From Nitrosopumilus zosterae (GTDB lineage: Archaea > Thermoproteota > Nitrososphaeria > Nitrososphaerales > Nitrosopumilaceae), in the NCBI RefSeq assembly GCF_025998175.1, contig NZ_AP026695.1, positions 1,056,760 through 1,120,759 of the forward strand: a stretch of 64,000 nucleotides of DNA, in the 5' to 3' direction. Position numbers and translations under genes: made by a program. Below are positions 1 through 64,000 of this stretch, one piece after another. Under the pieces are notes generated by a model. It was not told the origin of the DNA. It searched no databases and was given only the letters and a program-made list of their open reading frames with translations. How positions within the stretch are numbered: the stretch's first letter is position 1; the number at the start of each line of letters is the position of its first letter.

Positions 1-235
1 AAGTTTTTTTTGGGTTTTGTATGGATTTTACCTCACCATAAACAATTGGGGCAACATTTTTTTTCAATCGTAATATTTCAGAAGATATTCCAGATTTTTT
101 CAATATCCTTTGAACAAGTTTTGCACATTCTTCAATCCCTTCATTTTTTGCAGACACGCTAGGCTGTCGGATTAAAGTTTGAAGATCTGAAATCAGGTGG
201 TCCATGTGAGAATCTATATGTTGAAGTGTTTTCAT
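1..235 (-). CDS. M20-family metallopeptidase, N-terminal fragment (cut by window edge)
   Basis: Reverse-strand reading from ATG at 235 stays open to the window edge (78 codons) and begins MKTLQHIDSHMDHL, then LIRQPSVSA and a stretch ending APIVYGEVKS. That is the usual N-terminus of M20/ArgE/DapE-type peptidases, where a helix is followed by the 'L..IPSVSA' segment. The zinc ligands lie further on and are outside the window, so catalytic competence cannot be judged. The start lies 5 bp after the stop of the NAD(P)HX dehydratase gene on the same strand, so the two are probably co-transcribed. The substrate is unknown; a dipeptidase role is the usual guess for archaeal members. Confidence 0.75.
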   Translation of the reverse strand, partial: MKTLQHIDSHMDHLISDLQTLIRQPSVSAKNEGIEECAKLVQRILKKSGISSEILRLKKNVAPIVYGEVKSIQNPKKT

Positions 236-240
236 GTCAG

Positions 241-1104
241 TTACACGATTTTGTCAAATGGTTTCATTGCAGAAGGAATTGCATCTAACAAATCCATTGA
301 AGTCATGTGTAATCCTATTTTCTTTTGAACTGCTTTTCCGGCTAATCCATTGATGAATGTAGCGGCTGCGGCAGATTCCAAAGAATTTCTATTCTTAGAT
401 AATAATCCTGCAACTAATCCTGAAAGCACATCACCCGTTCCCCCAACAGTCATTGCAGGAATTTTTTTCTCATATAGGTAAGTAGTAGAACCATTTGAAA
501 TGACATCAGTTGCACCCTTTAGTAAAACCGTAATTCCATATTCTTTAGCTTTTTTCTCTACAAGTTTGATTCTTTCATTTTTTGAATTAGATGGAGATTC
601 CCCAAACAGTCTTTTAAATTCACCAGCATGAGGTGTCACTACAACATTTTTGTTTGCAAGTAAAGGCAAAATATCAGGAATTAGAGCACTGGCATCTAAG
701 GATAAACGTACATCTCGATCTAAAAGAGATTTGACAAGATGTAACAGGGCATTCTTTTCTTGTATTGCAAGACCCATTCCAATTGTTGCAGAATCCAAAT
801 TTCTAGGTAAAGATCCTAAAAGCTTGTTTACTGCACCCCTAGTTAATTTTTGATCAACTAATGGAATGACAATAAGATTTGGTGAAATAGCACGTGTTGG
901 AGTCACATTGATGTTCGGAACAGATGTATAAACCAAATCAGTTCCACATCTAAGAGCTGCAATTGAAGATAAGATAGGAGCACCATGATAGATGTAACTG
1001 CCACCGATTACAAGAACTACACCGTTATCACCTTTTCGAGATTTAGAGTTTCTTGCCGGAATGAATTTTTTAATAATTGTGACGTTTAGATTTTTTCTAA
1101 CCAT
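241..1104 (-). CDS. nnrD: ADP-dependent NAD(P)H-hydrate dehydratase (YjeF C-terminal/NnrD type)
   Basis: Predicted to convert the (S)-form of damaged hydrated NAD(P)H back to NAD(P)H using ADP, a cytosolic metabolite-repair step. The 287-aa ribokinase-fold protein shows GGSYIYHGAP near residue 35, TPHAGEFKRL near 155, KGATDVI near 195 and the phosphate-binding GGTGDVLSGL near 220, all hallmark segments. Only the dehydratase half is present; the NnrE epimerase domain that is often fused to it in prokaryotes is absent, so the epimerase must be elsewhere or missing. It lies 33 bp downstream of trmI and 5 bp upstream of the M20 peptidase, suggesting one operon running leftwards. Confidence 0.9.
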   Translation of the reverse strand: MVRKNLNVTIIKKFIPARNSKSRKGDNGVVLVIGGSYIYHGAPILSSIAALRCGTDLVYTSVPNINVTPTRAISPNLIVIPLVDQKLTRGAVNKLLGSLPRNLDSATIGMGLAIQEKNALLHLVKSLLDRDVRLSLDASALIPDILPLLANKNVVVTPHAGEFKRLFGESPSNSKNERIKLVEKKAKEYGITVLLKGATDVISNGSTTYLYEKKIPAMTVGGTGDVLSGLVAGLLSKNRNSLESAAAATFINGLAGKAVQKKIGLHMTSMDLLDAIPSAMKPFDKIV

Positions 1105-1137
1105 AACAACACATCATAAAAAATAGATGAATAAATC

Positions 1138-2055
1138 TTATTTCAAAGTTTTATGAGTTGATCCGAGTGATTTTTTGGTGGATTTCTTTGTACGTGTTGT
1201 TTTCTTGAGGGTTTTCTTTGGAGTTTTTGACGGGATTTTATCAATAGGAGGTTCCTCAGGAGATTTTCTCAATTGTCGGTCAAAAAATGCTTTTCTAGCA
1301 AAACACAGGTATGTAGTATGACCAATTCCTTGAAAGGAATGTCTGGTTTTCCCCTCTCTTGCTTCAATGGTTCGGATAATATGTTCAGTAGATTCTATAT
1401 CAGTGAATTCATTTTCAACTAAAGCAGTGGTTAATTTTTCTAATTGATTCATCGTCGGACAAATTGCAAAGATACAACCGCTGCCTTTTAACATCTGCCT
1501 TACTTTAGGTATAACAATCCAAGGATCACCTAAATCAATTAACGCCACATCCATATCAGATAATGGTAAGGTTTTAGCAGTTTTCAAATCCAAATTTTGT
1601 TGTGTAACATATTTTGATACTCCAGCTTTTTTGATATTTTTTTCTGCAATTTTCATAAAATTTTCATCAACATCAAAAGTGTAAACATGTCCACGAGGCT
1701 TTACAATGTTTGCCACAAAAGAAGTGAGCGAGCCACTTCCAGTTCCAATCTCTAAAATCTTTTGGCCATCGCCAATCCCAGATCTTGCAACAATATAGCC
1801 AAGATCTTTTGGGTAGACAATCTGGGTACCGTGTTGAATTTTCATTACATAATCATACATTGTTGGTTCTAGAAGATAGACATACTTGTCTTTGTTTGTA
1901 GTTAACCTAGAGCCATATTCTTTGCCAATTGCATCAGAGTGTTTGATTACACCAATATGGGTGTGAAATGATTCTTTTTTTGAAATTTTTGCTAACCATT
2001 TTTTAGAATTATTATAAAAAAACAAAACAGGCGAATTTTGTTTTATTTTGGCCAT
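1138..2055 (-). CDS. trmI: tRNA (adenine-N1)-methyltransferase TrmI
   Basis: SAM-dependent enzyme expected to form m1A at position 58 (and 57 in archaea) of tRNA. A short N-terminal beta domain (residues 1-60) is followed by the Rossmann fold with motif I ILEIGTGSGSLTSFVA near 100, FDVDENFMKIAEKN near 125 and DVALIDLGDPW near 170. The family's usual length is about 255-280 aa; here the last ~40 residues form a Lys/Thr-rich tail (TPKKTLKKTTRTKKSTKKS) that probably helps RNA binding. The gene is first in a leftward operon with nnrD and the peptidase. Confidence 0.92.
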   Translation of the reverse strand: MAKIKQNSPVLFFYNNSKKWLAKISKKESFHTHIGVIKHSDAIGKEYGSRLTTNKDKYVYLLEPTMYDYVMKIQHGTQIVYPKDLGYIVARSGIGDGQKILEIGTGSGSLTSFVANIVKPRGHVYTFDVDENFMKIAEKNIKKAGVSKYVTQQNLDLKTAKTLPLSDMDVALIDLGDPWIVIPKVRQMLKGSGCIFAICPTMNQLEKLTTALVENEFTDIESTEHIIRTIEAREGKTRHSFQGIGHTTYLCFARKAFFDRQLRKSPEEPPIDKIPSKTPKKTLKKTTRTKKSTKKSLGSTHKTLK

Positions 2056-2149
2056 GTTTTGTTCCTAAAAATTTTAGATAAGAATCTACTGATCTCATAA
2101 ATTGGAAGTGAGTAAACGTTTAGAAAATTAACCTAAAAGTAATTTTTTT

Positions 2150-2292
2150 TGGTCCCGGGTTTTTAACAAAAACGTGGTTCTAACAGAGTCATTGAGTCAG
2201 AGACATCTTGCGGTGTTAGCTGGGGGCCCAGTGCTCACATAAACTAGTTAATACAATTACATAGTCTCCAAAGTAAGGGAGACTGTTTTTTT
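2150..2292 (+). ncRNA. Candidate structured RNA ending in a hairpin-T7 terminator
   Basis: The 317-bp gap between divergent trmI and the zinc-ribbon gene holds an unusually GC-rich, foldable segment. Visible pairings: TGGTCCC (2150-2156) with GGGGGCCCA (2222-2230, one bulge); GTTTTT/AAAAAC hairpin (2159-2173); CTAACA (2180-2185) with TGTTAG (2214-2219). Together these would make a closed three-way junction of about 80 nt. It is followed by the hairpin at 2263-2284 and a T-run. I cannot match it to SRP RNA, RNase P RNA or a tRNA. It could instead be a leader of the downstream gene. Confidence 0.35.
2263..2292 (+). terminator. Stem-loop plus T-run terminator
   Basis: Perfect 7-bp stem AGTCTCC (2263-2269) / GGAGACT (2278-2284) with an 8-nt loop, followed by G and seven T. 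Archaeal termination needs mainly the T-run; the stem is a bonus. It would end a transcript starting in the GC-rich segment just upstream. Confidence 0.5.
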
Positions 2293-2372
2293 CTCTGGAA
2301 CATGGAAAGATTGAAAAACAATCCAAGTTGCTACAAATAGTATTTTAATGCCAATATAGACATCAAAGTGAA

Positions 2373-2723
2373 TTGACAGAGTTAAAGGTTCAAGGCTCAG
2401 GAGGATACATCATTGCAGATTTAACAGAAGAGCAAGCAAAAAAAGCAGATTTAGGCGTAGGGAAGTTGTTTTTGGCACCAATTGGAAAACTTGAGACCGA
2501 AAAAATGTTCAAACATTATTGTAATAATTGTGAAACAGAATTTGAAAATCCACCTACAATTCACCTTGAAGAGAACACCAATGAGGAAGTAGCAGACAAC
2601 CTAATACTTGTTGAAAGAGGTCAATATACCTGCGAAAAATGCAGTTCAGTGATTGGCGAATACAGAGTATTCAAAAAGAATGATGAATCTGCAGATATCG
2701 GCAAAGCTAACCCGTCACAGTAA
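2373..2723 (+). CDS. Zinc-ribbon protein, conserved hypothetical
   Basis: 116-aa cytosolic protein with two CxxC knuckles, YCNNCETEF near residue 50 and YTCEKCSSVIGEY near 90, that would bind one zinc as a split ribbon. The start is TTG; no in-frame ATG lies before the conserved part. No catalytic motif is visible. It is the first of three rightward genes that all carry possible metal ligands (next is the 45-aa Cys/His protein at 2788). A role in transcription or translation is plausible for archaeal zinc ribbons but not shown here. Confidence 0.7.
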   Translation: MTELKVQGSGGYIIADLTEEQAKKADLGVGKLFLAPIGKLETEKMFKHYCNNCETEFENPPTIHLEENTNEEVADNLILVERGQYTCEKCSSVIGEYRVFKKNDESADIGKANPSQ

Positions 2724-2787
2724 TTCAAAAAACATAATGTACATCATACATAGTATTCAATAAATAAAGCGCTTTTTTACAAAGAGC

Positions 2788-2925
2788 ATGTCAAACATGA
2801 AATGTGTATCATGTGGAATTAGTTTCTTTTCCCCAATGGGTTCGGACAAATGTTCCAGATGTGCAGGTAAAGAATCTCAAGGACATGAAGGTCATGATTC
2901 CTGTGGTTGTGGACACAGCCATTAA
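2788..2925 (+). CDS. Small zinc-finger protein with His/Cys-rich tail (45 aa)
   Basis: ATG at 2788 opens 45 codons beginning MSNMKCVSCGISFFSPMGSD. Two knuckles, CVSC and CSRC, form a classic four-Cys zinc ribbon. The tail is dense in ligands, ending HDSCGCGHSH, which could bind a second metal. The coding sequence ends in TAA followed by a long T-run (2926-2936) that would serve as terminator. It lies between the 116-aa ribbon protein and the 170-aa gene on the same strand. Function unknown; metal storage or sensing is possible. Confidence 0.7.
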   Translation: MSNMKCVSCGISFFSPMGSDKCSRCAGKESQGHEGHDSCGCGHSH

Positions 2926-2973
2926 TTCTTTTTTTTATAACATGGCATATTATACAAATGAGGGTTCAAACAC

Positions 2974-3486
2974 ATGGCAAAGACATCTGAAGAAATGAAA
3001 AGACAAGTGGAAGAATTTATCAAAATAACCAATATCAAATATGAAGATCAGACGGAAAAAGTCAGAGAAAAAAGCAAGATAGTAGAATGGCAATTCCATA
3101 TTGGAGCAAACGTCATTGTTAGCAAAAATGCAAACAGGGATGACAGAATTCAAGTCAATGTCAACATGAGATTCCCTCCAGAAGATGCAAAACTACTAGT
3201 ATTGAAAAATCCATCATTTTCAAAAGCAATTATGGAGATTAGTGAAATTTGCACAATTTGTGGAGTAGGACATCAATGGATGAAAGATAAAGAGGACATC
3301 ATAGGATTGGCAATTTTTGCACATGTTGATGAACATGTATTAGACAGAGTTTCTTTTCATAATACATGGGATAATGTTGCCAGGGTATCAGGGCACATAC
3401 AAAAGATATTACGCGCAAATTTTAGTGGATTTCCAACACCTAATAGTGCATCGGATGAAACAATAGACAAATCGATGTATGGATAA
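2974..3486 (+). CDS. Conserved hypothetical protein (possibly DUF2299-like)
   Basis: 170 aa, soluble, alpha/beta. It opens with a charged helix (EEMKRQVEEFIKITN), then EWQFHIGANVIVSKNA and INVNMRFP-type strands, and a Cys pair CTICGVG near residue 93. There is no signal peptide or membrane segment. The layout of a helix followed by an 'F.IGANVIV.K' strand resembles archaeal DUF2299 proteins, but I rely on memory of the family and rate that link as weak. A good ATG start is present at 2974. Confidence 0.65.
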   Translation: MAKTSEEMKRQVEEFIKITNIKYEDQTEKVREKSKIVEWQFHIGANVIVSKNANRDDRIQVNVNMRFPPEDAKLLVLKNPSFSKAIMEISEICTICGVGHQWMKDKEDIIGLAIFAHVDEHVLDRVSFHNTWDNVARVSGHIQKILRANFSGFPTPNSASDETIDKSMYG

Positions 3487-3499
3487 ATTTGAAAAAAGA

Positions 3500-3751
3500 T
3501 TAGATATTTTCACATTTTGGACATTTGAATCCATTAGTGACATCACCACAAGATTCACAGTTAAGGTTTATTTTGAAATAGGCATACTTTGAAGTCTTAA
3601 AATATTTTCCAATCAATACTGTAAACAGAATTATTCCAAATCCCATTCCAATCCAGGATAAATCCATCAGAATAGAATTGGTTTGAATTAAAATAAGTGT
3701 AGAGATTATCAAAATAGACAAACAGTGAATCAAAAAATGAAGCTTGGGCAA
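3500..3751 (-). CDS. Small membrane protein with C-terminal zinc ribbon
   Basis: 83 aa: two hydrophobic helices (about residues 5-25 and 33-52) followed by a soluble tail with CESCG and CPKC knuckles that would form a cytosolic zinc ribbon. The start is TTG; an in-frame stop lies 9 bp upstream so the protein cannot be longer. It converges with the 170-aa gene (13-bp gap). No function can be assigned from sequence. Confidence 0.6.
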   Translation of the reverse strand: MPKLHFLIHCLSILIISTLILIQTNSILMDLSWIGMGFGIILFTVLIGKYFKTSKYAYFKINLNCESCGDVTNGFKCPKCENI

Positions 3752-3866
3752 ACTTTGATTTTACAAAAATGACAACGCAACTAAAAATCAGATTAATTAA
3801 AAAATTCATAAAATTAGAATTTCACATATTCGCCAACAATAAAATAGTTCAGAGGAAAAGAGAATC

Positions 3867-4478
3867 ATGAAAGAAATATCCATATCATCGCTATTAAAAA
3901 ATATGAATCAAGAGAATAATTACGAGGATGATTTGTGGAAAACATGTTTAGATGAAAAAGGAAGAAGATACAGAAGAAAAGATATCAGTAATTCATTAAA
4001 AAAATTAGCAGTGTTGGGATTTATTAAAAAAATTAGAATATCAGGAACAGATACATACTATAATAAAATATACTATTCAAATTCTGATGACTATGTCGGA
4101 TTTGTCAACAACATCATGTTCAGCAATGAATCTAAAATTAAAGAATCATTAAAGAAATTAGAAAGCAAAAAAATATTTGTAGATATATCCAAAGACCTCA
4201 ATTCTTACAAATTATCAGATCAGAGTAAAGTAAATTATGAAAAATTATTAGAAGCATTTTCAAACTTAACTGAACTTGCATCAGCAATACAACTAGTGAA
4301 AGATACAAGTACTGACGAGGATCTAAAAAAGAAATTGAATACATGTCATTTAGAAATTAAGGAAACATTGAAGGAAACTGGTGAAAAAATAATAAGAGAT
4401 CGGAAATCAAATGAAATAATAGTATTACAAAGACGTTTTTCAGGTAGGATCCCAAATCCAGGATTTCTTAAACTTTGA
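3867..4478 (+). CDS. Hypothetical protein with winged-helix-like N-terminus
   Basis: 203 aa, soluble and highly charged. The N-terminal ~70 residues contain KDISNSLKKLAVLGFIKKIRISG followed by a YYNKIYY strand, a pattern like the recognition helix and wing of a winged helix-turn-helix. The remainder is mostly helical. No cofactor motif is visible. A DNA-binding role is inferred only from the secondary-structure pattern. Its AT-rich codons match the neighbours. Confidence 0.6.
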   Translation: MKEISISSLLKNMNQENNYEDDLWKTCLDEKGRRYRRKDISNSLKKLAVLGFIKKIRISGTDTYYNKIYYSNSDDYVGFVNNIMFSNESKIKESLKKLESKKIFVDISKDLNSYKLSDQSKVNYEKLLEAFSNLTELASAIQLVKDTSTDEDLKKKLNTCHLEIKETLKETGEKIIRDRKSNEIIVLQRRFSGRIPNPGFLKL

Positions 4479-4554
4479 GATTTTGCAAGGAGGTTTTTGG
4501 CTCATCAAGTCAAAAAATATCACTTCAGACAGATCAAAAACAAGAAAATACAAA

Positions 4555-4562
4555 TTTTTATA
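4555..4562 (+). promoter_or_regulatory. TATA box (box A) for the 27-aa ORF
   Basis: TTTTTATA centred about 25 bp before the ATG at 4584, the spacing expected for an archaeal leaderless transcript. Confidence 0.45.
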
Positions 4563-4583
4563 CTAGTTTTATTTTGCAGCATT

Positions 4584-4667
4584 ATGAAATGTCAATGTAC
4601 CAATGACTCATTGTGTATGTTCCACTATTCTGTAAAAAACCCAGATTCTATAAAACCAAAAAATTGA
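4584..4667 (+). CDS. Possible 27-aa Cys-containing small protein
   Basis: ATG to TGA, beginning MKCQCTNDSLCMFHYS: three Cys and one His within 14 residues, a potential small metal site. A well-placed TATA box lies about 25 bp upstream, which makes translation more believable than for a random short frame. The rest of the 290-bp gap (4479-4875) shows nothing I recognise apart from the response-regulator promoter region. Confidence 0.4.
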   Translation: MKCQCTNDSLCMFHYSVKNPDSIKPKN

Positions 4668-4875
4668 ATGCTTAGATTTGACATACTGAGAATTCTCTTT
4701 TTATTACTTTAAACTAGAGACTGCCTTCTGGCAAGTTGGCACATTCCATATAGCCCAATATACCCATATGAATTGCAAAGCAAATTATTCAAAATTGTCA
4801 TTTATTGTTATTGTTTGTCATAAACTACAAACAATTCATTATATCATAATTTTTTCTAAAATAATTCAATTAGCA

Positions 4876-5463
4876 ATGGAACCATTACGTTATTGTAAAA
4901 TTCTCATAGTTGATGATTCAGCTGCGTTTAGAGAGAAAATAAGATATGTTCTCACGGATGCGGAAATAGGCTATTACTACTATGAAGCAGTAGATGGAAG
5001 AGAGGCAGTTTCACAGTATATCACCAACAAACCGGATGTTGTAATCATGGATCTTATGATGCCAAATGTGGACGGATTATCAGCCATAAAAGCAATCAAA
5101 AAATATGATCCAGATGCAAAAATCATAGTTGCGTCAACAAGAGAGAACAAAGAATTAGTTCAAGACTCAATCAAAGGAGGAGTAAAAGACTACATCATAA
5201 AACCATTTCAGCCAGGAGCTGTAGTCATGGCAGTTTCAAAAGCATTAGTTGCAACTAAAGAATACAAAGAGAAAAAAGCAAAACCAGTAACATTTATCGA
5301 CAAGCCTTTACTGTACAAAGGAGTTTATCATGGACATGTTGTCAATGTTAGCGAATATGGCGAATATGAGCTAAGTGCCAATCAAGATCCATTGACAAAA
5401 AAGCTTTTGCAAAAAGCACATGACATCAAAGACATGGGAAAGCATTACGAATTAGTATTATAA
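4876..5463 (+). CDS. CheY-like response regulator with unique C-terminal extension
   Basis: The ATG at 4876 starts MEPLRYCKILIVDDS; an in-frame ATG further upstream (4768) would add 36 residues with no family counterpart. Receiver residues are all present: acidic pair D13/D14, phospho-acceptor D59 in IMDLMMPN, S88 and K109 in YIIKPF. The remaining ~75 residues (from about 120) hold no recognisable DNA-binding domain; they contain KPVTFIDKPLLYKGVYHGHVV in two parts and a helical end. The output is therefore unknown, perhaps protein-protein. No kinase is adjacent; the nearest in this window is at 23.6-24.4 kb. Confidence 0.85.
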   Translation: MEPLRYCKILIVDDSAAFREKIRYVLTDAEIGYYYYEAVDGREAVSQYITNKPDVVIMDLMMPNVDGLSAIKAIKKYDPDAKIIVASTRENKELVQDSIKGGVKDYIIKPFQPGAVVMAVSKALVATKEYKEKKAKPVTFIDKPLLYKGVYHGHVVNVSEYGEYELSANQDPLTKKLLQKAHDIKDMGKHYELVL

Positions 5464-5567
5464 CATAAAAATCCAATCTCAGATTCATTCAATGATTTCT
5501 CTGTGTCGATTAATTCAGACACTAAAGCAAAGTTTATTGAGATAAAACAATTCTCATAATAGTGATT

Positions 5568-5616
5568 GGTTTGCACGCCAACAAACCTAGAGTAGCAACA
5601 TTGTTGTTGCTCTAGG
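5568..5616. other. Two nested stem-loops between convergent genes
   Basis: GGTTTG/CAAACC hairpin (5568-5587) is followed directly by CCTAGAG (5586-5592) pairing with CTCTAGG (5610-5616), whose interior adds CAACA/TGTTG. The element sits between the response regulator and argS, 3 bp after the argS stop on the minus strand. It lacks a T-run, so a simple terminator is not obvious; an RNA-stability element or bidirectional terminator is possible. Confidence 0.45.
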
Positions 5617-5619
5617 ACA

Positions 5620-7506
5620 TTACATTCTGTCAGGTGCTGTTATCCCTAAAAGATCAAGAGATTTTTCCAGAGTAAGTTTAAACGAATTCACAAGACATAA
5701 ACGAGAATTTTCTAATTTTTCATCGCCTAATTCCAAAACCTTACAATGCTCATAAAAAGAATTGAATGCTACAGCCAAATCATGGCAATATCTTGCAATA
5801 ACTTTTGGAGATAAATTATTTGTAGCATCACGAACTTGTAAATTGAATAAACCTATATTTTTAATCAAGTCAATTTCGGATTTGTCTTTGAGTAAAGAAA
5901 AATCAACATCGATTGTAGGAGTTCTGTTGGATTTCTCCAAAATTCTCGATGCCCTGGCATGAGTGTATTGTATGTATGGGGCAGTGTCACCTTCTAAGCT
6001 AAGAGATTTTGTCAAATCAAATGTTATGATTTTATCCAAATCTTGTTTAATCATTTCATAACGTAAAGTGGCAACTGAAACACGATGAGCAATTTTTTCA
6101 ATTTCAGATTTATCCATTTCAGGATGTCGCTTTTGAGTTTCCTCAGTTGTTTTATCTTTTAATAAGTCATAAACAGAATCTGCGTTTACATACAATCCTT
6201 TTCTACCAGACATCTGAGCTTGTTTTCCTTCAGTGTCCAAGCCAAGAGTCTTTGCAGTATCAGAACTCAGAGTCACGGATTCATACCCAAGGTGAACATA
6301 TGCATCTGGTACTGACTTGAATTTTCCCATCAAAGAGGTAATAATTTTTTGCAGTCTTGCCTGACGAGAATCAATTACAGTTACTACTTTTTCACCTGAA
6401 AAATTTTGAGAGACGAGATTGCTTTTATTCAAAGTGGTTTGCCAAAGATCCCTAGAATTAGGCTGTAGTTTTTCATATTTTTCATAGTTAAACGGATCCT
6501 CTAGCAACCCCAATTTCCAAGCAGCATAAGGAATATCTTTGGCAATGTAGGTTGCAGTGCCATTACTTCTCACAATCACCTTATCATCTTCTTTGTCTTC
6601 TCCTCGAATTACCCAACAACCAGCATTCTTGCCATTATTTTCAAATTCGATCAAAGACATGGCCTTGAGTTTTTCAAAAATTTTACTCCACAACCCAGAA
6701 CGGATTATCTGAGATTCAAAATTAAGGCAGTCGTAATAAACACCCAAATTCCAGCAAGTTTCCAGCTGATCTGCCAAAACTTTTCGAGTGATTTTATCTG
6801 CAAATTTTGCAGTTTCAGAATTTCCATCTTCTAGTTCTTTGAGAACATTTTTTCTTATTTCTTCAAGACTAGGATCTTCTTCATATTTTTCAGTTGTTTT
6901 AACATAAACATCATCACCACAATAATGATCAAATTTTTTTTCAGATGGTGGTTGTTCAGCAAAACCAAAGTATTTGAAACCAACTATGATGTCTGCAACT
7001 TGAAGACCAGAGTCATCAATATAATTTAGAACGTTGACTCTGTAATTTGCTTTTTTCAAAATTCGAGATACACAATCACCAATTATGATATTTCTTATAT
7101 GTCCAATATGAAGAGCTTTGTTAGGATTAACACTAGTATGTTCTACTACAATGGCAGAATTCTTTCCAATATCCACATCACCGAATCCATCAAGATATGA
7201 TTCAGATAAAATTAATTGATTTAATTTATTCCAATCTGCAAAGAAATTCAAATAACCAGAAGGATGCGCCTCTGATTTTAAAACCAAAGTATTGACACAA
7301 TTTTTAAATTTTCCAGACAATAAATCAGCAATTTCTACAGGGCTTTTTTTGAGATGTTTAGCAAGCAAAAATGAAACATTTGAACTTACATCACCGAATC
7401 CTGATTTTGCAGGTTCTACTGTAAATTTTACATCAGATATTGAAAGTTCTGCAAGTATCTTCATGAGATTGTTTTCAATTTCATCAATGATTGATTTGAA
7501 TGTCAT
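5620..7506 (-). CDS. argS: Arginyl-tRNA synthetase
   Basis: Class I synthetase of 628 aa charging tRNA-Arg. It shows the N-terminal Add-1 region (SGFGDVSSNVSF), the HIGH motif at 133-136 within VNPNKALHIGHIRN, the DDSGLQ segment and an MSGRKG motif that replaces KMSKS, as usual in this family. The C-terminus has the DALR anticodon-binding domain with YIQYTHARASRIL and ends ITAPDRM. The ATG lies 1 bp after the stop of the phosphatase gene, so the two are co-transcribed. Confidence 0.95.
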   Translation of the reverse strand: MTFKSIIDEIENNLMKILAELSISDVKFTVEPAKSGFGDVSSNVSFLLAKHLKKSPVEIADLLSGKFKNCVNTLVLKSEAHPSGYLNFFADWNKLNQLILSESYLDGFGDVDIGKNSAIVVEHTSVNPNKALHIGHIRNIIIGDCVSRILKKANYRVNVLNYIDDSGLQVADIIVGFKYFGFAEQPPSEKKFDHYCGDDVYVKTTEKYEEDPSLEEIRKNVLKELEDGNSETAKFADKITRKVLADQLETCWNLGVYYDCLNFESQIIRSGLWSKIFEKLKAMSLIEFENNGKNAGCWVIRGEDKEDDKVIVRSNGTATYIAKDIPYAAWKLGLLEDPFNYEKYEKLQPNSRDLWQTTLNKSNLVSQNFSGEKVVTVIDSRQARLQKIITSLMGKFKSVPDAYVHLGYESVTLSSDTAKTLGLDTEGKQAQMSGRKGLYVNADSVYDLLKDKTTEETQKRHPEMDKSEIEKIAHRVSVATLRYEMIKQDLDKIITFDLTKSLSLEGDTAPYIQYTHARASRILEKSNRTPTIDVDFSLLKDKSEIDLIKNIGLFNLQVRDATNNLSPKVIARYCHDLAVAFNSFYEHCKVLELGDEKLENSRLCLVNSFKLTLEKSLDLLGITAPDRM

Positions 7507-7507
7507 A

Positions 7508-8203
7508 TTATATCTCAGATAGTCTAGGTGCTAATTTATCTAATGCCTCAAGTACCCCATCGCCCGCATTAGCAGACACAGTCATCGTAGCCTCAGATTT
7601 AACAATTTCAGAAGCATTTCCAAGCGCAACACTTGTTTTTGCCAACCTAAACAAAGGAACATCTGTTGCACTATCGCCAATTGCGATCACATCATCTCTT
7701 AGAATTGAAAATTTCTCCATGATTTTGGAAAATCCTGTCCCCTTGTCAACACCAGAGGAATTGATGTGAAATGCGTACTGACTATCAGAAAGTTCTACAT
7801 CAATATTGTTTTCAGAGAGTAACTTTCTAGCAAGGTCTAAATCAAATGTTCGTTCCAAAACAACTTCAGTCATTCTAGGAAAGACCAGTTTTTCTTTAAC
7901 ATTGTCAATACTGTTTTTCATCACGTTTAACGCAGTTTTACATTCTTCAATATTGCCTAACAAAATATGATCGTTTGAATCAAGGGTAATGCAACCGCCA
8001 TTTTCCCCAACAGCAATTTTTGTTGTGCCTCCAAAGACGGATAGCAGATATCCCTCAACAGATGATCTTCCAGTTACAAAAATCACAGTATGCCCCATAT
8101 TGGTTAATCGTCTTAATGCATCAAGTGCGTCCAAATGAATCCTACCCCCACCATTCTCAGTTATGGTACCATCAATATCTACTGCAAAGGTTCTTTTTTT
8201 CAC
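7508..8203 (-). CDS. Phosphoglycolate phosphatase, archaeal HAD type
   Basis: HAD-superfamily hydrolase of 231 aa. Motif I is AVDIDGTIT (nucleophile D9, acid D11), motif II FVTGRS, the cap domain spans about 80-150, motif III is the Lys in VDKGTGF, and motif IV is IGDSATDVPLF. This matches archaeal phosphoglycolate phosphatase (TA0175-like), which removes 2-phosphoglycolate; sucrose-phosphatase-like HADs are the alternative. Its stop is 1 bp from argS. Confidence 0.8.
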   Translation of the reverse strand: MKKRTFAVDIDGTITENGGGRIHLDALDALRRLTNMGHTVIFVTGRSSVEGYLLSVFGGTTKIAVGENGGCITLDSNDHILLGNIEECKTALNVMKNSIDNVKEKLVFPRMTEVVLERTFDLDLARKLLSENNIDVELSDSQYAFHINSSGVDKGTGFSKIMEKFSILRDDVIAIGDSATDVPLFRLAKTSVALGNASEIVKSEATMTVSANAGDGVLEALDKLAPRLSEI

Positions 8204-8300
8204 AAAAATGGTTTTTCAAACCGAATAATATTTGCTACGTAAGAAGATATCAAAACTTGGATCAAAATCAAATACACCTTATTATTAAAATGAAAATGAA

Positions 8301-8513
8301 ATGGTTAAGAAAGGAACAATAGAAGAAATTTTCAGTAAAGCATTGTTTGCAGATGAACCTAAAGAATACAGAATTTCTTATAGAGATTTTCAAAGGATAA
8401 AAGAAACATCATTACCAGAATTTTTAGTACGGTCAAATAATTTTCAGACTATTCCAATTAGTAGAATTAAGAGCATAAAGAAGAGTAATACGATTTTATT
8501 TGAAAAGAATTAA
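8301..8513 (+). CDS. DUF504/UPF0248 (MJ1316-like) small protein
   Basis: 70 aa matching the pattern of the archaeal UPF0248 family: an N-terminal helix (IEEIFSKALF), then YRISYRDF, FLVRS, FQTIPISRIKSIKK and a last strand ending ILFEK. MJ1316-like domains are proposed to bind RNA termini in RNA-processing proteins. It lies 16 bp upstream of the DRG GTPase on the same strand, so both are probably made together, which fits an RNA or ribosome link. Confidence 0.65.
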   Translation: MVKKGTIEEIFSKALFADEPKEYRISYRDFQRIKETSLPEFLVRSNNFQTIPISRIKSIKKSNTILFEKN

Positions 8514-8529
8514 TGAAAGGTGAACAGTA

Positions 8530-9633
8530 TTGGGAATTCCTGAGAAAATTAAAGCCATTCAAGATGAAATGGCAAAAACGCAGATTAACAAAGCTACGGA
8601 ACATCATATCGGTCTTCTAAAAGCCAAGATTGCAAAGCTGAAAAGAGAGCAAGAAGCAGACATTACCAAAAAATCAGGAATGAAACAGGACGGGTTTGAC
8701 GTTAGAAGAAGCGGTGATGCAACAGTGGTATTCATCGGATTGCCAAGTGTTGGGAAATCAACACTTCTAAACAAAATGACTGGGGCAAAATCTGCAGTTG
8801 GTGCTTTTCAGTTTACAACATTAACAGTGGTTCCAGGTATGATGGAATACAGAGGTGCAAAAATCCAAGTACTAGACCTCCCGGGGATTATCAAGGGAGC
8901 ATCTACAGGAAAAGGATTAGGAAAAAGAATTTTATCGGTTGCAAGAACAGCTGATTTGGTATTACTTGTATTAGATGTGTTTCAGCCATTTCATGAAGAT
9001 GTGTTAATTAATGAATTGGGAAACATAGGAATTAGATTAAATCAACTACCTCCAAACATCACAATAGAAAAAGCAGCAATGGGAGGAATTGCAATTGCTC
9101 AACAAGTAAAATTAACAAAAATTACAGAAAAACATCTCAAAGATATTTTACATCTTTATGGGATTGTTAGTGCACGAGTTGTTGTAAGAGAAGATCTAAC
9201 CTCAGAACAATTATCTGATCATATTGCCGGAAATATCAGTTATTCAAAAGCGCTTACAATTTTGAATAAAATTGATCTAGTAGACAAAGAGTTTCTAAAA
9301 GATTTGAAAACAAAAATAAAATCAGACGTTATTGAGGTATCAGCAAACTCAGACATCAATGTGGGTTTGCTAAAAGAAAAGATCTATGAGAAACTAAAAT
9401 TCATCAGAATTTACATGAGGCCAAAAGGAGGAGAGACAGATTTCAAAGAGCCCCTTATTGCCAGAGAAGGAGATACTGTTGAAGATATTTGTAACAAGCT
9501 ACATCGTAGATTAAAAAGAGAATTCAGATATGGTCTAGTATGGGGTAAAAGTGTCAAGTTTGGAGGACAGAGAGTAGGCTTGAATCATATTTTGTTGGAC
9601 GAGGATATACTGACAATAATTAAAAGACGTTAG
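8530..9633 (+). CDS. DRG-family GTPase with TGS domain
   Basis: 367-aa archaeal homologue of eukaryotic DRG (developmentally regulated GTP-binding protein), an Obg-type ribosome-associated GTPase. The order is: helical N-terminus (1-60), G domain with G1 GLPSVGKSTL near 75, G2 TT, G3 DLPGIIKGA near 118, G4 NKID near 255, and a C-terminal TGS domain (about 290-367) ending ILTIIKRR. The start is TTG. The family is near-universal in archaea and eukaryotes. Confidence 0.92.
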   Translation: MGIPEKIKAIQDEMAKTQINKATEHHIGLLKAKIAKLKREQEADITKKSGMKQDGFDVRRSGDATVVFIGLPSVGKSTLLNKMTGAKSAVGAFQFTTLTVVPGMMEYRGAKIQVLDLPGIIKGASTGKGLGKRILSVARTADLVLLVLDVFQPFHEDVLINELGNIGIRLNQLPPNITIEKAAMGGIAIAQQVKLTKITEKHLKDILHLYGIVSARVVVREDLTSEQLSDHIAGNISYSKALTILNKIDLVDKEFLKDLKTKIKSDVIEVSANSDINVGLLKEKIYEKLKFIRIYMRPKGGETDFKEPLIAREGDTVEDICNKLHRRLKREFRYGLVWGKSVKFGGQRVGLNHILLDEDILTIIKRR

Positions 9634-9928
9634 TGAAATTTTTAAAAAAAATAAAAATGGATCAGCATAAAAATTAAAAATCATTTGAACTTTTCATCAA
9701 AACAATTAGAAAACAATTTCTTTATCCAAAGTTGTAATATTCAAGCGTAAAATGAAGAATATTTCGAGTAAAACAAGAAAGAGAAGAAATGATACATGAT
9801 TCAAAATATTGTTGTGAATTTAACGATCAACCAAATATTGAAGAAAAAATTACTTGACAAATTGTAATCAAATTGTGTAAATTTCTTTAGTTTAACCACT
9901 GAAAAACAATGAAAAACTCGATTCAACA
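9634..9928. other. AT-rich intergenic region upstream of the Lys-rich protein
   Basis: 295 bp, very AT-rich. I find no convincing ORF (one 15-codon frame at about 9750 is not supported), no RNA motif and no clear repeat. It probably holds the promoter of the Lys-rich gene. Confidence 0.4.
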
Positions 9929-10198
9929 ATGGCTACAAAAAGAAAAGCTGCAACTAAACGTAGATCAACTAAAACATCTACAAAAGCAGCTCCTAAAAGA
10001 AAAGCAGCAGCAAAACGTAAAGCAGCTCCTAAGAGAAAAACTGCAGCAAAAAAAGCAGCTCCTAAAAGAAAAGCAGCAGCAAAACGTAAAGCAGCTCCTA
10101 AGAGAAAAACTGCAGCAAAAAAAGCAGCTCCTAAAAGAAAAGCAGCAGCAAAACGTAAAGCAGCTCCTAAGAGAAAAACTGCAGCAAAGAGACGATAA
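9929..10198 (+). CDS. Lys/Ala-rich histone-H1-like DNA-binding protein
   Basis: 89-aa, extremely basic protein composed almost only of Lys, Arg, Ala and Pro; begins MATKRKAATKRRSTKTSTKA, then three 23-residue units of type APKRKAAAKRKAAPKRKTAA. Such (K/R)-A-P repeats resemble the tail of histone H1 and bacterial HU/Hc1-like tails, so non-specific DNA or RNA compaction is the likely role. The start at ATG 9929 is preferred over the overlapping +1 frame from 9909, which reads the same repeats as an improbable K/Q/L polymer. A terminator-like hairpin follows. Confidence 0.8.
   Translation: MATKRKAATKRRSTKTSTKAAPKRKAAAKRKAAPKRKTAAKKAAPKRKAAAKRKAAPKRKTAAKKAAPKRKAAAKRKAAPKRKTAAKRR
9986..10192 (+). 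repeat. Three 69-bp tandem repeats inside the Lys-rich gene
   Basis: Copies start at 9986, 10055 and 10124 with an exact 69-bp spacing and appear identical except at the end of the last copy. The unit is a multiple of three, so copy-number change keeps the frame. Identity at synonymous positions shows recent amplification or gene-conversion homogenisation. Confidence 0.9.
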
Positions 10199-10213
10199 AA
10201 TCGTCAATAAACT

Positions 10214-10252
10214 AACAATCGTCATCTAGACGACGAATTGTTTTCCTTTTTC
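10214..10252 (+). terminator. Hairpin and T-rich terminator after Lys-rich gene
   Basis: AACAA / TTGTT outer stem and TCGTC / GACGA inner stem (loop ATCTA), followed by TTTTCCTTTTT. Position 16-50 bp after the stop fits termination of the Lys-rich gene. Confidence 0.55.
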
Positions 10253-10396
10253 TAAATTCATTAGTGAAAACTATTCGGTATCAGATTTTTCAAAACAATT
10301 TACAAAAAATGAAATCGTGTCAATCAAAAAATTTGAAAATTGTTTGAAACCAAAAAGGAGAAAAATTTCAAAATAATTTAAAATATGAAAAAAGGA

Positions 10397-12028
10397 TCAA
10401 TAAAGATAACTCATTAATTTTATTTGCTCTTCAGTTGTAATGACATTTTTGTTTGTCAAAATTTCTAGCAAATCTTTGAACAGTGCTTTTTGTTCAGATG
10501 ACATTCCACCTGATGGACCTTTTTCTCCTGGCGGACCTGGCGGACCTCTTGGACCTGCAGGACCCACAGGACCTTGACCTCCCACAGGACCCTGTTCACC
10601 AATTGGACCAATTGGACCTGTTGGACCACGTTCACCTTGTGGACCCTGAATTCCTTGTGGACCTTGTGGACCTTTTTCTCCAGAAGGTCCTGTTGTACCT
10701 CTTTCACCTTGTGAACCTTGTGGACCTTGTGGACCTTTTTCTCCAGTAGGACCCATAGGACCCGTTGAACCTTTTTCTCCAATTGGTCCTACAGCACCTT
10801 TTTCTCCTTTTTCTCCTTGTGGACCTGGAACTCCTGTAAGCCCCTTAGCGCCAGCAGGACCTTGTGGACCTTGTGGACCTTTTTCTCCAATTGGTCCTTC
10901 AACACCCCTAGTGCCTTTTTCTCCAATTGGTCCAGGTGGACCAATAGGACCTTTGTCACCAAGAGGGCCTGTTGGACCTGTTAATCCTTTGTCGCCATGA
11001 GGACCAGGTGGACCCATAGGACCTTTGTCACCAAGAGGACCAGAAGGACCTTTTTCTCCAATTGGTCCAGATGGACCTTGAAGACCTTTTTCTCCTTGAA
11101 CACCAGATAAACCAGTAGGACCTTTGTCACCGGGTGGACCTGTTGGACCTGTTAATCCTTTGTCGCCAGTTGGACCTTGCTGACCCTTGTCGCCTTTTTC
11201 TCCAGGAGGTCCTCTTAATCCAGATAGTCCTTTGTCACCGGATGGACCTGTTGGACCTGTTTCACCTTTGTCACCAATAGGGCCTTTTAATCCAGTAGGA
11301 CCTTTGTCGCCAAGAGGGCCTGTTGAACCTTTTTCTCCTTTGTCGCCCGGAGGACCAACAATTCCTTTGTCACCCTTATCGCCTTTATCACCAGTAGAAC
11401 CTTTGTCGCCAGTCATTCCTTTATCGCCAGAAAGGCCTTTGTCGCCTTGTGATCCTTTGTCGCCAGTAGAACCTTTGTCACCCGGAGGACCTTGTGGACC
11501 GTCTGGTCCTTTATTGCCAACAGGTCCGGGTGGACCAGGTGGACCCATAGGACCTTTGTCACCCGGAGGACCCGGCTGTCCTGTCGGACCTTTGTCACCA
11601 GATGAACTGGAAGATCTAGAAGATCGTACAGTTGTTTTTGGCGTTTCTATTTTTTGATTTTGAATATTTTCAGGTTTAATTTCAGAATGTGTTTGAGTTG
11701 TAGGTTTTTTCAATGGAACATCAAATACAGAATGTAATGAAGAAAATAGATCAGTCACAACTATCCAGATAGTATCAAGGGTTTCAATTGAGGAAGGTAA
11801 TGGATTATCAGATGAGCCAATTTTCTCAGAAAACATACCATCTTTTACTCTAAGATGAAAATTTCCTCTCCACAAAGAAGAGAATTGTTTAGTTCGTATT
11901 GCGTCATCAGAAGGTTTGCTGTCAGTGATTGAAATTTGGACTTCATAGACACCTGATTGCTTAAATGGAGCCTGCCCTTGAATTTCTATTCGGGGTCGAG
12001 ATGACACATTCGTTTGTGTATATTTCAA
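10397..12028 (-). CDS. Collagen-like Gly-X-Y repeat protein
   Basis: 543 aa. Residues 1-110 form a globular beta-rich domain of unknown type, 111-143 a Ser-rich linker, 144 to about 506 an uninterrupted run of roughly 120 Gly-X-Y triplets dominated by GDKG, GEKG, GPTGP and GPPGP, and the last ~37 residues a helical cap ([15 protein letters not shown]). The Lys/Asp/Glu pairing (KGD/KGE) is the type that stabilises bacterial collagens lacking hydroxyproline. No signal peptide, membrane segment or cysteine is seen, so localisation is unclear. The terminal domains may trimerise the triple helix. The coding strand is highly repetitive, so copy number may vary between strains. Confidence 0.9.
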
Positions 12029-12128
12029 GTATTTCTGTATTTAGATGCCTGGATCCACACATACACAAAAACAGGATTAGGCTCAATTAAGGATGGTATT
12101 TATCTAGATAAAATGCCAATTTGAGCTA

Positions 12129-13271
12129 GTGAAGAAACCTTTCGGGCGAAAATCAAAGGAAATTGACGAATCCAATGTAAAAAAGGAGAAAGTGGAAGAG
12201 ACAAGCCTAGTTGACTCAGACTATAATCGTAAGAAACTATTCAAAAAAGGAATTAATTTGATGGCAGATGAGAAATTAGAAGATGCCATAGTAGTATTTG
12301 AACAAGCATTACGAATTGAACCAAACAATATAGAAACTTTGATGAAATTGGGATATGCAAGATTCCATCTAGAAGACTATGGAGAAGCACTGAAAATATA
12401 TGATAAAATCCTCGATGTGGATGTTACAAATCCAGAAGCTTGGAATCTAAAAGGATTGGTTCATTATGAACAGAAAAATTTTTCAAAAGCACTAGATTCA
12501 GTTGATAAAGCAATTGAGACGGATCCAACATATGCAATGGCTTGGTATAACAAAGCCTGTTTCTTATCATTGCTAAATCAAGTACCAGAGTCATTGGAAG
12601 CTTTGAAACGTTCAATTGAAATCGATGTAAAGAATGCAAGGAGATCAATTAGAGACAAAGATTTCTCCAATGTCAGAATCGAAGAAGGATTCAAAAGAAT
12701 TCAAGAAGTCGTAGTTTTAGAATCGGTCAGACAAGGATACCACACATTAGGTTCAATTGTATGGACAACGTTTCTAGACAAAGCAGATGCAGAAACGGCA
12801 TTAAGAAAATTATTAGAAAAAGGATTAATTGTAAAGAATGAAAAACGTGACGGTCTTAGTAGAATTCCAATTTATGATCTTGCACCAAACGTTGCAGAAA
12901 AATTGGGAAAAGAAAAGAAAGGATTGTTCGGGATTACAAGAAAAACATTACCAAAACCAGTAAAGAATTTGAAAGAATTAAGTCAAGCAATTCAATCAGT
13001 TAGAGAATCAATAGAAGAAGAAGATTTAGAGAAGACAATTGAAATTTTTGACACGTTCATAGATCCTGCAAAATCAGGCGAACAGATGATAGAGAATTTC
13101 TTTGACGAACATAGGGAAATCAGATTATGGAAGATCAGACTAAAGGATAGAGGCGAAGAATATCTAATTGAAAATAAAGAAAAGATGTTAGTATTATTTG
13201 GAAATATTGAAGCAACAATTACTAAGAAACTCAGAAACGAAATTAGCTATTCAGCAGACAAATCCCAATAA
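12129..13271 (+). CDS. TPR-repeat protein with winged-helix-like domain
   Basis: 380 aa. After a charged N-terminus, at least three tetratricopeptide units cover residues ~38-165, shown by AIVVFEQALRIEPNN, ALKIYDKILDVDVTNPEAW and ALDSVDKAIETDPTYAMAW. Residues ~195-260 (GYHTLGSIVWTTFLDKADAE, LLEKGLIVKNEKRDG) read like a winged helix. The rest is helical. The start is GTG at 12129. It is probably a cytosolic scaffold, partners unknown. Its end overlaps the convergent rhodanese gene by 25 bp. Confidence 0.8.
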   Translation: MKKPFGRKSKEIDESNVKKEKVEETSLVDSDYNRKKLFKKGINLMADEKLEDAIVVFEQALRIEPNNIETLMKLGYARFHLEDYGEALKIYDKILDVDVTNPEAWNLKGLVHYEQKNFSKALDSVDKAIETDPTYAMAWYNKACFLSLLNQVPESLEALKRSIEIDVKNARRSIRDKDFSNVRIEEGFKRIQEVVVLESVRQGYHTLGSIVWTTFLDKADAETALRKLLEKGLIVKNEKRDGLSRIPIYDLAPNVAEKLGKEKKGLFGITRKTLPKPVKNLKELSQAIQSVRESIEEEDLEKTIEIFDTFIDPAKSGEQMIENFFDEHREIRLWKIRLKDRGEEYLIENKEKMLVLFGNIEATITKKLRNEISYSADKSQ

Positions 13272-14053
13272 CTTGCATCTTCTTGTTTTTCAGTGGGTTT
13301 CTGAAGACTTTTCCATTCCTTAAATGAGCGAACATATAGTTTTGCATTACCAAGTCCTGCAGATTTTAAGGCATAATACGCCAGTCCAGAAAGAGTACCT
13401 ACACTTCCACAATAAGTGATGATTTCAGAATCACCAGTTATTCCACGATTATCCAGTAGCCTTTTCATGTCATCTTTTGAGCGTAAAATTTTATCATTGC
13501 TAGCAAGGGTTCTGTACGGAAGGCTAATAGCTCCAGGAATATGCTGTTCAAGAAAATTCAATCTCTCCCTATTATCAATTAGGATCACATCATCTCGTGT
13601 TTTTACACTTTCCAGATAATCAGAAGTTGCCAAAATTTCAGGTCGCAAATGCATAGAATGTTCCTTATTTTGAATTTCAGGAGTTTGTGAATCATTTTCC
13701 AAACCAAGTGATTTCCAATGACTATAGGTGGTTTCAAGTAAGGTAACATCAGAATGTCCAAGATATTCCAATGTCCATGCAACACGAGATGCTAATGCAC
13801 CGAATGTGTCATCATACACTACAACTGGAGTTTCATCGTCAATGCCCATAGAGTTTACAAGTTTTAAAACACGTTCAGGACTATCATCGGACAAAAGATT
13901 GGACAGTGGCAAGTTAACAGCTGTTGGAATATGATCTTGTTTGTAATCACCTTCTCGTCTAACATCGATGACTCGAACACTTTTGTCTCTTATTTCAGAA
14001 CGTAAAGAATCAATATCAGTAGTAATTTTACCTGATTCTGTCAAGCAGCACAT
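13247..14053 (-). CDS. Two-domain rhodanese (thiosulfate/mercaptopyruvate sulfurtransferase)
   Basis: 268 aa with tandem rhodanese domains. The N-terminal domain keeps the fold (VIDVRREGDYKQDHI, VVYDDTF) but has Asp where the active Cys would be, as in typical tandem enzymes. The C-terminal domain holds C215 in YCGSVGTLSG, the persulfide-forming loop; this loop differs from the CRxGxx(R/T) type of characterised enzymes, so donor specificity is open. The start ATG overlaps the end of the sulfite reductase gene by 13 bp (TTG eight bases later is an alternative), so the two are translationally coupled and likely act together in sulfur metabolism. Confidence 0.85.
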   Translation of the reverse strand: MCCLTESGKITTDIDSLRSEIRDKSVRVIDVRREGDYKQDHIPTAVNLPLSNLLSDDSPERVLKLVNSMGIDDETPVVVYDDTFGALASRVAWTLEYLGHSDVTLLETTYSHWKSLGLENDSQTPEIQNKEHSMHLRPEILATSDYLESVKTRDDVILIDNRERLNFLEQHIPGAISLPYRTLASNDKILRSKDDMKRLLDNRGITGDSEIITYCGSVGTLSGLAYYALKSAGLGNAKLYVRSFKEWKSLQKPTEKQEDASYWDLSAE

Positions 14054-15849
14054 TCACCCTTTCCAGTTTTTGTATGATAGCTAGTATCACTACCATAATC
14101 AAGATAGAAATCAGGATCATCGTCTTTCGTAGGAGGGATGATTAATGGTTCCAAAACTTTTTTGATGTCGTTTATTGATTTTATATCAGAATCCTCATTT
14201 CCATTTACAACTCTATGAATCCATGATTTTAAAGTGTCACCAGGTTTTTTCTTTTCTTTGAAGAGTTCAATTATTTTCAAAATGATAGGGATTACTCGTT
14301 TTGCAGGAATTCTGAGACATATTTCACCGAGCATAGTATCACCATCTGAACGACCGCCTAATGACATCTGGTAATTCGGATACATATCTTTGCCAACACG
14401 TGCTCCCCCTCCAAAGAAACCAATGGTTGCAATTCCATGCTGGCCACATGAATTTGGACAGCCACTTATCTTAATAGAAGAATCATTTAGATCATCATCT
14501 TCATCTAGCTTCAATTCTAGGAATTTTCTTTGGATTTCTTTTGCAAGTCTATGAGAGTTTGTTAATGCCAAATTACAGGAAGTGGTTCCAGAACAGCCTA
14601 TAGGAGCAGTCATGGTCAATGCACCAGATTTTGCCAACCCCACTTCAAGTAGTTTAGAGTACAATCGTGGCAAATCATCCTCCAATACATAGCGTAATGC
14701 AACATTTTGCACAAATCCACAACGAGCCTTACCTTCAGACGAAAAGTCACGAATGAGATCACTTAATGCACGTAATTGATTTGCAGTGATATCACCAGCT
14801 TCAAGAGTGATAAACACAGAACGATAGTCAGACTGTTTTTGTTTTACAGTATTTGTTTTAAGCCATCGTGCATAACCATCAGGAGTTGTTCCACCACTTT
14901 CATCGGAAATTCTGATTGGTCTTTTTATTTCATCAGGAGTAATGTCAACATCAAGTTGCGTCACAATTGATTGTGTAGCCCTTACAATTGCTCTTTCTTT
15001 GAATACAAGGTTTTGGAATTTCTCCCAACCCATATCATTTACAAGATATCTCATTCTATTTCTTGCAAGATTTTTTCTATCACCTAATCTATCAAATATC
15101 CTCATTACTGCAATTGAAGTGTAAAGCAAATCCTCGTCGGAAGTAAATTCTTCTAATTGATGTCCAACATAAGATTTATTGCCCAATCCACCACCAAGGA
15201 AAATTTTGAAGCCTCTTTGAGAAGAACCATCAATCTCTCTAATTTGTGGAATAAGACCAACATCAACCATTCGTACCATTCCATGTTTCTCACAACATGT
15301 AAAATTGAATTTGAATTTACGTGGAAGGTTTTGGGCCATAGGATTTCTTAAGAAGAATCGTGCAGTTGCAAGTGCGTAAGGCGTTGAATCAAATTCTTCA
15401 TCAGGACAAACACCAGATAACGGGCTACACATTACATTACGTACTGAATTTCCACATGCCTCTCTAGAAGTCAGGCCTACTTCAGCAAGACCTCTAAAGA
15501 TTTCAGATACATCTTCAAGTATTACCCAATGTAATTGAATATTTTCTCTAGTAGAAAAATGCGCACTTCCAATGGAATATTGTTCACTGAGTTGAGATAT
15601 TTTTTCAAATTGGTGCGGATAGATTTCTCCAGCAGGAAGTTTGATCCTAACCATTGCATAGTCACTGGTCATTCTGGTTCCATATGCACCATGTTGAAGC
15701 CTAAATCTTCTAAAACTATCTTCATCATATTTTCCTTGACGGAATAGTTTTACAGTTTTAGCAAAATTATCAGCTTCTTCGATTCTAGCCCAATTGATTT
15801 TAGGCTTTACAGAATCAGCGGGAGCTTGTTTAAGATCAGGTGTTGTCAA
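14041..15849 (-). CDS. Siroheme [4Fe-4S] sulfite/nitrite reductase (ferredoxin type)
   Basis: 602 aa reducing sulfite to sulfide or nitrite to ammonia with six electrons, probably from ferredoxin. Both ferredoxin-like half-repeats are present (HFSTRENIQLHW near 97; CGFVQNVALRYV near 377). The siroheme/cluster ligands are C419-x5-C425 in GCSGTTSCNLA and C464-x3-C468 in SGCPNSCGQHG. The start is TTG behind a leaderless TATA box. The coupling to a rhodanese, and cysteine synthase elsewhere in the window, favours assimilatory sulfite reduction, while a nitrite-reducing role is often proposed for ammonia oxidisers; sequence alone does not decide. Confidence 0.88.
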   Translation of the reverse strand: MTTPDLKQAPADSVKPKINWARIEEADNFAKTVKLFRQGKYDEDSFRRFRLQHGAYGTRMTSDYAMVRIKLPAGEIYPHQFEKISQLSEQYSIGSAHFSTRENIQLHWVILEDVSEIFRGLAEVGLTSREACGNSVRNVMCSPLSGVCPDEEFDSTPYALATARFFLRNPMAQNLPRKFKFNFTCCEKHGMVRMVDVGLIPQIREIDGSSQRGFKIFLGGGLGNKSYVGHQLEEFTSDEDLLYTSIAVMRIFDRLGDRKNLARNRMRYLVNDMGWEKFQNLVFKERAIVRATQSIVTQLDVDITPDEIKRPIRISDESGGTTPDGYARWLKTNTVKQKQSDYRSVFITLEAGDITANQLRALSDLIRDFSSEGKARCGFVQNVALRYVLEDDLPRLYSKLLEVGLAKSGALTMTAPIGCSGTTSCNLALTNSHRLAKEIQRKFLELKLDEDDDLNDSSIKISGCPNSCGQHGIATIGFFGGGARVGKDMYPNYQMSLGGRSDGDTMLGEICLRIPAKRVIPIILKIIELFKEKKKPGDTLKSWIHRVVNGNEDSDIKSINDIKKVLEPLIIPPTKDDDPDFYLDYGSDTSYHTKTGKGECAA

Positions 15850-15873
15850 TCAAAGAAATTCCTTTTAGTTTGG

Positions 15874-15880
15874 TTATAAA
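15874..15880 (-). promoter_or_regulatory. TATA box of the sulfite/nitrite reductase gene
   Basis: TTTATAA on the minus strand, about 25 bp before the TTG start, consistent with a leaderless mRNA. Confidence 0.5.
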
Positions 15881-16004
15881 TTTTTGACATAGGGATGTTT
15901 TAGGAGAGAAATTTTTAATGAGACACATAATTTTCCGGCTTTAAAGATATTCAAATTAATTTGATTAGTTTTACCTAATTTCTAAAAATGTGGGAAAGTA
16001 TTAA

Positions 16005-16847
16005 TTGTTAAGAAAACGAAACCACGATATGCAAGAGGCAACAGTTGCAGAGCAATCAAATAAAATTTTTACAGATGTACGTGAGGTTGAAATCACACGT
16101 GCAATAGCAAATGAATTTCATGACGTGTTAATTGACAGAGCAGATTCAGATGTGATAATTATTGGAGCTGGTCCAGCAGGGTTAACAGCAAGCAGGGAAC
16201 TTTCAAACATGGGCTTCAAAGTTCTTGTAATTGAGCAAAATAACTATCTAGGAGGAGGTTATTGGTTAGGAGGCTATATGATGAATCCAGTAACAGTCAG
16301 AGAACCAGCACAAAAGTTTTGGGATGAATTAGGAATACCATACAAAAAAGTTGCAGATGGGCTATACTTAACCCCAGGACCACACGCAGTATCAAAATTA
16401 ATTGCTGCAGCATGTGATGCAGGAGTAAAATTCCTTCAACTCACAAAGTTTGATGATTTAGTATTGAAAAATGGCAGAGTGACAGGAATTGTTGTGAATT
16501 GGATGCCAGTTTCAGCATTGCCACGAAATATTACTTGTGTAGATCCAGTTGCATTAGAAGCAAAAATAATCATCGATGCATCAGGACATGATTCAGTTGC
16601 AGTGAAAAGACTCGTAGATAGAGGACTAGCAAAATGGAAAGGAATGGAGCCAATGCATGTCAACGATGGAGAAGAGCACGTAGTTCACAAAACGGGGGAA
16701 GTTTATCCAGGATTAGTTGCAGCGGGAATGTCAGTTACAGAAACACATGGACTAGCAAGAATGGGACCAACGTTTGGTTCGATGCTATACTCTGGAAAGA
16801 AAGCAGCTGAAATTACAGCAGCAAAAATCAAAGAGCTAGAAAGATAA
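16005..16847 (+). CDS. thi4: Thiazole synthase Thi4 (thiamine biosynthesis)
   Basis: 280-aa NAD/FAD-fold enzyme forming the thiazole of thiamine from NAD and glycine. It has dinucleotide motif VIIIGAGPAGLTAS (50-63), GGGYWLGG, the RMGPTFGSML segment and DASGHDS. The segment NITCVDP has C178 where yeast Thi4 carries its sulfur-donating cysteine (TQCCMDP) and where methanogen enzymes carry His, from memory of the family; this predicts a single-turnover (suicide) enzyme, or one using this Cys otherwise. The start is TTG at 16005; ATG at 16029 is equally plausible. No THI-box riboswitch is visible upstream. Confidence 0.88.
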   Translation: MLRKRNHDMQEATVAEQSNKIFTDVREVEITRAIANEFHDVLIDRADSDVIIIGAGPAGLTASRELSNMGFKVLVIEQNNYLGGGYWLGGYMMNPVTVREPAQKFWDELGIPYKKVADGLYLTPGPHAVSKLIAAACDAGVKFLQLTKFDDLVLKNGRVTGIVVNWMPVSALPRNITCVDPVALEAKIIIDASGHDSVAVKRLVDRGLAKWKGMEPMHVNDGEEHVVHKTGEVYPGLVAAGMSVTETHGLARMGPTFGSMLYSGKKAAEITAAKIKELER

Positions 16848-16881
16848 CCCAGTAGTTTTCTAAAGGATTAGGCTCGTAATG

Positions 16882-16961
16882 TTAAGATCGTCGATCAATA
16901 ATTATCAAAAGTCTAATTTTCATTTTCCTCTCCAAACCAAAAAACCAATCATACCCATCAT
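16882..16961 (-). pseudogene. Relic of an exported-protein gene pair (5' ends only)
   Basis: On the minus strand an ATG at 16961 (MMGMIGFLVWRGK, stop at 16920) overlaps by ATGA a second start at 16923 (MKIRLLIIID.., stop at 16882). Both look like beginnings of signal peptides that run into stops after 13 codons. The same arrangement, including the promoter, recurs at 30.2-30.4 kb in longer form. I read it as a decayed copy of a secreted-protein operon. Confidence 0.6.
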
Positions 16962-17005
16962 AAAAATCCAAAAATTATCCCTTTTAAGAAGTACTCGTGA
17001 ATTCT
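16950..17005 (-). repeat. Duplicated promoter/start segment, copy 1 (56 bp)
   Basis: 53 of 56 bases match 30388-30443 in the same orientation. On the minus strand it reads as a TATA-like CTTAAAAGGG followed about 27 bp later by the MMGM start, so it is a duplicated promoter plus start region rather than a mobile element end. Confidence 0.8.
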
Positions 17006-17082
17006 AAAGTGTTGTTTTTACTCAAATCATATAGTATGAATCATACGACATGCTTAAAAGGCAAAGCCAGAAAAATTGAAAA

Positions 17083-17901
17083 ATGGTCGGAAAAAATACA
17101 ACTGTGATTACCACTGTTGTGGGATTATTTGGAGTCAGCATAATTGCATTTTTGTTACTATCAACACCTTCTGATCAAAAAAGCATTCCAGTTGAAGACG
17201 ATATCCGCATAGTGGCAGACACAAAATATAATCACTATACAAACGGTGAAACCATCAACATTTGGGGGAAAATAATGAACTCAAAGGGAATGCCACTGTC
17301 TGAATACAACCATGCCATTACTCTCCAGATACTTGATGATGGAGATATGCTAAAGGAAATTGCACAAGTTACTCCCAGCTCTGATGGTATGTTTGAACAC
17401 ATGATCAGTACTGATTCATCTATCTGGGAAAACGGAAAATACCAATTGAAGGCGTTTTATGATCAAAACCTTGCCACTGCATATTTTGAAATCGACGGAC
17501 ATAGACCAAATTACACTTATGAGTACGATAGTGATCCCCTTGGCAATTACAAGACATGGTGCAATGAAACAGGAGGCATATACTCAACAGGTGACAGGAT
17601 TGGTTGTCAATTTGAGACAAAAGAGAAAGCATACAACGCAAGAGACTTGTTACACCAGATGGAAGAAAGAACAATCGAGGGATCACTTGCACAAAAACTT
17701 TGTCGAGCTTATGGCAAAATCTGTGATCAATTCACCCGCATCACAATGGAATATGACATGATAACAGGCGAACTGTACAAGCTAAAGGCGTTAGAAGGGA
17801 GAGAAACACCTTATACAGAATTCAGAATAATTGAAGGTGATGTTGTACAGTACAGGCCTGCAGTCAAACCAGCTGTCAACTGGATAACATTTGATGGTTA
17901 G
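17083..17901 (+). CDS. Exported/membrane-anchored Ig-like protein
   Basis: 272 aa. A hydrophobic N-terminal helix (VITTVVGLFGVSIIAFLLLS) exports or anchors it. Residues ~38-125 form a beta-sandwich (DTKYNHYTNGETINIWGKI..., ITLQILDDGDM..., WENGKYQLKAFYD) like the extracellular Ig-type domains common in thaumarchaeal surface proteins. The rest (WCNETGGIYSTGDRIGCQF, CRAYGKICDQF) has four Cys that may form disulfides. A perfect 13-bp palindrome GTATGAATCATAC (17034-17046) lies 37 bp upstream of the start, next to a TATA-like TTAAAAGG. Confidence 0.75.
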   Translation: MVGKNTTVITTVVGLFGVSIIAFLLLSTPSDQKSIPVEDDIRIVADTKYNHYTNGETINIWGKIMNSKGMPLSEYNHAITLQILDDGDMLKEIAQVTPSSDGMFEHMISTDSSIWENGKYQLKAFYDQNLATAYFEIDGHRPNYTYEYDSDPLGNYKTWCNETGGIYSTGDRIGCQFETKEKAYNARDLLHQMEERTIEGSLAQKLCRAYGKICDQFTRITMEYDMITGELYKLKALEGRETPYTEFRIIEGDVVQYRPAVKPAVNWITFDG

Positions 17902-17947
17902 AAGAATCCTTGGTCTTTGAGAACTGCAGCAATAAAGACATTCGCAC

Positions 17948-18736
17948 TTAGATGTGATAAATAATACTGTATTCACAAGGAACAATGTGAAATACATGTG
18001 TTGATGTTGGGTAAACAAAAGCAGTAAGATTTTCCATCCAACCGGTTCTTGCAATTAGTTTTGTAGCAGATTCAGGTTTTACGCATGCAGGAGAACTGTC
18101 ATGATATCTAAAAATCAATTCAAGAGAATCTTTGCATTTTACTTCAAATGAATGTAAACCGGATTTAATTTGTTTTAACGGAGCAGGATAAACGATATTA
18201 AACTGGTCTAGTCTATCTTTGTTTTTTTCAAGATGTTCCATAGTACATGGATCGTAGACTAGTTTCCACGGATGAATTCCACCTCTCCATTCAAGAACAG
18301 ATAATTCTGACATGGTAAAGGTAGCAATTATTTCGGTTTTCCCACTATCATTCAGTACTGTATGGTCAATGTACTTTGCAAATACAGTGTCGCCTGTAAA
18401 TGCTTGTACTCTGTGGCCCAAAACATCATCAGTTGTTCTAAAAAATACTGTTCCTTCAAATATTCCAGCATCATTGTTTGTTTCAATAACTGGAACGTTA
18501 ATTACTCTGTTTTCAGAATCAGACCAAACCTCAATATCAAATCTATCTATTTTTCCTGGATTGGTATTCATATCGTCATCTGTAACCATTATGACATAAG
18601 AACTACTTCCAGTAAGATGACATCTATCTATCCATTCAAGATTTCCAATGTTATATTCATACTCTGGTAAACCATAGACGTTGTTAAAACCAAACAGAAT
18701 CACAATTACTGCAATTATAAAAAATATTGTTTTCAT
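17948..18736 (-). CDS. Secreted protein: S-layer-like Ig domain plus Cys-pair C-terminal module
   Basis: 262 aa with a signal peptide (MKTIFFIIAVIVILFG, cleavage near VYG). Residues ~45-140 carry the pattern DDDMNTNP..IDRFDIEVWSDS...IETNNDAGIFEGTVFF, seen repeatedly in thaumarchaeal S-layer-type proteins. Near 190-235 comes a module PLKQIKSG..., VKCKDSLELIF..., ACVKPESATKLI..GW that recurs in at least four other proteins of this window. The last gene of a five-gene leftward cluster starting at 21.6 kb. Confidence 0.75.
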   Translation of the reverse strand: MKTIFFIIAVIVILFGFNNVYGLPEYEYNIGNLEWIDRCHLTGSSSYVIMVTDDDMNTNPGKIDRFDIEVWSDSENRVINVPVIETNNDAGIFEGTVFFRTTDDVLGHRVQAFTGDTVFAKYIDHTVLNDSGKTEIIATFTMSELSVLEWRGGIHPWKLVYDPCTMEHLEKNKDRLDQFNIVYPAPLKQIKSGLHSFEVKCKDSLELIFRYHDSSPACVKPESATKLIARTGWMENLTAFVYPTSTHVFHIVPCEYSIIYHI

Positions 18737-18758
18737 TTTCTAATCCCAGCAATATTCT

Positions 18759-18992
18759 CTATGGCCAATTTGATTCGCTAGTAATGAAACCGGTTCCGGC
18801 ATTAAAATCAAATCCTTCAGGAAATACAGGTTTGCAATTAATGGGTTTCTGTAACCAGTTAATATCGCATACTATCACTACCTCGTCTTGCAACGAATCA
18901 AAATCTCCCTCTTCATATACGGTAAAATTTGCTGCCAACAAAAGACCAACAACAATAACTAAAATAAATATGATTTTGATTCTAGTTTTCAT
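18759..18992 (-). CDS. Small MKTR-type exported or membrane protein
   Basis: 77 aa starting MKTRIKIIFILVIVVGLLLAA, one hydrophobic segment, then a short acidic exterior part with two Cys (VCDIN, INCKP). The start is set at ATG 18992 because the upstream in-frame extension (to 19055) overlaps the previous gene and is not signal-like. It begins 8 bp after the stop of the 62-aa gene, so it belongs to the same transcript. No known family recognised. Confidence 0.65.
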   Translation of the reverse strand: MKTRIKIIFILVIVVGLLLAANFTVYEEGDFDSLQDEVVIVCDINWLQKPINCKPVFPEGFDFNAGTGFITSESNWP

Positions 18993-19000
18993 TTTTCTTA

Positions 19001-19189
19001 TCACCAGAAAATTCCAAAATATTGATGAATTGTATATGTTAACAAAGGGCCACATCCATTAACAGAACCAAACCAATTTTTTGAAATATCTCCACCTGTA
19101 AGAATACAAGTTGTCCCAAACATATTCACAATTATCACAGATACAAAAAATATTACAATACCAGATGTTATTTTGTATCTAGTTTTCAT
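19001..19189 (-). CDS. Small MKTR-type exported protein with two Cys
   Basis: 62 aa beginning MKTRYKITSGIVIFFVSVII, a signal or anchor helix, then a short part with Cys in GTTCIL and NGCGP. The start overlaps the end of the 646-aa surface protein by 11 bp; the bases ATGAAAACTAG code MKT(R) here and HEN-stop in the upstream frame. The same arrangement recurs at other places in the window. Function unknown. Confidence 0.6.
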   Translation of the reverse strand: MKTRYKITSGIVIFFVSVIIVNMFGTTCILTGGDISKNWFGSVNGCGPLLTYTIHQYFGIFW

Positions 19190-21119
19190 GTCTCGTGAAA
19201 TATTCTGGATCCCAACTGGGTTTGCGGTCTTCTATTGCATTACCATGTGGTGCAAGTTTTGGGTAAACATAGTACCATTTCTCTTCATGCTCAAAGGCAA
19301 AATCTGCATTCATACATACGTCATTTGTGGCATAAGGTCTTTGCTCCCTGCATTTTTGCTCAAAAAACTGACGGTATTGTGTTATTTGATCATCATTTAT
19401 TCTTAGTGACAATTCAGATAAAGGCTCCAAAGGAAAATCAGCAGTCATATTTACCAACATGCCAAGTCTGGGAAGAGAGTCCACATCTTGATGGTTTATT
19501 TTGTAATAATGTAATGTTCTCAAATCAAATTCTGTGAATTGTCCAAACTCACCTTGTGGGATTACAAACATGAACATCTCCATATAATCTCCATCGTCGT
19601 ATTGTTTTGCCTTTTGTTCTTTTTCGGATATCACTGTAAACTCAATTTGTATAGGAGGCGATAACGCAGTAGGATTGTCTACACTTTCCCAGACAAACAT
19701 CGTTGCCACATAGTGACCTTCTTTTTGAGGAATCCAAGAAGCAGAGGGGCTAAAAGAAGATTCAGGGTTCAAAATCCCATCAATCCATGCCAATGATACG
19801 GTAATACCAGTACCATCTTGGATCATTACAAGATATGTGAATTTTTGCTCTCTATCACTTTCGTTTGCAATATCAGATGTTATCTGAATTTGTTGCCCTA
19901 CTGCAGGAGAATCAATAAAATTTCCAAAAGAATCCATAATTCTTGGATGAGATATAGGTGCCCTTTCAAGTGGGGGACCAGTGGATCCCAACCACGCAGT
20001 TGCAGCCATAAAAACTCCTTCAGAGTCAAAAGACTGTACAGGATCATACAGTGCAGTCAATGTATCGCCATATCTTCCATACAAGATGTTTGGGGCAGAA
20101 CGCTTATCGCTAAATGCAAATGTACGCTCAAAAATCCCTGAATCTTTGTTTGTTTCATAAAGTTCAATGGTTATTCCTTCTATGGAACTATCAGAAAAAA
20201 TTCTTGCTTTTACAGTATCGATACTATCTGCAAATTTATTTTGTTCAGGATCAGTTACAATAATTTTAGCAGAGCTTGTACCATTTTTTGTTTTGTAATT
20301 TCCCTGACTCCACTCTATTTTTTTGTCGTCTATTTGCTCAAGTGGAAATGGGGGTAGTTCTACTAGTACTGTCAAATCATCATCAATGCCATATGGTTTT
20401 GGAAGGGTATGGTCATCGTATTGCACATAAATCATATCACTAGGGAGTGCAAACAAACGATTTCCCTTCGAATCATGTTGTGATGAAACTGAAAAAATAG
20501 TTACAAAGGTTCCAGGATCATCAGACAACTCTCTTGCATCAATTACCAGTCCTGCTTTATCAGAATCAGAAAATACTTGTATGGAAATCTTGTCTCGGGA
20601 TTCAGGATTAAGATTCATATCAACATCATGTACTTTGATGTAGATGCGTTCCCCAGAGTCATTAAACAATCTATCAAAATCAATAGTGGCTACATTCCAG
20701 TTGATTTTTGCAGTTTTTCTAATCTCACCTCCGTCTGCAAATTTTATGGAAAGCGTAAAGTCATCATCCCTGTCACTCTCAAGAAAGCCATTGTTAGGGC
20801 CGTTGCCAACTGTCTTAGGATTAGTGTCTGGTTCTCCATCCCCTGTAACATCATGAGAAAAACCAGTAAGGATTATCTCTCCAGTAAACAATCCATTTCC
20901 AGCCTTTGCCAGACTGTAGTTTAGTTCGTGGTTTGATGTGTATATCTTTACTTGAGTGCCTTCAGAATCCACCCCATGTTCTGTGACTCTTATGTTGATT
21001 TTATCAGTCCAAGTGTATACGTCTTTGTCAAAATAGATAGAGGCGTACACATCAGATGCAAAAAAACTTGAAGATGCAGAAATCCCAAGTACAATGATTA
21101 TCAAAAAATTGGTGTTCAT
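19179..21119 (-). CDS. Large secreted S-layer-like protein with Ig-type repeats
   Basis: 646 aa from ATG 21119 (a TTG 15 bp upstream is possible but overlaps the previous gene). A signal peptide ends near VYAS. Then follow at least three extracellular beta-domains with S-layer-type signatures: YFDKDVYTWTDKINIRVTEH, VHDVDMNLNPES..SIQVFSDSDKAGLVI, TDPEQNKFADS..RIFSDSSIEGI..ETNKDSGIFERTFAF. A further domain (~400-500) includes VWESVDNPTALSPP. Acidic patches (DRDDD, DVTGDGEPDTN) could bind Ca2+. It is likely displayed on the cell surface. A frame-shifted fragment of a paralogue survives at 30.3 kb. Confidence 0.8.
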   Translation of the reverse strand: MNTNFLIIIVLGISASSSFFASDVYASIYFDKDVYTWTDKINIRVTEHGVDSEGTQVKIYTSNHELNYSLAKAGNGLFTGEIILTGFSHDVTGDGEPDTNPKTVGNGPNNGFLESDRDDDFTLSIKFADGGEIRKTAKINWNVATIDFDRLFNDSGERIYIKVHDVDMNLNPESRDKISIQVFSDSDKAGLVIDARELSDDPGTFVTIFSVSSQHDSKGNRLFALPSDMIYVQYDDHTLPKPYGIDDDLTVLVELPPFPLEQIDDKKIEWSQGNYKTKNGTSSAKIIVTDPEQNKFADSIDTVKARIFSDSSIEGITIELYETNKDSGIFERTFAFSDKRSAPNILYGRYGDTLTALYDPVQSFDSEGVFMAATAWLGSTGPPLERAPISHPRIMDSFGNFIDSPAVGQQIQITSDIANESDREQKFTYLVMIQDGTGITVSLAWIDGILNPESSFSPSASWIPQKEGHYVATMFVWESVDNPTALSPPIQIEFTVISEKEQKAKQYDDGDYMEMFMFVIPQGEFGQFTEFDLRTLHYYKINHQDVDSLPRLGMLVNMTADFPLEPLSELSLRINDDQITQYRQFFEQKCREQRPYATNDVCMNADFAFEHEEKWYYVYPKLAPHGNAIEDRKPSWDPEYFTRHEN

Positions 21120-21121
21120 TG

Positions 21122-21589
21122 TTAATTTACACAATCAGTTGTTTTAAGAAAATGTGATACAGCAGATTCTCTTGCAGTGATCTCTGCACGATCCAAACTA
21201 TTTCCTATTCGACAATATGCATCCTTGTCCATTTTTATGAAATCATCATTATCCCAACTTAGACGTAGTTCTAATACATTATTGGTAGTGGTGTTAAATG
21301 CAGTCAAACGCAAATGTCCTCCATCACGGTATAATTCCAGATCTTCAACATATTCTGGATTGCGTTGTACAAAAATAGCATAATCTTCTGTTTGAGAAAA
21401 CTTTTCCATCAGAAACTCTGCGTTGACGGTTTGCAGTTCTGATGGGTTTTCTTCAAATCTCGATACATCATAATCTTGAATGAATCTGCCGACTTGGTCT
21501 GGTATAGACATTCCAAGCATGAATAACATCATAATACCTACTGCAATACCGACTCCTATGCCAACCTTACCTAGTTTTTCAATATGCAT
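21122..21589 (-). CDS. Single-pass membrane protein, paralogue of the 40.2-40.7 kb gene
   Basis: 155 aa: one N-terminal membrane helix (VGIGVGIAVGIMMLFMLGMS), then an exterior domain with TEDYAIFVQRNPEYVEDLELY, GGHLRLTAFN..NNVLELRLSWD and two Cys (YCRIG, TDCVN). The 179-aa protein at 40177-40716 shares the order helix, TDSYKEFNKKYPDN..Y, RGSLEVTAMN..NTLRLELEYD, TCNNQ, SCLEG, so these are diverged copies and the two Cys probably form a disulfide. It is first in the leftward cluster with the S-layer-like protein. Confidence 0.7.
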   Translation of the reverse strand: MHIEKLGKVGIGVGIAVGIMMLFMLGMSIPDQVGRFIQDYDVSRFEENPSELQTVNAEFLMEKFSQTEDYAIFVQRNPEYVEDLELYRDGGHLRLTAFNTTTNNVLELRLSWDNDDFIKMDKDAYCRIGNSLDRAEITARESAVSHFLKTTDCVN

Positions 21590-21712
21590 ATGATGATTTC
21601 AATATAAGCACTTCATAAAGTATTCTAAGCTTTGTACAAATCCTACAAATTCAAACTTGGGATTTCATGTTCTAACATGCTCAAACTAGTCTGCATAGTT
21701 TATTTTGTCATG

Positions 21713-21720
21713 TTTTTATA
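21713..21720 (+). promoter_or_regulatory. TATA box of the 116-aa gene
   Basis: TTTTTATA, 22-29 bp before the ATG at 21742; leaderless transcript expected. Confidence 0.5.
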
Positions 21721-21741
21721 ATAACATTTTTTATTTTTCTC

Positions 21742-22092
21742 ATGTATTTCATATTCTTTAATCCTGAAACCAGAGAAGCAATCGTGGATGATGTTCTAAG
21801 CAATGAACTAGTTCAAGGTAAAAAACCGTCAATATCTATGCCAGGAATAAATGTTCCATTAATGGATTATCAAAATGAGAAATTTGAAGAAGTTTTTGTA
21901 GTATGTTTCTTGGACGAAAACATGATGCTGCCGACTTTTGCTTTTTTAAACAAAGATAACGCAATTGCGCACATGGGAAAATCAGACACCACAGTATGGA
22001 ATGCTTCGTATTCTAAAAACAAGGCAGAAACATCAATGCCTCAATCAAACCAAACAATCATACATGCAAAGATCAAATTTGCCAAAAGTTGA
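21742..22092 (+). CDS. Hypothetical cytosolic protein
   Basis: 116 aa, no signal peptide, beginning MYFIFFNPETREAIVDDVL. Alternating hydrophobic stretches (EEVFVVCFLDENMML, ATFAFLNKDNAIAHMG-like) suggest a small alpha/beta fold. I recognise no family. A good TATA box at leaderless distance supports the start. It precedes the Fic gene on the same strand by about 100 bp but has its own terminator-like T-run region. Confidence 0.55.
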   Translation: MYFIFFNPETREAIVDDVLSNELVQGKKPSISMPGINVPLMDYQNEKFEEVFVVCFLDENMMLPTFAFLNKDNAIAHMGKSDTTVWNASYSKNKAETSMPQSNQTIIHAKIKFAKS

Positions 22093-22190
22093 CACTACCA
22101 GAAGCATTATGATAGGTTAATGGGTTTTTATAAATCACGACTAATTACCCACTGTTTTTTCATAAAATTAACAATATTTATTAAATTACA

Positions 22191-23084
22191 GTGGATATCA
22201 AAACAGTGGTTTCTGTCGTTTCAAGGAGGAAAAATGGAAAAAGATACTATTCCCTAAAGCACACCACTGGGAACAAGCAGAAAGAAAAGTATCTGGGATT
22301 GAGAATTCCAAAAAACATCGAGGAAATAAAAAAAGAGTTTCTGCTGAAATTTTATCATGAGCAATGGGATATGCAGATAAGTGCAATAGCAAAAAATTAT
22401 CAAAAAGAAACAAAAAGCAAACCTCCGTCAATAAAACAAAAAGACTTTGAGAGTTTTGGAATATCGTTTACATACAACACACAGAGAATGGAGGGTTCAA
22501 GTCTAACTGAGGCAGACACTAGGGACTTGCTGGTACACGGAGTAACACCTACCAAAAAATCCCAGATTGACAGCATAGAGACAAAAAAACACTATGATCT
22601 GTTTATGAAGCTTGTAACATCAAAGAATACAAAAATTACAAAGAAGACTGTGATGGGTTGGCACAAAGAAATTTTTGATCAGACAAAAATCGGCGAGGCA
22701 GGGAGCATCAGAACATATCGTGTAGGCGTAATTACAAATGACAAGATAGAGTTTGCCCCAGCACACAAAATTCCAGAAAGACTGGATGCATTTTTCAAAT
22801 GGCTAAACAAAAGTAAAACAACAAACTTTGTCGAACTTGCAGCACTTGCTCATTATTACTTTGTATCCATCCATCCATTTGGAGATGGAAATGGAAGAAT
22901 CTCAAGATTGATTATGAACTACATCCTGTTTATCCACAGATGCCCGTTTATGCAGATTAAAAACAATGACAGACACACATACTTTAAGGCATTAGAGAAA
23001 TCTCAGATTAAAAGAGATGAAATTCATTTTCTAAAGTGGTTTATGAGATATTACATTAAATCAAACAGAAACCATCTGGAATAA
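22191..23084 (+). CDS. Fic-domain protein (AMP-transferase type) with N-terminal inhibitory motif
   Basis: 297 aa. The Fic core carries the full active motif HPFGDGNGRISR (H228), expected to transfer AMP (or another nucleotide moiety) from NTP to a hydroxyl on a target protein. An inhibitory-helix motif TQRMEG (T97, E101, G102) matches [S/T]xxxE[G/N] N-terminal to the Fic fold, i.e. class II, self-restrained. The basic N-terminus (residues 1-40, RRKNGKRYYSLKHTTGNK) resembles a DNA- or RNA-contacting arm. The start is GTG. No dedicated antitoxin gene sits on the same strand; a ribbon-helix-helix gene converges from the other side. Confidence 0.9.
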   Translation: MDIKTVVSVVSRRKNGKRYYSLKHTTGNKQKEKYLGLRIPKNIEEIKKEFLLKFYHEQWDMQISAIAKNYQKETKSKPPSIKQKDFESFGISFTYNTQRMEGSSLTEADTRDLLVHGVTPTKKSQIDSIETKKHYDLFMKLVTSKNTKITKKTVMGWHKEIFDQTKIGEAGSIRTYRVGVITNDKIEFAPAHKIPERLDAFFKWLNKSKTTNFVELAALAHYYFVSIHPFGDGNGRISRLIMNYILFIHRCPFMQIKNNDRHTYFKALEKSQIKRDEIHFLKWFMRYYIKSNRNHLE

Positions 23085-23333
23085 TCCGCATTGTTTTGGG
23101 ACGTATGTCAAGAAAGTCTAGAACTGTGAAAATCTTTGATTTTTTAAGAATGGATGGTTTGAGTCACAAAACAATGAAAAATATGCATTGAAATGGCAGA
23201 AAAATTTGATTTTAAATTCAAATTCGCTATGAGCTAGAATATTTTTTCTAAATCATATAGTCCAGACAAATTCAATGTGTTTGACTTTTGGATGATAGAA
23301 ATTGCATAACAAAAATGAAAAATCTAGTTATTT
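23085..23333. other. Intergenic gap between Fic and the RHH gene
   Basis: About 250 bp of AT-rich sequence between convergent genes. I see no ORF, no clear hairpin terminator and no repeat. Confidence 0.4.
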
Positions 23334-23474
23334 TAGGGATTTTCTCAAATTCTCATTGACAATTTGAGAAAAACTAACGTGTCCAGAAAAATTCTTTATC
23401 GTCTTTGCCTGTAAAATTCTGAGTTTTTTTATTACATCCTCATCAAATGAGATTGTAACTTTTTTTGCCATCAT
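23334..23474 (-). CDS. Ribbon-helix-helix (CopG/Arc-type) regulator, 46 aa
   Basis: Reverse-strand ATG at 23474 (a second ATG follows at 23471) gives MMAKKVTISFDEDVIKKLRI and then LQAKTIKNFSGHVSFSQIVNENLR. This is a textbook RHH: strand KKVTISF, helix A from DEDVIKKLRILQA, and helix B SFSQIVNENLR. Such dimers bind DNA and often serve as antitoxins or small repressors. It faces the Fic gene tail-to-tail across 250 bp, so a Fic partnership is possible but not indicated by operon structure. It may be first in no operon; nothing co-directional follows within 10 kb except genes across the gap. Confidence 0.7.
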
Positions 23475-23590
23475 AAGAATATCCTTAGTGCCAAAGCAGA
23501 GAAGGATGACTGAATACTATCTGTTGAGTGTGCATCATTGCTGCAGTATATTGAAATTTTGACAGACAAGATATTGTCATGGGCCACATT

Positions 23591-24364
23591 CTAATCATAG
23601 TTGGATGAAAAATTGCCAGGCGGTGTTTTAGGTATTTTTACTTTAAATATTGTAGGTGAGTTTGATACTGTGATTTCACCTCCGTGTGATTCAACAACAG
23701 ACTTCACACTTACTAAACCAAAACCAGTACCAGTTTTTTTTGTGGTGAATAACGGCTTAAAAATATAGGGCAGATTCTCTTCAGAAATTCCATTGCCTGA
23801 GTCTTCAATTTCAAAAACAATCCAATTCCTTTCTTTTCCAACCCTGATATCGATACTGCCTTTTACCCCCACAGCCTGAATAGCATTGACAACAAGATTG
23901 TTAATGACAATTGATAATTGTTCTCTGTCGCAAACAACATCATAGTCATTTTTTGAGATATTAATTTTAACATTATTGGGAATGAGAATAGAATCCATAG
24001 AGTCTAAAATAATTCTAGATGTTTTTGTTTTAGATAAAACTGTAGGCTGATCTTTGACATAATTCAACACATTGTTAACTTGATTGACAATTCTATCTAT
24101 AGAATGACATATTCTGTCATAGTGTTTTTGTTTTTGATTGTCAGTTCCATACAGCATAGCTAAATTTTCAACAGATACCATGATGACTGAAAGAGGATTT
24201 CTTAAATCATGAGACAACCTAGATGCAATTTCACCTATCTGCACCATTTTCTTCTGCTTGATCATTTCTTTAGCCTGTAAATCAATAATTTTTTTTAATT
24301 CCTTGATTGTGTTGATTTGATCTAGATTGAGGATATTTGTTAGAATTGTGGAGTTATCATGCAT
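23591..24364 (-). CDS. Soluble sensor histidine kinase
   Basis: 257 aa with no membrane segment. A short helical N-terminus (1-45) leads to the HisKA H-box SHDLRNPLSV (H52), then HATPase: N-box NNLVVNAIQA near 158, G1 EDSGNGISEEN near 195, F-box YIFKPLFTTK, G2 GTGFGLVSVK near 218. All catalytic boxes are intact. No PAS or GAF sensor domain is present, so the signal is probably received through another protein. The promoter area has an 18-bp near-palindrome (24400-24417). No response regulator is next to it; the closest in this window is at 4.9 kb. Confidence 0.9.
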   Translation of the reverse strand: MHDNSTILTNILNLDQINTIKELKKIIDLQAKEMIKQKKMVQIGEIASRLSHDLRNPLSVIMVSVENLAMLYGTDNQKQKHYDRICHSIDRIVNQVNNVLNYVKDQPTVLSKTKTSRIILDSMDSILIPNNVKINISKNDYDVVCDREQLSIVINNLVVNAIQAVGVKGSIDIRVGKERNWIVFEIEDSGNGISEENLPYIFKPLFTTKKTGTGFGLVSVKSVVESHGGEITVSNSPTIFKVKIPKTPPGNFSSNYD

Positions 24365-24399
24365 GTATTATAAAGGGTCTAGTATTATTTAATATATTG

Positions 24400-24417
24400 G
24401 TGTAACAATATTATTAC
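24400..24417. promoter_or_regulatory. 18-bp near-palindrome upstream of the histidine kinase
   Basis: TGTAACAATATTATTACA equals its reverse complement except for one symmetric T/C pair. It lies 36 bp upstream of the kinase ATG and in the divergent region shared with the gene at 24591. It includes the GGTGTAAC motif that recurs up to 29.8 kb. Confidence 0.55.
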
Positions 24418-24501
24418 AAGTGTATTCATTTATGGCATGATTAAATTAATTTTCGAGGATTATTTTACATGCAACAATACAGAGATAAATACATTATTAA
24501 A

Positions 24502-24514
24502 TATGGTGTATAAC
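24502..24514 (+). promoter_or_regulatory. GGTGTATAAC motif upstream of the CFI-box gene
   Basis: TATGGTGTATAAC, one of several copies of a shared motif between 24.4 and 29.8 kb (others at 25857, 28363 and, as an inverted repeat, 29741). Confidence 0.4.
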
Positions 24515-24590
24515 TACATTTAATAGTGTGAATATATAGTTTTGTTGGTAATTATGCATCCAAATAGATTCATCAAGATTAACATCACAA

Positions 24591-25754
24591 ATGAAAATAT
24601 TGGAAACAATAATTATGGAGGGATTTTTCTTGTCAGATAAATCCCAAGAATCATACGCCGTAATTTTAGGGACTGTCATAGTCATTATTTTCACAGTATC
24701 ATTAACTGAGAATTTACAGTTTGCAGATGCAATTTCTGTTTCTGCAGATAAATTAATCTATGATATTGAAGTGGGGGATACTTTATTGCTTTATTGGTCT
24801 GTAAGAAATACAGATCCATACCCAATAGATATAGAATTTTATGCAACTGGTCCTGGTTCTGAATTACTAGTTTTTGAACAATTCGGACATTTAGATGTTA
24901 AAGAAAGAAAGAGTTTTGAAATTTTAGCGAGCATTCCAGCAGATTATGAAGATAATGTAGAATATAGGCCAGTGCTACACGTTCTACAAAGATCGCAAGA
25001 TCCAGATTCAGAAGAATCAGTCGATGGTGCTTCTGTTGCCAAAGTCAATGTTGTAATGAAAACTGTACCCATAATTAGAATTGGAGAAAATCCAGTTTAC
25101 AATCCACCAGTAATTGAGAATTTAGAAAAGCCTGAATCTGACCCAGCATTGGAAAAAGCAAAGTCGCCAGAAGTAATTGAAAAAGCAGAAACTATTGAGG
25201 AAAAATTGGCCAGAATACAAGCATTTAACCAAGCCAATACACAAAAAGATACTTCACAAACAACGACAATAGAAAATCCAGTTGTTCAAGACGATAATTC
25301 TAGATATGAGCCAGAACCCAAAATGGATCCTGAACCAGTAATAGATACAATTGTGGATAAAAACGAAATGGTAAATGGTGGAGGTTGTCTTATAGCTACA
25401 GCGGCATATGGAACTGAGATGGCTCCACAAGTTCAATTCCTCAGAGAGATTAGAGACAACACTGTCATGAGTACATCATTTGGCGCAGCGTTCATGACTG
25501 GATTTAACACGCTATACTATTCATTCTCACCAACAATTGCTGATTTGGAGAGAGAAAACCCTGTTTTCCAAGAGGCAGTTAGAGCATTCATCACTCCGAT
25601 GATTTCAACACTAACTATAATGATGTTAGCTGAAGATGGTTCTGAAATCGAAGTACTTGGACTTGGAATTTCAGTAATTACACTAAATTTGGGAATGTAT
25701 ATTGTAGCACCAGCAGTAGTAGGATTTACAATTAATAAACGCCTTAAGAAGTAG
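24591..25754 (+). CDS. Exported CFI-box protein with C-terminal membrane part
   Basis: 387 aa. A hydrophobic N-terminal segment (YAVILGTVIVIIFTVSL) acts as signal or anchor, then a beta-domain (~50-165, ISVSADKLIYDIEVGDTLLLYW), a Pro/Glu-rich flexible linker (~170-260), and at ~267 the CFI-box GGGCLIATAAYGTEMAPQV followed by LREIRDNTV and two hydrophobic helices. The CFI-box-CTERM domain is frequent in thaumarchaeal surface proteins; its invariant Cys may carry a lipid or cofactor, which is not established. The ATG at 24591 is used; ATG 24615 is an alternative. The box GGTGTATAAC lies about 80 bp upstream. Confidence 0.8.
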   Translation: MKILETIIMEGFFLSDKSQESYAVILGTVIVIIFTVSLTENLQFADAISVSADKLIYDIEVGDTLLLYWSVRNTDPYPIDIEFYATGPGSELLVFEQFGHLDVKERKSFEILASIPADYEDNVEYRPVLHVLQRSQDPDSEESVDGASVAKVNVVMKTVPIIRIGENPVYNPPVIENLEKPESDPALEKAKSPEVIEKAETIEEKLARIQAFNQANTQKDTSQTTTIENPVVQDDNSRYEPEPKMDPEPVIDTIVDKNEMVNGGGCLIATAAYGTEMAPQVQFLREIRDNTVMSTSFGAAFMTGFNTLYYSFSPTIADLERENPVFQEAVRAFITPMISTLTIMMLAEDGSEIEVLGLGISVITLNLGMYIVAPAVVGFTINKRLKK

Positions 25755-25840
25755 GCAATACGCAATAAATTTTTCAGCACTTTTCTATTTAGTTTTTTAT
25801 TCAATGAGGAAATTTTTCATTTTTATGCTTTTGTTAATAC

Positions 25841-25897
25841 AATTATACACTTGTATTTATGGTGTAACACTAGTAAATATGAAAGTTTATTTAAAAG
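25841..25897 (+). promoter_or_regulatory. Promoter of the phage-tail-like secreted gene with paired motifs
   Basis: TTATACAC (25843-25850, the minus-strand form of GTGTATAA) faces TATGGTGTAACAC (25858-25870). A TATA-like TTTATTTAAAAG follows at 25886-25897, about 20-30 bp before the ATG at 25916. The paired motifs are just upstream of box A, where an activator would sit. Confidence 0.45.
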
Positions 25898-25915
25898 TGA
25901 GTAGGACAAATCCTA

Positions 25916-26770
25916 ATGACTCATAAAACAAAATCCATACTATTTGTATTTGCATTTGCTGCCATCATGTTGGCCTGGCCAATGACATCTCAAAATGCAG
26001 GCGCAGATGGGGATGCAACTATTACAGCAGAATGTGGATTCACAACTCCTTCAGATATTAATCTTGGGACAATCGCAATTGGGGTAGACAGTACAGAAGT
26101 TCTAACAACTATTCCAATGACTGGAACAGTCACAGGAACTCTTGAACTTCAGGCCACCGATTGGACTGGTGTTGGTACTTCAGCAACTGGATCAATCACT
26201 CTAGTTGGTGTTACAGACGGAGAAACAGTTGAAGTTAATTCAAATACCTATACTGCAGAAACAACACTTCCATTAGATGCAGGAGAATTTGATGTTACTG
26301 GAACAGATGCAGCAGCAGCTACATCTTTAGCTTCAGTAATTAATTCAGAAGATGCAGCAATTACAGCAACGGTTCCAACAAGCACTAACGTAATATTACT
26401 TAGTGTTGATGCTTTGGGAACTGCTGGAAATGCTGTAACATTAACAGAATCTGTATCTAATACTGGAACAACGGTATTCCCAACAGACGGATCTTTTGAT
26501 GGTGCAGAAGCTAGTGGAGTAGTTCATATGCAAGCTGAAGCAATAAAATATGCAATTACAACTGACGGAACCACAAATGCTGGAACAGATTATACTACCG
26601 GAAAAGCAGCAACAGGAGTTGATAGCCAAGTGTTTGTTTTAACAACAAACACAGATCCTGAGGAATCTGTTAGGTTGTATTTACAAGCTTCTGGTGATGG
26701 AACCCTAGAAAATCTTCCATATTCCGGAGCACTAGAATCAACATTTGCATTTGGTTCAACCTGTAATTAG
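25916..26770 (+). CDS. Secreted protein with phage-tail-like inserted domain
   Basis: 284 aa with a clear signal peptide (SILFVFAFAAIMLAWPMTSQNAGA). The outer parts (30-85 and 200-284) form one beta-rich domain: CGFTTPSDINLGTIAIG at the start, VFVLTTNTDPEESVRLYLQ and a final FGSTCN at the end, with a possible Cys-Cys bridge between C40 and the penultimate Cys. In between (~92-195) lies GSITLVGVTDGETVEV..., AAATSLASVINSEDAAITA, LGTAGNAVTLTE, a pattern I know from phage tail/virion proteins. It is followed 2 bp later by the 350-aa secreted gene. It is strongly Thr/Ala rich. Confidence 0.8.
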   Translation: MTHKTKSILFVFAFAAIMLAWPMTSQNAGADGDATITAECGFTTPSDINLGTIAIGVDSTEVLTTIPMTGTVTGTLELQATDWTGVGTSATGSITLVGVTDGETVEVNSNTYTAETTLPLDAGEFDVTGTDAAAATSLASVINSEDAAITATVPTSTNVILLSVDALGTAGNAVTLTESVSNTGTTVFPTDGSFDGAEASGVVHMQAEAIKYAITTDGTTNAGTDYTTGKAATGVDSQVFVLTTNTDPEESVRLYLQASGDGTLENLPYSGALESTFAFGSTCN

Positions 26771-26772
26771 GT

Positions 26773-27825
26773 TTGACACCATTTTCTTTTTTTCTTATCA
26801 CTTTACTTACCGCAACCGTTACTGTTTTACCTCCAGGAGATACAGCAATAGAAAATAATACAGCAGATCTTGAATCTGATGAAACCCTTGATGTTTCCCC
26901 TAATGTTAAGACTTTTGGAACAGAAACTAAAACAATAGGTGGCATTCAGGTAGAACTAACAAAGGAGGTAAAATTCAATAGTTCAGACGGAGGTCATCTT
27001 ACGATTAAAAATAAATCTTTGACTTCAGCAACAGTCACAATTCCAGATCAGACCAAAGTGAAGGCCCCTAATTCATGGAATGGTAAGATCATTCCACCTA
27101 AACAAACATCTACATCTGGAACAACTCCAGCAGGATTTCAAACCCCAGTAACTTCAATTAGTGTTGGTTCGGTTGATGTCATTTTAGTATTTGATAAAGC
27201 AATCACTATTCTATTAGAGGGAGTTACTGGTCAGACAGCTTTCAAGACCCCTGGTTCTGATATTTGGAACTTGATCTCTACCTGTGTGGGCACATACGAA
27301 AATCCTGTTGATCCTCCAATAAATGGCGAGTGCTCGATTAGCAATGGAATTAATACAAAAATTGTCACTTTTCACTTTACAGAATTCACAGAACTTTCTA
27401 CAATTCCAGCATCATCTTCTACACCTACTGCATCTACAAGCAGTTCTGGAAGTTCTGGTGGAAGCAGTGGAGGAGGAGGAAAAAGATCATCATCTGGTGC
27501 TCCTAGTTCTAGTCAAGGATATGCCGGAAGCTTACTTCCAGAAACAACACATTCGGAATTTAGCGTATTTCCAAATTGGTTTCAAACATCTCTGGTCACC
27601 TATTGGATTGAGAACTTGATAACGGATAACGAATTTAAAAATGCAATGAACTACATGCTAAACAAAAATATCATAAAAATTGATGTTGGAGAGAAAAAAG
27701 ATATTCCGACATTGGACTTAGCACCCTCAATTAAACAGTTATTCAAATTATGGTCACTTGACAAACTTACAGATTCGACAATTATTGAAATTATAGTTTA
27801 TTACAGAACGGTGGGAGCATGGTAG
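26773..27825 (+). CDS. Secreted Ser/Gly-linker protein, partner of the preceding gene
   Basis: 350 aa starting at TTG 2 bp after the upstream stop, so the two are translated from one mRNA. A hydrophobic start (FSFFLITLLTATVTVLPP) serves as signal. The main domain (~35-210) is beta-rich with Cys in STCVGTY and GECSISNG. A Ser/Gly-rich linker follows (SSGSSGGSSGGGGKR). The last ~80 residues contain FPNWFQTSLVTYWIENLITDNEF and MLNKNIIKID, a variant of the 'W...W...GLI.D.DF...I.YLI..GII.I' module that ends many thaumarchaeal secreted proteins. Probably cell-surface. Confidence 0.75.
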   Translation: MTPFSFFLITLLTATVTVLPPGDTAIENNTADLESDETLDVSPNVKTFGTETKTIGGIQVELTKEVKFNSSDGGHLTIKNKSLTSATVTIPDQTKVKAPNSWNGKIIPPKQTSTSGTTPAGFQTPVTSISVGSVDVILVFDKAITILLEGVTGQTAFKTPGSDIWNLISTCVGTYENPVDPPINGECSISNGINTKIVTFHFTEFTELSTIPASSSTPTASTSSSGSSGGSSGGGGKRSSSGAPSSSQGYAGSLLPETTHSEFSVFPNWFQTSLVTYWIENLITDNEFKNAMNYMLNKNIIKIDVGEKKDIPTLDLAPSIKQLFKLWSLDKLTDSTIIEIIVYYRTVGAW

Positions 27826-27884
27826 TTATCATATACAGGAATTCAAAACAGAGTCAGAATTTAGTTTAAAACTTAGTCAATTAA

Positions 27885-28166
27885 TCAAAATTCATTTAAT
27901 TGAAGTAAAAATTTTTCAATTTCTTGAGTGTGAGAAAATTCATCTAGTGTTTCGGTTATTTTGTCAATTATATTATGGGATGACTTTCCATACAGATCTA
28001 TTAAAACATCATTGATGTATCGGGGGGTTTTGTAACTGTTTTCTAAATTACAATCATATTTTGAATGCAATTTTTCTGAAACCAACATCATCATTGGTTC
28101 ACCACCAATGTCTACAAGTGTTTGCTCAACGGCATAATTTATGAATGATTTTTTTACTGATATCAA
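27885..28166 (-). CDS. Small helical protein, NitrOD5-like, paralogue of 29772-30116
   Basis: 93 aa, all helical, aligning along its length to the 114-aa protein at 29772: both show VKKSFINYAVEQTLVDIGG / MKKALISFVIEQSLIDEGG, then CN..../CDTSEC, Y/HP-YI/LI.....L...., and ...EIEKFLLQL / EIRKFTKNL. It resembles the NitrOD5 type of output domain described in thaumarchaeal signalling, from memory, with low certainty. No DNA-binding motif is obvious. A 227-bp upstream region carries several GTGTTAT-type motifs. Confidence 0.65.
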   Translation of the reverse strand: MISVKKSFINYAVEQTLVDIGGEPMMMLVSEKLHSKYDCNLENSYKTPRYINDVLIDLYGKSSHNIIDKITETLDEFSHTQEIEKFLLQLNEF

Positions 28167-28393
28167 AATTGTTCACCTCTTGTAAAATTCAAAAGTACCA
28201 CATTATCCGTTAAAGGAATTTTTGGCTTAAAAGGCGGTGTTAGATCAGACTGATCATAAATGATTGAATATTTTATTTTATATATGATAATACCATAAGT
28301 AACACTCATTTTATCATTAATCAATCATATGAGTATAACATCATAAGCATATAACACTTTTGTTTATGGTGTATAACATAAGATTTGGTGTGA
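28167..28393. promoter_or_regulatory. Motif-rich regulatory region upstream of the 93-aa gene
   Basis: No ORF. Repeated GTGTTAY-type words are visible: AGTAACACTC (28299-28308), ATATAACAC (28349-28357), GAGTATAACA (28331-28340) and TTTATGGTGTATAACAT (28363-28379). The last is close to the boxes at 24502 and 25857. An AT-rich TATA-like ATTTTATATATGA lies at about 28273-28287. This looks like a multi-site operator region. Confidence 0.45.
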
Positions 28394-29269
28394 TTATTTT
28401 TCACATAGAAATTTAGACATTGTTTCTCCACCATACAAAGATTTTAGAGCAGAAACATCACATTCAGAAATAAATGGGTTTGTTGTTGTGATTTTATAAT
28501 ACATAAGGTCATCAGGATCTGTTGAATGCTGCAATCCTAATGCATGCCCCATCTCATGACGTGTGATGGCTGCTAACCTATTTCCGTCTAATTTGCTAGA
28601 TTCGTAAATAGTGATTCTTGATTTTAATATCTGGTTCTTGTCCTCATCAATAATAGAACGTGTATATCCTGAATACCCCTCAGAATTTTTTTCATCTACT
28701 AAAAGGATCAGAATATCTCCATCATCACTAGTTGATTCATGAACATGTAACCTGATTGGTATGTTGTATCGTAATTCTAAAGAATCAAATTCATTTAATA
28801 CACCTTGCCATCCCTTATAGAACTTGGATGAGTTTTTTGATGTTCCTTTATGAGTATCTAGATCATTTATTTCGATAATTTTCTCAGACATTATTGATTC
28901 TTTAATCAGATCAATGTTTTTTTGAGATGTTTTTGCATGATTAATTATGTGGACATGAAAAATTCTTTCTGAATCAGATAATTTCCAAGACAGCCAAGTA
29001 TCTATAGAATCCCCAATTAATGACTGGGTTATGAAATGACCAGATTCTAAAGGTTGAATGTTCGAATGAGAGATGGAAAATATGATGACAAAAAATACGA
29101 CAATTATTGAACAAAATAAGACAAAAAAACAAGATGTGTTACGATGCAAGACAGAGTCGAGTTTTTCGTATTTTTGATTTATTAATCCAATTTGATTGGA
29201 GATCTGATCTAGTTTTTCTCCCATAGCGGCAGAATCCCCATTTTGTTTGTCCAAATGAACATACACCAT
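28394..29269 (-). CDS. Membrane-anchored matrixin-type zinc metalloprotease
   Basis: 291 aa from ATG 29269 (the 60-bp upstream in-frame extension runs into the divergent promoter). A short cytosolic N-terminus with a coiled coil (LDQISNQIGLINQKYEKLD) is followed by a strong membrane helix (SCFFVLFCSIIVVFFVIIF). The exterior catalytic domain has RHEMGHALGLQHS, the HExGHxxGxxH zinc site, and the Met-turn DLMYY downstream, as in matrixins. No Cys-switch propeptide is seen. It probably cleaves surface proteins, perhaps the secreted proteins of this region. It diverges from the winged-helix regulator at 29399. Confidence 0.85.
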   Translation of the reverse strand: MVYVHLDKQNGDSAAMGEKLDQISNQIGLINQKYEKLDSVLHRNTSCFFVLFCSIIVVFFVIIFSISHSNIQPLESGHFITQSLIGDSIDTWLSWKLSDSERIFHVHIINHAKTSQKNIDLIKESIMSEKIIEINDLDTHKGTSKNSSKFYKGWQGVLNEFDSLELRYNIPIRLHVHESTSDDGDILILLVDEKNSEGYSGYTRSIIDEDKNQILKSRITIYESSKLDGNRLAAITRHEMGHALGLQHSTDPDDLMYYKITTTNPFISECDVSALKSLYGGETMSKFLCEK

Positions 29270-29398
29270 GATTAATAGTGTCACACTAGTATTAACTAGT
29301 ATTGGTGGAAAATGAATGGAAAAGAACAAAGATCAAATCAAAACATATCATTAGTTTAAATAAAAATCAATTTAACCTAGATACTGGAGAAAAACGCT

Positions 29399-29698
29399 AT
29401 GGATAACATGGATTTTATGATCTTTCTAAGGATGTTGTCAAAAAAAGGATTTTTGGAAACATTATGGCACATTACAGAGAAAAAACAGGTTCATTATAAT
29501 GAACTCCAAAAATACCTCATGAAAAAAAATATCGTGTCTAGCCAAGCATCAGTAACAATAATTCTTAATGGTTTGACTAATCTGGGATTGCTTGACAGAA
29601 TCGTCGTTGATGGAAAGCCTCCAAGAACAAGTTATTCGGTCAACAAATTAGGCAAATCTGTCCTAACCCAGTTAAATAATCTAAAAAATACACTGTAG
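29399..29698 (+). CDS. Winged-helix transcriptional regulator
   Basis: 99 aa, single-domain winged HTH of the HxlR/ArsR-like type: helix 1 FLRMLSKKGFLETLWHITE, helices 2-3 HYNELQKYLMKK...SSQASVTIILNGLTNLGLL, wing DRIVVDGKPPRTSYSVN, and last helix LGKSVLTQLNNL. It would bind DNA as a dimer. It is a natural candidate for the protein that reads the palindromes at 24400 and 29741. It lies 73 bp upstream of the 114-aa gene on the same strand. Confidence 0.8.
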   Translation: MDNMDFMIFLRMLSKKGFLETLWHITEKKQVHYNELQKYLMKKNIVSSQASVTIILNGLTNLGLLDRIVVDGKPPRTSYSVNKLGKSVLTQLNNLKNTL

Positions 29699-29740
29699 AA
29701 CACTCGATCCATATACAAAATAATTTACACTAAATTTATT

Positions 29741-29771
29741 AATCTTACACCAGAAATGGTGGTGTAAGATT
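29741..29771. promoter_or_regulatory. Perfect 11-bp inverted-repeat operator abutting a start codon
   Basis: AATCTTACACC (29741-29751), 9-bp spacer, GGTGTAAGATT (29761-29771), immediately followed by the ATG at 29772. A TATA-like AATTTATTAA lies just upstream (29733-29742). A dimer bound here would block transcription start, so repression is expected. Confidence 0.75.
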
Positions 29772-30116
29772 ATGTTTAAATCAGATGCCCAGAACAGAAG
29801 CAAGAAAAAACAAGAATTGCCCAAAAACCAGATGAAGAAAGCGCTTATTTCATTTGTAATAGAACAAAGTTTGATTGACGAGGGAGGGATAAAAGTTTTT
29901 GAAAAAACTATGGATCTTTTAAGAAAAAAATTTGGTTGCGATACATCTGAGTGTCTTAATCATCCGGATTATTTAATTCAAATTTTAAATGATTTGCCAA
30001 AAAAAGCACATGAAAAAATTATTTTAGCAATTGAGGAAAAATTAAAAGAATTTGAATATCAGGAAGAGATTAGGAAATTTACAAAAAATCTTTACAGAAT
30101 AGATAAAGTACATTAA
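29772..30116 (+). CDS. Small helical protein, NitrOD5-like, operator-controlled
   Basis: 114 aa, paralogue of the 93-aa protein at 27885 with an added basic N-terminal tail (residues 1-22, NRSKKKQELPKNQ). It contains KKALISFVIEQSLIDEGG, a Cys pair CDTSEC, and a helical end EEIRKFTKNLYRID. The ATG directly follows a perfect inverted repeat, so its expression is probably tightly repressed, perhaps by the winged-helix protein encoded upstream. The activity is unknown; protein-protein signalling output is a guess. Confidence 0.7.
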   Translation: MFKSDAQNRSKKKQELPKNQMKKALISFVIEQSLIDEGGIKVFEKTMDLLRKKFGCDTSECLNHPDYLIQILNDLPKKAHEKIILAIEEKLKEFEYQEEIRKFTKNLYRIDKVH

Positions 30117-30179
30117 ACTTAAATGATAAAAATAATATTTTAGAAAGCATCAACATTCCTCAAATATTCTTGAATAGAG

Positions 30180-30399
30180 TCAGATAAAAAATGAAAAAGA
30201 TAGGAATACTGTAATCATCAAAAGCCCAATTTTCATTTTCTTACAGAATTATTTGACAAACAAATCAAGCTTAGTGGTGGAGATAGAACAGTAGGATTGT
30301 CAATGGATTCCCATATACAGGATTAAAAATAAAAATTAAACCTGTAAACACGATCAATCCTAACAGAATTTTAGAATTCATCCCAACCATACCCATCAT
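30180..30399 (-). pseudogene. Decayed secreted-protein locus (two broken genes)
   Basis: From ATG 30399 the frame reads MMGMVGMNSKILLGLIVF..., a signal peptide ending near VYG, then goes out of frame and stops at 30271 after 42 codons. In the next frame the same bases read WESIDNPTVLSPPL, almost the same as VWESVDNPTALSPPI inside the 646-aa surface protein at 19.2-21.1 kb. A second start at 30236 (MKIGLLMITVFL..) stops at 30180. Together they are a frame-shifted, largely deleted paralogue of a surface-protein operon; the copy at 16.9 kb is an even shorter remnant. Confidence 0.75.
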
Positions 30400-30443
30400 A
30401 AAAAACCAAAAATTATCCCTTTTAAGAATTACTCATGAATTCT
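30388..30443 (-). repeat. Duplicated promoter/start segment, copy 2 (56 bp)
   Basis: 53/56 identity with 16950-17005. It contains CTTAAAAGGG as box A and the MMGM start codons. Confidence 0.8.
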
Positions 30444-30483
30444 TTGTTTATGAATATATGAGAGTCCTAAAAATAAAACTGTG

Positions 30484-30684
30484 ATGACATTATGCAAAAA
30501 CAAGTGCAAGGAATTCGAGCAGATTCACAAAAAATTAGTTTATCAAAATGGTGGATGCTATTGCAGAAACTGCGATTATTATTTCAAAGACAAGATGGTA
30601 AAATGCCCATGCTGTAATACAAAGACCAGAGGTAACACAAGAACCAACAGAGGCAAAGAACTCGACATTATCAGAATTGAATGA
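30484..30684 (+). CDS. Small double zinc-ribbon protein
   Basis: 66 aa (ATG 30484; a GTG precedes it directly). Ligand pattern: CKNKCKEF, then GGCYCRNCDYYF, then KCPCCNTKTRG, giving two Cys clusters for one or two zincs, and a basic end with RGNTRTNRGKE. It looks like a nucleic-acid-binding zinc ribbon; short proteins with this NGG.YC..C.YYFK pattern are, I believe, common in thaumarchaea. It stands alone between the relic and the coiled-coil gene. Confidence 0.7.
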   Translation: MTLCKNKCKEFEQIHKKLVYQNGGCYCRNCDYYFKDKMVKCPCCNTKTRGNTRTNRGKELDIIRIE

Positions 30685-30720
30685 TTTATTTCGTTATGGT
30701 TGTGCAATCTAAAGATTAAT

Positions 30721-31989
30721 TCACGCATTCATTGTTGCACGATAGGTGCCTTGCGTATCGTTCCAAACAATCTTGATTTCAGAATCATGCTCGTATTTGG
30801 ACATCAAAGTATCCAGGTTTTCCCTCAGGGATTTATCCAGTATGTCCAGAGTCTGAAATTTCTCCTTGATCATGTTTTTCTCAACTGCCTTGTATTTTTC
30901 ACGAATGTCTGTAATTTGGACACTAAAGTTTTCAGCATCTATTTCATCAGAGTTTAGTTTGTTTAGGACAAGTTTCTCTTCGTCTTTTTGTTCTTGCTCC
31001 ATTTGTACAAACATATGGTCGTATTTTTTCTCCATGTTTTGGATTTGAATCTCGTGATTGTCATGAATTTTTTGGATTTTCAGATTGATGGCAGAGACTT
31101 TTTCTGCAATCCTGTCATGATTCAGTTTGATTTTAGTCAGTTCATCAGGAATTGATGATGTCTCCTTGTGTACTGGATTTCCCATGCCATGACGCTGCCA
31201 CATTTCGGCTGTATATTCAGTTACGCAGACATAGTCATCAGCATGATTTCTGTATATCAGAATGTACTCGTCTCTGCATACAGTATCAGGATTGGTTTCA
31301 CTCAAATCCTCCCATGATGTTGTATCTTTTGGATTTGCCAACAGATAGCCAGGGTTTGTTCGGTAATCAAGATAGTATTTACGCAACTGTTCACCAGATA
31401 AATCCAGATTAAATTGACCATCTGATTCAAACAGAATCTGTTGGTTATAGTATGCATTGCCGTTTAGAACATTAAACAGGGCATTGGCAGCCACCATCTC
31501 TACCCGAGTGATCTGGGCTGCATTTACAAATGCGTCTCGTGCCTCTTCAGGACCTCCACCGTTTTGAATTACTTGGGCCAAAGCAGCACGTCCTGCATTG
31601 ATTTTTGATGCAGTAAATTTTAGAGGATGGTCATAAATGGTATCAGTATGTTTTGCAGGGCTATCTTCTAATGCGCGCTCTAGCATTTTATCAAACGTGT
31701 AATACTCCCACAAATCCTCCCATTCTTTCAAATCCGCGTTCAGATGTTCCAACACTTCTGCCCTTTTTTCTTCTAGTTCTCGTTGTCTTTCAGATACCTC
31801 AAAATTTCTTTCTTGCAGTTTTGCAATCCATTTCTTGCTTTTCTCAATTTTATCCAGAATATCCTGAGCTACGGGATTGTTCTGCAAATCTCCTGACAAG
31901 GTGACTTGTTCATTGGTGATTTGGGCGTATGCAGTATTGATAAAAACCAAAGCAACAAACGCTAACATCACAAACCCTATAACCGCCAT
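30721..31989 (-). CDS. Secreted coiled-coil protein (paralogue of 34014-35462)
   Basis: 422 aa with a signal peptide (GFVMLAFVALVFINTAYAQ). The architecture is: LSGDLQNNPVAQDILDKIEKSKKWI helix, coiled coil (~45-90), helical domain with GRAALAQVIQNGGGPEEARDAF and YYNQQILFESDGQFN, the Cys-pair module CRDEYILIYRNHADDYVCVTEYTAEMW..HGM (~235-270), then a long C-terminal coiled coil (~285-400). It shares every part with the 482-aa protein 2 kb away. A dimeric rod on the cell surface is likely. Upstream lies a motif ACACTGATGAAT.ATTAGT shared by both paralogues. Confidence 0.75.
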   Translation of the reverse strand: MAVIGFVMLAFVALVFINTAYAQITNEQVTLSGDLQNNPVAQDILDKIEKSKKWIAKLQERNFEVSERQRELEEKRAEVLEHLNADLKEWEDLWEYYTFDKMLERALEDSPAKHTDTIYDHPLKFTASKINAGRAALAQVIQNGGGPEEARDAFVNAAQITRVEMVAANALFNVLNGNAYYNQQILFESDGQFNLDLSGEQLRKYYLDYRTNPGYLLANPKDTTSWEDLSETNPDTVCRDEYILIYRNHADDYVCVTEYTAEMWQRHGMGNPVHKETSSIPDELTKIKLNHDRIAEKVSAINLKIQKIHDNHEIQIQNMEKKYDHMFVQMEQEQKDEEKLVLNKLNSDEIDAENFSVQITDIREKYKAVEKNMIKEKFQTLDILDKSLRENLDTLMSKYEHDSEIKIVWNDTQGTYRATMNA

Positions 31990-32010
31990 ACGAAAAAAAT
32001 TAATTTTTTG

Positions 32011-32107
32011 TATATATCACACACTGATGAATCATTAGTGAATATTATAAACAAACTCCGCATAATTTCAGGATGCGATGAAAGGAGTCATTTCATCAGT
32101 GTGTATA
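32011..32107. promoter_or_regulatory. 12-bp inverted repeat flanking the promoter of the coiled-coil gene
   Basis: ACACACTGATGA (32019-32030) is the exact reverse complement of TCATCAGTGTGT (32093-32104), with 62 bp between. The left arm is 30 bp from the ATG of the 422-aa gene, and part of it (ACACTGATGAAT) recurs upstream of the paralogue at 35470. Also in the gap 32108-32222 a short GC-poor hairpin (TAGTCGGG/CCCGACTA at 32127-32150) is visible. Confidence 0.55.
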
Positions 32108-32126
32108 ACCGACCATAGCGCTTCTA

Positions 32127-32150
32127 GTCGGGTCAGATTTTGGCCCGACT
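32127..32150. terminator. Small hairpin TAGTCGGG...CCCGACTA
   Basis: An 8-bp perfect stem with an 8-nt loop in the gap before the 83-aa gene. It has no long T-run; it may be a terminator or an RNA-structure element of a short transcript. Confidence 0.4.
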
Positions 32151-32222
32151 AACAAAAATAAACATTTTGTGTCTGCAAATAATTCGAATTACTTATGAAT
32201 ATCATAATTTTAGATTACATTA

Positions 32223-32474
32223 TTGAAGGTATTCTACACCAAACACTTTGATGATCCTACATGTGAAAAATTTACGGAATTTCGAGTCGACACTCATAGA
32301 ACTTGGTGGTGCTGCAAGCAACTCAAAGAACATGACAAGCATTTCCAACTTTGGAATGTCAAATGGGCAAAATTCCATTTCAAGGATATCAGCACAGAAG
32401 GAAACATTGCGTTTTTCCAAATGAATTACTGTCCATACTGCGGTGAAAAAATAGAATATACTTGCATGGAATAG
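32223..32474 (+). CDS. Hypothetical protein with C-terminal zinc knuckle
   Basis: 83 aa from TTG 32223. Aromatic- and His-rich (HRTWWCCKQLKEHDKHFQLWNVKWAKFHF) with a C-terminal YCPYCGEKIEYTC that forms a zinc-ribbon half together with earlier Cys. Soluble. It is followed after 3 bp by the 54-aa membrane protein, so they are co-transcribed. No family recognised. Confidence 0.6.
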   Translation: MKVFYTKHFDDPTCEKFTEFRVDTHRTWWCCKQLKEHDKHFQLWNVKWAKFHFKDISTEGNIAFFQMNYCPYCGEKIEYTCME

Positions 32475-32477
32475 AAA

Positions 32478-32642
32478 ATGAAGACTAGAATCAAAATTTT
32501 AGCCATTGGATTTTTACTCTTGGCATCGGGTATTTCTTTGCATTATTACAATAATAATTATGGATTTTTAATTTTGCCACTAGGTTGCTTTGTGGTATTG
32601 TTGGGATTTACTTATCAAAGATGGTGGAGATTTAAAAAATGA
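32478..32642 (+). CDS. 54-aa MKTR-type small membrane protein
   Basis: ATG 32478 to TGA: begins MKTRIKILAIGFLLLASGIS, then a short loop with YYNNN and a second hydrophobic helix GFLILPLGCFVVLLGF, ending in a basic WWRFKK. Two transmembrane helices, both ends probably cytosolic. Its first 12 bases (ATGAAGACTAGA) match the cassette found at the starts of several minus-strand genes. It follows the 83-aa gene by 3 bp. Confidence 0.6.
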   Translation: MKTRIKILAIGFLLLASGISLHYYNNNYGFLILPLGCFVVLLGFTYQRWWRFKK

Positions 32643-32696
32643 AGACCAATTTGTTATTAATCCTAGTTTTTAAATTTAAAGAAATCTAGGTAAAAC

Positions 32697-32795
32697 ATGA
32701 AGCCGCTTAAATGCATGCTAGGATTTCATGAGATGAGAAAAGGTGAATGTTTGCACTGCGATTTTACCGATTTTGGTCACTGGTCTAAATTTTGA
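32697..32795 (+). CDS. 32-aa zinc-finger micro-protein
   Basis: ATG to TGA encoding MKPLKCMLGFHEMRKGECLH and then CDFTDFGHWSKF: Cys, His, CLHC and His make a compact potential zinc site. TTTTTAAATT (32668-32677) sits about 25 bp upstream, at leaderless distance, supporting expression. Similar short Cys/His proteins occur at 2788 and 4584. Confidence 0.5.
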   Translation: MKPLKCMLGFHEMRKGECLHCDFTDFGHWSKF

Positions 32796-32834
32796 GAACC
32801 GCCATGTGTACTTTTTAAAATATCCGAACACACC

Positions 32835-33035
32835 ATGGCAAAAGTAATAAAACAATATTCCTTCAAAGCATTAATGCTGTTGGAGTATCTTTCAGTCATT
32901 TTGTACATCATGTCATTTACGCTGGTTCCGTTTATTGCAGTGTTGGGAATTTCCCTTAGAGTTATCAAGAAGAAAGAGCAGACTAGGACATATAGAAAAC
33001 CCCAAACAGAACTAGAAGAGATCATGGGATTTTGA
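32835..33035 (+). CDS. Small single-helix membrane protein
   Basis: 66 aa: a short basic start, one long hydrophobic stretch (MLLEYLSVILYIMSFTLVPFIAVLGISL) that could form a helical hairpin, and a basic/acidic tail (KKKEQTRTYRKPQTELEE). TTTTTAAAATA lies about 20 bp upstream. I prefer this frame to the opposite-strand reading because of the promoter and the neat topology. Confidence 0.5.
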   Translation: MAKVIKQYSFKALMLLEYLSVILYIMSFTLVPFIAVLGISLRVIKKKEQTRTYRKPQTELEEIMGF

Positions 33036-33110
33036 GATGGTTGGAAATTCAAACCATGAAGTTTTGATACAGAAAATAGTGTTTAAAATACAATATTTTG
33101 CAAACAAAAC

Positions 33111-33383
33111 ATGCTGAAAATTTTGGTAGGAGTATTGGTTGTTGTGTCACTATTTTTCATGCCAACTTCAATTTATGGGCATCCAGAAATCAACTATACG
33201 AAATCATTTGTAAAATTTTCTGACGATACCCACATGCATCTTAAACAACCAGAAATTAAACGACCAACACTAGGTGAAGAAGATTGTGACTGGCTAAACC
33301 AATGCATCATCATAACACTGATTGGGATAATCGGAGTCGCCATGATCACAGTGGTTGTGGTTGTGTATAAAAAATCAGCATAG
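33111..33383 (+). CDS. Small exported membrane-anchored protein
   Basis: 90 aa with a signal peptide (ILVGVLVVVSLFFMPTSIYG), a short exterior part with His residues and a Cys pair (DCDWLNQC), and a C-terminal membrane helix (IIITLIGIIGVAMITVVVVVY) with a basic cytosolic end. Box A GTTTAAAATA at 33081 is at leaderless distance. The exterior HxH (THMHL) plus Cys could bind metal. Function unknown. Confidence 0.6.
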   Translation: MLKILVGVLVVVSLFFMPTSIYGHPEINYTKSFVKFSDDTHMHLKQPEIKRPTLGEEDCDWLNQCIIITLIGIIGVAMITVVVVVYKKSA

Positions 33384-33411
33384 TTTTATGTTCAGATCAT
33401 CGTGGAGTTGT

Positions 33412-33924
33412 TCAATACGGTTTTCCAGTTATTCTTTCAATAAGACCCATAAGGCCCACCAATAAAATCGAATTAAAAAATGCCATAGATAAAGTTCCAT
33501 ACATGTATGGCATGGCATCAGAAATATTTTCTTGGATGTGACGTGTTCGTTCTTTAATGTCCATCATGCCTGTATGGTACGCCGAACTATCTCTAGGAAC
33601 AGCAGAAATTTTATCCAGACTAACAACGATACGATCAACATCTGATTGAATTCTTGCAAAATTAGTCGACTCTGTGGGGTAAATCCATACAGGATTTTTG
33701 CTCTCAGGCAATTTATCCCAAATTTTGTCAACATGGTAATTCATTGCTGAGATGTGTTCTCGAATAGTTTTAGGATCAGATGACGCAGTGATTTCTTTCA
33801 AATGAGATATAGCAAGTTCTAAAGGATGAACTGATTCTTGATAAAAATTCACGGATAGTGAAAATCCTGCAATCACAAGAATAGAAAATATGATTGCACC
33901 CGCATTCCGTTTCTGCATATTCAT
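33412..33924 (-). CDS. Two-helix membrane protein with exterior helical domain
   Basis: 170 aa. An N-terminal membrane helix (GAIIFSILVIAGFSLSV) and a C-terminal one (LSMAFFNSILLVGLMGLIE) frame about 100 exterior residues, mostly helical (AISHLKEITASS, ISAMNYHVDKIWDKL, RIQSDVDRIVVSLDKIS, ERTRHIQENISDAM). This topology resembles ligand-sensing four-helix domains but has no downstream signalling part. No function assigned. Confidence 0.6.
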   Translation of the reverse strand: MNMQKRNAGAIIFSILVIAGFSLSVNFYQESVHPLELAISHLKEITASSDPKTIREHISAMNYHVDKIWDKLPESKNPVWIYPTESTNFARIQSDVDRIVVSLDKISAVPRDSSAYHTGMMDIKERTRHIQENISDAMPYMYGTLSMAFFNSILLVGLMGLIERITGKPY

Positions 33925-34013
33925 TACAAGTACTCCGCGTATTTTTATTTAGATAATGTCATGCCAAATCTAGCAGGTTTGTTTTAGATAACTGTTAGTT
34001 GGAACTCTAGTTG

Positions 34014-35462
34014 TCATTGTCTGGAAACTGCTTCATATCCGGTATGACCCATGTTCAATCTGACCTCTACATATGGATCATCATCATAAAGAGAAACAAG
34101 CTCTTTCATGCGGTCTTTGAATTCTTTCTCAAGGTTCTTCAGGTCGTCAATTTTCTTCTCAAGAATAGATTCTTTTTCCGATTCAAGATTTTCCCTAATC
34201 TTGCCAATCTTTATGCTCAATTCCTCTTTGGACATGCCGGGGCGTTGATTATAGTCAACAGTTGCATTCTTTTCATCTATTTTTGATTGGGATATGGCAT
34301 CATCATATTTTTTGTCGTATTCTTTTTTTAGCTCCATTTGTTTTTCCTCAAGCTCTTGTTTCATTTCTCGTATTTGCAAATTCACTTCCTCGACTCTTAC
34401 AGATTTGTCTTTATTCTCAATGCTGGTTGCAACATAATCATCTACGTTATGAAATTCTGCCAGGCCTTGTTCCATCCATTCTTTTGCAGTGTCATCAGGT
34501 ACGCAGGAATATTTCCGAGTTTCAAGATTAAATATTACGCTGAATCCGTCATTGCATTTTGTAAGTGGCGTGATTGGTTCTTGTGAAAACCTATTTTGTG
34601 TATTACCTGTAATCTCACCCATCCCATGTCGCACCCACATTTCTGCAGTAGAGATACTCACGCAGACATAATCTTCTGCATGAAATCGATACACCACAAC
34701 ATTACCCTCCCGGCATTCGGTATCAGGAGTGGTTTTGCCAAGATCCTCCCATGAAACAACATCATTTGGATTTGCCTGAAGATATGCAGGGTTTGTCCTG
34801 TAATCCTCATAGTATTTTCGTAGCTGCTCACCAGTAATAGGAGAATCAATGAACTGCCCTTCTTTATCAAAGAGAATTTGCTGTGAATAATATGCCAAGT
34901 TATGGTTCACATTAAACTGCGAATTTGTTTCAATAAGCTCAATTCGTTTGGTCTCAGCTGCTGCAAGATATGCCTGAAGTGCATCACGTCTGGAGCCGCC
35001 ATCAGCAATTACTTGTTTGAAGGCATCTCTTCCTGCCTCGACTTTTTGTTCCTTGAATTCAAACTGATCCCAAAAAACATCTTGCACTTGAGAGTCAGGA
35101 ATTTTGTCGATAAATCTGTCAAATGCGTTGTAAGATGAATAATAATCCCACAGTTTTTCCCAGTCTGCCAGATCCTGATTCAGTATTTGGAGAGATTGCG
35201 CTCTTTTTGCTTCCAGTTCCTTTTGCGCTTCTAGTTTTTCATAGTCTTTTTGTTCTAGGTCTCTAATCCATTTTTTTGTCTGCTCTATCTTTTTTAGAAT
35301 GTCTTGTGCAACTGGATTGTTTGAGAGATCACCGGACAATGTGGTCTGGTTGCTTGTCTCAACTGGCTCTTGGGCATAAATTGGACTTGCGAGGAATGCA
35401 AAAACAACACAAATTCCAAGAATTGCCACACCGAACATGAAAAATCGACTGAGTTTTTCCAT
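34014..35462 (-). CDS. Secreted coiled-coil protein (paralogue of 30721-31989)
   Basis: 482 aa with signal peptide ending SPIYAQ. Same layout as the 422-aa paralogue: LSGDLSNNPVAQDILKKIEQTKKWI, coiled coil, AGRDAFKQVIADGGSRRDAL, YYSQQILFDKEGQF, GEQLRKYYEDYRTNPAYLQANP. It differs in having two consecutive Cys-pair modules, CREGNVVVYRFHAEDYVCVS...W..HGM and CNDGFSVIFNLETRKYSCVP...W..QGL, so the module was tandemly duplicated here. The C-terminal coiled coil spans ~365-460. Expected to be at the cell surface. Confidence 0.75.
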   Translation of the reverse strand: MEKLSRFFMFGVAILGICVVFAFLASPIYAQEPVETSNQTTLSGDLSNNPVAQDILKKIEQTKKWIRDLEQKDYEKLEAQKELEAKRAQSLQILNQDLADWEKLWDYYSSYNAFDRFIDKIPDSQVQDVFWDQFEFKEQKVEAGRDAFKQVIADGGSRRDALQAYLAAAETKRIELIETNSQFNVNHNLAYYSQQILFDKEGQFIDSPITGEQLRKYYEDYRTNPAYLQANPNDVVSWEDLGKTTPDTECREGNVVVYRFHAEDYVCVSISTAEMWVRHGMGEITGNTQNRFSQEPITPLTKCNDGFSVIFNLETRKYSCVPDDTAKEWMEQGLAEFHNVDDYVATSIENKDKSVRVEEVNLQIREMKQELEEKQMELKKEYDKKYDDAISQSKIDEKNATVDYNQRPGMSKEELSIKIGKIRENLESEKESILEKKIDDLKNLEKEFKDRMKELVSLYDDDPYVEVRLNMGHTGYEAVSRQ

Positions 35463-35535
35463 ATAATAAACACTGATGAATTATTAGTAAAATTTTGGAT
35501 TTTGCGCACAGATGAAAGGTTTTTTCAGAAAAATG

Positions 35536-35871
35536 CTAAGATAACTCCAACATTACCTGTTTTGCAGTAATCATGTCACTATCATCATGATATGCAATAA
35601 CGTAGAGAATAGCAATGCCATTTCCAAGTGAGGTAATGTTAGACAAGACTATTTCATCATAAGTGGTGTTTTCTGAGAAATTAGGAATGCAGCTTACACA
35701 TCCTATCTCATATAGGGATATGGAATCATCGTGATTCCATGTCAGGTGTACTGATGCTAGGGAATCATCATATTCAAGTACGGTTGCATTAATGTCATCT
35801 AGCGGCTGAGCATATGCAGTGCCAAACAGGCCTGAAACAGCCACACACATCACTATAAGCAGGGATTTCAT
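35536..35871 (-). CDS. Small secreted fibronectin-III-like protein
   Basis: 111 aa with a signal peptide (LLIVMCVAVSGLFGTAYAQ) and one ~90-residue beta-domain: SLASVHLTWNHDDSISLYEI, CVSC pair, ITSLGNGIAILYVIAYHDDS, KQVMLEL. The 'L.W....... Y.I' and 'Y.V.A....' strands resemble fibronectin type III. The CxxC may be a disulfide or a metal site. Stand-alone gene with its own promoter. Confidence 0.6.
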   Translation of the reverse strand: MKSLLIVMCVAVSGLFGTAYAQPLDDINATVLEYDDSLASVHLTWNHDDSISLYEIGCVSCIPNFSENTTYDEIVLSNITSLGNGIAILYVIAYHDDSDMITAKQVMLELS

Positions 35872-35911
35872 GATATGGTAATTTTGAAATTTTGATATTG
35901 ATAAACCCTTC

Positions 35912-35935
35912 TTATCTTTTGTATCTAGTTTTCAT
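35912..35935 (-). pseudogene. MKTR cassette relic (7 codons)
   Basis: Minus-strand ATGAAAACTAGATACAAAA followed by GATAA: MKTRYKR then stop. The first 19 bases are identical to the start of the 62-aa gene at 19189. No coding continuation is seen, so this is a leftover of a duplicated gene start. Confidence 0.5.
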
Positions 35936-36018
35936 GCTAGATTTCACGAATCAAGACTAAACGGTATCAAATCTGTGGCCTAATGCCAATCCTATTTGGT
36001 TTTGAATTTTAATTTTTA

Positions 36019-36456
36019 TCATGCAATCCATGAAGTAATAGAAAAATAATTTCCTTCATATACAACAACATTAGATTCAAAACTTTGTGTGAAATCTTGA
36101 TACAAGTTTCTCGCTCCTGAATCAGACATGTGGTTTTTTATTTTTAGTTCTCCGCGAGAATCAAAAATTCGATAAGTGTCAAAATTTACAAAAAAACTTC
36201 GCGTTCCTTGAGGATTTTCCTTTTCTTCTAATAATAAATTGATCATGATAGAGATTTGTGGGAACTGCATCAATTCTTCTTGTGTAATAGTTTTTGGTTC
36301 AGAGACTGCAAAATGTTCTATCTGTTGTTCAGATAGCAATTGTACGTAAATTCCAGCATGGTGAATGGAAAACCCATTAATTGACATGTAATAAAAAAAC
36401 CCAATAGGAACTACGATCAAAACAAGTGCAACAAGTATCAAAAGTCTAGTTTGCAT
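36019..36456 (-). CDS. Exported/anchored small protein of MxTR type
   Basis: 145 aa from ATG 36456 beginning MQTRLLILVALVLIVVPIGF, one anchor helix, then an exterior domain (IYVQLLSEQQIEHFAVSEP, FPQISIMINLLLEEKEN, RSFFVNFDTYRIFDSRG, VVVYEGNYFSITSWIA). The pattern resembles a small alpha/beta sensor-like domain but I recognise no family. Its start overlaps the stop of the 493-aa gene by 11 bp, with ATGCAAACTAG read in both frames. Confidence 0.6.
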   Translation of the reverse strand: MQTRLLILVALVLIVVPIGFFYYMSINGFSIHHAGIYVQLLSEQQIEHFAVSEPKTITQEELMQFPQISIMINLLLEEKENPQGTRSFFVNFDTYRIFDSRGELKIKNHMSDSGARNLYQDFTQSFESNVVVYEGNYFSITSWIA

Positions 36457-37927
36457 TTTTTGCCCATCCTCTCTCAATTAGTTTGGTCTTAGTTTCAGGT
36501 TTTACGCATGCAGAAGAACCATCAGATGTTATAACTAAAATTAAATCATCAATACATTGTACATCATCAAATGATATGCCTGATTTTATCTGGTTGTGAG
36601 GTTTTGAGAGTTTCTTTATCTCACTAAGGGGTTTTGAGAGGCCAGCAGATTTTGGATACATGTTTTCAAACAACCCTTTTTTTGGTTCAGAACTTTGATC
36701 ATCATATCCTATGACATAACCATACACTGGATAACATACATCATTTTGATCATATGTCAAGACAAGCACTCGTAAAAGAAACATGCCATGATGAAATTCA
36801 GAGTATGTACGAGGATTTCCAGGCTCATCAGGCGTCTTAAAGTGCTCAAATGTTGCAGAAGGATAACTTTGAAGGAATTGCTGTACCACAGGATCTCTGT
36901 CCAGCATCGCCCTCACTGCAATTGCATCATTGACGTCACATAATTTTGTCTTAAAAGAATCATGGTTGGATATTATGTCAAGATACACATTTCCTACTTG
37001 CTTGTACAGCATGGTCTTGTATACATCCAATGTAAAAAGCGGATTGTGTTTGTCATCAATTCCAACAGTAATCACGGAATTTTTTGGATTGATATGCAAA
37101 GACGATATTGGAATTCCAAAATCTTCATCGTTCATAATTTTGTTCAATATGTTGAATGTCTTGTCTGCTTCTCTGAATTGGTCTGACATTACATGAATTG
37201 TTCCAATAACATCATTTGTCCTGTGCTCTGCTAGAAACAATTGGTATTCCCCAGGCTGAGAGAACAAGAAGGATGATTTTCTATCAGGAATAATTATACT
37301 GTGAAATCGATTATTAGAGCTCCAACTAATTCCATCTTTATCTTCCATGTAAGTCCCAGTTGAAATGTAACGAACATCAGGAGTAATGTTGCTCAACTCC
37401 ACAACAGTTCCAACATCTACATTCATCACGGAAGGATCTGTACATGCAACAAGACAATCATCAGACAAATCAGAATATATTCTGACTGTCTTTTTTGGAT
37501 AGGTTTTGTTATCGTCTAATGCTGGAAATGTAATTATATCTGAAAATGGCTTCTCACCATAAAAAATTCCTGAAACATAGTTCCCTTCCAAGGGTGGAAC
37601 AAACTGATATGAAACAGTTGTAGATGCACCATGTTTTAGAGGAATGGATTGTTTTTGATGATCTAATATTTTGTCATTTATAGTACGTGTAGTGAATGCT
37701 ATTTCAAAATGGTCAGCATCTTCTTCATTGTTAGTTATGATGGTTTCAAAAATTATAGGCTGTCCAACAATTCCAGTCGATACAATAGTGTCATCTGTAT
37801 TTTTTGCAATTAATGGTTCAAATTCTAATGCATATACAGGAAGAGTTGTAAACATTCCAAATAATGCAATTGATCCACCAATTATCAAAATTAGAATTTT
37901 TTCATACAATATAATTTTGGTTTTCAT
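36446..37927 (-). CDS. Secreted multidomain protein with cupredoxin-like region and Cys-pair module
   Basis: 493 aa with a signal peptide (IIGGSIALFGMFTTLPVYA). Residues ~40-140 form an Ig-like domain (GIVGQPIIFETIITNNEED). Residues ~165-255 look like a cupredoxin fold (VDVGTVVELSNIT, FHSIIIPDRKSSFLFSQPGEY, HRTNDVIGTIHVM), but of the copper ligands only one or two His remain and no Cys/Met is evident, so copper binding is doubtful. The C-terminus has NQIKSGI..VQCIDDLILVI...ACVKPETKTKLIERGW, the recurrent module. It starts 3 bp after the stop of the 472-aa gene. Confidence 0.75.
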   Translation of the reverse strand: MKTKIILYEKILILIIGGSIALFGMFTTLPVYALEFEPLIAKNTDDTIVSTGIVGQPIIFETIITNNEEDADHFEIAFTTRTINDKILDHQKQSIPLKHGASTTVSYQFVPPLEGNYVSGIFYGEKPFSDIITFPALDDNKTYPKKTVRIYSDLSDDCLVACTDPSVMNVDVGTVVELSNITPDVRYISTGTYMEDKDGISWSSNNRFHSIIIPDRKSSFLFSQPGEYQLFLAEHRTNDVIGTIHVMSDQFREADKTFNILNKIMNDEDFGIPISSLHINPKNSVITVGIDDKHNPLFTLDVYKTMLYKQVGNVYLDIISNHDSFKTKLCDVNDAIAVRAMLDRDPVVQQFLQSYPSATFEHFKTPDEPGNPRTYSEFHHGMFLLRVLVLTYDQNDVCYPVYGYVIGYDDQSSEPKKGLFENMYPKSAGLSKPLSEIKKLSKPHNQIKSGISFDDVQCIDDLILVITSDGSSACVKPETKTKLIERGWAKNAN

Positions 37928-37930
37928 TTT

Positions 37931-39349
37931 CTAATCAATTTCCGAAAGTGACTTTGCAATACTCATCACCTCATAAAGAGGCAAATGTGCTGTGATTTTA
38001 TAGCCGGCAGAATTTTTTTCATCAAAAACATGAACTCGTGTAGGCTCTATCCATTTTTCATCATAAATCCTATCATTATCTACCAACTGCTGTATCATAC
38101 CATTAACGCCTATTATGTAAAATCTAGAATCCACAACAGATGTTTGAAAGCCAACATTGTTTTCCTTGTATTGTGTCTTGTATTGCTCCAAAAATGTTTC
38201 TCCATCTGACTCTAAAGGAGCATCAGGAGAAAAGGCAATCACAACCTCGATCTTTCCATCTTCTAACGTATGTGCATCCGTGCCACACGTATTTCCTCTA
38301 GCATAGTTTAACAGAATAATGCCAGGATGAATGTTATCTGTGCTTTTTAGCGAATACCCAACAGGAAGGTGTCTTGGAGCTAGAATGTCAATAGAAGATT
38401 CTGCCCGTATTTGTTCCAAGGAGGGTCCACAAAATACCGATATTGTGTTTTGTGTGGGTTTTGAAATCAAGTTTTTAACAGAAAACTCTTCTGTGATAAT
38501 GGTATGTCCAAACTTAATCTCAAAGATGTAATTCCCAGTGGTTTCAATTATAGGATATTTTTTGTTTCTTGGCACATCAATTGTTGATTTGCTTAGTTTG
38601 GGAGGATCTAGGGTGACACAAGAGCCAGATGATCCATACCCCCATACATTGTCATGTGAAATAGTGTATATTTTTGCATCATAGTTATTGCATTTATTCC
38701 ATCCCAACTTTTCAACTGCAATTTTAATCGGCTCGCCAACATATGCCGTGTCAAGCCCCACAACTTTGTATGATGGAGATACTGTCCAATGACGTTCAAG
38801 TAATTTCTGTTTAGAGTCAGGTGTCACACAAGCGGGAGTTTCATCATATTTTTCAATTAACATCAAACCTTCTTTGCATTGTATGTTATGAATTGGAATA
38901 TCTGACTTGAATTGTTTTAGGGGAGAAACGATGAATGCCTCACATCCTTCTATTATTTCAGGATATTCAGGCCAAAAAGTAAACACGAGTTCTATTGTTT
39001 TAGGCGTCTTTGTTTCAATATTTATGTAGTAAAAACAATCATCGGAGGTGTATTCAGGTGCAATCTCTTCTCCGTTTTTTAGAATGAATGGTCCTGGTCC
39101 TACTTTGTATACTTTGGGAGATTTTATCTCCAAGACTGCATTGTAGCCAGTTTCAAAGACTACTGAAGATGAATCAAAATCAAATAAAACAGAATCCACA
39201 TTTTTCTCATTATAGTAAACCTTCCTGAAGTCATCATCTACCTGAACCAGTATTGAATCTGTAAATGACGCATATGCAGGAGGAATTGCAAACATTCCAA
39301 ATAATGCAATTAATCCACCAATGATCAAGAAAATTGCAAAATACTTCAT
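37931..39349 (-). CDS. Secreted multidomain protein with internal Cys-pair module
   Basis: 472 aa; signal peptide MKYFAIFLIIGGLIALFGMF to PPAYA. Residues ~25-130 are a beta-domain, then the recurrent module SPLKQFKSDI..IQCKEGLMLIEKYDETPACVTPDSKQKLLERHW (~140-190), a second Ig-like domain (VGEPIKIAVEKLGWNKC...., YPIIETTGNYIFEIKFG) and a C-terminal alpha/beta domain. Its signal-peptide DNA closely matches that of the next gene although the mature parts differ, and its promoter resembles that of the 435-aa gene at 43.7 kb. Confidence 0.75.
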   Translation of the reverse strand: MKYFAIFLIIGGLIALFGMFAIPPAYASFTDSILVQVDDDFRKVYYNEKNVDSVLFDFDSSSVVFETGYNAVLEIKSPKVYKVGPGPFILKNGEEIAPEYTSDDCFYYINIETKTPKTIELVFTFWPEYPEIIEGCEAFIVSPLKQFKSDIPIHNIQCKEGLMLIEKYDETPACVTPDSKQKLLERHWTVSPSYKVVGLDTAYVGEPIKIAVEKLGWNKCNNYDAKIYTISHDNVWGYGSSGSCVTLDPPKLSKSTIDVPRNKKYPIIETTGNYIFEIKFGHTIITEEFSVKNLISKPTQNTISVFCGPSLEQIRAESSIDILAPRHLPVGYSLKSTDNIHPGIILLNYARGNTCGTDAHTLEDGKIEVVIAFSPDAPLESDGETFLEQYKTQYKENNVGFQTSVVDSRFYIIGVNGMIQQLVDNDRIYDEKWIEPTRVHVFDEKNSAGYKITAHLPLYEVMSIAKSLSEID

Positions 39350-39559
39350 ATAGTATGAAATCCTATGCAGTCATTGAAAAGTTCTTCGCAGGTTTTGCAT
39401 CACAACTAAATATTTTTCATAAAACATTGGTAATAGTGAGAACAACTTGTCAGGAATTATCGTTTCATATGAATTGGGCATTATTATCACGTTTAGGTGG
39501 TTTGACATGAATCAGCAATATTTTTAATATGATAAGAGGCCATATTACATAGTGGAAAT

Positions 39560-39676
39560 ATGGAAGTAAGTAAAGAAAAATTAATTAATTTTGAGGAAGA
39601 TGATGAGATTATCAAAGCTGTCGATGAAATAATGAATGAAAGACCAGAGCTTTTCAAGAAATTATCCAGACTATAA
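39560..39676 (+). CDS. Possible 38-aa acidic protein
   Basis: ATG to TAA encoding MEVSKEKLINFEEDDEIIKA and then VDEIMNERPELFKKLSRL: short, charged, helical. A TATA-like ATTTTTAATATG sits 30-40 bp upstream. It lies tail-to-tail, 12 bp from the Doc-like gene. It could be a small antitoxin or regulator, but antitoxins are normally co-directional with their toxin, so the link is weak. The gap 39350-39559 otherwise holds only the promoter of the 472-aa gene. Confidence 0.4.
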   Translation: MEVSKEKLINFEEDDEIIKAVDEIMNERPELFKKLSRL

Positions 39677-39688
39677 CCTATTGTTATT

Positions 39689-40111
39689 CTAATTTGTAAT
39701 TCTAATTAAGAATTCTTCAACTGTAGAGAATGCAATATTGTATTGATCCTCGTTGAGAAACAAAGGACTAACAGATTCTAAAAGTTGGATTAATTCATCA
39801 TCAGAAATATCGACTGAAAAAACAAATCCGTTAATCTTCAGATAGTGTTGTGTTACAATAAACGCAGTAGATTTATTTCCATTTTTGAATGGCTGTTCAA
39901 ACACAATTCCTGCTAAAAGATGAGATGCCCTTTTAATCACTCGAATTTTTTTGTCCGGGATATGAAAATATTGGTTAACCCTTTCAAAAATTTTTGTGAT
40001 GATGCTAGGATCATCAACTCCAAAGGATTCAGGTCTTTTTTCTACAACATGCTTATTGATTAAAGAAATATTTTTGATTGCGTCTGGTGAAAATATTTCA
40101 TAATTGACCAT
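39689..40111 (-). CDS. Doc/Fic-like protein with degenerate active-site motif
   Basis: 140 aa with the Doc fold: HLLAGIVFEQPFKNGNKSTAFIV holds the region equivalent to the Fic motif HPFx(D/E)(A/G)N(G/K)R, but the catalytic His is Gln (Q73), the acidic residue is Asn and the Arg is Ser (S81). NK is kept. The rest (LKINGF, VDISDDELIQLLESV) follows Doc. With no His base, phosphotransfer or AMP transfer as in Doc/Fic is unlikely; it may have become a binding protein or use other chemistry. A partner antitoxin is not evident. Confidence 0.65.
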   Translation of the reverse strand: MVNYEIFSPDAIKNISLINKHVVEKRPESFGVDDPSIITKIFERVNQYFHIPDKKIRVIKRASHLLAGIVFEQPFKNGNKSTAFIVTQHYLKINGFVFSVDISDDELIQLLESVSPLFLNEDQYNIAFSTVEEFLIRITN

Positions 40112-40176
40112 TAAGATAGTTTATTCTTCTTTGCATTTTGTATTAATGTTATCCATTTATTATTCTGCTGGATTCA

Positions 40177-40716
40177 TCAATCAATATCTACAGTTACTCT
40201 GGGACTGATATTGATTGGAACTGGATTCCCAAATTCATCAATAAGGTTAGATGGTGCATCAATAATTCCTGAACCCTCCAAACAACTGATTTTTTCAATA
40301 AATTGTGCAGCTAATGTTCCTCTGATGTGCAGATTGCGATTATCTATTTGGTTATTACATGTAATATCCTCTCTAACAGAATCTGTTCTTTTATCATATT
40401 CTAATTCTAGTCGTAATGTATTGTATGATTCAAAGTTCATTGCAGTGACTTCTAGACTTCCTCTACCATCTCCATATGATCTGAAATATTCTCCATTATC
40501 AGGATATTTTTTGTTAAATTCCTTGTAAGAGTCAGTCTCATAAAACATCTTTTTTAATTCTTCATCAGATTTGCCTGGAAGAACATCCTCCCAATTATTC
40601 TCTATTTGGCTTACAACATGAGGCATTATGCTAATTGTAAACATTACAAAAATCGAGCATGCAATTCCCATTCCCATGTAAATTGCAATTTTAGATAACG
40701 TTTCCATCAGATACAT
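40177..40716 (-). CDS. Single-pass membrane protein, paralogue of 21122-21589
   Basis: 179 aa: N-terminal helix (IAIYMGMGIACSIFVMFTISIM), then an exterior domain with TDSYKEFNKKYPDNGEYFRSYG, GSLEVTAMNFESYNTLRLELEYD and two Cys (TCNNQ, SCLEG), as in the 155-aa paralogue, plus a 25-residue tail (DEFGNPVPINISPRV). The ATG at 40716 or the one three codons later could start it. Extracellular disulfide domain of unknown role. Confidence 0.65.
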   Translation of the reverse strand: MYLMETLSKIAIYMGMGIACSIFVMFTISIMPHVVSQIENNWEDVLPGKSDEELKKMFYETDSYKEFNKKYPDNGEYFRSYGDGRGSLEVTAMNFESYNTLRLELEYDKRTDSVREDITCNNQIDNRNLHIRGTLAAQFIEKISCLEGSGIIDAPSNLIDEFGNPVPINISPRVTVDID

Positions 40717-40957
40717 CTGTCCTGGCGATGATTATTCATGTGTACAATACTTGAAAATATTTTGTTTATAACGTTTGATAAAATCTGAATTTTACCTAAC
40801 ATTTAATTCATAAAACATGTTCTATATTTCAATACCGTACTAGATGTGAAAATTCATTTTTGATTTAATCATAGAAATTTATCGTATTGATTCACACACC
40901 ACGGTCAAACCCCGACATGCATACACTTGTTTTCATTTTTCAACACAATTTCAATTG
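40717..40957. other. Intergenic region, nothing recognised
   Basis: 241 bp upstream of the 179-aa gene and downstream of the nucleotidyltransferase. AT-rich. No ORF, RNA gene or clear palindrome seen. Confidence 0.35.
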
Positions 40958-41839
40958 CTAAATTCGAAATAATTTTTGCAGTGTAATCATATACAGTCCA
41001 TACACAAATTTTGTGCTCTTTAGCATGTATCGGATTACAAATCCCTTGTTCATCACCATGTTGTCTTTAGTCTTCTTGTATTCTAGTGATTTTATTAGAT
41101 GCTCTGAATCAATTTTTGATTTGCCAAAAATAGACAGAATCTGGCATACCTCTTGCTTTGTAGTAGATAATGGTTTATCCAATGCAAATAACACATCGTC
41201 GCATGCCCAGAAATTGGCCTTTACAGCATGAGAGAATGCAGACTTTGGACTGAACGGAAATATTACAAAACTCATCATTAAAAGCAACATTGCGTTAAAT
41301 GATGCTTTTACCTTCTCAATTGCAGGTACTGTGTTTGGAATATCTTTTCGAACATCTTTGCCATACAGAATGATTCCAGTGTGTTTTATTCTTTGAAGGA
41401 ACAGCCCAAGCGAGGCTATGGTCCTAGTACCAATCTCAATTTTGATGTCTTGCCTTATCTTGAATCCTTTCAAGTCAAGCTGGTCTTGAGATACAACATA
41501 AAATGGCTGTCCAAACATCATCTTGTTTTCAGTTTTGAAGATTAGATCAAGTGTAGGATTCTCAGTCTTTTTGTAGGCAGTACACGTCTCAGATAACTTT
41601 AGATCATACTTTGCGTCAAGTACAAGTAATAGATCAGTTAGATATTTTTCAATATCTTTGCAGAGTTTTTTATTTTTGATAATTACGATGCAGTCAATGT
41701 CTGATTTTCCACGCACCCATTCCCCAGTTGTTGCAGAGCCAAACAAAACAAATGAAACTATTTCATCAGGGTATTTGGCAGTTAGTTGCTCAACTAATTC
41801 CTTCATGAATTGCTCTAATTTTTTATTTTTTATCGTCAT
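40958..41839 (-). CDS. Pol-beta superfamily nucleotidyltransferase
   Basis: 293 aa, cytosolic. The N-terminal catalytic domain has the hallmark LFGSATTGEWVRGKSDIDCIV (in two parts: GS at 34-35, catalytic D47 and D49), and a likely third acid in the LDLIF strand near 100. The rest is helical (HEPN-like bundle, ~150-290: TRTIASLGLFLQRIKHTGIILYG, KASFNAMLLLMMSF). The combination of a minimal NTase with a helical domain resembles kanamycin-NTase/MNT-HEPN fusions, which modify small molecules or tRNA. The target is unknown. No neighbouring HEPN gene is present. Confidence 0.75.
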   Translation of the reverse strand: MTIKNKKLEQFMKELVEQLTAKYPDEIVSFVLFGSATTGEWVRGKSDIDCIVIIKNKKLCKDIEKYLTDLLLVLDAKYDLKLSETCTAYKKTENPTLDLIFKTENKMMFGQPFYVVSQDQLDLKGFKIRQDIKIEIGTRTIASLGLFLQRIKHTGIILYGKDVRKDIPNTVPAIEKVKASFNAMLLLMMSFVIFPFSPKSAFSHAVKANFWACDDVLFALDKPLSTTKQEVCQILSIFGKSKIDSEHLIKSLEYKKTKDNMVMNKGFVIRYMLKSTKFVYGLYMITLQKLFRI

Positions 41840-41920
41840 TGTAAACTATGTTGAATTGTGCAATCACACTCATAAACTATTCCAGAAAGTAATCAACAAC
41901 CACATTCTTTTGCCTATTTT

Positions 41921-42004
41921 TCATTTTGACTTTATTGTTTTTATCCACATCAATACAACACTTGTGCTAACAATTGCAGGTATTGTCAAAAGTCTAGTTT
42001 TCAT
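41921..42004 (-). CDS. 27-aa MKTR micro-ORF, perhaps a gene remnant
   Basis: ATG 42004 gives MKTRLLTIPAIVSTSVVLMW and IKTIKSK, then TGA. Its start overlaps the stop of the 130-aa gene by 11 bp in the recurrent ATGAAAACTAG arrangement. The hydrophobic run is short for a membrane helix. It could be a truncated exported-protein gene (its first 19 bases match the 36456 gene apart from one base) or a translated micro-protein. Confidence 0.4.
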   Translation of the reverse strand: MKTRLLTIPAIVSTSVVLMWIKTIKSK

Positions 42005-42386
42005 TCAAACATCTAATCCGGTCATTGTAATCCATTCCAAAAAATCTAGATATCATTGCTCCCCAACAATCAAATACGCCTGTAATGTAAATTACAAAAA
42101 TCATTGTACTAATTAGAAATACGATGTATCCAAGTTTCCAATTTTTGTGTGTCTTTTTTAGATTGATTGGCAAACAGATAATGTTTGCAAAATAAATTAT
42201 CCACAAACCAATCATTGCATAATTTTGCGTGACCATTCTTACTATATCAGAAATATTTCTTTCAAACATGATTAGTGGACCCAGTGTAAAATAAGATGCG
42301 CCAATACTTAGAATTCCGACGATTACTGCATTAAGCATAAACAAAATATTTGTCTTGTATGATGGAATTTTGAATCTAGTTTTCAT
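41994..42386 (-). CDS. MKTR-type three-helix membrane protein
   Basis: 130 aa from ATG 42386 beginning MKTRFKIPSYKTN. Three or four hydrophobic helices: LFMLNAVIVGILSIGASYF, NYAMIGLWIIYFANIICL, GYIVFLISTMIFVIYITG, and a C-terminal part with two Cys (DCWGA, IRCLN). A longer in-frame start upstream overlaps the 435-aa gene and is not used. It follows that gene by 1 bp. No family recognised. Confidence 0.65.
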   Translation of the reverse strand: MKTRFKIPSYKTNILFMLNAVIVGILSIGASYFTLGPLIMFERNISDIVRMVTQNYAMIGLWIIYFANIICLPINLKKTHKNWKLGYIVFLISTMIFVIYITGVFDCWGAMISRFFGMDYNDRIRCLNEN

Positions 42387-42387
42387 T

Positions 42388-43695
42388 TCATTCTTGAGGT
42401 GTATATGGTTGATATTCATCATCATCGACATTTTCAGGAACATAATTTTCAATAAACAGAATCAACTCTATTGATGATGAACCTTTAGGCACTTTGAAAA
42501 CATAATCAGTGTGGTGTTGTGGATATGGCGCATCTGGTGCTCTAATGAATAGTTGTGTATTGTAATTTACTTCTACACCATTAACTAGTATTATTACGCC
42601 TGTCAAATTCCCGGCATTCCATTCGTTTGGCCCATAACTCATGTAGTAATTGCCCCCATTTTTTGGCACTCTGATTTTTACAAAAGTATCATCAGTGCTT
42701 GGCTCAAAATTCCAAATCGTGTTGCTATCCTCTGGCATAAACTCTATCAAATTTATCTTAAAAGGTGTGGAATACTCGAAGAGATTATAATGCATAGTTT
42801 CAGGATACATGTAATTTCTCTCCAAGAGTTTTTCTACAGAGTTTGGTTTTAAGAACACAGTTTCCATTCTGAGGTTTTTCCATGTTTGTAGTTCTGGAGG
42901 CACGTCGGATTTTTTATTGACTTTTATCGAGTGTGTTTTTGCGTTATCGCTTATTGCACATAAAGGTGATAATTTGTCATCTAGATGAAAATCTCCCAAA
43001 ATGTTATTTCTCATAGAACCGCCAAAATATTTTAGACCATGCCTATCTTTTTGAAATTCACCACAAAAAGATAAAACATTCTCACCATAATCAAAATTAA
43101 ATTTCCCAACAGTAAACTCTTGATCATTTAGATTTGGATTTCCTCTCAATTCGTGTTTTACTGCAGCAGACACAATGGCTTCCTGATCATCAGTCAAGTA
43201 TGATTTTTCTTCAAGAAATATTGCAGCTACCTGTTGTTTTAGCGGACCAAAACACCATCCAAAGTTGGATTCTTCAATTTCAAGTCCATGAACTGATTTT
43301 GGAGTTGGGGTTTCAGTGAATATCTTGGTGTATTGTATGTCTGTACTGTTAATTGCAGATTCTAGCCAATATACCTGATTATCTGTGTAATCAATCACAT
43401 ATCCACAATTGTAACTATTTGGTGTATACATTGCAATTTGTGGACCACGTTCAAGTACAATATCTTGTGTAGAAATATACACATCATACTCTATTCTGAG
43501 CTTCTTTTGAAAAATTTCAGGCATTATTTTTGCAATTAGCAGATCATAGTCAATGTATCCATCAGAGGTAAATCGCACGTTATAATTTTGAGTGTAGGGG
43601 ACATAATCTCTACCAGATGGAGAATAGTCATCAGATTGGGCATGTGCAAGTCCAACAAATCCAACAAAAATCAAGAAAATTACAAAATATTTCAT
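42388..43695 (-). CDS. Secreted protein with jelly-roll-like C-terminal domain
   Basis: 435 aa from ATG 43695, signal peptide MKYFVIFLIFVGFVGLAHAQ. The N-terminal half (~25-210) is mixed, with QNYNVRFTSDGYIDYDLLIAK and Cys pairs (YNCGYVIDY, GWCFGP). The C-terminal ~130 residues (FKINLIEFMPEDSNTIWNF, FVKIRVPKNGGNYYMSYG, AGNLTGVIILVNG, HTDYVFKVPKGSSSIELILF) are beta-rich like carbohydrate-binding or jelly-roll domains. Between them SVEKLLERNYM recalls the end of the recurrent Cys-pair module. It is first in a three-gene minus-strand set. Confidence 0.7.
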   Translation of the reverse strand: MKYFVIFLIFVGFVGLAHAQSDDYSPSGRDYVPYTQNYNVRFTSDGYIDYDLLIAKIMPEIFQKKLRIEYDVYISTQDIVLERGPQIAMYTPNSYNCGYVIDYTDNQVYWLESAINSTDIQYTKIFTETPTPKSVHGLEIEESNFGWCFGPLKQQVAAIFLEEKSYLTDDQEAIVSAAVKHELRGNPNLNDQEFTVGKFNFDYGENVLSFCGEFQKDRHGLKYFGGSMRNNILGDFHLDDKLSPLCAISDNAKTHSIKVNKKSDVPPELQTWKNLRMETVFLKPNSVEKLLERNYMYPETMHYNLFEYSTPFKINLIEFMPEDSNTIWNFEPSTDDTFVKIRVPKNGGNYYMSYGPNEWNAGNLTGVIILVNGVEVNYNTQLFIRAPDAPYPQHHTDYVFKVPKGSSSIELILFIENYVPENVDDDEYQPYTPQE

Positions 43696-43896
43696 ACCAT
43701 ATGAAATCATTAATCAGTCATTGAAAAATGCTTCTGATGTTTTGTATCCATGAACATTTTTTATAAAATATTTGCAATCAAGAGAAAACATTGTAAATGA
43801 TCATTTTTTGCGAAATTGTAAGTAGTTTATATATAAAATTCGCATAATCCTTTAAAAAATTCCAACGTTAGAAAGATAAGTCATAAAAACATAATT

Positions 43897-44667
43897 TTGT
43901 TATTGAGAATTTCCAAAATTATTCTATACGATGAACCAACAGTTTTAGAAATTCAATTAGAAAAATTAGAGAAATTTCTTAGAGATACATTTCCAATACA
44001 AATAGAAATCAGGGATAACTTTTTCAGAAATTTAAATGATGAAATATACAAAAAGATTGCCAGTACAAGAATTTTTGACATAAAAAAACCATTTCAAAAA
44101 CACAATGCATCTATGGAAGACATCTTAATTGAAAAAGAAAACACAGACACGTCTGAAAAAGAAGAAATGGCATTATATGACGGGATCGAACTTCATAAAA
44201 TCATTTCAGAACAAATTCCAAAAGAAGAAAATAACATAGATATTCTGAATATCGTTTTCACAAACAAACTAACATGCACATTTGATGAAAATGACTTTAG
44301 GTATCATGCCAGAGCATTGATTGGCTCTAACCCAACAATTATTTCAACTACAGGAATAATAGAAGCGCCTGCAAAGCCAAAGCAATATTATCTTGATTTA
44401 ATGACAGATTTTTCAAAGGAAGGAATTGACACAATCAAGAAAAAATACGAGGGAGAGTTTTTAGAGTATCACGATTCTCGAATATCAGAAGCTATTGAAG
44501 GATATCTTCTACAAGCCATCATGTATTATGAAACGGGTGAAGCATTTTGTACAGATAAAGAGTGCAGGTTGTATAATGCGCATTGGCAAAAAGAATTAAT
44601 TTCGACTCAATTAAAAAATAAAAAATTTTGTGACAAACATAAAGAAATTCTAAAGAAATTAACTTAA
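43897..44667 (+). CDS. Conserved hypothetical archaeal protein (possibly DUF6775-like)
   Basis: 256 aa, cytosolic, TTG start. It contains NIVFTNKLTCTFDENDFRYHARAL then TIISTTGIIEAPAKP (central, near 130-155) and a C-terminal helical part with CTDKECRLYNAHW and KFCDKHKEIL; the latter Cys/His set could bind zinc. I recall such proteins annotated as a putative metallopeptidase DUF (DUF6775) but see no HExxH, so the activity is uncertain. Its end overlaps the convergent malate dehydrogenase by 9 bp. Confidence 0.6.
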   Translation: MLLRISKIILYDEPTVLEIQLEKLEKFLRDTFPIQIEIRDNFFRNLNDEIYKKIASTRIFDIKKPFQKHNASMEDILIEKENTDTSEKEEMALYDGIELHKIISEQIPKEENNIDILNIVFTNKLTCTFDENDFRYHARALIGSNPTIISTTGIIEAPAKPKQYYLDLMTDFSKEGIDTIKKKYEGEFLEYHDSRISEAIEGYLLQAIMYYETGEAFCTDKECRLYNAHWQKELISTQLKNKKFCDKHKEILKKLT

Positions 44668-45567
44668 AACAGAATTTATTTGATTTTGAATCTTTTTAGA
44701 AGAGTTGGCCAGTTGTTCGGTTTCAGATTCATCGAGCTCGATTTGTTCTATTTCAAAAAGTCCATGGCCATTTATTCGTACAGGCACTCCCATTGCAACA
44801 TTACTTTGCCCATATTCACCATCAAGAACAACAGAAGCGGGAAAAGATAATTCTTTTTTATTGACGATAGCCTCAATAACATCAAAAGTATTTTTTGCAA
44901 TTCCAAATTGGGATCTGCTTTTGAACTTTCTTAGTTCTAGCCAATAATTTTTGACTTTATTAGAAATCACAGATTTTTCATCATCATCTAGCATTGAAGA
45001 CAAAGATGTTCCGTTAACTCTAACTTTTGAGAATATCGGAACCATAGAATCCCCGTGTTCGCCTAGAACTAAAGCATCCAAAATTGAAGAGTTAGGAATG
45101 GACAATTTTTCTGAAATCAGGTATCGGAATCTACTAGAATCAAGACTGGATGCAATGCCTATTACTTTGAATCTAGAGAATCCGGATTCTTTTTGAAAAA
45201 AATATGTCAACACGTCAAGAGGGTTTGAAACCACCAGAACAACTGTAGACGGACAATATCTTTTAATTTTTTCCGCGATGTCTTTAATCATGTTTATTTG
45301 TGAAACCATGTTCTCTGATCTGTCTTTTGAATAAATCCCTGTGCTTGCAGCGATTACAACAATATCAGAATCAGTTAATTTAGAAAAATCATCGGTTCCA
45401 TGAATAGAGAATTCAGAAGTTTGTGGGATAGCATTTGTAATATCCAAAGATTCTCCAATGGCTTTGTCTTTGTTGCGATTGATTAGTAAAACATCATCAA
45501 GCGCATTAGATGCACAAAGAAACGCAATAGATGAACCAACGCGACCGCTTCCAATAATTGAAATCAA
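44659..45567 (-). CDS. mdh: Malate dehydrogenase (LDH-like)
   Basis: 302 aa NAD(P)-dependent malate/lactate dehydrogenase family enzyme. It shows the Rossmann start ISIIGSGRVGSSIAF, VVLVVSNPLDVLTY near 110, GIASSLDSSRFRYL, and the catalytic LGEHGDSMVPIFS near 170. In thaumarchaea it feeds the TCA-type reactions. The Arg of the mobile loop region (KDRSENM, near 83) favours malate over lactate. The UspA gene starts downstream on the same strand by a short gap (its start is 450 bp upstream; mdh is the last of the leftward set). Confidence 0.88.
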   Translation of the reverse strand: MISIIGSGRVGSSIAFLCASNALDDVLLINRNKDKAIGESLDITNAIPQTSEFSIHGTDDFSKLTDSDIVVIAASTGIYSKDRSENMVSQINMIKDIAEKIKRYCPSTVVLVVSNPLDVLTYFFQKESGFSRFKVIGIASSLDSSRFRYLISEKLSIPNSSILDALVLGEHGDSMVPIFSKVRVNGTSLSSMLDDDEKSVISNKVKNYWLELRKFKSRSQFGIAKNTFDVIEAIVNKKELSFPASVVLDGEYGQSNVAMGVPVRINGHGLFEIEQIELDESETEQLANSSKKIQNQINSVLS

Positions 45568-45583
45568 GCCAAGTACAACCAGA

Positions 45584-46015
45584 TTATTTTACAATCAAAA
45601 CCGGGCAACGGGTTTTCTGAGACACGCCATTTGCAACACTTCCCAAGAGAACTTTATCAAAACCAGTTCTTCCATGAGAACCAATAACAATTAGATCATG
45701 TTTTCGCGTTTTGGCAAAAGTCACAATGTCATTAACCACGGATTTTGAAGTAATAATTACAGATTTAGCAACAACATTATTTTTTTCAGCAAGTGATTCT
45801 AGTTTTTCAACATATTTTTTGGCAACCTTACTTTGTTTTTTAATTAATTCATTATCTGCTCTTGAATCATAATATTTGTGATGCCAAGCATCCCCTTCAA
45901 TGCAGGTTAACAAAGTTACTTTGGATTGATATTTTTTTGCTACATCCAATGCCATTTTAAAGGCCCTAGTTGATTGATCCGATAGATCAAATGGCACAAG
46001 AATATTTTGAAACAT
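45584..46015 (-). CDS. Universal stress protein (UspA)
   Basis: 143 aa from ATG 46015 (MFQNILVPFDLSDQS); a longer frame to 46063 overlaps the HPF-like gene and adds a non-family tail. It has the ATP-binding motif GSHGRTGFDKVLLGS (G-2x-G-9x-G-S). It follows the HPF-like gene by 1 bp, so both are made together, and precedes mdh by 16 bp. A second UspA is at 47.3 kb. Confidence 0.88.
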   Translation of the reverse strand: MFQNILVPFDLSDQSTRAFKMALDVAKKYQSKVTLLTCIEGDAWHHKYYDSRADNELIKKQSKVAKKYVEKLESLAEKNNVVAKSVIITSKSVVNDIVTFAKTRKHDLIVIGSHGRTGFDKVLLGSVANGVSQKTRCPVLIVK

Positions 46016-46016
46016 G

Positions 46017-46361
46017 TTAGAATTCTTCCCTTTTACGAATACTTTCTCTTTGTCGATTATCATTATGTTTTGGTAATTCGCCTTCCAATTTTCTGCTCAA
46101 ATCGTCAGCAATTTTCAGAATATCCCATCCAGAAGCAGTGTAAATGAGAGTCTTGTCAGAAGTCTTTACAGATGCAGTAGCATCATAATGAGTTCTTGAG
46201 CCTTCAGGATTTTGATATTCTACAGTAATTTTTGCCTCAATAATATGAGACAGTACCTGCTGGGCTTTTTCCAGTGCGGCACCAAATTTAGATGAAAGGA
46301 TTTCATTCGCAGGTTCATCTTTAGATAAACCAACAACATACAAAGGAACATGGTCAACCAT
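46017..46361 (-). CDS. HPF/S30EA-like (ribosome hibernation-type) protein
   Basis: 114 aa with the beta-alpha-beta-beta-beta-alpha pattern of ribosome hibernation factors: helix FGAALEKAQQVLSHI, strands KITVEYQNPEGSRTHYDATASVKTSD-like (in sections), KTLIYTASGWDILKIADDLSRKLEGELPKH, where 'A....D.Y.AID....KLE.QL.KHK' is typical of HPF/RaiA. It ends in a basic tail RQRESIRKREEF. The link is pattern-based, so moderate. Coupling with UspA fits a stress role in shutting down ribosomes. The strong archaeal factor set is poorly known. Confidence 0.5.
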   Translation of the reverse strand: MVDHVPLYVVGLSKDEPANEILSSKFGAALEKAQQVLSHIIEAKITVEYQNPEGSRTHYDATASVKTSDKTLIYTASGWDILKIADDLSRKLEGELPKHNDNRQRESIRKREEF

Positions 46362-46470
46362 ATACGTATCTTGAAATATGGAAGTAAATATCTTTCTCAG
46401 TAATTACCAAATATGATATTCAATGATGATTGTATTAAGATTAATTAAGAAATAAAAAAACAGAGCCACA

Positions 46471-47325
46471 TTGGATGTAAAAAATATAAAATTATCAGAG
46501 TTAATCACCAAACCAATCACAGTTAATCCCAACTCCACATTATTAAAAACCAGAGAGAGTCTATTAAAAAACAAAGTGAAAAGAGTAGTTATTGTAGATA
46601 AGAAAATACCTGTCGGAGTCATAACTGAGAAAGACATTGCAAAAAAAATTTATGAGTTGGGTTCAAAACCAATCAAATCTGTTAAAGCAAAAGATTTCAT
46701 TCCCAAGAAATTATTTACATTGACAAGAGATAATTCGGTTCAGGAATGTGCAAAGTTGATGAAAAAACACAGAATCAGCCTTGTAATAATCACTAACAAA
46801 GACAACACATTAGGAGGAATTGTGACAGAGACAGATCTTGTAAAAGCATTCCTTACAAAAGAATCAACTTCATTCAAAGTTTCAAAAATAATGAAAAAAG
46901 AACTAATTACTGCAGCACCAAGTGACCCTATATTACATGTAGAAAGTCTGCTGTTAAAATATGGAATATCCAGAGTTATTATTAAAAGAAACCAAATTCC
47001 AGTAGGGATTATTACATTTAGAGACTTTGTGCCTGCAAAGATACCACAATGGATAGCAGAATCAGCTGATCCTAAAGAAGTTCAAGAATACAAATTCAAA
47101 AAAGGGTTGGAAGAAATTCATTCAAATCAAATGAGTTATCTTTTTCCATTTCATGCCACAGACATTATGACGGTAAAACCAATTACAATCGACATGGATG
47201 AGGATATTAAAACTGCAATCACCCTGATGGTCAAACACAATATTAGCGGATTGCCAGTAGTTAAAAAATCAAAACTGGTCGGAATAGTTACAAAATCAGA
47301 CGTAGTTGCAGCATTAGCCGAATAA
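46471..47325 (+). CDS. Four-CBS-domain protein
   Basis: 284 aa consisting only of CBS domains in two Bateman modules: residues ~10-60 and ~70-125, then ~140-190 and ~230-284. Signature ends GVITEKDIAKK, GGIVTETDLVKAF, GIITFRDFVPA, VGIVTKSDVVAAL. Such stand-alone proteins bind adenine nucleotides and regulate partners. The start is TTG. Diverges from the HPF-like gene; converges with the second UspA (2-bp gap). Confidence 0.88.
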   Translation: MDVKNIKLSELITKPITVNPNSTLLKTRESLLKNKVKRVVIVDKKIPVGVITEKDIAKKIYELGSKPIKSVKAKDFIPKKLFTLTRDNSVQECAKLMKKHRISLVIITNKDNTLGGIVTETDLVKAFLTKESTSFKVSKIMKKELITAAPSDPILHVESLLLKYGISRVIIKRNQIPVGIITFRDFVPAKIPQWIAESADPKEVQEYKFKKGLEEIHSNQMSYLFPFHATDIMTVKPITIDMDEDIKTAITLMVKHNISGLPVVKKSKLVGIVTKSDVVAALAE

Positions 47326-47327
47326 TT

Positions 47328-47759
47328 TCACTTTACAATCAACACAGGCTTTTTAGATTTGTGTAAAACATAATTTGATACACTTCCTAGAAAAATCTCC
47401 TTGGCAGAACTTCTCCCACGAGCCCCAATCACAACTAAATCAATTCCGTTTTTCTTGTTATTTGCAAATTTTGCAATATCAAAGCCCGGATCACCTGCGA
47501 TGGCCTTTCCAGTTAATTGTATTCCTTTTTTTGCAGCCCTTACTTTTGCTTCATCAAGTGTCTTTTTTATTTCTGACATTGAATTAAAATCCAAGAAACC
47601 AAGCGGATGGATAGCATAGATTCCAGGTACGGATTTTACTGACAATGCAGTGATGATTCCATGAGATTGTCTTGCAATATGAATAGCCATATCTAATCCA
47701 CGAATGGAGTTTTTTGAACCATCAAGAGGAACTAGAATCTTTTTAGTTTTGACTGCCAT
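47328..47759 (-). CDS. Universal stress protein (UspA)
   Basis: 143 aa, MAVKTKKILVPLDGSKNSIRGL, with GARGRSSAKEIFLGSVS as ATP motif. It lies between the two CBS genes, converging with the first and diverging from the second, which suggests a shared stress or energy-charge response. Confidence 0.88.
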   Translation of the reverse strand: MAVKTKKILVPLDGSKNSIRGLDMAIHIARQSHGIITALSVKSVPGIYAIHPLGFLDFNSMSEIKKTLDEAKVRAAKKGIQLTGKAIAGDPGFDIAKFANNKKNGIDLVVIGARGRSSAKEIFLGSVSNYVLHKSKKPVLIVK

Positions 47760-47870
47760 ATTCTATCACACATTACTTTGAATTTATAACTCTATAATGA
47801 TTTTCTTGACTGATTTTCAATCATGATAATTTAGAATTTATATCATATAATTGAAAAATCACGTAAACAT

Positions 47871-48305
47871 ATGGGCAGTACATTTGTGAATCAATTTATG
47901 AATAAAAATGTGCTAACTGCAGACAAATCAACATCATTGCAAGAGGCAGCACAAAGCATGACCAAGTTGAATGTAGGATGTGTCATTGTCACTGAAAATG
48001 CCAAACCAATAGGGATAATCACTGAACGGGATTTTGTCACCAAAGTCGCTGCAGAAGGAAGACCGCTGTTTACAGAGATTTCAGAAGTGATGTCATCACC
48101 ACTAATCACAATAGAGCCAGGAGAAACAGTTTGGGAAGCTTCGGAAATGATGAGAGAAGAATTAATTCATAAACTTCCAGTTAAAGAAAATGACAAAATA
48201 GTAGGAATAATCACAACAACAGACATTGTAAAAATTTCTAGTGTCGGATCAGACTCAGAGATGCGCAGAATTTGTGATCAGATTCTCTTAAGAATGAGAG
48301 ATTGA
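47871..48305 (+). CDS. Two-CBS-domain protein
   Basis: 144 aa, one Bateman module: CBS1 ends PIGIITERDFVTKV, CBS2 ends IVGIITTTDIVKISS. Followed by a short helical tail (MRRICDQILLRMRD). Adenylate-sensing regulator expected. It is 36 bp upstream of trxB on the same strand. Confidence 0.88.
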   Translation: MGSTFVNQFMNKNVLTADKSTSLQEAAQSMTKLNVGCVIVTENAKPIGIITERDFVTKVAAEGRPLFTEISEVMSSPLITIEPGETVWEASEMMREELIHKLPVKENDKIVGIITTTDIVKISSVGSDSEMRRICDQILLRMRD

Positions 48306-48341
48306 GGATCAAAAAAGATATTCACTTAAATTATTGAAATA

Positions 48342-49361
48342 GTGTCATCAAACATCATGATGGCAGCAGATGCGAGTGCAACAGTTCTAGAAACAAATGA
48401 CAGCGATCCAATGAAGCCAGACAAAACAAAAACAAAATTTGATGTAATCATTATAGGTGCAGGACCTTCTGGATACACAGCAGGGATTTATTGCTCCAGA
48501 GCAGGTTATGACACATTAATTTTATCAGGAATACTTCCCGGAGGTCAACTAGTAAACACGACAGAAGTTGAAAATTATCCAGGATTTGAAAATGGAATAA
48601 TAGGGCCAGATTTGATGATAGAAATGAGAAAACAAACTCAAAGGATGGGCACCACAATTATTGATGATGAGGCAGTAGATGTTGATTTCAGAAGAAAACC
48701 ATTCAAAGTTTTAACTGCGTCCGAAGAGTACGAGGGACGTGCAATAATTATTGCAACTGGTGCAAATCCAAGAAAAATGGGATTGGAAGGTGAACAAAAG
48801 TTTGCAGGTAAAGGGGTTTCGTATTGTGCCACATGTGATGGGCCATTCTTTAGAAATCAAGAAATAATCGTAGTGGGAGGAGGAGATTCTGCAATTGAAG
48901 AAGCCACATTTCTTACAAAATTTGGATCAACTATCCACATCGTACATAGACGAGGAGAGTTACGCGCAAGTAAAGTAATGCAAGAACGTGCAATGAATAA
49001 TGAGAAAATAAAATTTCACTGGGATTCAGTTGTAACAGATATCAAAGGAGATCAAAAAATGCAGCAGGTGATTTTAAAAAATCTAAAAACAAATGAAGAA
49101 ACAGCAATTGATGCTGGAGGTCTTTTTGTTGCAATTGGTCATGAACCCAATACAAAATTATTCAAAGACCAAATTGATTTAGACAAGGAAGGGTATGTTG
49201 TTTTAAAAAATAAAACCCATACAAATGTTGAAGGTGTTTTTGCAGCAGGAGATGTACATGATAGAAATTATAGGCAGGCAATAACGGCTGCAGGATTTGG
49301 ATGCATGGCAGCAATTGATGTAGACAAATATCTCACAGAAAGTGCAGATAAGAAAGAATGA
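48342..49361 (+). CDS. trxB: Thioredoxin reductase
   Basis: 339 aa flavoprotein reducing thioredoxin with NAD(P)H. FAD motif VIIIGAGPSGYTAGIY near 35, redox pair in SYCATCDGPF near 160, NAD(P)H motif VVGGGDSAIEEA near 178 followed by HRRGELRAS (the HRR suggests NADPH), and C-terminal GVFAAGDVHD. The start may be GTG 48342 or ATG 48357; the first ~30 residues are a non-conserved extension. Overlaps the 71-aa gene by ATGA. Confidence 0.93.
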   Translation: MSSNIMMAADASATVLETNDSDPMKPDKTKTKFDVIIIGAGPSGYTAGIYCSRAGYDTLILSGILPGGQLVNTTEVENYPGFENGIIGPDLMIEMRKQTQRMGTTIIDDEAVDVDFRRKPFKVLTASEEYEGRAIIIATGANPRKMGLEGEQKFAGKGVSYCATCDGPFFRNQEIIVVGGGDSAIEEATFLTKFGSTIHIVHRRGELRASKVMQERAMNNEKIKFHWDSVVTDIKGDQKMQQVILKNLKTNEETAIDAGGLFVAIGHEPNTKLFKDQIDLDKEGYVVLKNKTHTNVEGVFAAGDVHDRNYRQAITAAGFGCMAAIDVDKYLTESADKKE

Positions 49362-49573
49362 AAAATGCAGAATGTAAAAAGTGTTTAAATAAATTTCAAC
49401 AAAAAGATATCTACACAATTCAACAATTTCAATATAGAAAAATTCCAACTTACAAGTGGTCACTAAATTTTTTCAAAAAATTAGAAATTAATGAATGGGA
49501 TTCTTTTTGTGAAAAGTGCATAACAGAATATGCTGAAAAATCTAAAGAGGGGTGGGATAAATTAAAAGCATAA
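49358..49573 (+). CDS. Zinc-knuckle protein coupled to trxB
   Basis: 71 aa with ECKKCLNKF at the start and FCEKCITEY near residue 51: two CxxC knuckles for one zinc. Overlaps trxB by 4 bp (ATGA), so expression is coupled. A possible redox-sensitive zinc site and partner of thioredoxin reductase; this is inference from context only. Confidence 0.65.
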   Translation: MKNAECKKCLNKFQQKDIYTIQQFQYRKIPTYKWSLNFFKKLEINEWDSFCEKCITEYAEKSKEGWDKLKA

Positions 49574-49602
49574 ACTGTTTTGAGAAGTAAGGAGACAGTG
49601 TA

Positions 49603-50076
49603 ATGAGTGAAAATTTAGAGAATATTAAAAAATCAATCAGAGAACATAGCGAAAAACTAGCAAAATTAGGAACAGAATTAGCAGAAATCAAGTTTAGTTA
49701 CAAAGTTGAAGAAAAGCCATCCAAAGAATACTGGGAGAAAAGAATGAATGAATACAAAAAATATAATGAAAAATGCTTAGAATATTATAATCAAGTTCAC
49801 TCGATGATAAATTTAATCAATAAAGAAAAATCACAGATGTTTCTATTACATATAAGCAAATTCAGGCAGCTAGGATTAGAATTATTAGAAATCATGCAGA
49901 AAATCAAAGACAATCCGTCAATTGCCGATCCTAAAGACAAACAGAAGAGTCAATGGAGCAAAGACATCAAAAACAAAGTCTCTGAACAGAGCAACAAGTG
50001 TCTCAATCATGAAAAAGAGATGAATGGGTCATTTAGAAATTTTTATCAAAATGAATTAAAGAAAATTTTGGAATAA
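49603..50076 (+). CDS. Helical coiled-coil hypothetical protein
   Basis: 157 aa, nearly all helical and charged: NIKKSIREHSEKLAKLGTEL, YWEKRMNEYKKYNEKCLEYY, FRQLGLELLEIMQKIKDN. No membrane segment. It is preceded by a clear AGGAG-like AAGGAGA 10 bp before the ATG, unusual among the many leaderless genes here. It ends 3 bp from the convergent cysteine synthase. Confidence 0.6.
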   Translation: MSENLENIKKSIREHSEKLAKLGTELAEIKFSYKVEEKPSKEYWEKRMNEYKKYNEKCLEYYNQVHSMINLINKEKSQMFLLHISKFRQLGLELLEIMQKIKDNPSIADPKDKQKSQWSKDIKNKVSEQSNKCLNHEKEMNGSFRNFYQNELKKILE

Positions 50077-50079
50077 AAT

Positions 50080-51072
50080 CTAATAGGCCAAGACAGACAT
50101 ATGTTGTGCTTCATTCAGAGCATTTTCAAATTCTTCTTCAGACATGACATTTTGTGATGCGTAAACACTTTTGAATTTTCTTCCATCATCTGCAAAAATT
50201 CCCACCACGCATGCATTGTCCTCAACAGGATATTTTTTCATGCACGCATAGACTGCAGCAGAGGAAGGACTAATCAAGAGTCGATCTTTTTCGAGTACCT
50301 CTTTTACTACAGAAAATGCTTCTTTATTGTCAACAGATACCCAATCATCCACCACATTTTCTCTTTTTAAAAATAAATCAGGTTTAGCAGACTCTTCAAA
50401 ATTCCTCCAACCTTGTATCAAATGATTTTGTTGTGGTTGACAACCAATAATTTTGACATTAGGGTTTTTTTCTTTAAGAAAAGTCCCAATGCCAGTAATG
50501 GTTCCTCCAGTACCTACACCTGTAAAAAAATGAGTTACTTTCCCAGCAGTTTGTTTCCAAATTTCAGGACCTGTGCCAACATAATGTCCTTTGAAATTTG
50601 CTTCATTAGCATATTGATTTGGAGAGTAGTAAGTGTCAGGCCTTGAGGAAGCAATAGATGTCGCTAGGGCAATGCTTTGATCGGTTCCGGCCCCAACTTT
50701 AGGGCATAAATCATCGCTTGTCTCAAACACTTTAGCACCAAGATTTCTAATGATATCTTTGGTTTCATTGCTGGCTTTTTCTGGAATCACAATCTCAACT
50801 TTGTACCCCAACACATTTGCAATACCAGTTAACGCAATTCCTGTGTTTCCGGAAGTGGGTTCTATGATGATGCTTTTTCCTTTTGTTAAAATCCCTCTCT
50901 CTTCACCATCTTTGATCATCCAGTAGGCCGCTCTATCCTTTACTGAACCGAATGGGTTATGGCCTTCCAATTTTGCAAAATATTCAGTATTGTTGTGTGA
51001 AAGAGAATTCAGTTTTACAAGAGGAGTGTTGCCCACACGACTTAGGACATCTGTATCAGTGACAGTAGTCAT
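50080..51072 (-). CDS. Cysteine synthase family PLP enzyme
   Basis: 330 aa fold-type II PLP enzyme: GNTPLVKL, PLP lysine K45 in NPFGSVKDRAAYW, PTSGNTGIALTGI, phosphate-binding GTGGTITGIG near 180, and a C-terminal SSAAVYACM. It likely makes cysteine from O-acetylserine or O-phosphoserine and sulfide; the length and the KDRAAYWM pattern are CysM/CysK-like. It follows tusA by 8 bp in one leftward operon, linking it to sulfur-carrier chemistry. Phosphoserine phosphatase nearby does not decide between substrates. Confidence 0.88.
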   Translation of the reverse strand: MTTVTDTDVLSRVGNTPLVKLNSLSHNNTEYFAKLEGHNPFGSVKDRAAYWMIKDGEERGILTKGKSIIIEPTSGNTGIALTGIANVLGYKVEIVIPEKASNETKDIIRNLGAKVFETSDDLCPKVGAGTDQSIALATSIASSRPDTYYSPNQYANEANFKGHYVGTGPEIWKQTAGKVTHFFTGVGTGGTITGIGTFLKEKNPNVKIIGCQPQQNHLIQGWRNFEESAKPDLFLKRENVVDDWVSVDNKEAFSVVKEVLEKDRLLISPSSAAVYACMKKYPVEDNACVVGIFADDGRKFKSVYASQNVMSEEEFENALNEAQHMSVLAY

Positions 51073-51080
51073 AATTCCGG

Positions 51081-51317
51081 TTATTTCACCTTTTTAATTT
51101 GAAAAGTAATTACATCACCATCTTTTGATAAATCTAATAATTCATGACCGTTTCGTGTAACCCACCTGGATATGTCGTCTTCTGCAGCAGGATCATCGGC
51201 AGATACGGTCAAGGTTTCACCAACTTGCATTCTTTCAATTTCAATTTTTGTTCTGAATACAGGTTCAGGACAAAACAAACCTGTCGCGTCTAATTTTTTA
51301 GCAGGAGATTCAGACAT
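51081..51317 (-). CDS. tusA: TusA-family sulfur carrier
   Basis: 78 aa SirA/TusA fold. DATGLFCPEPVFRTK contains the CPxP active Cys (C16) that carries persulfide sulfur; later VSADDPAAEDDISRW and the last strand follow the family. Located 8 bp upstream of cysteine synthase, it may deliver sulfur for cysteine or tRNA thiolation. Confidence 0.9.
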   Translation of the reverse strand: MSESPAKKLDATGLFCPEPVFRTKIEIERMQVGETLTVSADDPAAEDDISRWVTRNGHELLDLSKDGDVITFQIKKVK

Positions 51318-51386
51318 GATGTATAATTCATCAAAGACGTTTTGTCATATTAAAATCTATTTGAGTTTAGCTTATCCTACTTTGAC

Positions 51387-52307
51387 TCATAATGCCATTT
51401 TGAACATGGTGGCCAGATTTCGGTCTTTCATAAAACCAGGATCATGGTTTTGAAAATTAATTTTTTGTGAGATTCGTCTCATCAGATAGATTGCAATGTT
51501 GTAAAATAAAGACCACATGTGACTGTTTTGGTTTGAATCATAGATTCTTAGCAATAATGTCAAGAGCCATTTTGAATTTGGGTAGTGTTCAGAAATGTAA
51601 TCAATCAAGTAATCCTTAGAATTATTAATTTTGTATTTTAGATGGTCTAGTGTTTCAGATTGTAATGCATAGCCTGTTTGAGATATGCTGATTTTCCCTT
51701 TTTTCATCGCTTGTAAAATATCATCAAGGTTATTTTCCGAATCAATTACATTCACACATCTTCCAAGTGTGGATATTACATGGGAGTCACTTCCTGCAAC
51801 TTGAATCATATCATTGTCTAATGCAAATTGAGTTGCTCTAGCATTGGATAGTATGTCAATATTGTTACTATTGAAAACTTCAACCATATCACATTTTTTT
51901 GCATTGTCACGTAATGCGTCAAGTAGACTGAAGGGATGAGGTGCAGATGAAACTCCTCCCTGATCCCGGACTTTATCAATTACGTCATCAAGAGAAAGGC
52001 CTACAGGAATTTCATCATAAAGCCCATAGGCCAAAACATGTGCCCCATTATCAATTGTGATCTCTTCTGCCGGAAAAACATCTATGTTTTTGAATTTTTC
52101 ATGATCATTTTTGTATTCCAGTAATTGATGATACCCATCTAGAGTATTGTGGTTTGTTACAAAAATTGCATTTAATCCTAAATTATATGAACGCTCAAGT
52201 TGATCCCGTATTGATATATTACAATCATATGGAGGTTCTTTGTCACCAACATGAAAATTTGAAAATGAATTATGGCAGTGTAATTCAGCGTTAATGGGCA
52301 ATTTCAA
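51387..52307 (-). CDS. PHP-domain phosphoesterase
   Basis: 306 aa. Metal-binding motifs of PHP proteins: ELHCHNSFS near 8, VTNHNTLDGY near 50, SAPHPFSL near 123 and AGSDSHV near 172. It would hydrolyse a phosphoester with two or three metal ions; nucleotide or inositol-like substrates are both possible. The C-terminal ~90 residues (LLTLLLRIYDSNQNSHMWSLFYNIAIYLMRR) are helical and partly hydrophobic, unlike small PHP enzymes. Lies downstream of cofE on the same strand. Confidence 0.85.
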   Translation of the reverse strand: MKLPINAELHCHNSFSNFHVGDKEPPYDCNISIRDQLERSYNLGLNAIFVTNHNTLDGYHQLLEYKNDHEKFKNIDVFPAEEITIDNGAHVLAYGLYDEIPVGLSLDDVIDKVRDQGGVSSAPHPFSLLDALRDNAKKCDMVEVFNSNNIDILSNARATQFALDNDMIQVAGSDSHVISTLGRCVNVIDSENNLDDILQAMKKGKISISQTGYALQSETLDHLKYKINNSKDYLIDYISEHYPNSKWLLTLLLRIYDSNQNSHMWSLFYNIAIYLMRRISQKINFQNHDPGFMKDRNLATMFKMAL

Positions 52308-52354
52308 AAGAAATCTTCTTCTTTAGATTATAATTCTATTGAAAGAGAAGAGAA

Positions 52355-53080
52355 TCATCTAAAAAGATCTTCGTGTTCTGGACGAATTAACTCATCAATA
52401 ACATGTTCTTCAATTTTAAATGGGTAGCCACGTATTATTGCAATTGGAGATTTCAGTGATTTTCCCATCACCAATTCTGCTGCAGAAGAAAGCTCGTCAG
52501 CTACAGCAATTGCAGTGACACGTAAAATTTTTTGAAATGAATCAAGAGTTCCAGCATAATCAATTATAGGATTTAATCCAGAAATACCAATTGCACAATT
52601 AGTTTGACCCATACGAAAAGGACGGCCAAACGTATCAGAAATGATTACTGCTACATTTTTGTTAGTTTGTTTTAAAATATTGTAACGAATTGATTCTGCA
52701 GAGATATCAGAGTTAATCGGCAACATGGTAGCATGTCCTTCTTTTACGTTGCTTTCATCAATGCCTGCATTTGCACAAATGAAACCATTTTTTGTTTCAA
52801 CTATAATTATCCCATTTTTCATTCTGACAATTCTTTTTGTTTCAGATAAAATTAATTCAATTAATCGTGGATCTTTTTGATATTGAGAGGCAATTCCTTG
52901 AGACAGTAAAGAAGGCACAATATCAGATAAACGGACAGTTCTTCCTTCTTGTTTTGAGATTATTTTTTGTGCAATTACAATAATATCTCCATTGTTCAGT
53001 TCAGAAGATTTTATGATTAACTCAGAGATATTGTCAGAGGGTTCAATTTCTTTTTCAATAAAGATTGGAATGATTTGCAA
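52355..53080 (-). CDS. cofE: Coenzyme F420-0:L-glutamate ligase
   Basis: 241 aa. GTP-dependent enzyme adding glutamates to F420-0. Family segments: NGDIIVIAQKIISKQEGR near 32, ANAGIDESN near 103, LP.NSD, VIISDTFGRPFRMGQTNCAIG near 145, and LSSAAELVMGK near 198. The FbiB nitroreductase-like C-terminal domain of actinobacteria is absent, as in archaea. Supports use of F420 by this organism. It sits 35 bp after the phosphatase gene. Confidence 0.92.
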   Translation of the reverse strand: MQIIPIFIEKEIEPSDNISELIIKSSELNNGDIIVIAQKIISKQEGRTVRLSDIVPSLLSQGIASQYQKDPRLIELILSETKRIVRMKNGIIIVETKNGFICANAGIDESNVKEGHATMLPINSDISAESIRYNILKQTNKNVAVIISDTFGRPFRMGQTNCAIGISGLNPIIDYAGTLDSFQKILRVTAIAVADELSSAAELVMGKSLKSPIAIIRGYPFKIEEHVIDELIRPEHEDLFR

Positions 53081-53114
53081 ACAAGATAACTAAAAAGATG
53101 GACTAAAAAATTGT

Positions 53115-53783
53115 TTAGGCAGGAGAGACTGTTTCCAGTTGTATCTTGTAGTGTTTGTTAATAATATCTAGAACTTTAGAAAGATCTTTTTCTTCCAAAG
53201 TAGTAGTAGCTAAATCTTTGACTATATCCTGAGCCCTATAAGCAATTCCTAAACCGCAGATATCAAATAATTTTACATCATTTGCTCCATCTACAACACA
53301 AACTATGTCTTCCCTTTTTTCACCCCATTCTTCAATTTTTATTTTAGCAGATTTGGATTTATCAGAATCAACATTAATAATCACGCCATCAAGTTTTCCG
53401 TCTTTAAATAATAATTCATTAGAAAAGACATAATCAAGACCCAGTTCTTTTTGTAATCTATCCATCATCAAAGTGAATCCACCTGAAACTGCCATGAGTT
53501 TCCAACCAGCAGCTTTTAAGACTCTGCACAGTTCTTTTGCACCAGTCATTATTGGTAATGCATCAGCAACTTCCTGACACATTTTTTGATCAAGACCTTT
53601 AAGAGCGCCAACTCTTGTTCTCAAACCTTCTTCCCAGTTAATTTTGCCTTGAATTCCTTGTTTGGTAATTTCCCAAATCTCATCTTCTTTGTGGAGTTTT
53701 TCTGCGAGGAGTGGAAGGTATTCTTCATCATATAAAACACCTTCAACATCAAAAATTGCAAGCAACGGATTTCTGATTTGCAA
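53115..53783 (-). CDS. Phosphoserine phosphatase-like HAD hydrolase
   Basis: 222 aa. HAD motifs: FDVEGVLYDEEY (nucleophile Asp, with Glu in place of the second Asp), AVSGGFTLMMD, K in SKSAKIK, and VDGANDVKLFD. The order and the alpha-helical cap match SerB-type phosphatases producing serine. DxE instead of DxD is a variation seen in some relatives. Serine made here would feed the cysteine synthase. It may instead act on a different phosphate ester. Confidence 0.78.
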   Translation of the reverse strand: MQIRNPLLAIFDVEGVLYDEEYLPLLAEKLHKEDEIWEITKQGIQGKINWEEGLRTRVGALKGLDQKMCQEVADALPIMTGAKELCRVLKAAGWKLMAVSGGFTLMMDRLQKELGLDYVFSNELLFKDGKLDGVIINVDSDKSKSAKIKIEEWGEKREDIVCVVDGANDVKLFDICGLGIAYRAQDIVKDLATTTLEEKDLSKVLDIINKHYKIQLETVSPA

Positions 53784-53869
53784 AAAAATTGCTAATTATA
53801 TTAAAGTTTAAACTTTTTTGAGATCCAAAAAACGCTAGTAATAAATCACCGTATGTTTTATGATTAAAC

Positions 53870-54154
53870 ATGGCAGAATTAGAACACAAATATGAAGTTG
53901 ACATAAGTGAAAAAGAAGGAAGACAAAAACTGCCACAGGATGTAAAAGACGAGTTAAAAGCATCAGGCATGATGGATGAGAAAGGGAAATTGAAATTAAA
54001 AGGCGTCAGTCCAAAAATGCTCAAAAAAATGAAACAGGAATTTGTTGATTGCCCAGTATTGAAAGAAGAGATTCAATTTATTCAGTGTTTTGTGTGCCCA
54101 AATTTCCAAAGTAGGGTAATGGGCAAAGTTCTCTGTAAAGGGGATGCTCTTTAA
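53870..54154 (+). CDS. Conserved hypothetical protein with four Cys
   Basis: 94 aa; acidic/basic helical start (SEKEGRQKLPQDVKDEL) and a C-terminal Cys set: DCPVL, QCFVCPNF, LCKGD. The spacing could hold zinc or an iron-sulfur cluster. Divergent from the phosphatase, 55 bp upstream of proS on the same strand. No known family recognised. Confidence 0.65.
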   Translation: MAELEHKYEVDISEKEGRQKLPQDVKDELKASGMMDEKGKLKLKGVSPKMLKKMKQEFVDCPVLKEEIQFIQCFVCPNFQSRVMGKVLCKGDAL

Positions 54155-54209
54155 AGAAAATAGAGATTTGCAAAATTCTCACGAAAGGCTCATTAGTTAA
54201 ATTAATTCT

Positions 54210-55664
54210 TTGAGTTTTAGCTTGAGTAAAGAGGACATAGGGATCACAGTTACAAAAAAAGATGATTTTAGTGAGTGGTACACACAAGTAGTCCTTAAAG
54301 CAAAACTTGCAGATTATGCACCAGTGAAAGGATTGATTGTGCTTAGGCCGGATGGATATTCCATTTGGGAATCATTAAGAAGCACATTTGATAAAAAATT
54401 TGCAAAAAATGGAATCAGGAACGGATTTCTCCCAATTTTAATCCCAGAATCATTGTTAGGTAAAGAACAAAAACACTTTGCAGGATTTAATCCAGAAGTT
54501 TTTTGGGTAACTCATTCAGGAACAAATGAAATTGGAGACAAACTTGCACTGAGACCAACATCAGAAACTCTGGCATATACAATGTACGCCAAATGGATTC
54601 AAAGTTGGAGAGACTTGCCACTAAAAATTAATTTTTGGAATACAGCTTTGAGAGCAGAAATCAAAGCTACAAAACCATTTCTTAGAACATCAGAATTTTT
54701 ATGGCAAGAAGGGCATACAGTCCACACATCACAGGAAGAAGCAGAAGAAGAAGTGATTAAAATTTTAGAGATTTACAAAAATTCAGTAGAAGAGGAATTG
54801 GCAATTCCTGTAACAGTGGGGAAGAAAAGTGAAAAAGAGAAGTTCGTCGGTGCTGTATATACAACCACTATGGAATCAATCATGCCAGATGGGAAAGCAT
54901 TGCAGATGGGCACATCTCATTTTCTAGGACAGAATTTTTCAAAACCATTTGAAGTGAAATTTGCAGATAAGGACAATGTAGAACATTTTGCATGGCAAAC
55001 TTCATGGGGAGTGTCATGGAGATTAATCGGAGCAATGATCATGGTACATGGAGATGATAAAGGACTAGTGTTGCCTCCAAAAGTAGCGCCAATACAAGTT
55101 GTAATTGTTCCAATTTATAAAAATGATGAGGGTAAAGAAAAAGTATTACCAAAAGTTGAAGAAATCAAAAATAAATTAGAACTAAAAGAAATCAGAGTTC
55201 ATGTTGACAACAGAGAAGGGTTATCCCCAGGCTACAAATTTAATGATTGGGAACTAAAAGGAGTACCACTAAGAATAGAAATTGGACCTAAAGATATTGA
55301 AAAAGAAAGTGTAGTTATTGCAAAAAGATACAATTGTGAGAAAACAAATTTGAATTTTACAGATATCGAAAGAATTGTTATAATTTTAGAAGAAATTCAA
55401 AAAGAAATGCTAAAAAATGCACAAGAACAATCTAAAAAGAACAGCATAAACATATCAGACTACTCGGAATTCAAATCTAAAATTGAGGGAGGAGGTTTCC
55501 TAAATGCTCCGTGGTGTGGAAAATCAAAATGTGAAGAAAAAATCAAAGAAGAAACTGGTGCAGATATCAGAGTAATTCCATTTGGCAGTGAAAATTTAAA
55601 TTTAAAATGCATATACTGCCAAGAGCAAAGTCAATCAATCCCAATTTTTGCCAGAGGTTACTAG
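54210..55664 (+). CDS. proS: Prolyl-tRNA synthetase (archaeal/eukaryal type)
   Basis: 484 aa class II synthetase from TTG 54210. Motif 2 region FWNTALRAEIKATKPFLRTSEFLWQEGHT, motif 3 SWGVSWRLIGAMIMVHGDD, anticodon domain (~285-385) and the type-3 C-terminal zinc-like domain with CGKSKCEEKI and CIYCQEQ, ending in RGY. It lacks the bacterial editing insertion. Confidence 0.94.
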   Translation: MSFSLSKEDIGITVTKKDDFSEWYTQVVLKAKLADYAPVKGLIVLRPDGYSIWESLRSTFDKKFAKNGIRNGFLPILIPESLLGKEQKHFAGFNPEVFWVTHSGTNEIGDKLALRPTSETLAYTMYAKWIQSWRDLPLKINFWNTALRAEIKATKPFLRTSEFLWQEGHTVHTSQEEAEEEVIKILEIYKNSVEEELAIPVTVGKKSEKEKFVGAVYTTTMESIMPDGKALQMGTSHFLGQNFSKPFEVKFADKDNVEHFAWQTSWGVSWRLIGAMIMVHGDDKGLVLPPKVAPIQVVIVPIYKNDEGKEKVLPKVEEIKNKLELKEIRVHVDNREGLSPGYKFNDWELKGVPLRIEIGPKDIEKESVVIAKRYNCEKTNLNFTDIERIVIILEEIQKEMLKNAQEQSKKNSINISDYSEFKSKIEGGGFLNAPWCGKSKCEEKIKEETGADIRVIPFGSENLNLKCIYCQEQSQSIPIFARGY

Positions 55665-55713
55665 AAGAAATTAGCCACAAACATAATAATAGAAAAAAGA
55701 TCATTGTTCGTTA

Positions 55714-57024
55714 ATGGCCTCCAGTCAAAAATTAGATCAAAAGGGAGTACTATTAGAACAGTTTAAAGAAACACGAAATAGAACACTAGAACTTGTAAAA
55801 ACTTTAGAAAAAGATGACTTTGTTGTTCAAACTGCTGTTTTTATGAGTCCTCCAAAATGGCACATAGGCCATGTTAGTTGGATTTACGAGGCAATCATGA
55901 GCAAATTAGATAAAAGTTATGAATTTTACTCAAAAGAGTTTACAGAGTATCTAAATTCGTATTATCAACAATTTGGAGTTCCACATGACAAAGGATTGCG
56001 AGGAGTAATTTCCAGACCAACCGTTGATCAATTGTTTCAATACTTTAACACTATTAATCAAAGGGTGGAGAAATTTATCAAATCACAGGCATTAGATGAA
56101 AATGCAATTAAAGTTATTACAATGGGATTTCACCATGAATGCCAACATCAAGAACTTTTAGTGTATGATTTGCAACATCTTCTTGCTGAACAATATAGAC
56201 CGGTAAAAAAAGAGATTGCAGACAAACCAAAAGAGAATGACAAAAAATCAATCTACATCAAAGGAGGAATTTATGAAATGGGTTACAATGGAAAAAACTT
56301 TTGTTACGACATAGAACTTCCTGAACACAAAGTTTACCTTAATGATTTCAAGATGGACATATTTCCAGTTTCTAATCAACAGTATTTAGAATTCATTGAA
56401 GATGGAGGATATGAGAATTACAAATATTGGCTGTCAGACGGATGGGAGAAAGTAAAAGAAAACAAATGGAGGTCTCCCATGTATTGGGAAAAAATTAATG
56501 GTGAGTGGAATGTCCGAGATTTTATAGGAATTAGAAAAATCAATCCAAATGAGCCAGTATGTCATGTCAGCTATTATGAAGCCGATGCATATTGTAAATG
56601 GGCAGGAAAAAGACTCCCTACAGAAGCAGAATGGGAAAAAGCAGCTTGTTGGAATGAAGAAAAACAAGAAAAATCAATTTATCCTTGGGGAAATGAAGAG
56701 CCAGAAAAAGACAAATGTAATTTATTAGAATCATATTATTGGAAATGTACAGAGCTAGGAACATTCCCAAATGGCACTAGCCCTTCAGGATGTCAACAAA
56801 TGATTGGAGATGTTTGGGAATGGACGTCATCAGAATTTATCGGATATCCAGGATTCAAATCTGGATTTGATGAGTACAATGACAAATGGTTTACGAATCA
56901 AAAAGTTTTGAGAGGAGGATCATTTGCAACACCAAAAATGTCCATCAGGGGAAGTTATAGAAATTTTTTCAGATTAGATGAGCGTTGGTTATTTTCAGGG
57001 TTTAGATGTGCAGAAGATATCTAA
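55714..57024 (+). CDS. egtB: EgtB-type sulfoxide synthase (ergothioneine/ovothiol-type)
   Basis: 436 aa. N-terminal DinB-like domain carries the iron ligands of sulfoxide synthases: H50 in PPKWHIGH and H141-xxx-H145 with Q-E following in HHECQHQELL. C-terminal formylglycine-like (FGE-sulfatase) domain shows RLPTEAEWEKAA, YPWGNEEPE, GDVWEWTSSE, RGGSF and FRCAED. Such enzymes join the imidazole of (trimethyl)histidine with cysteine or gamma-glutamylcysteine using O2. The convergent EgtD supports ergothioneine rather than ovothiol. EgtC/EgtE partners are not in the window. Confidence 0.85.
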   Translation: MASSQKLDQKGVLLEQFKETRNRTLELVKTLEKDDFVVQTAVFMSPPKWHIGHVSWIYEAIMSKLDKSYEFYSKEFTEYLNSYYQQFGVPHDKGLRGVISRPTVDQLFQYFNTINQRVEKFIKSQALDENAIKVITMGFHHECQHQELLVYDLQHLLAEQYRPVKKEIADKPKENDKKSIYIKGGIYEMGYNGKNFCYDIELPEHKVYLNDFKMDIFPVSNQQYLEFIEDGGYENYKYWLSDGWEKVKENKWRSPMYWEKINGEWNVRDFIGIRKINPNEPVCHVSYYEADAYCKWAGKRLPTEAEWEKAACWNEEKQEKSIYPWGNEEPEKDKCNLLESYYWKCTELGTFPNGTSPSGCQQMIGDVWEWTSSEFIGYPGFKSGFDEYNDKWFTNQKVLRGGSFATPKMSIRGSYRNFFRLDERWLFSGFRCAEDI

Positions 57025-58043
57025 ATTTTGGATGCCAGTGTTAGTGAAAAATAATTTTTATCATCTAACCAAGTATGTTTGATGTCAAATCCCACATCAT
57101 CAAGAAGTTTATGGATATCAGATAACTTGTACTTGTGAGAATATTCGGTATGAATCAGTTCGTCTTTTTCCAAATTTAATAAAAGATCAGATTTCGATAT
57201 TACTACAGATTGATTTACTAGAGATTTCAGATACATCTCGATTCTCTGATCATGTTCATTGTATAGTGAATGATGTGAAAAATTATTTAAATTAAAATCT
57301 GCATCAAGTTCATCATTTATTCTAGAAAGAACATTTAGATTAAATTCCGCAGTTATGCCTTGAGAATCATCATAAGCAGATTCTAAAATCTGCCTATCCT
57401 TTACTAAGTCAAGTCCAATCAAAAAAAGATCACCTTTTTTCATGGTTGAATTTATTTTTTGTAGGAATTCATGCCCATCAACAGGAGAGAAATTTCCAAA
57501 ACTAGAGCCTAAAAATAAAATTAAGTTTTTTTTCTCATCATAGTTTTTTAGAAATTCTAAACCACCTTCGTAGGTGTCAATTATTCCAGTTATGTGCAAA
57601 TGGTCATAATCTTTCAATAAACTCTCTGAACTTTCTGCCAAAATCTCAGAGATGTCTATAGGGAAATATTCAACAACATCATAAATTTGTGAAAAAATAT
57701 CAAGAATTATTCTTGTTTTTACAGATGCCCCACTGCCTAATTCAACGACTCTAAAATTTTTGTCCAAATAAGAAGGCAATTCATTTTGAAGTTTTTTTAA
57801 AATTGTAATTTCGGTTTTAGTAGGATAGTATTCAGGCAACATACAAATTTTTTCAAATAAATCTGAACCTTTTTTGTCATAAAAAAATTTAGGAGAGATG
57901 AATTTACAATGCCTGTTTAAACTAAAAGATATTTCTTCAGCAAATGTTTTTTCAATTCTACTGGCATGAGGTTTGAAATATTGAAGACGGTTATCAATGA
58001 CATATTTTTTATAATTTAGATTTTTTTGTAAAGTATTACTCAA
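57021..58043 (-). CDS. egtD: L-histidine N-alpha-methyltransferase (EgtD)
   Basis: 340 aa SAM-dependent methyltransferase making trimethylhistidine (hercynine). Family signs: LFEKICMLPEYYPTKTE near 65, motif I VVELGSGASVKTRIIL near 97, LFLGSSFGNFSP (the Asn that binds substrate), and ELIHTEYSHKYKL with the Glu and Ser that shape the histidine pocket. Its end overlaps the egtB end by 4 bp in convergent orientation, an unusual arrangement compared with the usual co-directional egt clusters. Confidence 0.9.
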   Translation of the reverse strand: MSNTLQKNLNYKKYVIDNRLQYFKPHASRIEKTFAEEISFSLNRHCKFISPKFFYDKKGSDLFEKICMLPEYYPTKTEITILKKLQNELPSYLDKNFRVVELGSGASVKTRIILDIFSQIYDVVEYFPIDISEILAESSESLLKDYDHLHITGIIDTYEGGLEFLKNYDEKKNLILFLGSSFGNFSPVDGHEFLQKINSTMKKGDLFLIGLDLVKDRQILESAYDDSQGITAEFNLNVLSRINDELDADFNLNNFSHHSLYNEHDQRIEMYLKSLVNQSVVISKSDLLLNLEKDELIHTEYSHKYKLSDIHKLLDDVGFDIKHTWLDDKNYFSLTLASKI

Positions 58044-58138
58044 GTATTAATTCCGGGATTTTTCAACATAAATGCGTTATCCCAAATTTTACGCATAAAT
58101 CGTATTTCTTGATATACTTCTTGTTTTAACAATAATCA

Positions 58139-59104
58139 ATGAAAGAAATACTAAAAGTTGAGCATTTACAAAAATATTTTAATAAAAAAAGCATGTTTGG
58201 AGGAAAAATATCAACAGTCAGGGCAACTGACGATGTTTCATTTTCGCTTGAAATAGGCGAGGTGTTAGTATTAGCAGGAGAATCAGGTTCAGGAAAATCA
58301 ACTATTGCAAAATTAATTCTTAGATCAATTCAGCCAGATTCGGGAAAAATCTTTTTCGAAGGACATGAAATTGATGATGAAAAAAAGAATTTGGAAAAAA
58401 TTAGAATGAATTGTCAAATGATTCATCAAGATCCATACGACTCAATCAATCCAAGAATGAAAATTGGAGACATAGTATCAGAACCACTAGAAATTCACAA
58501 CATAGGAAACAAACAACAGAGATTAAAGAGAGTAGTCGAAGTTTTGCAAGAAGTAAAACTAGAGCCAGCTAACGAGATCATAAAAAAATACCCCCACATG
58601 CTATCAGGAGGACAAAGGCAAAGGGTAGTATTGGCAAGGGCGTTGTCCATCAAACCAAAAATCATCATAGCAGATGAGCCTGTATCCATGCTAGACGTGT
58701 CAATAAGAGCAGAGATGCTCGAATTAATGCACGATTTACAGAAAAAATACAATATTTCATTTATCTATATCACGCATGATTTGGCAACTGCAAAATATTT
58801 TGGTCAAAGAATAGGAGTTTTGTATAAAGGAAAAATTGTGGAGATGGGTCCAATTGACCAAGTTTTATTGAAACCAAGACACCCTTATACCCAAGCATTA
58901 ATTGACGCCATTTCAGAGCCAGATCCTGACAACCTAAAGAGAGAAAAGAAAATTAGAATTAAAGATGCAACAGACGAAGATGTTTTTCAGGGATGTAGAT
59001 TCAGAGCAAGATGCCCATATGTGATTGAAAAATGTGCAGAAGAACCAGAGTTATTGGAGATTTCGGACAGACATTATTCTGCATGTCACGTAAAATTAGA
59101 CTAG
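58139..59104 (+). CDS. Oligopeptide-type ABC transporter ATPase (OppF/DppF-like)
   Basis: 321 aa. Walker A GESGSGKST near 47, Q-loop MIHQDPYDSINP, signature LSGGQRQR near 160, Walker B IIIADEPVSMLD, H-loop ITHDL, and the Opp-type C-terminal extension with HPYTQALI and a four-Cys CRFRARCPYVIEKC....ACH. Opp/Dpp systems normally have OppA-D; none of these is adjacent, so it is an orphan or works with distant permeases. It diverges from egtD and ends 4 bp inside the smc end. Confidence 0.85.
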   Translation: MKEILKVEHLQKYFNKKSMFGGKISTVRATDDVSFSLEIGEVLVLAGESGSGKSTIAKLILRSIQPDSGKIFFEGHEIDDEKKNLEKIRMNCQMIHQDPYDSINPRMKIGDIVSEPLEIHNIGNKQQRLKRVVEVLQEVKLEPANEIIKKYPHMLSGGQRQRVVLARALSIKPKIIIADEPVSMLDVSIRAEMLELMHDLQKKYNISFIYITHDLATAKYFGQRIGVLYKGKIVEMGPIDQVLLKPRHPYTQALIDAISEPDPDNLKREKKIRIKDATDEDVFQGCRFRARCPYVIEKCAEEPELLEISDRHYSACHVKLD

Positions 59105-62100
59105 GAAGTTTGTACAGAAGGCATTCGTTTATCTTTGTAAGTCACAACATTGGAAACGCCATTCTTTGGGAAAACACCATAGATCAATTTTGCTTTTTGT
59201 ATAACAGAATCTTTCAAAGAAACCATTATGAATTGACTCTCATGGGATCTTTCTTCCAAAATTTTTGCCAGTCTTTCAGAGTTGGGAGCATCAAGATGTG
59301 CATCTACTTCATCAAACAGGTAAAATGGAGAAGGCTTTAGCTTTTGCAATGCAAGTACAAATACAATTGCAGCTAAAGTTTTTTCACCACCACTAATTGA
59401 GGTTGATTCTCTTTTTGGCTTATTTGGGAATTGAATCAGATATGATATTCCAGAATTAAAGATATCATCTTCATTTTGTAATTCTAACCATGCATTACCT
59501 TCAGTCATTTTATTAAAAATCAAACGAATTTCTTTATCGACTTTGTCAAATGCATCCAAGAATGTCTGACGCTTATCTTTCTCTATATCTTCAATGAATT
59601 TAACAATGGAGTTTCTTTCTTCTTCAAGAGAATTCTTTCTTGTAGACATTGAACGATATCCATAGGATACTTCCAGATAGGTTTCAGGGGCTTTTGCATT
59701 TAATGCATTTAAAGAATTTAGTTCAGCAGTTAATCCCTGAACAATTGACTCAACATCGAATGTTTCCATATCTTTGTCAAACCCAAATGCGGAGAGAATT
59801 TGCTGAAGTTTCGTTTCGTTTTCAACTAAATCATGCAAATCCCTGTTCAAAGAATCAGTTTGACGCTCCAATGAATTGATTTGTTTTGTAATTTCTCGAT
59901 CTTTTTCAGATAAAACTTTGAGTTTATCATCGTATTCTTTCAGATTTTCAATTGAAGAACCAGATGTGGATATAAGTTCCTGCTCTTTCTCTCTTAATTT
60001 AACAAGAATTTCACTTTTTGATTCTTTTTGTTTTTCTAATTCTTGTATTTTTGATTCTAGTTCTTGATGTTCCAAATTCAAAGAATGTTCTTCATTATAA
60101 AGACGATCAGATTGAGACTTTTCTCTGTTTTCTTGAGTTTGCAATGTTGTTTGTTGAGAAGATTTATCGCGATATTCATTCATTATTGTAGTGTATTGTT
60201 TTTCAATTTCAGACTTCCTGGAATTTATTCTAGACAATTCATTTGCAATTCGAGTCTGTTCACCACTTGCATAATTTTCCTCTACGATTGCGATACGTTG
60301 ACGTAATGATTCGGCATGAGATTCAGTAGTGGAGATTTCAGACGCAATAGTAGAATTTCTAGAAGTCAATTCAGAAATTCTTTTTGTCAATTGATCTTTC
60401 ATGGTAATTGCTGAAGTTATTCTGGATTTCAAATTTGCAAGATTCTCATTTGTAGAAGTAAGAGAATTTTCAGAAATGGAGAGTCTTTCTGCATAAGATT
60501 GAATGGAATCATCTAATTTTTTCAAAGAATGTTTTTTCTTTAACAGATATTTTTTTATTAATCCAATAGACTGGAATAATCCATCAATATCACTACTCAT
60601 CGAAATTAGTTTTGTAAGTTTAGAAATTTTTGAATTAATGTCTATTACAACAGTTCCGCCTTTTGCTTCAAAGAATTCACCATCAATAGTCACAGCCTTG
60701 TAACCTTTTTGAGACAGATTATACGCAGATTCACGCGTTTCAGTAAGCACAATATTTCCAAACAAGAATGTTTTGAGTGCAGTGTATGCAGAATCACAAG
60801 TCACGTAATCTGCAAGAATTCCCATTATTCCTGATTCGGTAGGCAATTTTAGTTTGAATTGAGGAATTGCTTCAAGTGGGATAATTTTCAATTTTGGAAG
60901 ATTTTTACTTTTAGCTACTTCAGCAATTCCAAGCAATGTTGCAAAATCTTTTACCACTATAGCTTTAATCCAATCTGAACTCACAGCCAATACTGAACGT
61001 TCGTATTTCTTATCCCATGAAATCATTTCATAAACTAGACCGTCAATTCCAAGTTTCTCAGCATCTTCTTTTAGTTTTGCAACAGTATAATCTTCATGCA
61101 TGAATCCTTTTACTGTCTTAATTTTTGATTCGTATTGAGTTGCAGCTTTGTTAGATTTTTCTAAAATTAATCCCAATTCATCCATATCATTGTTAATCTT
61201 TGATTTTCGTTCATGCAATTTTGAAATTCTAGATTTTAATTCAGTTATAGATGCAGTGTGGTTATTCACCATCGATTCCAATTGAGATTCATATCCAGAT
61301 AGTTTTACAATGTCATTTTCTATTTCATTAAATTTTGCAGTGTTTGTGTTAATTTTAATGAGAGATTCATCGTTTTCATTTTGTAGTTTGGACAATTTTA
61401 ATTCAGACTGATTAAGTGCTCCAGTTAAAGACTTTATTTTATCATCAATTTCGGATTTTTTTGCTGCAGCTTGTGATTGTTCATCTAGAATTTTATTTCT
61501 TTGCGAATCAATTATTTCCAAATCAGCATTTATTTTGTTTTTCTTTAGATTTGTTTCTTCAATTGAATCTTTAATTTTATTTATTTGGGAATTGATATCA
61601 TTTCTAGCTTGATCAATGGCTTCAATTTCTTTTTTAATTTCCGGAATTCTAATTTCAATTTGCTCCAGTCTTTTCTTTGATGCAGATATGGCACTATTAT
61701 CAATTTCATATTGTTCCATAGCAGAACTTATTTCTATATCCAAAGATGCTTTTGATTGACTGTAATCATTAGCTTCGGCCATCAATTTAGATTTTTCAGT
61801 TTCAAGAGACTCAATTTCAGTTCGCAAAACATTTCTTTCTTCATCAAATTTTGTGATTTCAGATGTCAGAGTATGTAGTGTGGATTCTTTTGAGGATTTT
61901 TGGCCTAAAATAACTTTCAGTTTGTTTGCAGCCGCTATTGCCTTGTAGCGATTTAATTCACGCTCCAAAATATCGTGTCGTAATTTTTGATTTCTTTCTT
62001 CTTCAAGTTCGTCAATCCTTTTTTTTATTTCACCCATTTTTGCAAGTGCAATTTCCAGTCTTCTATCTGCCTCATCAAGTTGTTTTACAGACTCTGTCTT

Positions 62101-62631
62101 TTTTTCATCAAAATATGATAAACCAATTAAATCTTCAATGGTTTTCCTTTTTTCTTCTGATGTAAATTCAGAAATTCTGGTGACTGTTCCTTGTTGAACA
62201 GCATTTAGTTGACCCAATCCAGCATTTGCCATATCCAGTAAATCAAGAATGTGACTTCGGTTTGTTTTCTTTTTATTAAGATAGTAGGTATTTTCTCCAC
62301 TTTCATCCATTTCTCGGGTGATCTCAACCTGATCTGAATCAACCGGAATTTTTCGGTCGGTGTTATCAAAATGCACACTAGATCTGGCCATTTTTGGTCC
62401 ACGACGATTTCCCTCAATATCATGAATTAAAGATCGTAATTTATCAACCCTCATTACTTTGGGCTTGTTTTCACCCATTGCAAAAATTATGGCATCCAAA
62501 ATGTTGCTTTTACCAGAACCGTTTGGGCCAGAGATAGACACAAGTCCAGGTTCAAATTGAACAGTAGTATTCTTAAATCCAAATGATTTGAAACCAAAGA
62601 TCTCGACTTTTTTTACATGAACCAATGACAA
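59101..62631 (-). CDS. smc: SMC chromosome-organisation ATPase
   Basis: 1176 aa. Head: Walker A GPNGSGKSNILDAI near 35 and, at the C-terminus, signature SISGGEKTLAAIVFVLAL and Walker B FYLFDEVDAHLD. Two long coiled coils (~165-480 and ~670-1010) flank a hinge (~500-650, GFMHEDYTVAKLKEDAEKLG). Cytosolic condensin. The 5' end is at 62631; kleisin/ScpA is not in this window. Confidence 0.95.
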   Translation of the reverse strand: MSLVHVKKVEIFGFKSFGFKNTTVQFEPGLVSISGPNGSGKSNILDAIIFAMGENKPKVMRVDKLRSLIHDIEGNRRGPKMARSSVHFDNTDRKIPVDSDQVEITREMDESGENTYYLNKKKTNRSHILDLLDMANAGLGQLNAVQQGTVTRISEFTSEEKRKTIEDLIGLSYFDEKKTESVKQLDEADRRLEIALAKMGEIKKRIDELEEERNQKLRHDILERELNRYKAIAAANKLKVILGQKSSKESTLHTLTSEITKFDEERNVLRTEIESLETEKSKLMAEANDYSQSKASLDIEISSAMEQYEIDNSAISASKKRLEQIEIRIPEIKKEIEAIDQARNDINSQINKIKDSIEETNLKKNKINADLEIIDSQRNKILDEQSQAAAKKSEIDDKIKSLTGALNQSELKLSKLQNENDESLIKINTNTAKFNEIENDIVKLSGYESQLESMVNNHTASITELKSRISKLHERKSKINNDMDELGLILEKSNKAATQYESKIKTVKGFMHEDYTVAKLKEDAEKLGIDGLVYEMISWDKKYERSVLAVSSDWIKAIVVKDFATLLGIAEVAKSKNLPKLKIIPLEAIPQFKLKLPTESGIMGILADYVTCDSAYTALKTFLFGNIVLTETRESAYNLSQKGYKAVTIDGEFFEAKGGTVVIDINSKISKLTKLISMSSDIDGLFQSIGLIKKYLLKKKHSLKKLDDSIQSYAERLSISENSLTSTNENLANLKSRITSAITMKDQLTKRISELTSRNSTIASEISTTESHAESLRQRIAIVEENYASGEQTRIANELSRINSRKSEIEKQYTTIMNEYRDKSSQQTTLQTQENREKSQSDRLYNEEHSLNLEHQELESKIQELEKQKESKSEILVKLREKEQELISTSGSSIENLKEYDDKLKVLSEKDREITKQINSLERQTDSLNRDLHDLVENETKLQQILSAFGFDKDMETFDVESIVQGLTAELNSLNALNAKAPETYLEVSYGYRSMSTRKNSLEEERNSIVKFIEDIEKDKRQTFLDAFDKVDKEIRLIFNKMTEGNAWLELQNEDDIFNSGISYLIQFPNKPKRESTSISGGEKTLAAIVFVLALQKLKPSPFYLFDEVDAHLDAPNSERLAKILEERSHESQFIMVSLKDSVIQKAKLIYGVFPKNGVSNVVTYKDKRMPSVQTS

Positions 62632-63000
62632 TAATCTTGTATTGCGTAGGATAATCGATGGTTAACAAGTTTAGTTGACATAATTGAGCAATTTTTCTTG
62701 TTTTGTTATCATATTTTTCGTAATGGTACAGATCCAGGGTATTCATAATTAAAATACAATGAAACTAGGAAAATGACAAATTGTTTTGAGCACATTACAA
62801 AGTCAAAAACCAAGATCAGGCACAAAAAGGATATGTTTTAAATTAAAAGTGGTTTCAGGCTTAATCGAGTTTCCCCTTGAACGCCTGAAGCACACAAACG
62901 ATAGGACGGTGATAAATTATCTACAACAAAATGGGAGATAACATCTTGTATGTATAGTAAAAACAGACAGAACTGTTCAAAAGGAATTTTATCTTTACCG

Positions 63001-63146
63001 TATAGATTGTTTGAAACAAATCATATCAACGGAGTTGTGATAAATCCTACGACTGAGCCGACCATGAATAGGAAGAGATTTTTTGGAAACACCATGTTTC
63101 ACCTGCCCTTAAATTGGAATAAAAAATATAGATTGTTTGAAACAAA
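63001..63146 (+). repeat. 20-bp exact direct repeat, period 126 bp
   Basis: TATAGATTGTTTGAAACAAA occurs at 63001-63020 and 63127-63146. In the overlapping frame it reads YRLFETN both times because 126 is a multiple of three. Only two copies were found, so this is not a CRISPR array. Confidence 0.7.
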
Positions 63147-63195
63147 CAGATCATTTTTGTAAGGAATAAAGCATTATCAAAATTTTTCAAATTCA

Positions 63196-63207
63196 GTGAC
63201 AAGTCAC
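63196..63207. promoter_or_regulatory. Palindrome GTGACaaGTCAC upstream of the nitrilase
   Basis: 5-bp arms with AA between, 33 bp before the ATG and followed directly by a TATA-like CCTATAATTACC. Possible operator. Confidence 0.35.
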
Positions 63208-63239
63208 CTATAATTACCGATGGGAAGATTCAAAAATTA

Positions 63240-63974
63240 ATGGTAAAATTAGGATTAATTCAGACTACATCGTACGAATCTAATCAGAAAGGAATAGCAC
63301 AAGTTTCAAAGACTATTAAAAAATTAGGTCAAAAAGAGACAAAAATAGTATGCCTACCAGAACAATGGCTAAAGAACAACATTATCAAGGATTTCGATTC
63401 AGAGTTTTTAGAATTTAAGAAAATCGCAAGAGACTTTTCAATGACTATTATTCCAGGAGCGTTTTATGAGATTAGAAAAAACACCTCAATAATTGCTCCA
63501 GTTATTGGTCCCGAGGGCGAATTTATAGGAAGGCAAGAAAAAATTCATCCTTTTGATTATGAGCGCGATAGCGTGAAACCTGGGAATGAGGCTAAAATTT
63601 TTAAAACATCTTGTAAGTTCGGAATAATTATTTGCTATGACATGGTATTTCCCAACGTTGCAAATGTTCTTGCAAAAAAGGGAGCTCAAGTATTATTTTC
63701 TCCAAGCAGAATTGTTCGAAGAGGGATCGCACCTTGGGAAATGTATGTTCAGGTCAGAGCGCTAGAAAATAGAATCCCAATTTTAGCTGCAAATGTGGAG
63801 AATCAAAGGTTTGGAGGAAACAGCATCATTGTGGATTTAACAGAAGATAATAAAGTAGTCACAACAAAAATCATTAAATTAAAAGGAGCAAGTGAAAAAA
63901 GCAAAGAATTCATTCTTGAAAAATATGAGAAAAGTAGAAAAAGCAGATTTGCAGATTCAAATAAATTTCAATAA
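63240..63974 (+). CDS. Carbon-nitrogen hydrolase (nitrilase superfamily)
   Basis: 244 aa with the Glu-Lys-Cys triad: E41 in CLPEQWL, K101 in RQEKIHPFD and C132 in IIICYDMVFPN. The compact size and general order fit omega-amidase or deaminated-glutathione amidase (Nit1/2-type) enzymes, amide hydrolases that release ammonia. The C-terminal tail (~225-244) is basic. The substrate cannot be read from the sequence. Confidence 0.88.
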   Translation: MVKLGLIQTTSYESNQKGIAQVSKTIKKLGQKETKIVCLPEQWLKNNIIKDFDSEFLEFKKIARDFSMTIIPGAFYEIRKNTSIIAPVIGPEGEFIGRQEKIHPFDYERDSVKPGNEAKIFKTSCKFGIIICYDMVFPNVANVLAKKGAQVLFSPSRIVRRGIAPWEMYVQVRALENRIPILAANVENQRFGGNSIIVDLTEDNKVVTTKIIKLKGASEKSKEFILEKYEKSRKSRFADSNKFQ

Positions 63975-64000
63975 TTAATTACCGGCAACAAACTTTTCAC

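Follow-up and report, generated by a model that had tools for sequence, protein, structure and literature searches.

Hinge starts and cassettes at the locus

The window, i.e., the whole stretch of 64,000 nucleotides analyzed here, corresponds to positions 1056760-1120759 of the Nitrosopumilus zosterae genome, which is one contig of 1,775,052 bases. It harbors a strain-variable island with gene cassettes (16937-43845). All starts coding MK/Q-T/I-R that an earlier note on this DNA had listed are present, on the minus strand at 16923, 18992, 19189, 30236, 35935, 36456, 42004, and 42386 and on the plus strand at 32478; that list omitted the degenerate starts at 18736 (MKTI, 262 aa) and 37927 (ATGAAAACCAAA, 493 aa) as well as a degenerate copy at 34017. 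The exact 12-mer ATGAAAACTAGA is referred to as the core, and the ~40-bp block around it, which consists of a ribosome binding site (RBS), the start codon and the first signal-peptide codons, as the hinge. A cassette would then reach from one hinge to the next, comprising signal-peptide codons, a gene body and the RBS of the following gene, and hinge stubs may be terminal or emptied hinges.

The left edge of the island lies on such a stub of 13 codons (MKIRLLIIID, ATGAAAATTAGA; 16912-16923, minus strand), and in the near relative G082 this edge likewise carries a stub, ATGAAAACTAGACTTTTGATAATGCTTGAT (49313 of the fetched stretch), with different DNA attached. The degenerate hinge MKTI (18725-18736, minus strand, 29.9 bits) is the start of a 262-aa WING-49 gene (17948-18736) and at the same time the end of a cassette shared with G082. 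This 77-aa cassette, reaching from hinge 18992 to hinge 18736 (18737-18992, minus strand), is 84% identical to G082 348907-349161, and the homologous block ends at most 7 bp from hinges in both species, with different neighbors. A 62-aa cassette from hinge 19189 (18993-19189, minus strand) has a relative in G052, and the 651-aa ORF upstream of this hinge terminates at a TAG inside it (19181-19179). Another degenerate stub of 18 codons, MKIGLLMI, is located at 30225-30236 (minus strand, 25.8 bits). The plus-strand hinge (32478-32489) starts a 54-aa membrane protein and shows 95% identity to G082 upstream and none downstream; the 83-aa gene upstream of it (32223-32474) is also present in G082, there joined to a different gene. 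The stub hinge 35935 and the degenerate hinge 34017 enclose a unit of several genes (34008-35935, minus strand), which is 92.7% identical to the hinge-ended G082 350744-352677. Its stub MKTRYKR (7 codons, 35924-35935, minus strand) contains the exact 12-mer, and the same stub occurs in G082 at 350744. The 145-aa cassette MQTR with the hinge ATGCAAACTAGA (36001-36456, minus strand) is 87.6% identical to G082 355247-355705; the 493-aa WING-49 gene upstream terminates in this hinge, and G082 has another upstream gene. This 493-aa gene itself begins at the degenerate hinge at 37916-37927 (minus strand), the end of a shared block (37920-39331). Finally, a hinge precedes a 27-codon ORF (41993-42004, minus strand), and the 130-aa cassette from hinge 42386 to hinge 42004 (42005-42386, minus strand), 92.3% identical to G082 368747-369128, has hinges at both ends in both species and different upstream neighbors. 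A word match inside a gene, at 25056, looks like chance and was disregarded.

Besides the hinges, a second start type, MKYF, heads the genes at 39349 and 43695 as well as genes in the arrays of the relatives G082 and G013. It belongs to a leader element with a TATA-like box and a conserved 5′ region. One copy, at 39312-39450 (minus strand), comprises this 5′ region together with the MKYF start of a 472-aa gene; the other, at 43641-43776 (minus strand) close to the island's right edge, combines the TATA-like TTTATAAA with such a 5′ region and an MKYF start. The conserved 5′ region reads GATACAAAACATCAGAAGCACTTTTCAATGACTG, or GTTCAAACCTGTATGGATT in others.

Sequence, distribution and stop-start design of the hinge

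The N. zosterae genome (1.78 Mb) contains 14 copies of ATGAAAACTAGA, which are clustered, vs. two of the reversed word. Among 60 genus genomes examined, counts of the word reach 22 (G013; reversed word 0) and 16 (G052; reversed word 2), in one-strand clusters. In the window, 33 matches with at most two mismatches were found vs. 16.5 ± 4.2 in shuffled sequence, so that the starts are alike beyond chance, as is also seen from their codon choice: Leu5 is TTG in 83% of the hinges vs. 21% genome usage, Ile6 is ATA in 70% vs. 26%, and Thr3 is ACT in 93% vs. 35%, the latter partly forced by the picking of the sites. A site model covering positions -12 to +28 detected, at a threshold of at least 12 bits, 204 sites vs. 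one in reversed sequence within 825 kb of fetched stretches, i.e., loci picked because they contain word matches, with their surroundings, flanks and a few comparison stretches; the family-wide search with the model counted no more than 25 sites per genome, so that its site numbers are lower bounds. The consensus consists of a G-rich part (-12 to -9), AGAAA, ATGAAAACTAGA and then either CTTTTGATAATTATTGG (117 sites) or TACAAAAT (30 sites). The two DNA word types that the earlier note had described are real, and they follow the core as a CTTTTG-like (L-type) and a TACAAAA-like (Y-type) word.

The core is conserved in the genus and in neighboring genera. When ~85,000 species genomes were searched with an extended word, 42 stretches matched, and nearly all of these are titled Nitrosopumilus, Nitrosarchaeum or Thaumarchaeota/Nitrososphaerota archaeon; the hinge word therefore recurs in many Nitrosopumilaceae and is essentially absent elsewhere in these genomes. 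The extended word has zero exact matches among the IMG/VR viruses, and virus-borne transfer was rejected on this ground. Bacterial hosts were rejected as well, since the two contigs with a hinge in bacterial MAGs (L142 Planctomycetaceae, L157 Saprospiraceae) match Nitrosopumilus island genes and are likely misbinned Nitrosopumilus. In the open-access literature searched, we found no account of the word or of such arrays.

The core carries stop codons in two frames (ATGA, CTAG). TGA is present at +1 in 200 of the 204 sites and TAG at +8 in 175, and a third stop (TAG) at -6 is found in 66. Upstream ORFs of at least 60 codons indeed terminate at these positions (57 at +1, 38 at +8, 26 at -6 among the 204 sites). 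Thus, whichever of the three frames an upstream gene arrives in, it is terminated there, while the ATG begins a new ORF. Since the stops at +1 and +8 are inside the exchanged core, they are kept through any exchange. The hinge would therefore close whatever arrives from the left and open what stands to the right, making an exchange harmless to both reading frames, so that hinges would accumulate where cassettes swap. A site that is stop codon, start codon and exchange point in one is not described in the open-access literature searched.

Homology breaks at the hinge

Both flanks of the island (1-16936 and 43845-50099) are collinear with G082 at 94-95% identity, but the content in between is replaced. 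The island spans 26.9 kb in N. zosterae vs. ~4.4 kb in G082 and ~1.1 kb in G013, and at this position G082 has in common only a Fic-type gene (22097-23071) and 32106-32489. In these genome comparisons, which are between species, the differences are concentrated in the region, as the earlier note had expected, and the island edges almost coincide with the borders it had drawn. The Fic-type gene (22191-23084) is retained in the G082 version of the island at 90% identity, with nearly all of its surroundings different. In the left flank, 9932-11600 is GC-richer (43%) and has repeats inside it, which in G082 and G013 align with one another. Elsewhere, G082 contains a 40-kb array (C1:342.8-383 kb) with ~30 hinge starts on one strand, and several island genes have relatives in this array, in different surroundings. 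A 760-bp cassette is even present twice in it, with different upstream neighbors and different following genes.

Homology was scored separately for the 250 bp upstream and the 250 bp downstream of 202 sites. Of 98 homologous site pairs, which are not independent and come from loci picked by the word, 97 break at the hinge (upstream-only 61, downstream-only 36, both 1), whereas control points 200-400 bp off the hinges gave 5-26 pairs with homology on both sides, 1-10 upstream-only and 2-21 downstream-only. Clustering of the pairs gives 24 groups on the upstream side and 25 on the downstream side, and therefore the signal is not one event counted many times. Moreover, of 212 homologous-block ends, 54 are at most 15 bp away from a hinge vs. 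3.3 ± 2.1 in the null. In clean pairs, upstream homology runs to -1 and is lost by about +9 to +12, and downstream homology begins at +13 to +15, which places the switch point between 0 and +13, in the 12-bp core. It follows that the RBS region goes with the upstream cassette and the signal peptide, from codon 5 on, with the downstream one. In such clean pairs, the hinge bases +10 to +12 agree with neither of the two partners, which would fit a variable joint.

From these data, it is quite likely that Nitrosopumilaceae have a gene-cassette shuffling system and that its joint is ATGAAAACTAGA, placed in the ~40-bp context. Foreign DNA would be taken up and then exchanged at the hinge, preferably joined by the short shared sequence or else by a putative recombinase. 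The earlier note had proposed a different process, in which promoter and start are repeatedly copied as a 5′ end onto different bodies. The starts are alike and the proteins are indeed unrelated past them, as the note had stated, but the 5′ end is not the moving piece: the DNA before the ATG follows the upstream gene, the codons from +13 on travel with the downstream body, and entire hinge-to-hinge cassettes are shared. No class of hinge pairs with a long common 5′ end and different bodies was found among the pairs compared. We therefore regard this proposal as not correct as stated, since whole genes are swapped hinge to hinge with the switch in the core, and as highly improbable. It may apply to the MKYF leader, where one shared 5′ end stands on different bodies: the leaders form a 22-member cluster with different genes behind.

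Cassette shuffling at the hinge also has to be weighed against ordinary illegitimate recombination of operon genes followed by selection, the hinge being only a good signal for translation coupling. Breaks would then be seen at hinges because other junctions would wreck genes, and the RBS-like GGAG, the overlapping stop and start codons and the signal peptide start fit such a role. Within the islands, breaks are frequent at gene boundaries without a hinge, too; near hinges, 0.74 of the homologous pairs at non-hinge gene starts do so, with an upstream-only signal that is mostly the leader element. However, at nearby operonic junctions that lack a hinge, the break frequency is 0.5 of homologous pairs (few pairs) vs. 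0.99 at hinges, synonymous positions past the core are conserved, and the identical 12-mer stands on both sides of a cassette, which makes selection on ordinary recombination an improbable explanation on the whole. Clean insertion events (A-B vs. A-X-B) were not seen among the compared hinge-to-hinge units.

At their N-terminus, the hinge-started proteins have a short basic stretch and a segment of hydrophobic residues, and judged from sequence, the cassette genes look exported. Among 80 array and island proteins, 25 Pfam families were matched, each in one or two proteins, including a serpin, a matrixin-like peptidase, and a universal stress protein; WING-49 occurs in 16 of the 80 and weak matches to an S-layer model in three. 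Same-strand arrays and similar N-termini could also have arisen if one membrane-protein family had been duplicated in tandem and had diverged everywhere except in its signal peptide. This is hardly credible, since 252 hinge-to-hinge units make up 211 DNA families and the Pfam families matched include unrelated domains such as the serpin and the universal stress protein. The shuffling system would rather supply a changeable set of exported proteins, which may diversify the cell surface.

Cassettes also appear to cross species borders. The housekeeping gene thi4 of G015 is 83% identical to that of N. zosterae and of G082, and some cassette flanks reach 91-95% identity; for G002 and G031 the values are 84% for thi4 and 92-94% for the cassette flanks. 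Cassette flanks that are closer than thi4 suggest transfer, and since other pairs are without such an excess, transfer is supported for the G015 and G002-G031 cases only.

Mode of joining and known systems

An unrecognized site-specific recombinase acting in trans on the core, integron-like but a new enzyme, would explain why the switch is held to ~13 bp. Partners sharing only ~15 bp (L-type with Y-type words) were joined, which is short for classical homologous recombination, and the conservation of the core in the genus and neighboring genera points in the same direction. However, serine recombinases (PF00239) are absent in five of five genomes tested (the control responded in 10 of 14), the tyrosine recombinases are diverse with none clearly common to the five array-bearing genomes, and a scan of 80 array and island proteins listed neither a recombinase nor a transposase family. 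As the sequences next to the core differ (L and Y types), it has no conserved binding arms. An enzyme acting in trans is therefore rather unlikely, and a dedicated integrase was rejected as a candidate, since none is common to the five genomes. The N. zosterae genome has two PF00589 places, both outside the window. It remains a tentative thought that the hinge represents a dedicated exchange system, integron-like but unrelated, with an unrecognized enzyme and a translation stop-start junction as its site, by which genes for exported proteins are traded between species.

Integrons with their attC cassettes, archaeal integrons (PMC9668308) included, resemble the hinge arrays in their same-strand single-gene cassettes, whose order and neighbors change at a short conserved site, and in cassettes that seem to move between species; of these traits, same-strand single-gene cassettes with changing neighbors are found here. 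However, the hinge spans both stop and start codon, whereas the integron site stands between genes, no intI-like gene is present in the window or common to the genomes tested, and the arrays are probably headed by a leader gene that carries a promoter. The hinge is conserved in sequence and lies inside start codons; no Rfam family matched in the window at the Rfam cut-off. The work on archaeal integrons names no Nitroso- taxon (PMC9668308). In the vsa, vsp, and vpma loci of Mycoplasma (Xer1, HvsR; PMC2268961), genes for surface proteins likewise undergo recombination at a conserved site located at their start or close to it, but there inversions join one promoter to silent genes and the recombinase is encoded nearby (PMC2268961). 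The hinge cassettes, in contrast, keep their own start and the same direction, the array sites of G082 being almost all on one strand, and no Xer-type recombinase was found at the locus. With replacement flexible genomic islands (PMC4033161) the island has in common that one chromosomal place holds different genes in related strains. The title of that work ascribes the diversity to homologous recombination (PMC4033161), whereas here genes are exchanged within the island, at a 12-bp hinge that recurs.

If the hinge is such a defined joint, it would explain how such islands change and why unrelated genes have a common signal peptide, and it would serve as a simple DNA tag for cassettes in metagenomes. 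Nitrosopumilaceae are among the most abundant cells of the ocean and have many unexplained exported proteins. Short conserved ends also guide the replacement of variable segments in Borrelia vlsE and Neisseria pilE, there by gene conversion within one expressed gene, whereas complete unrelated genes are swapped at the hinge.

The arrays probably have their promoter end in the MKYF leader, from whose promoters they would be transcribed. At G082:C1:349161 a hinge core runs straight into the leader's TACAAAACATCAGAAGC, a fusion from which the MKTRYK word type may have arisen.
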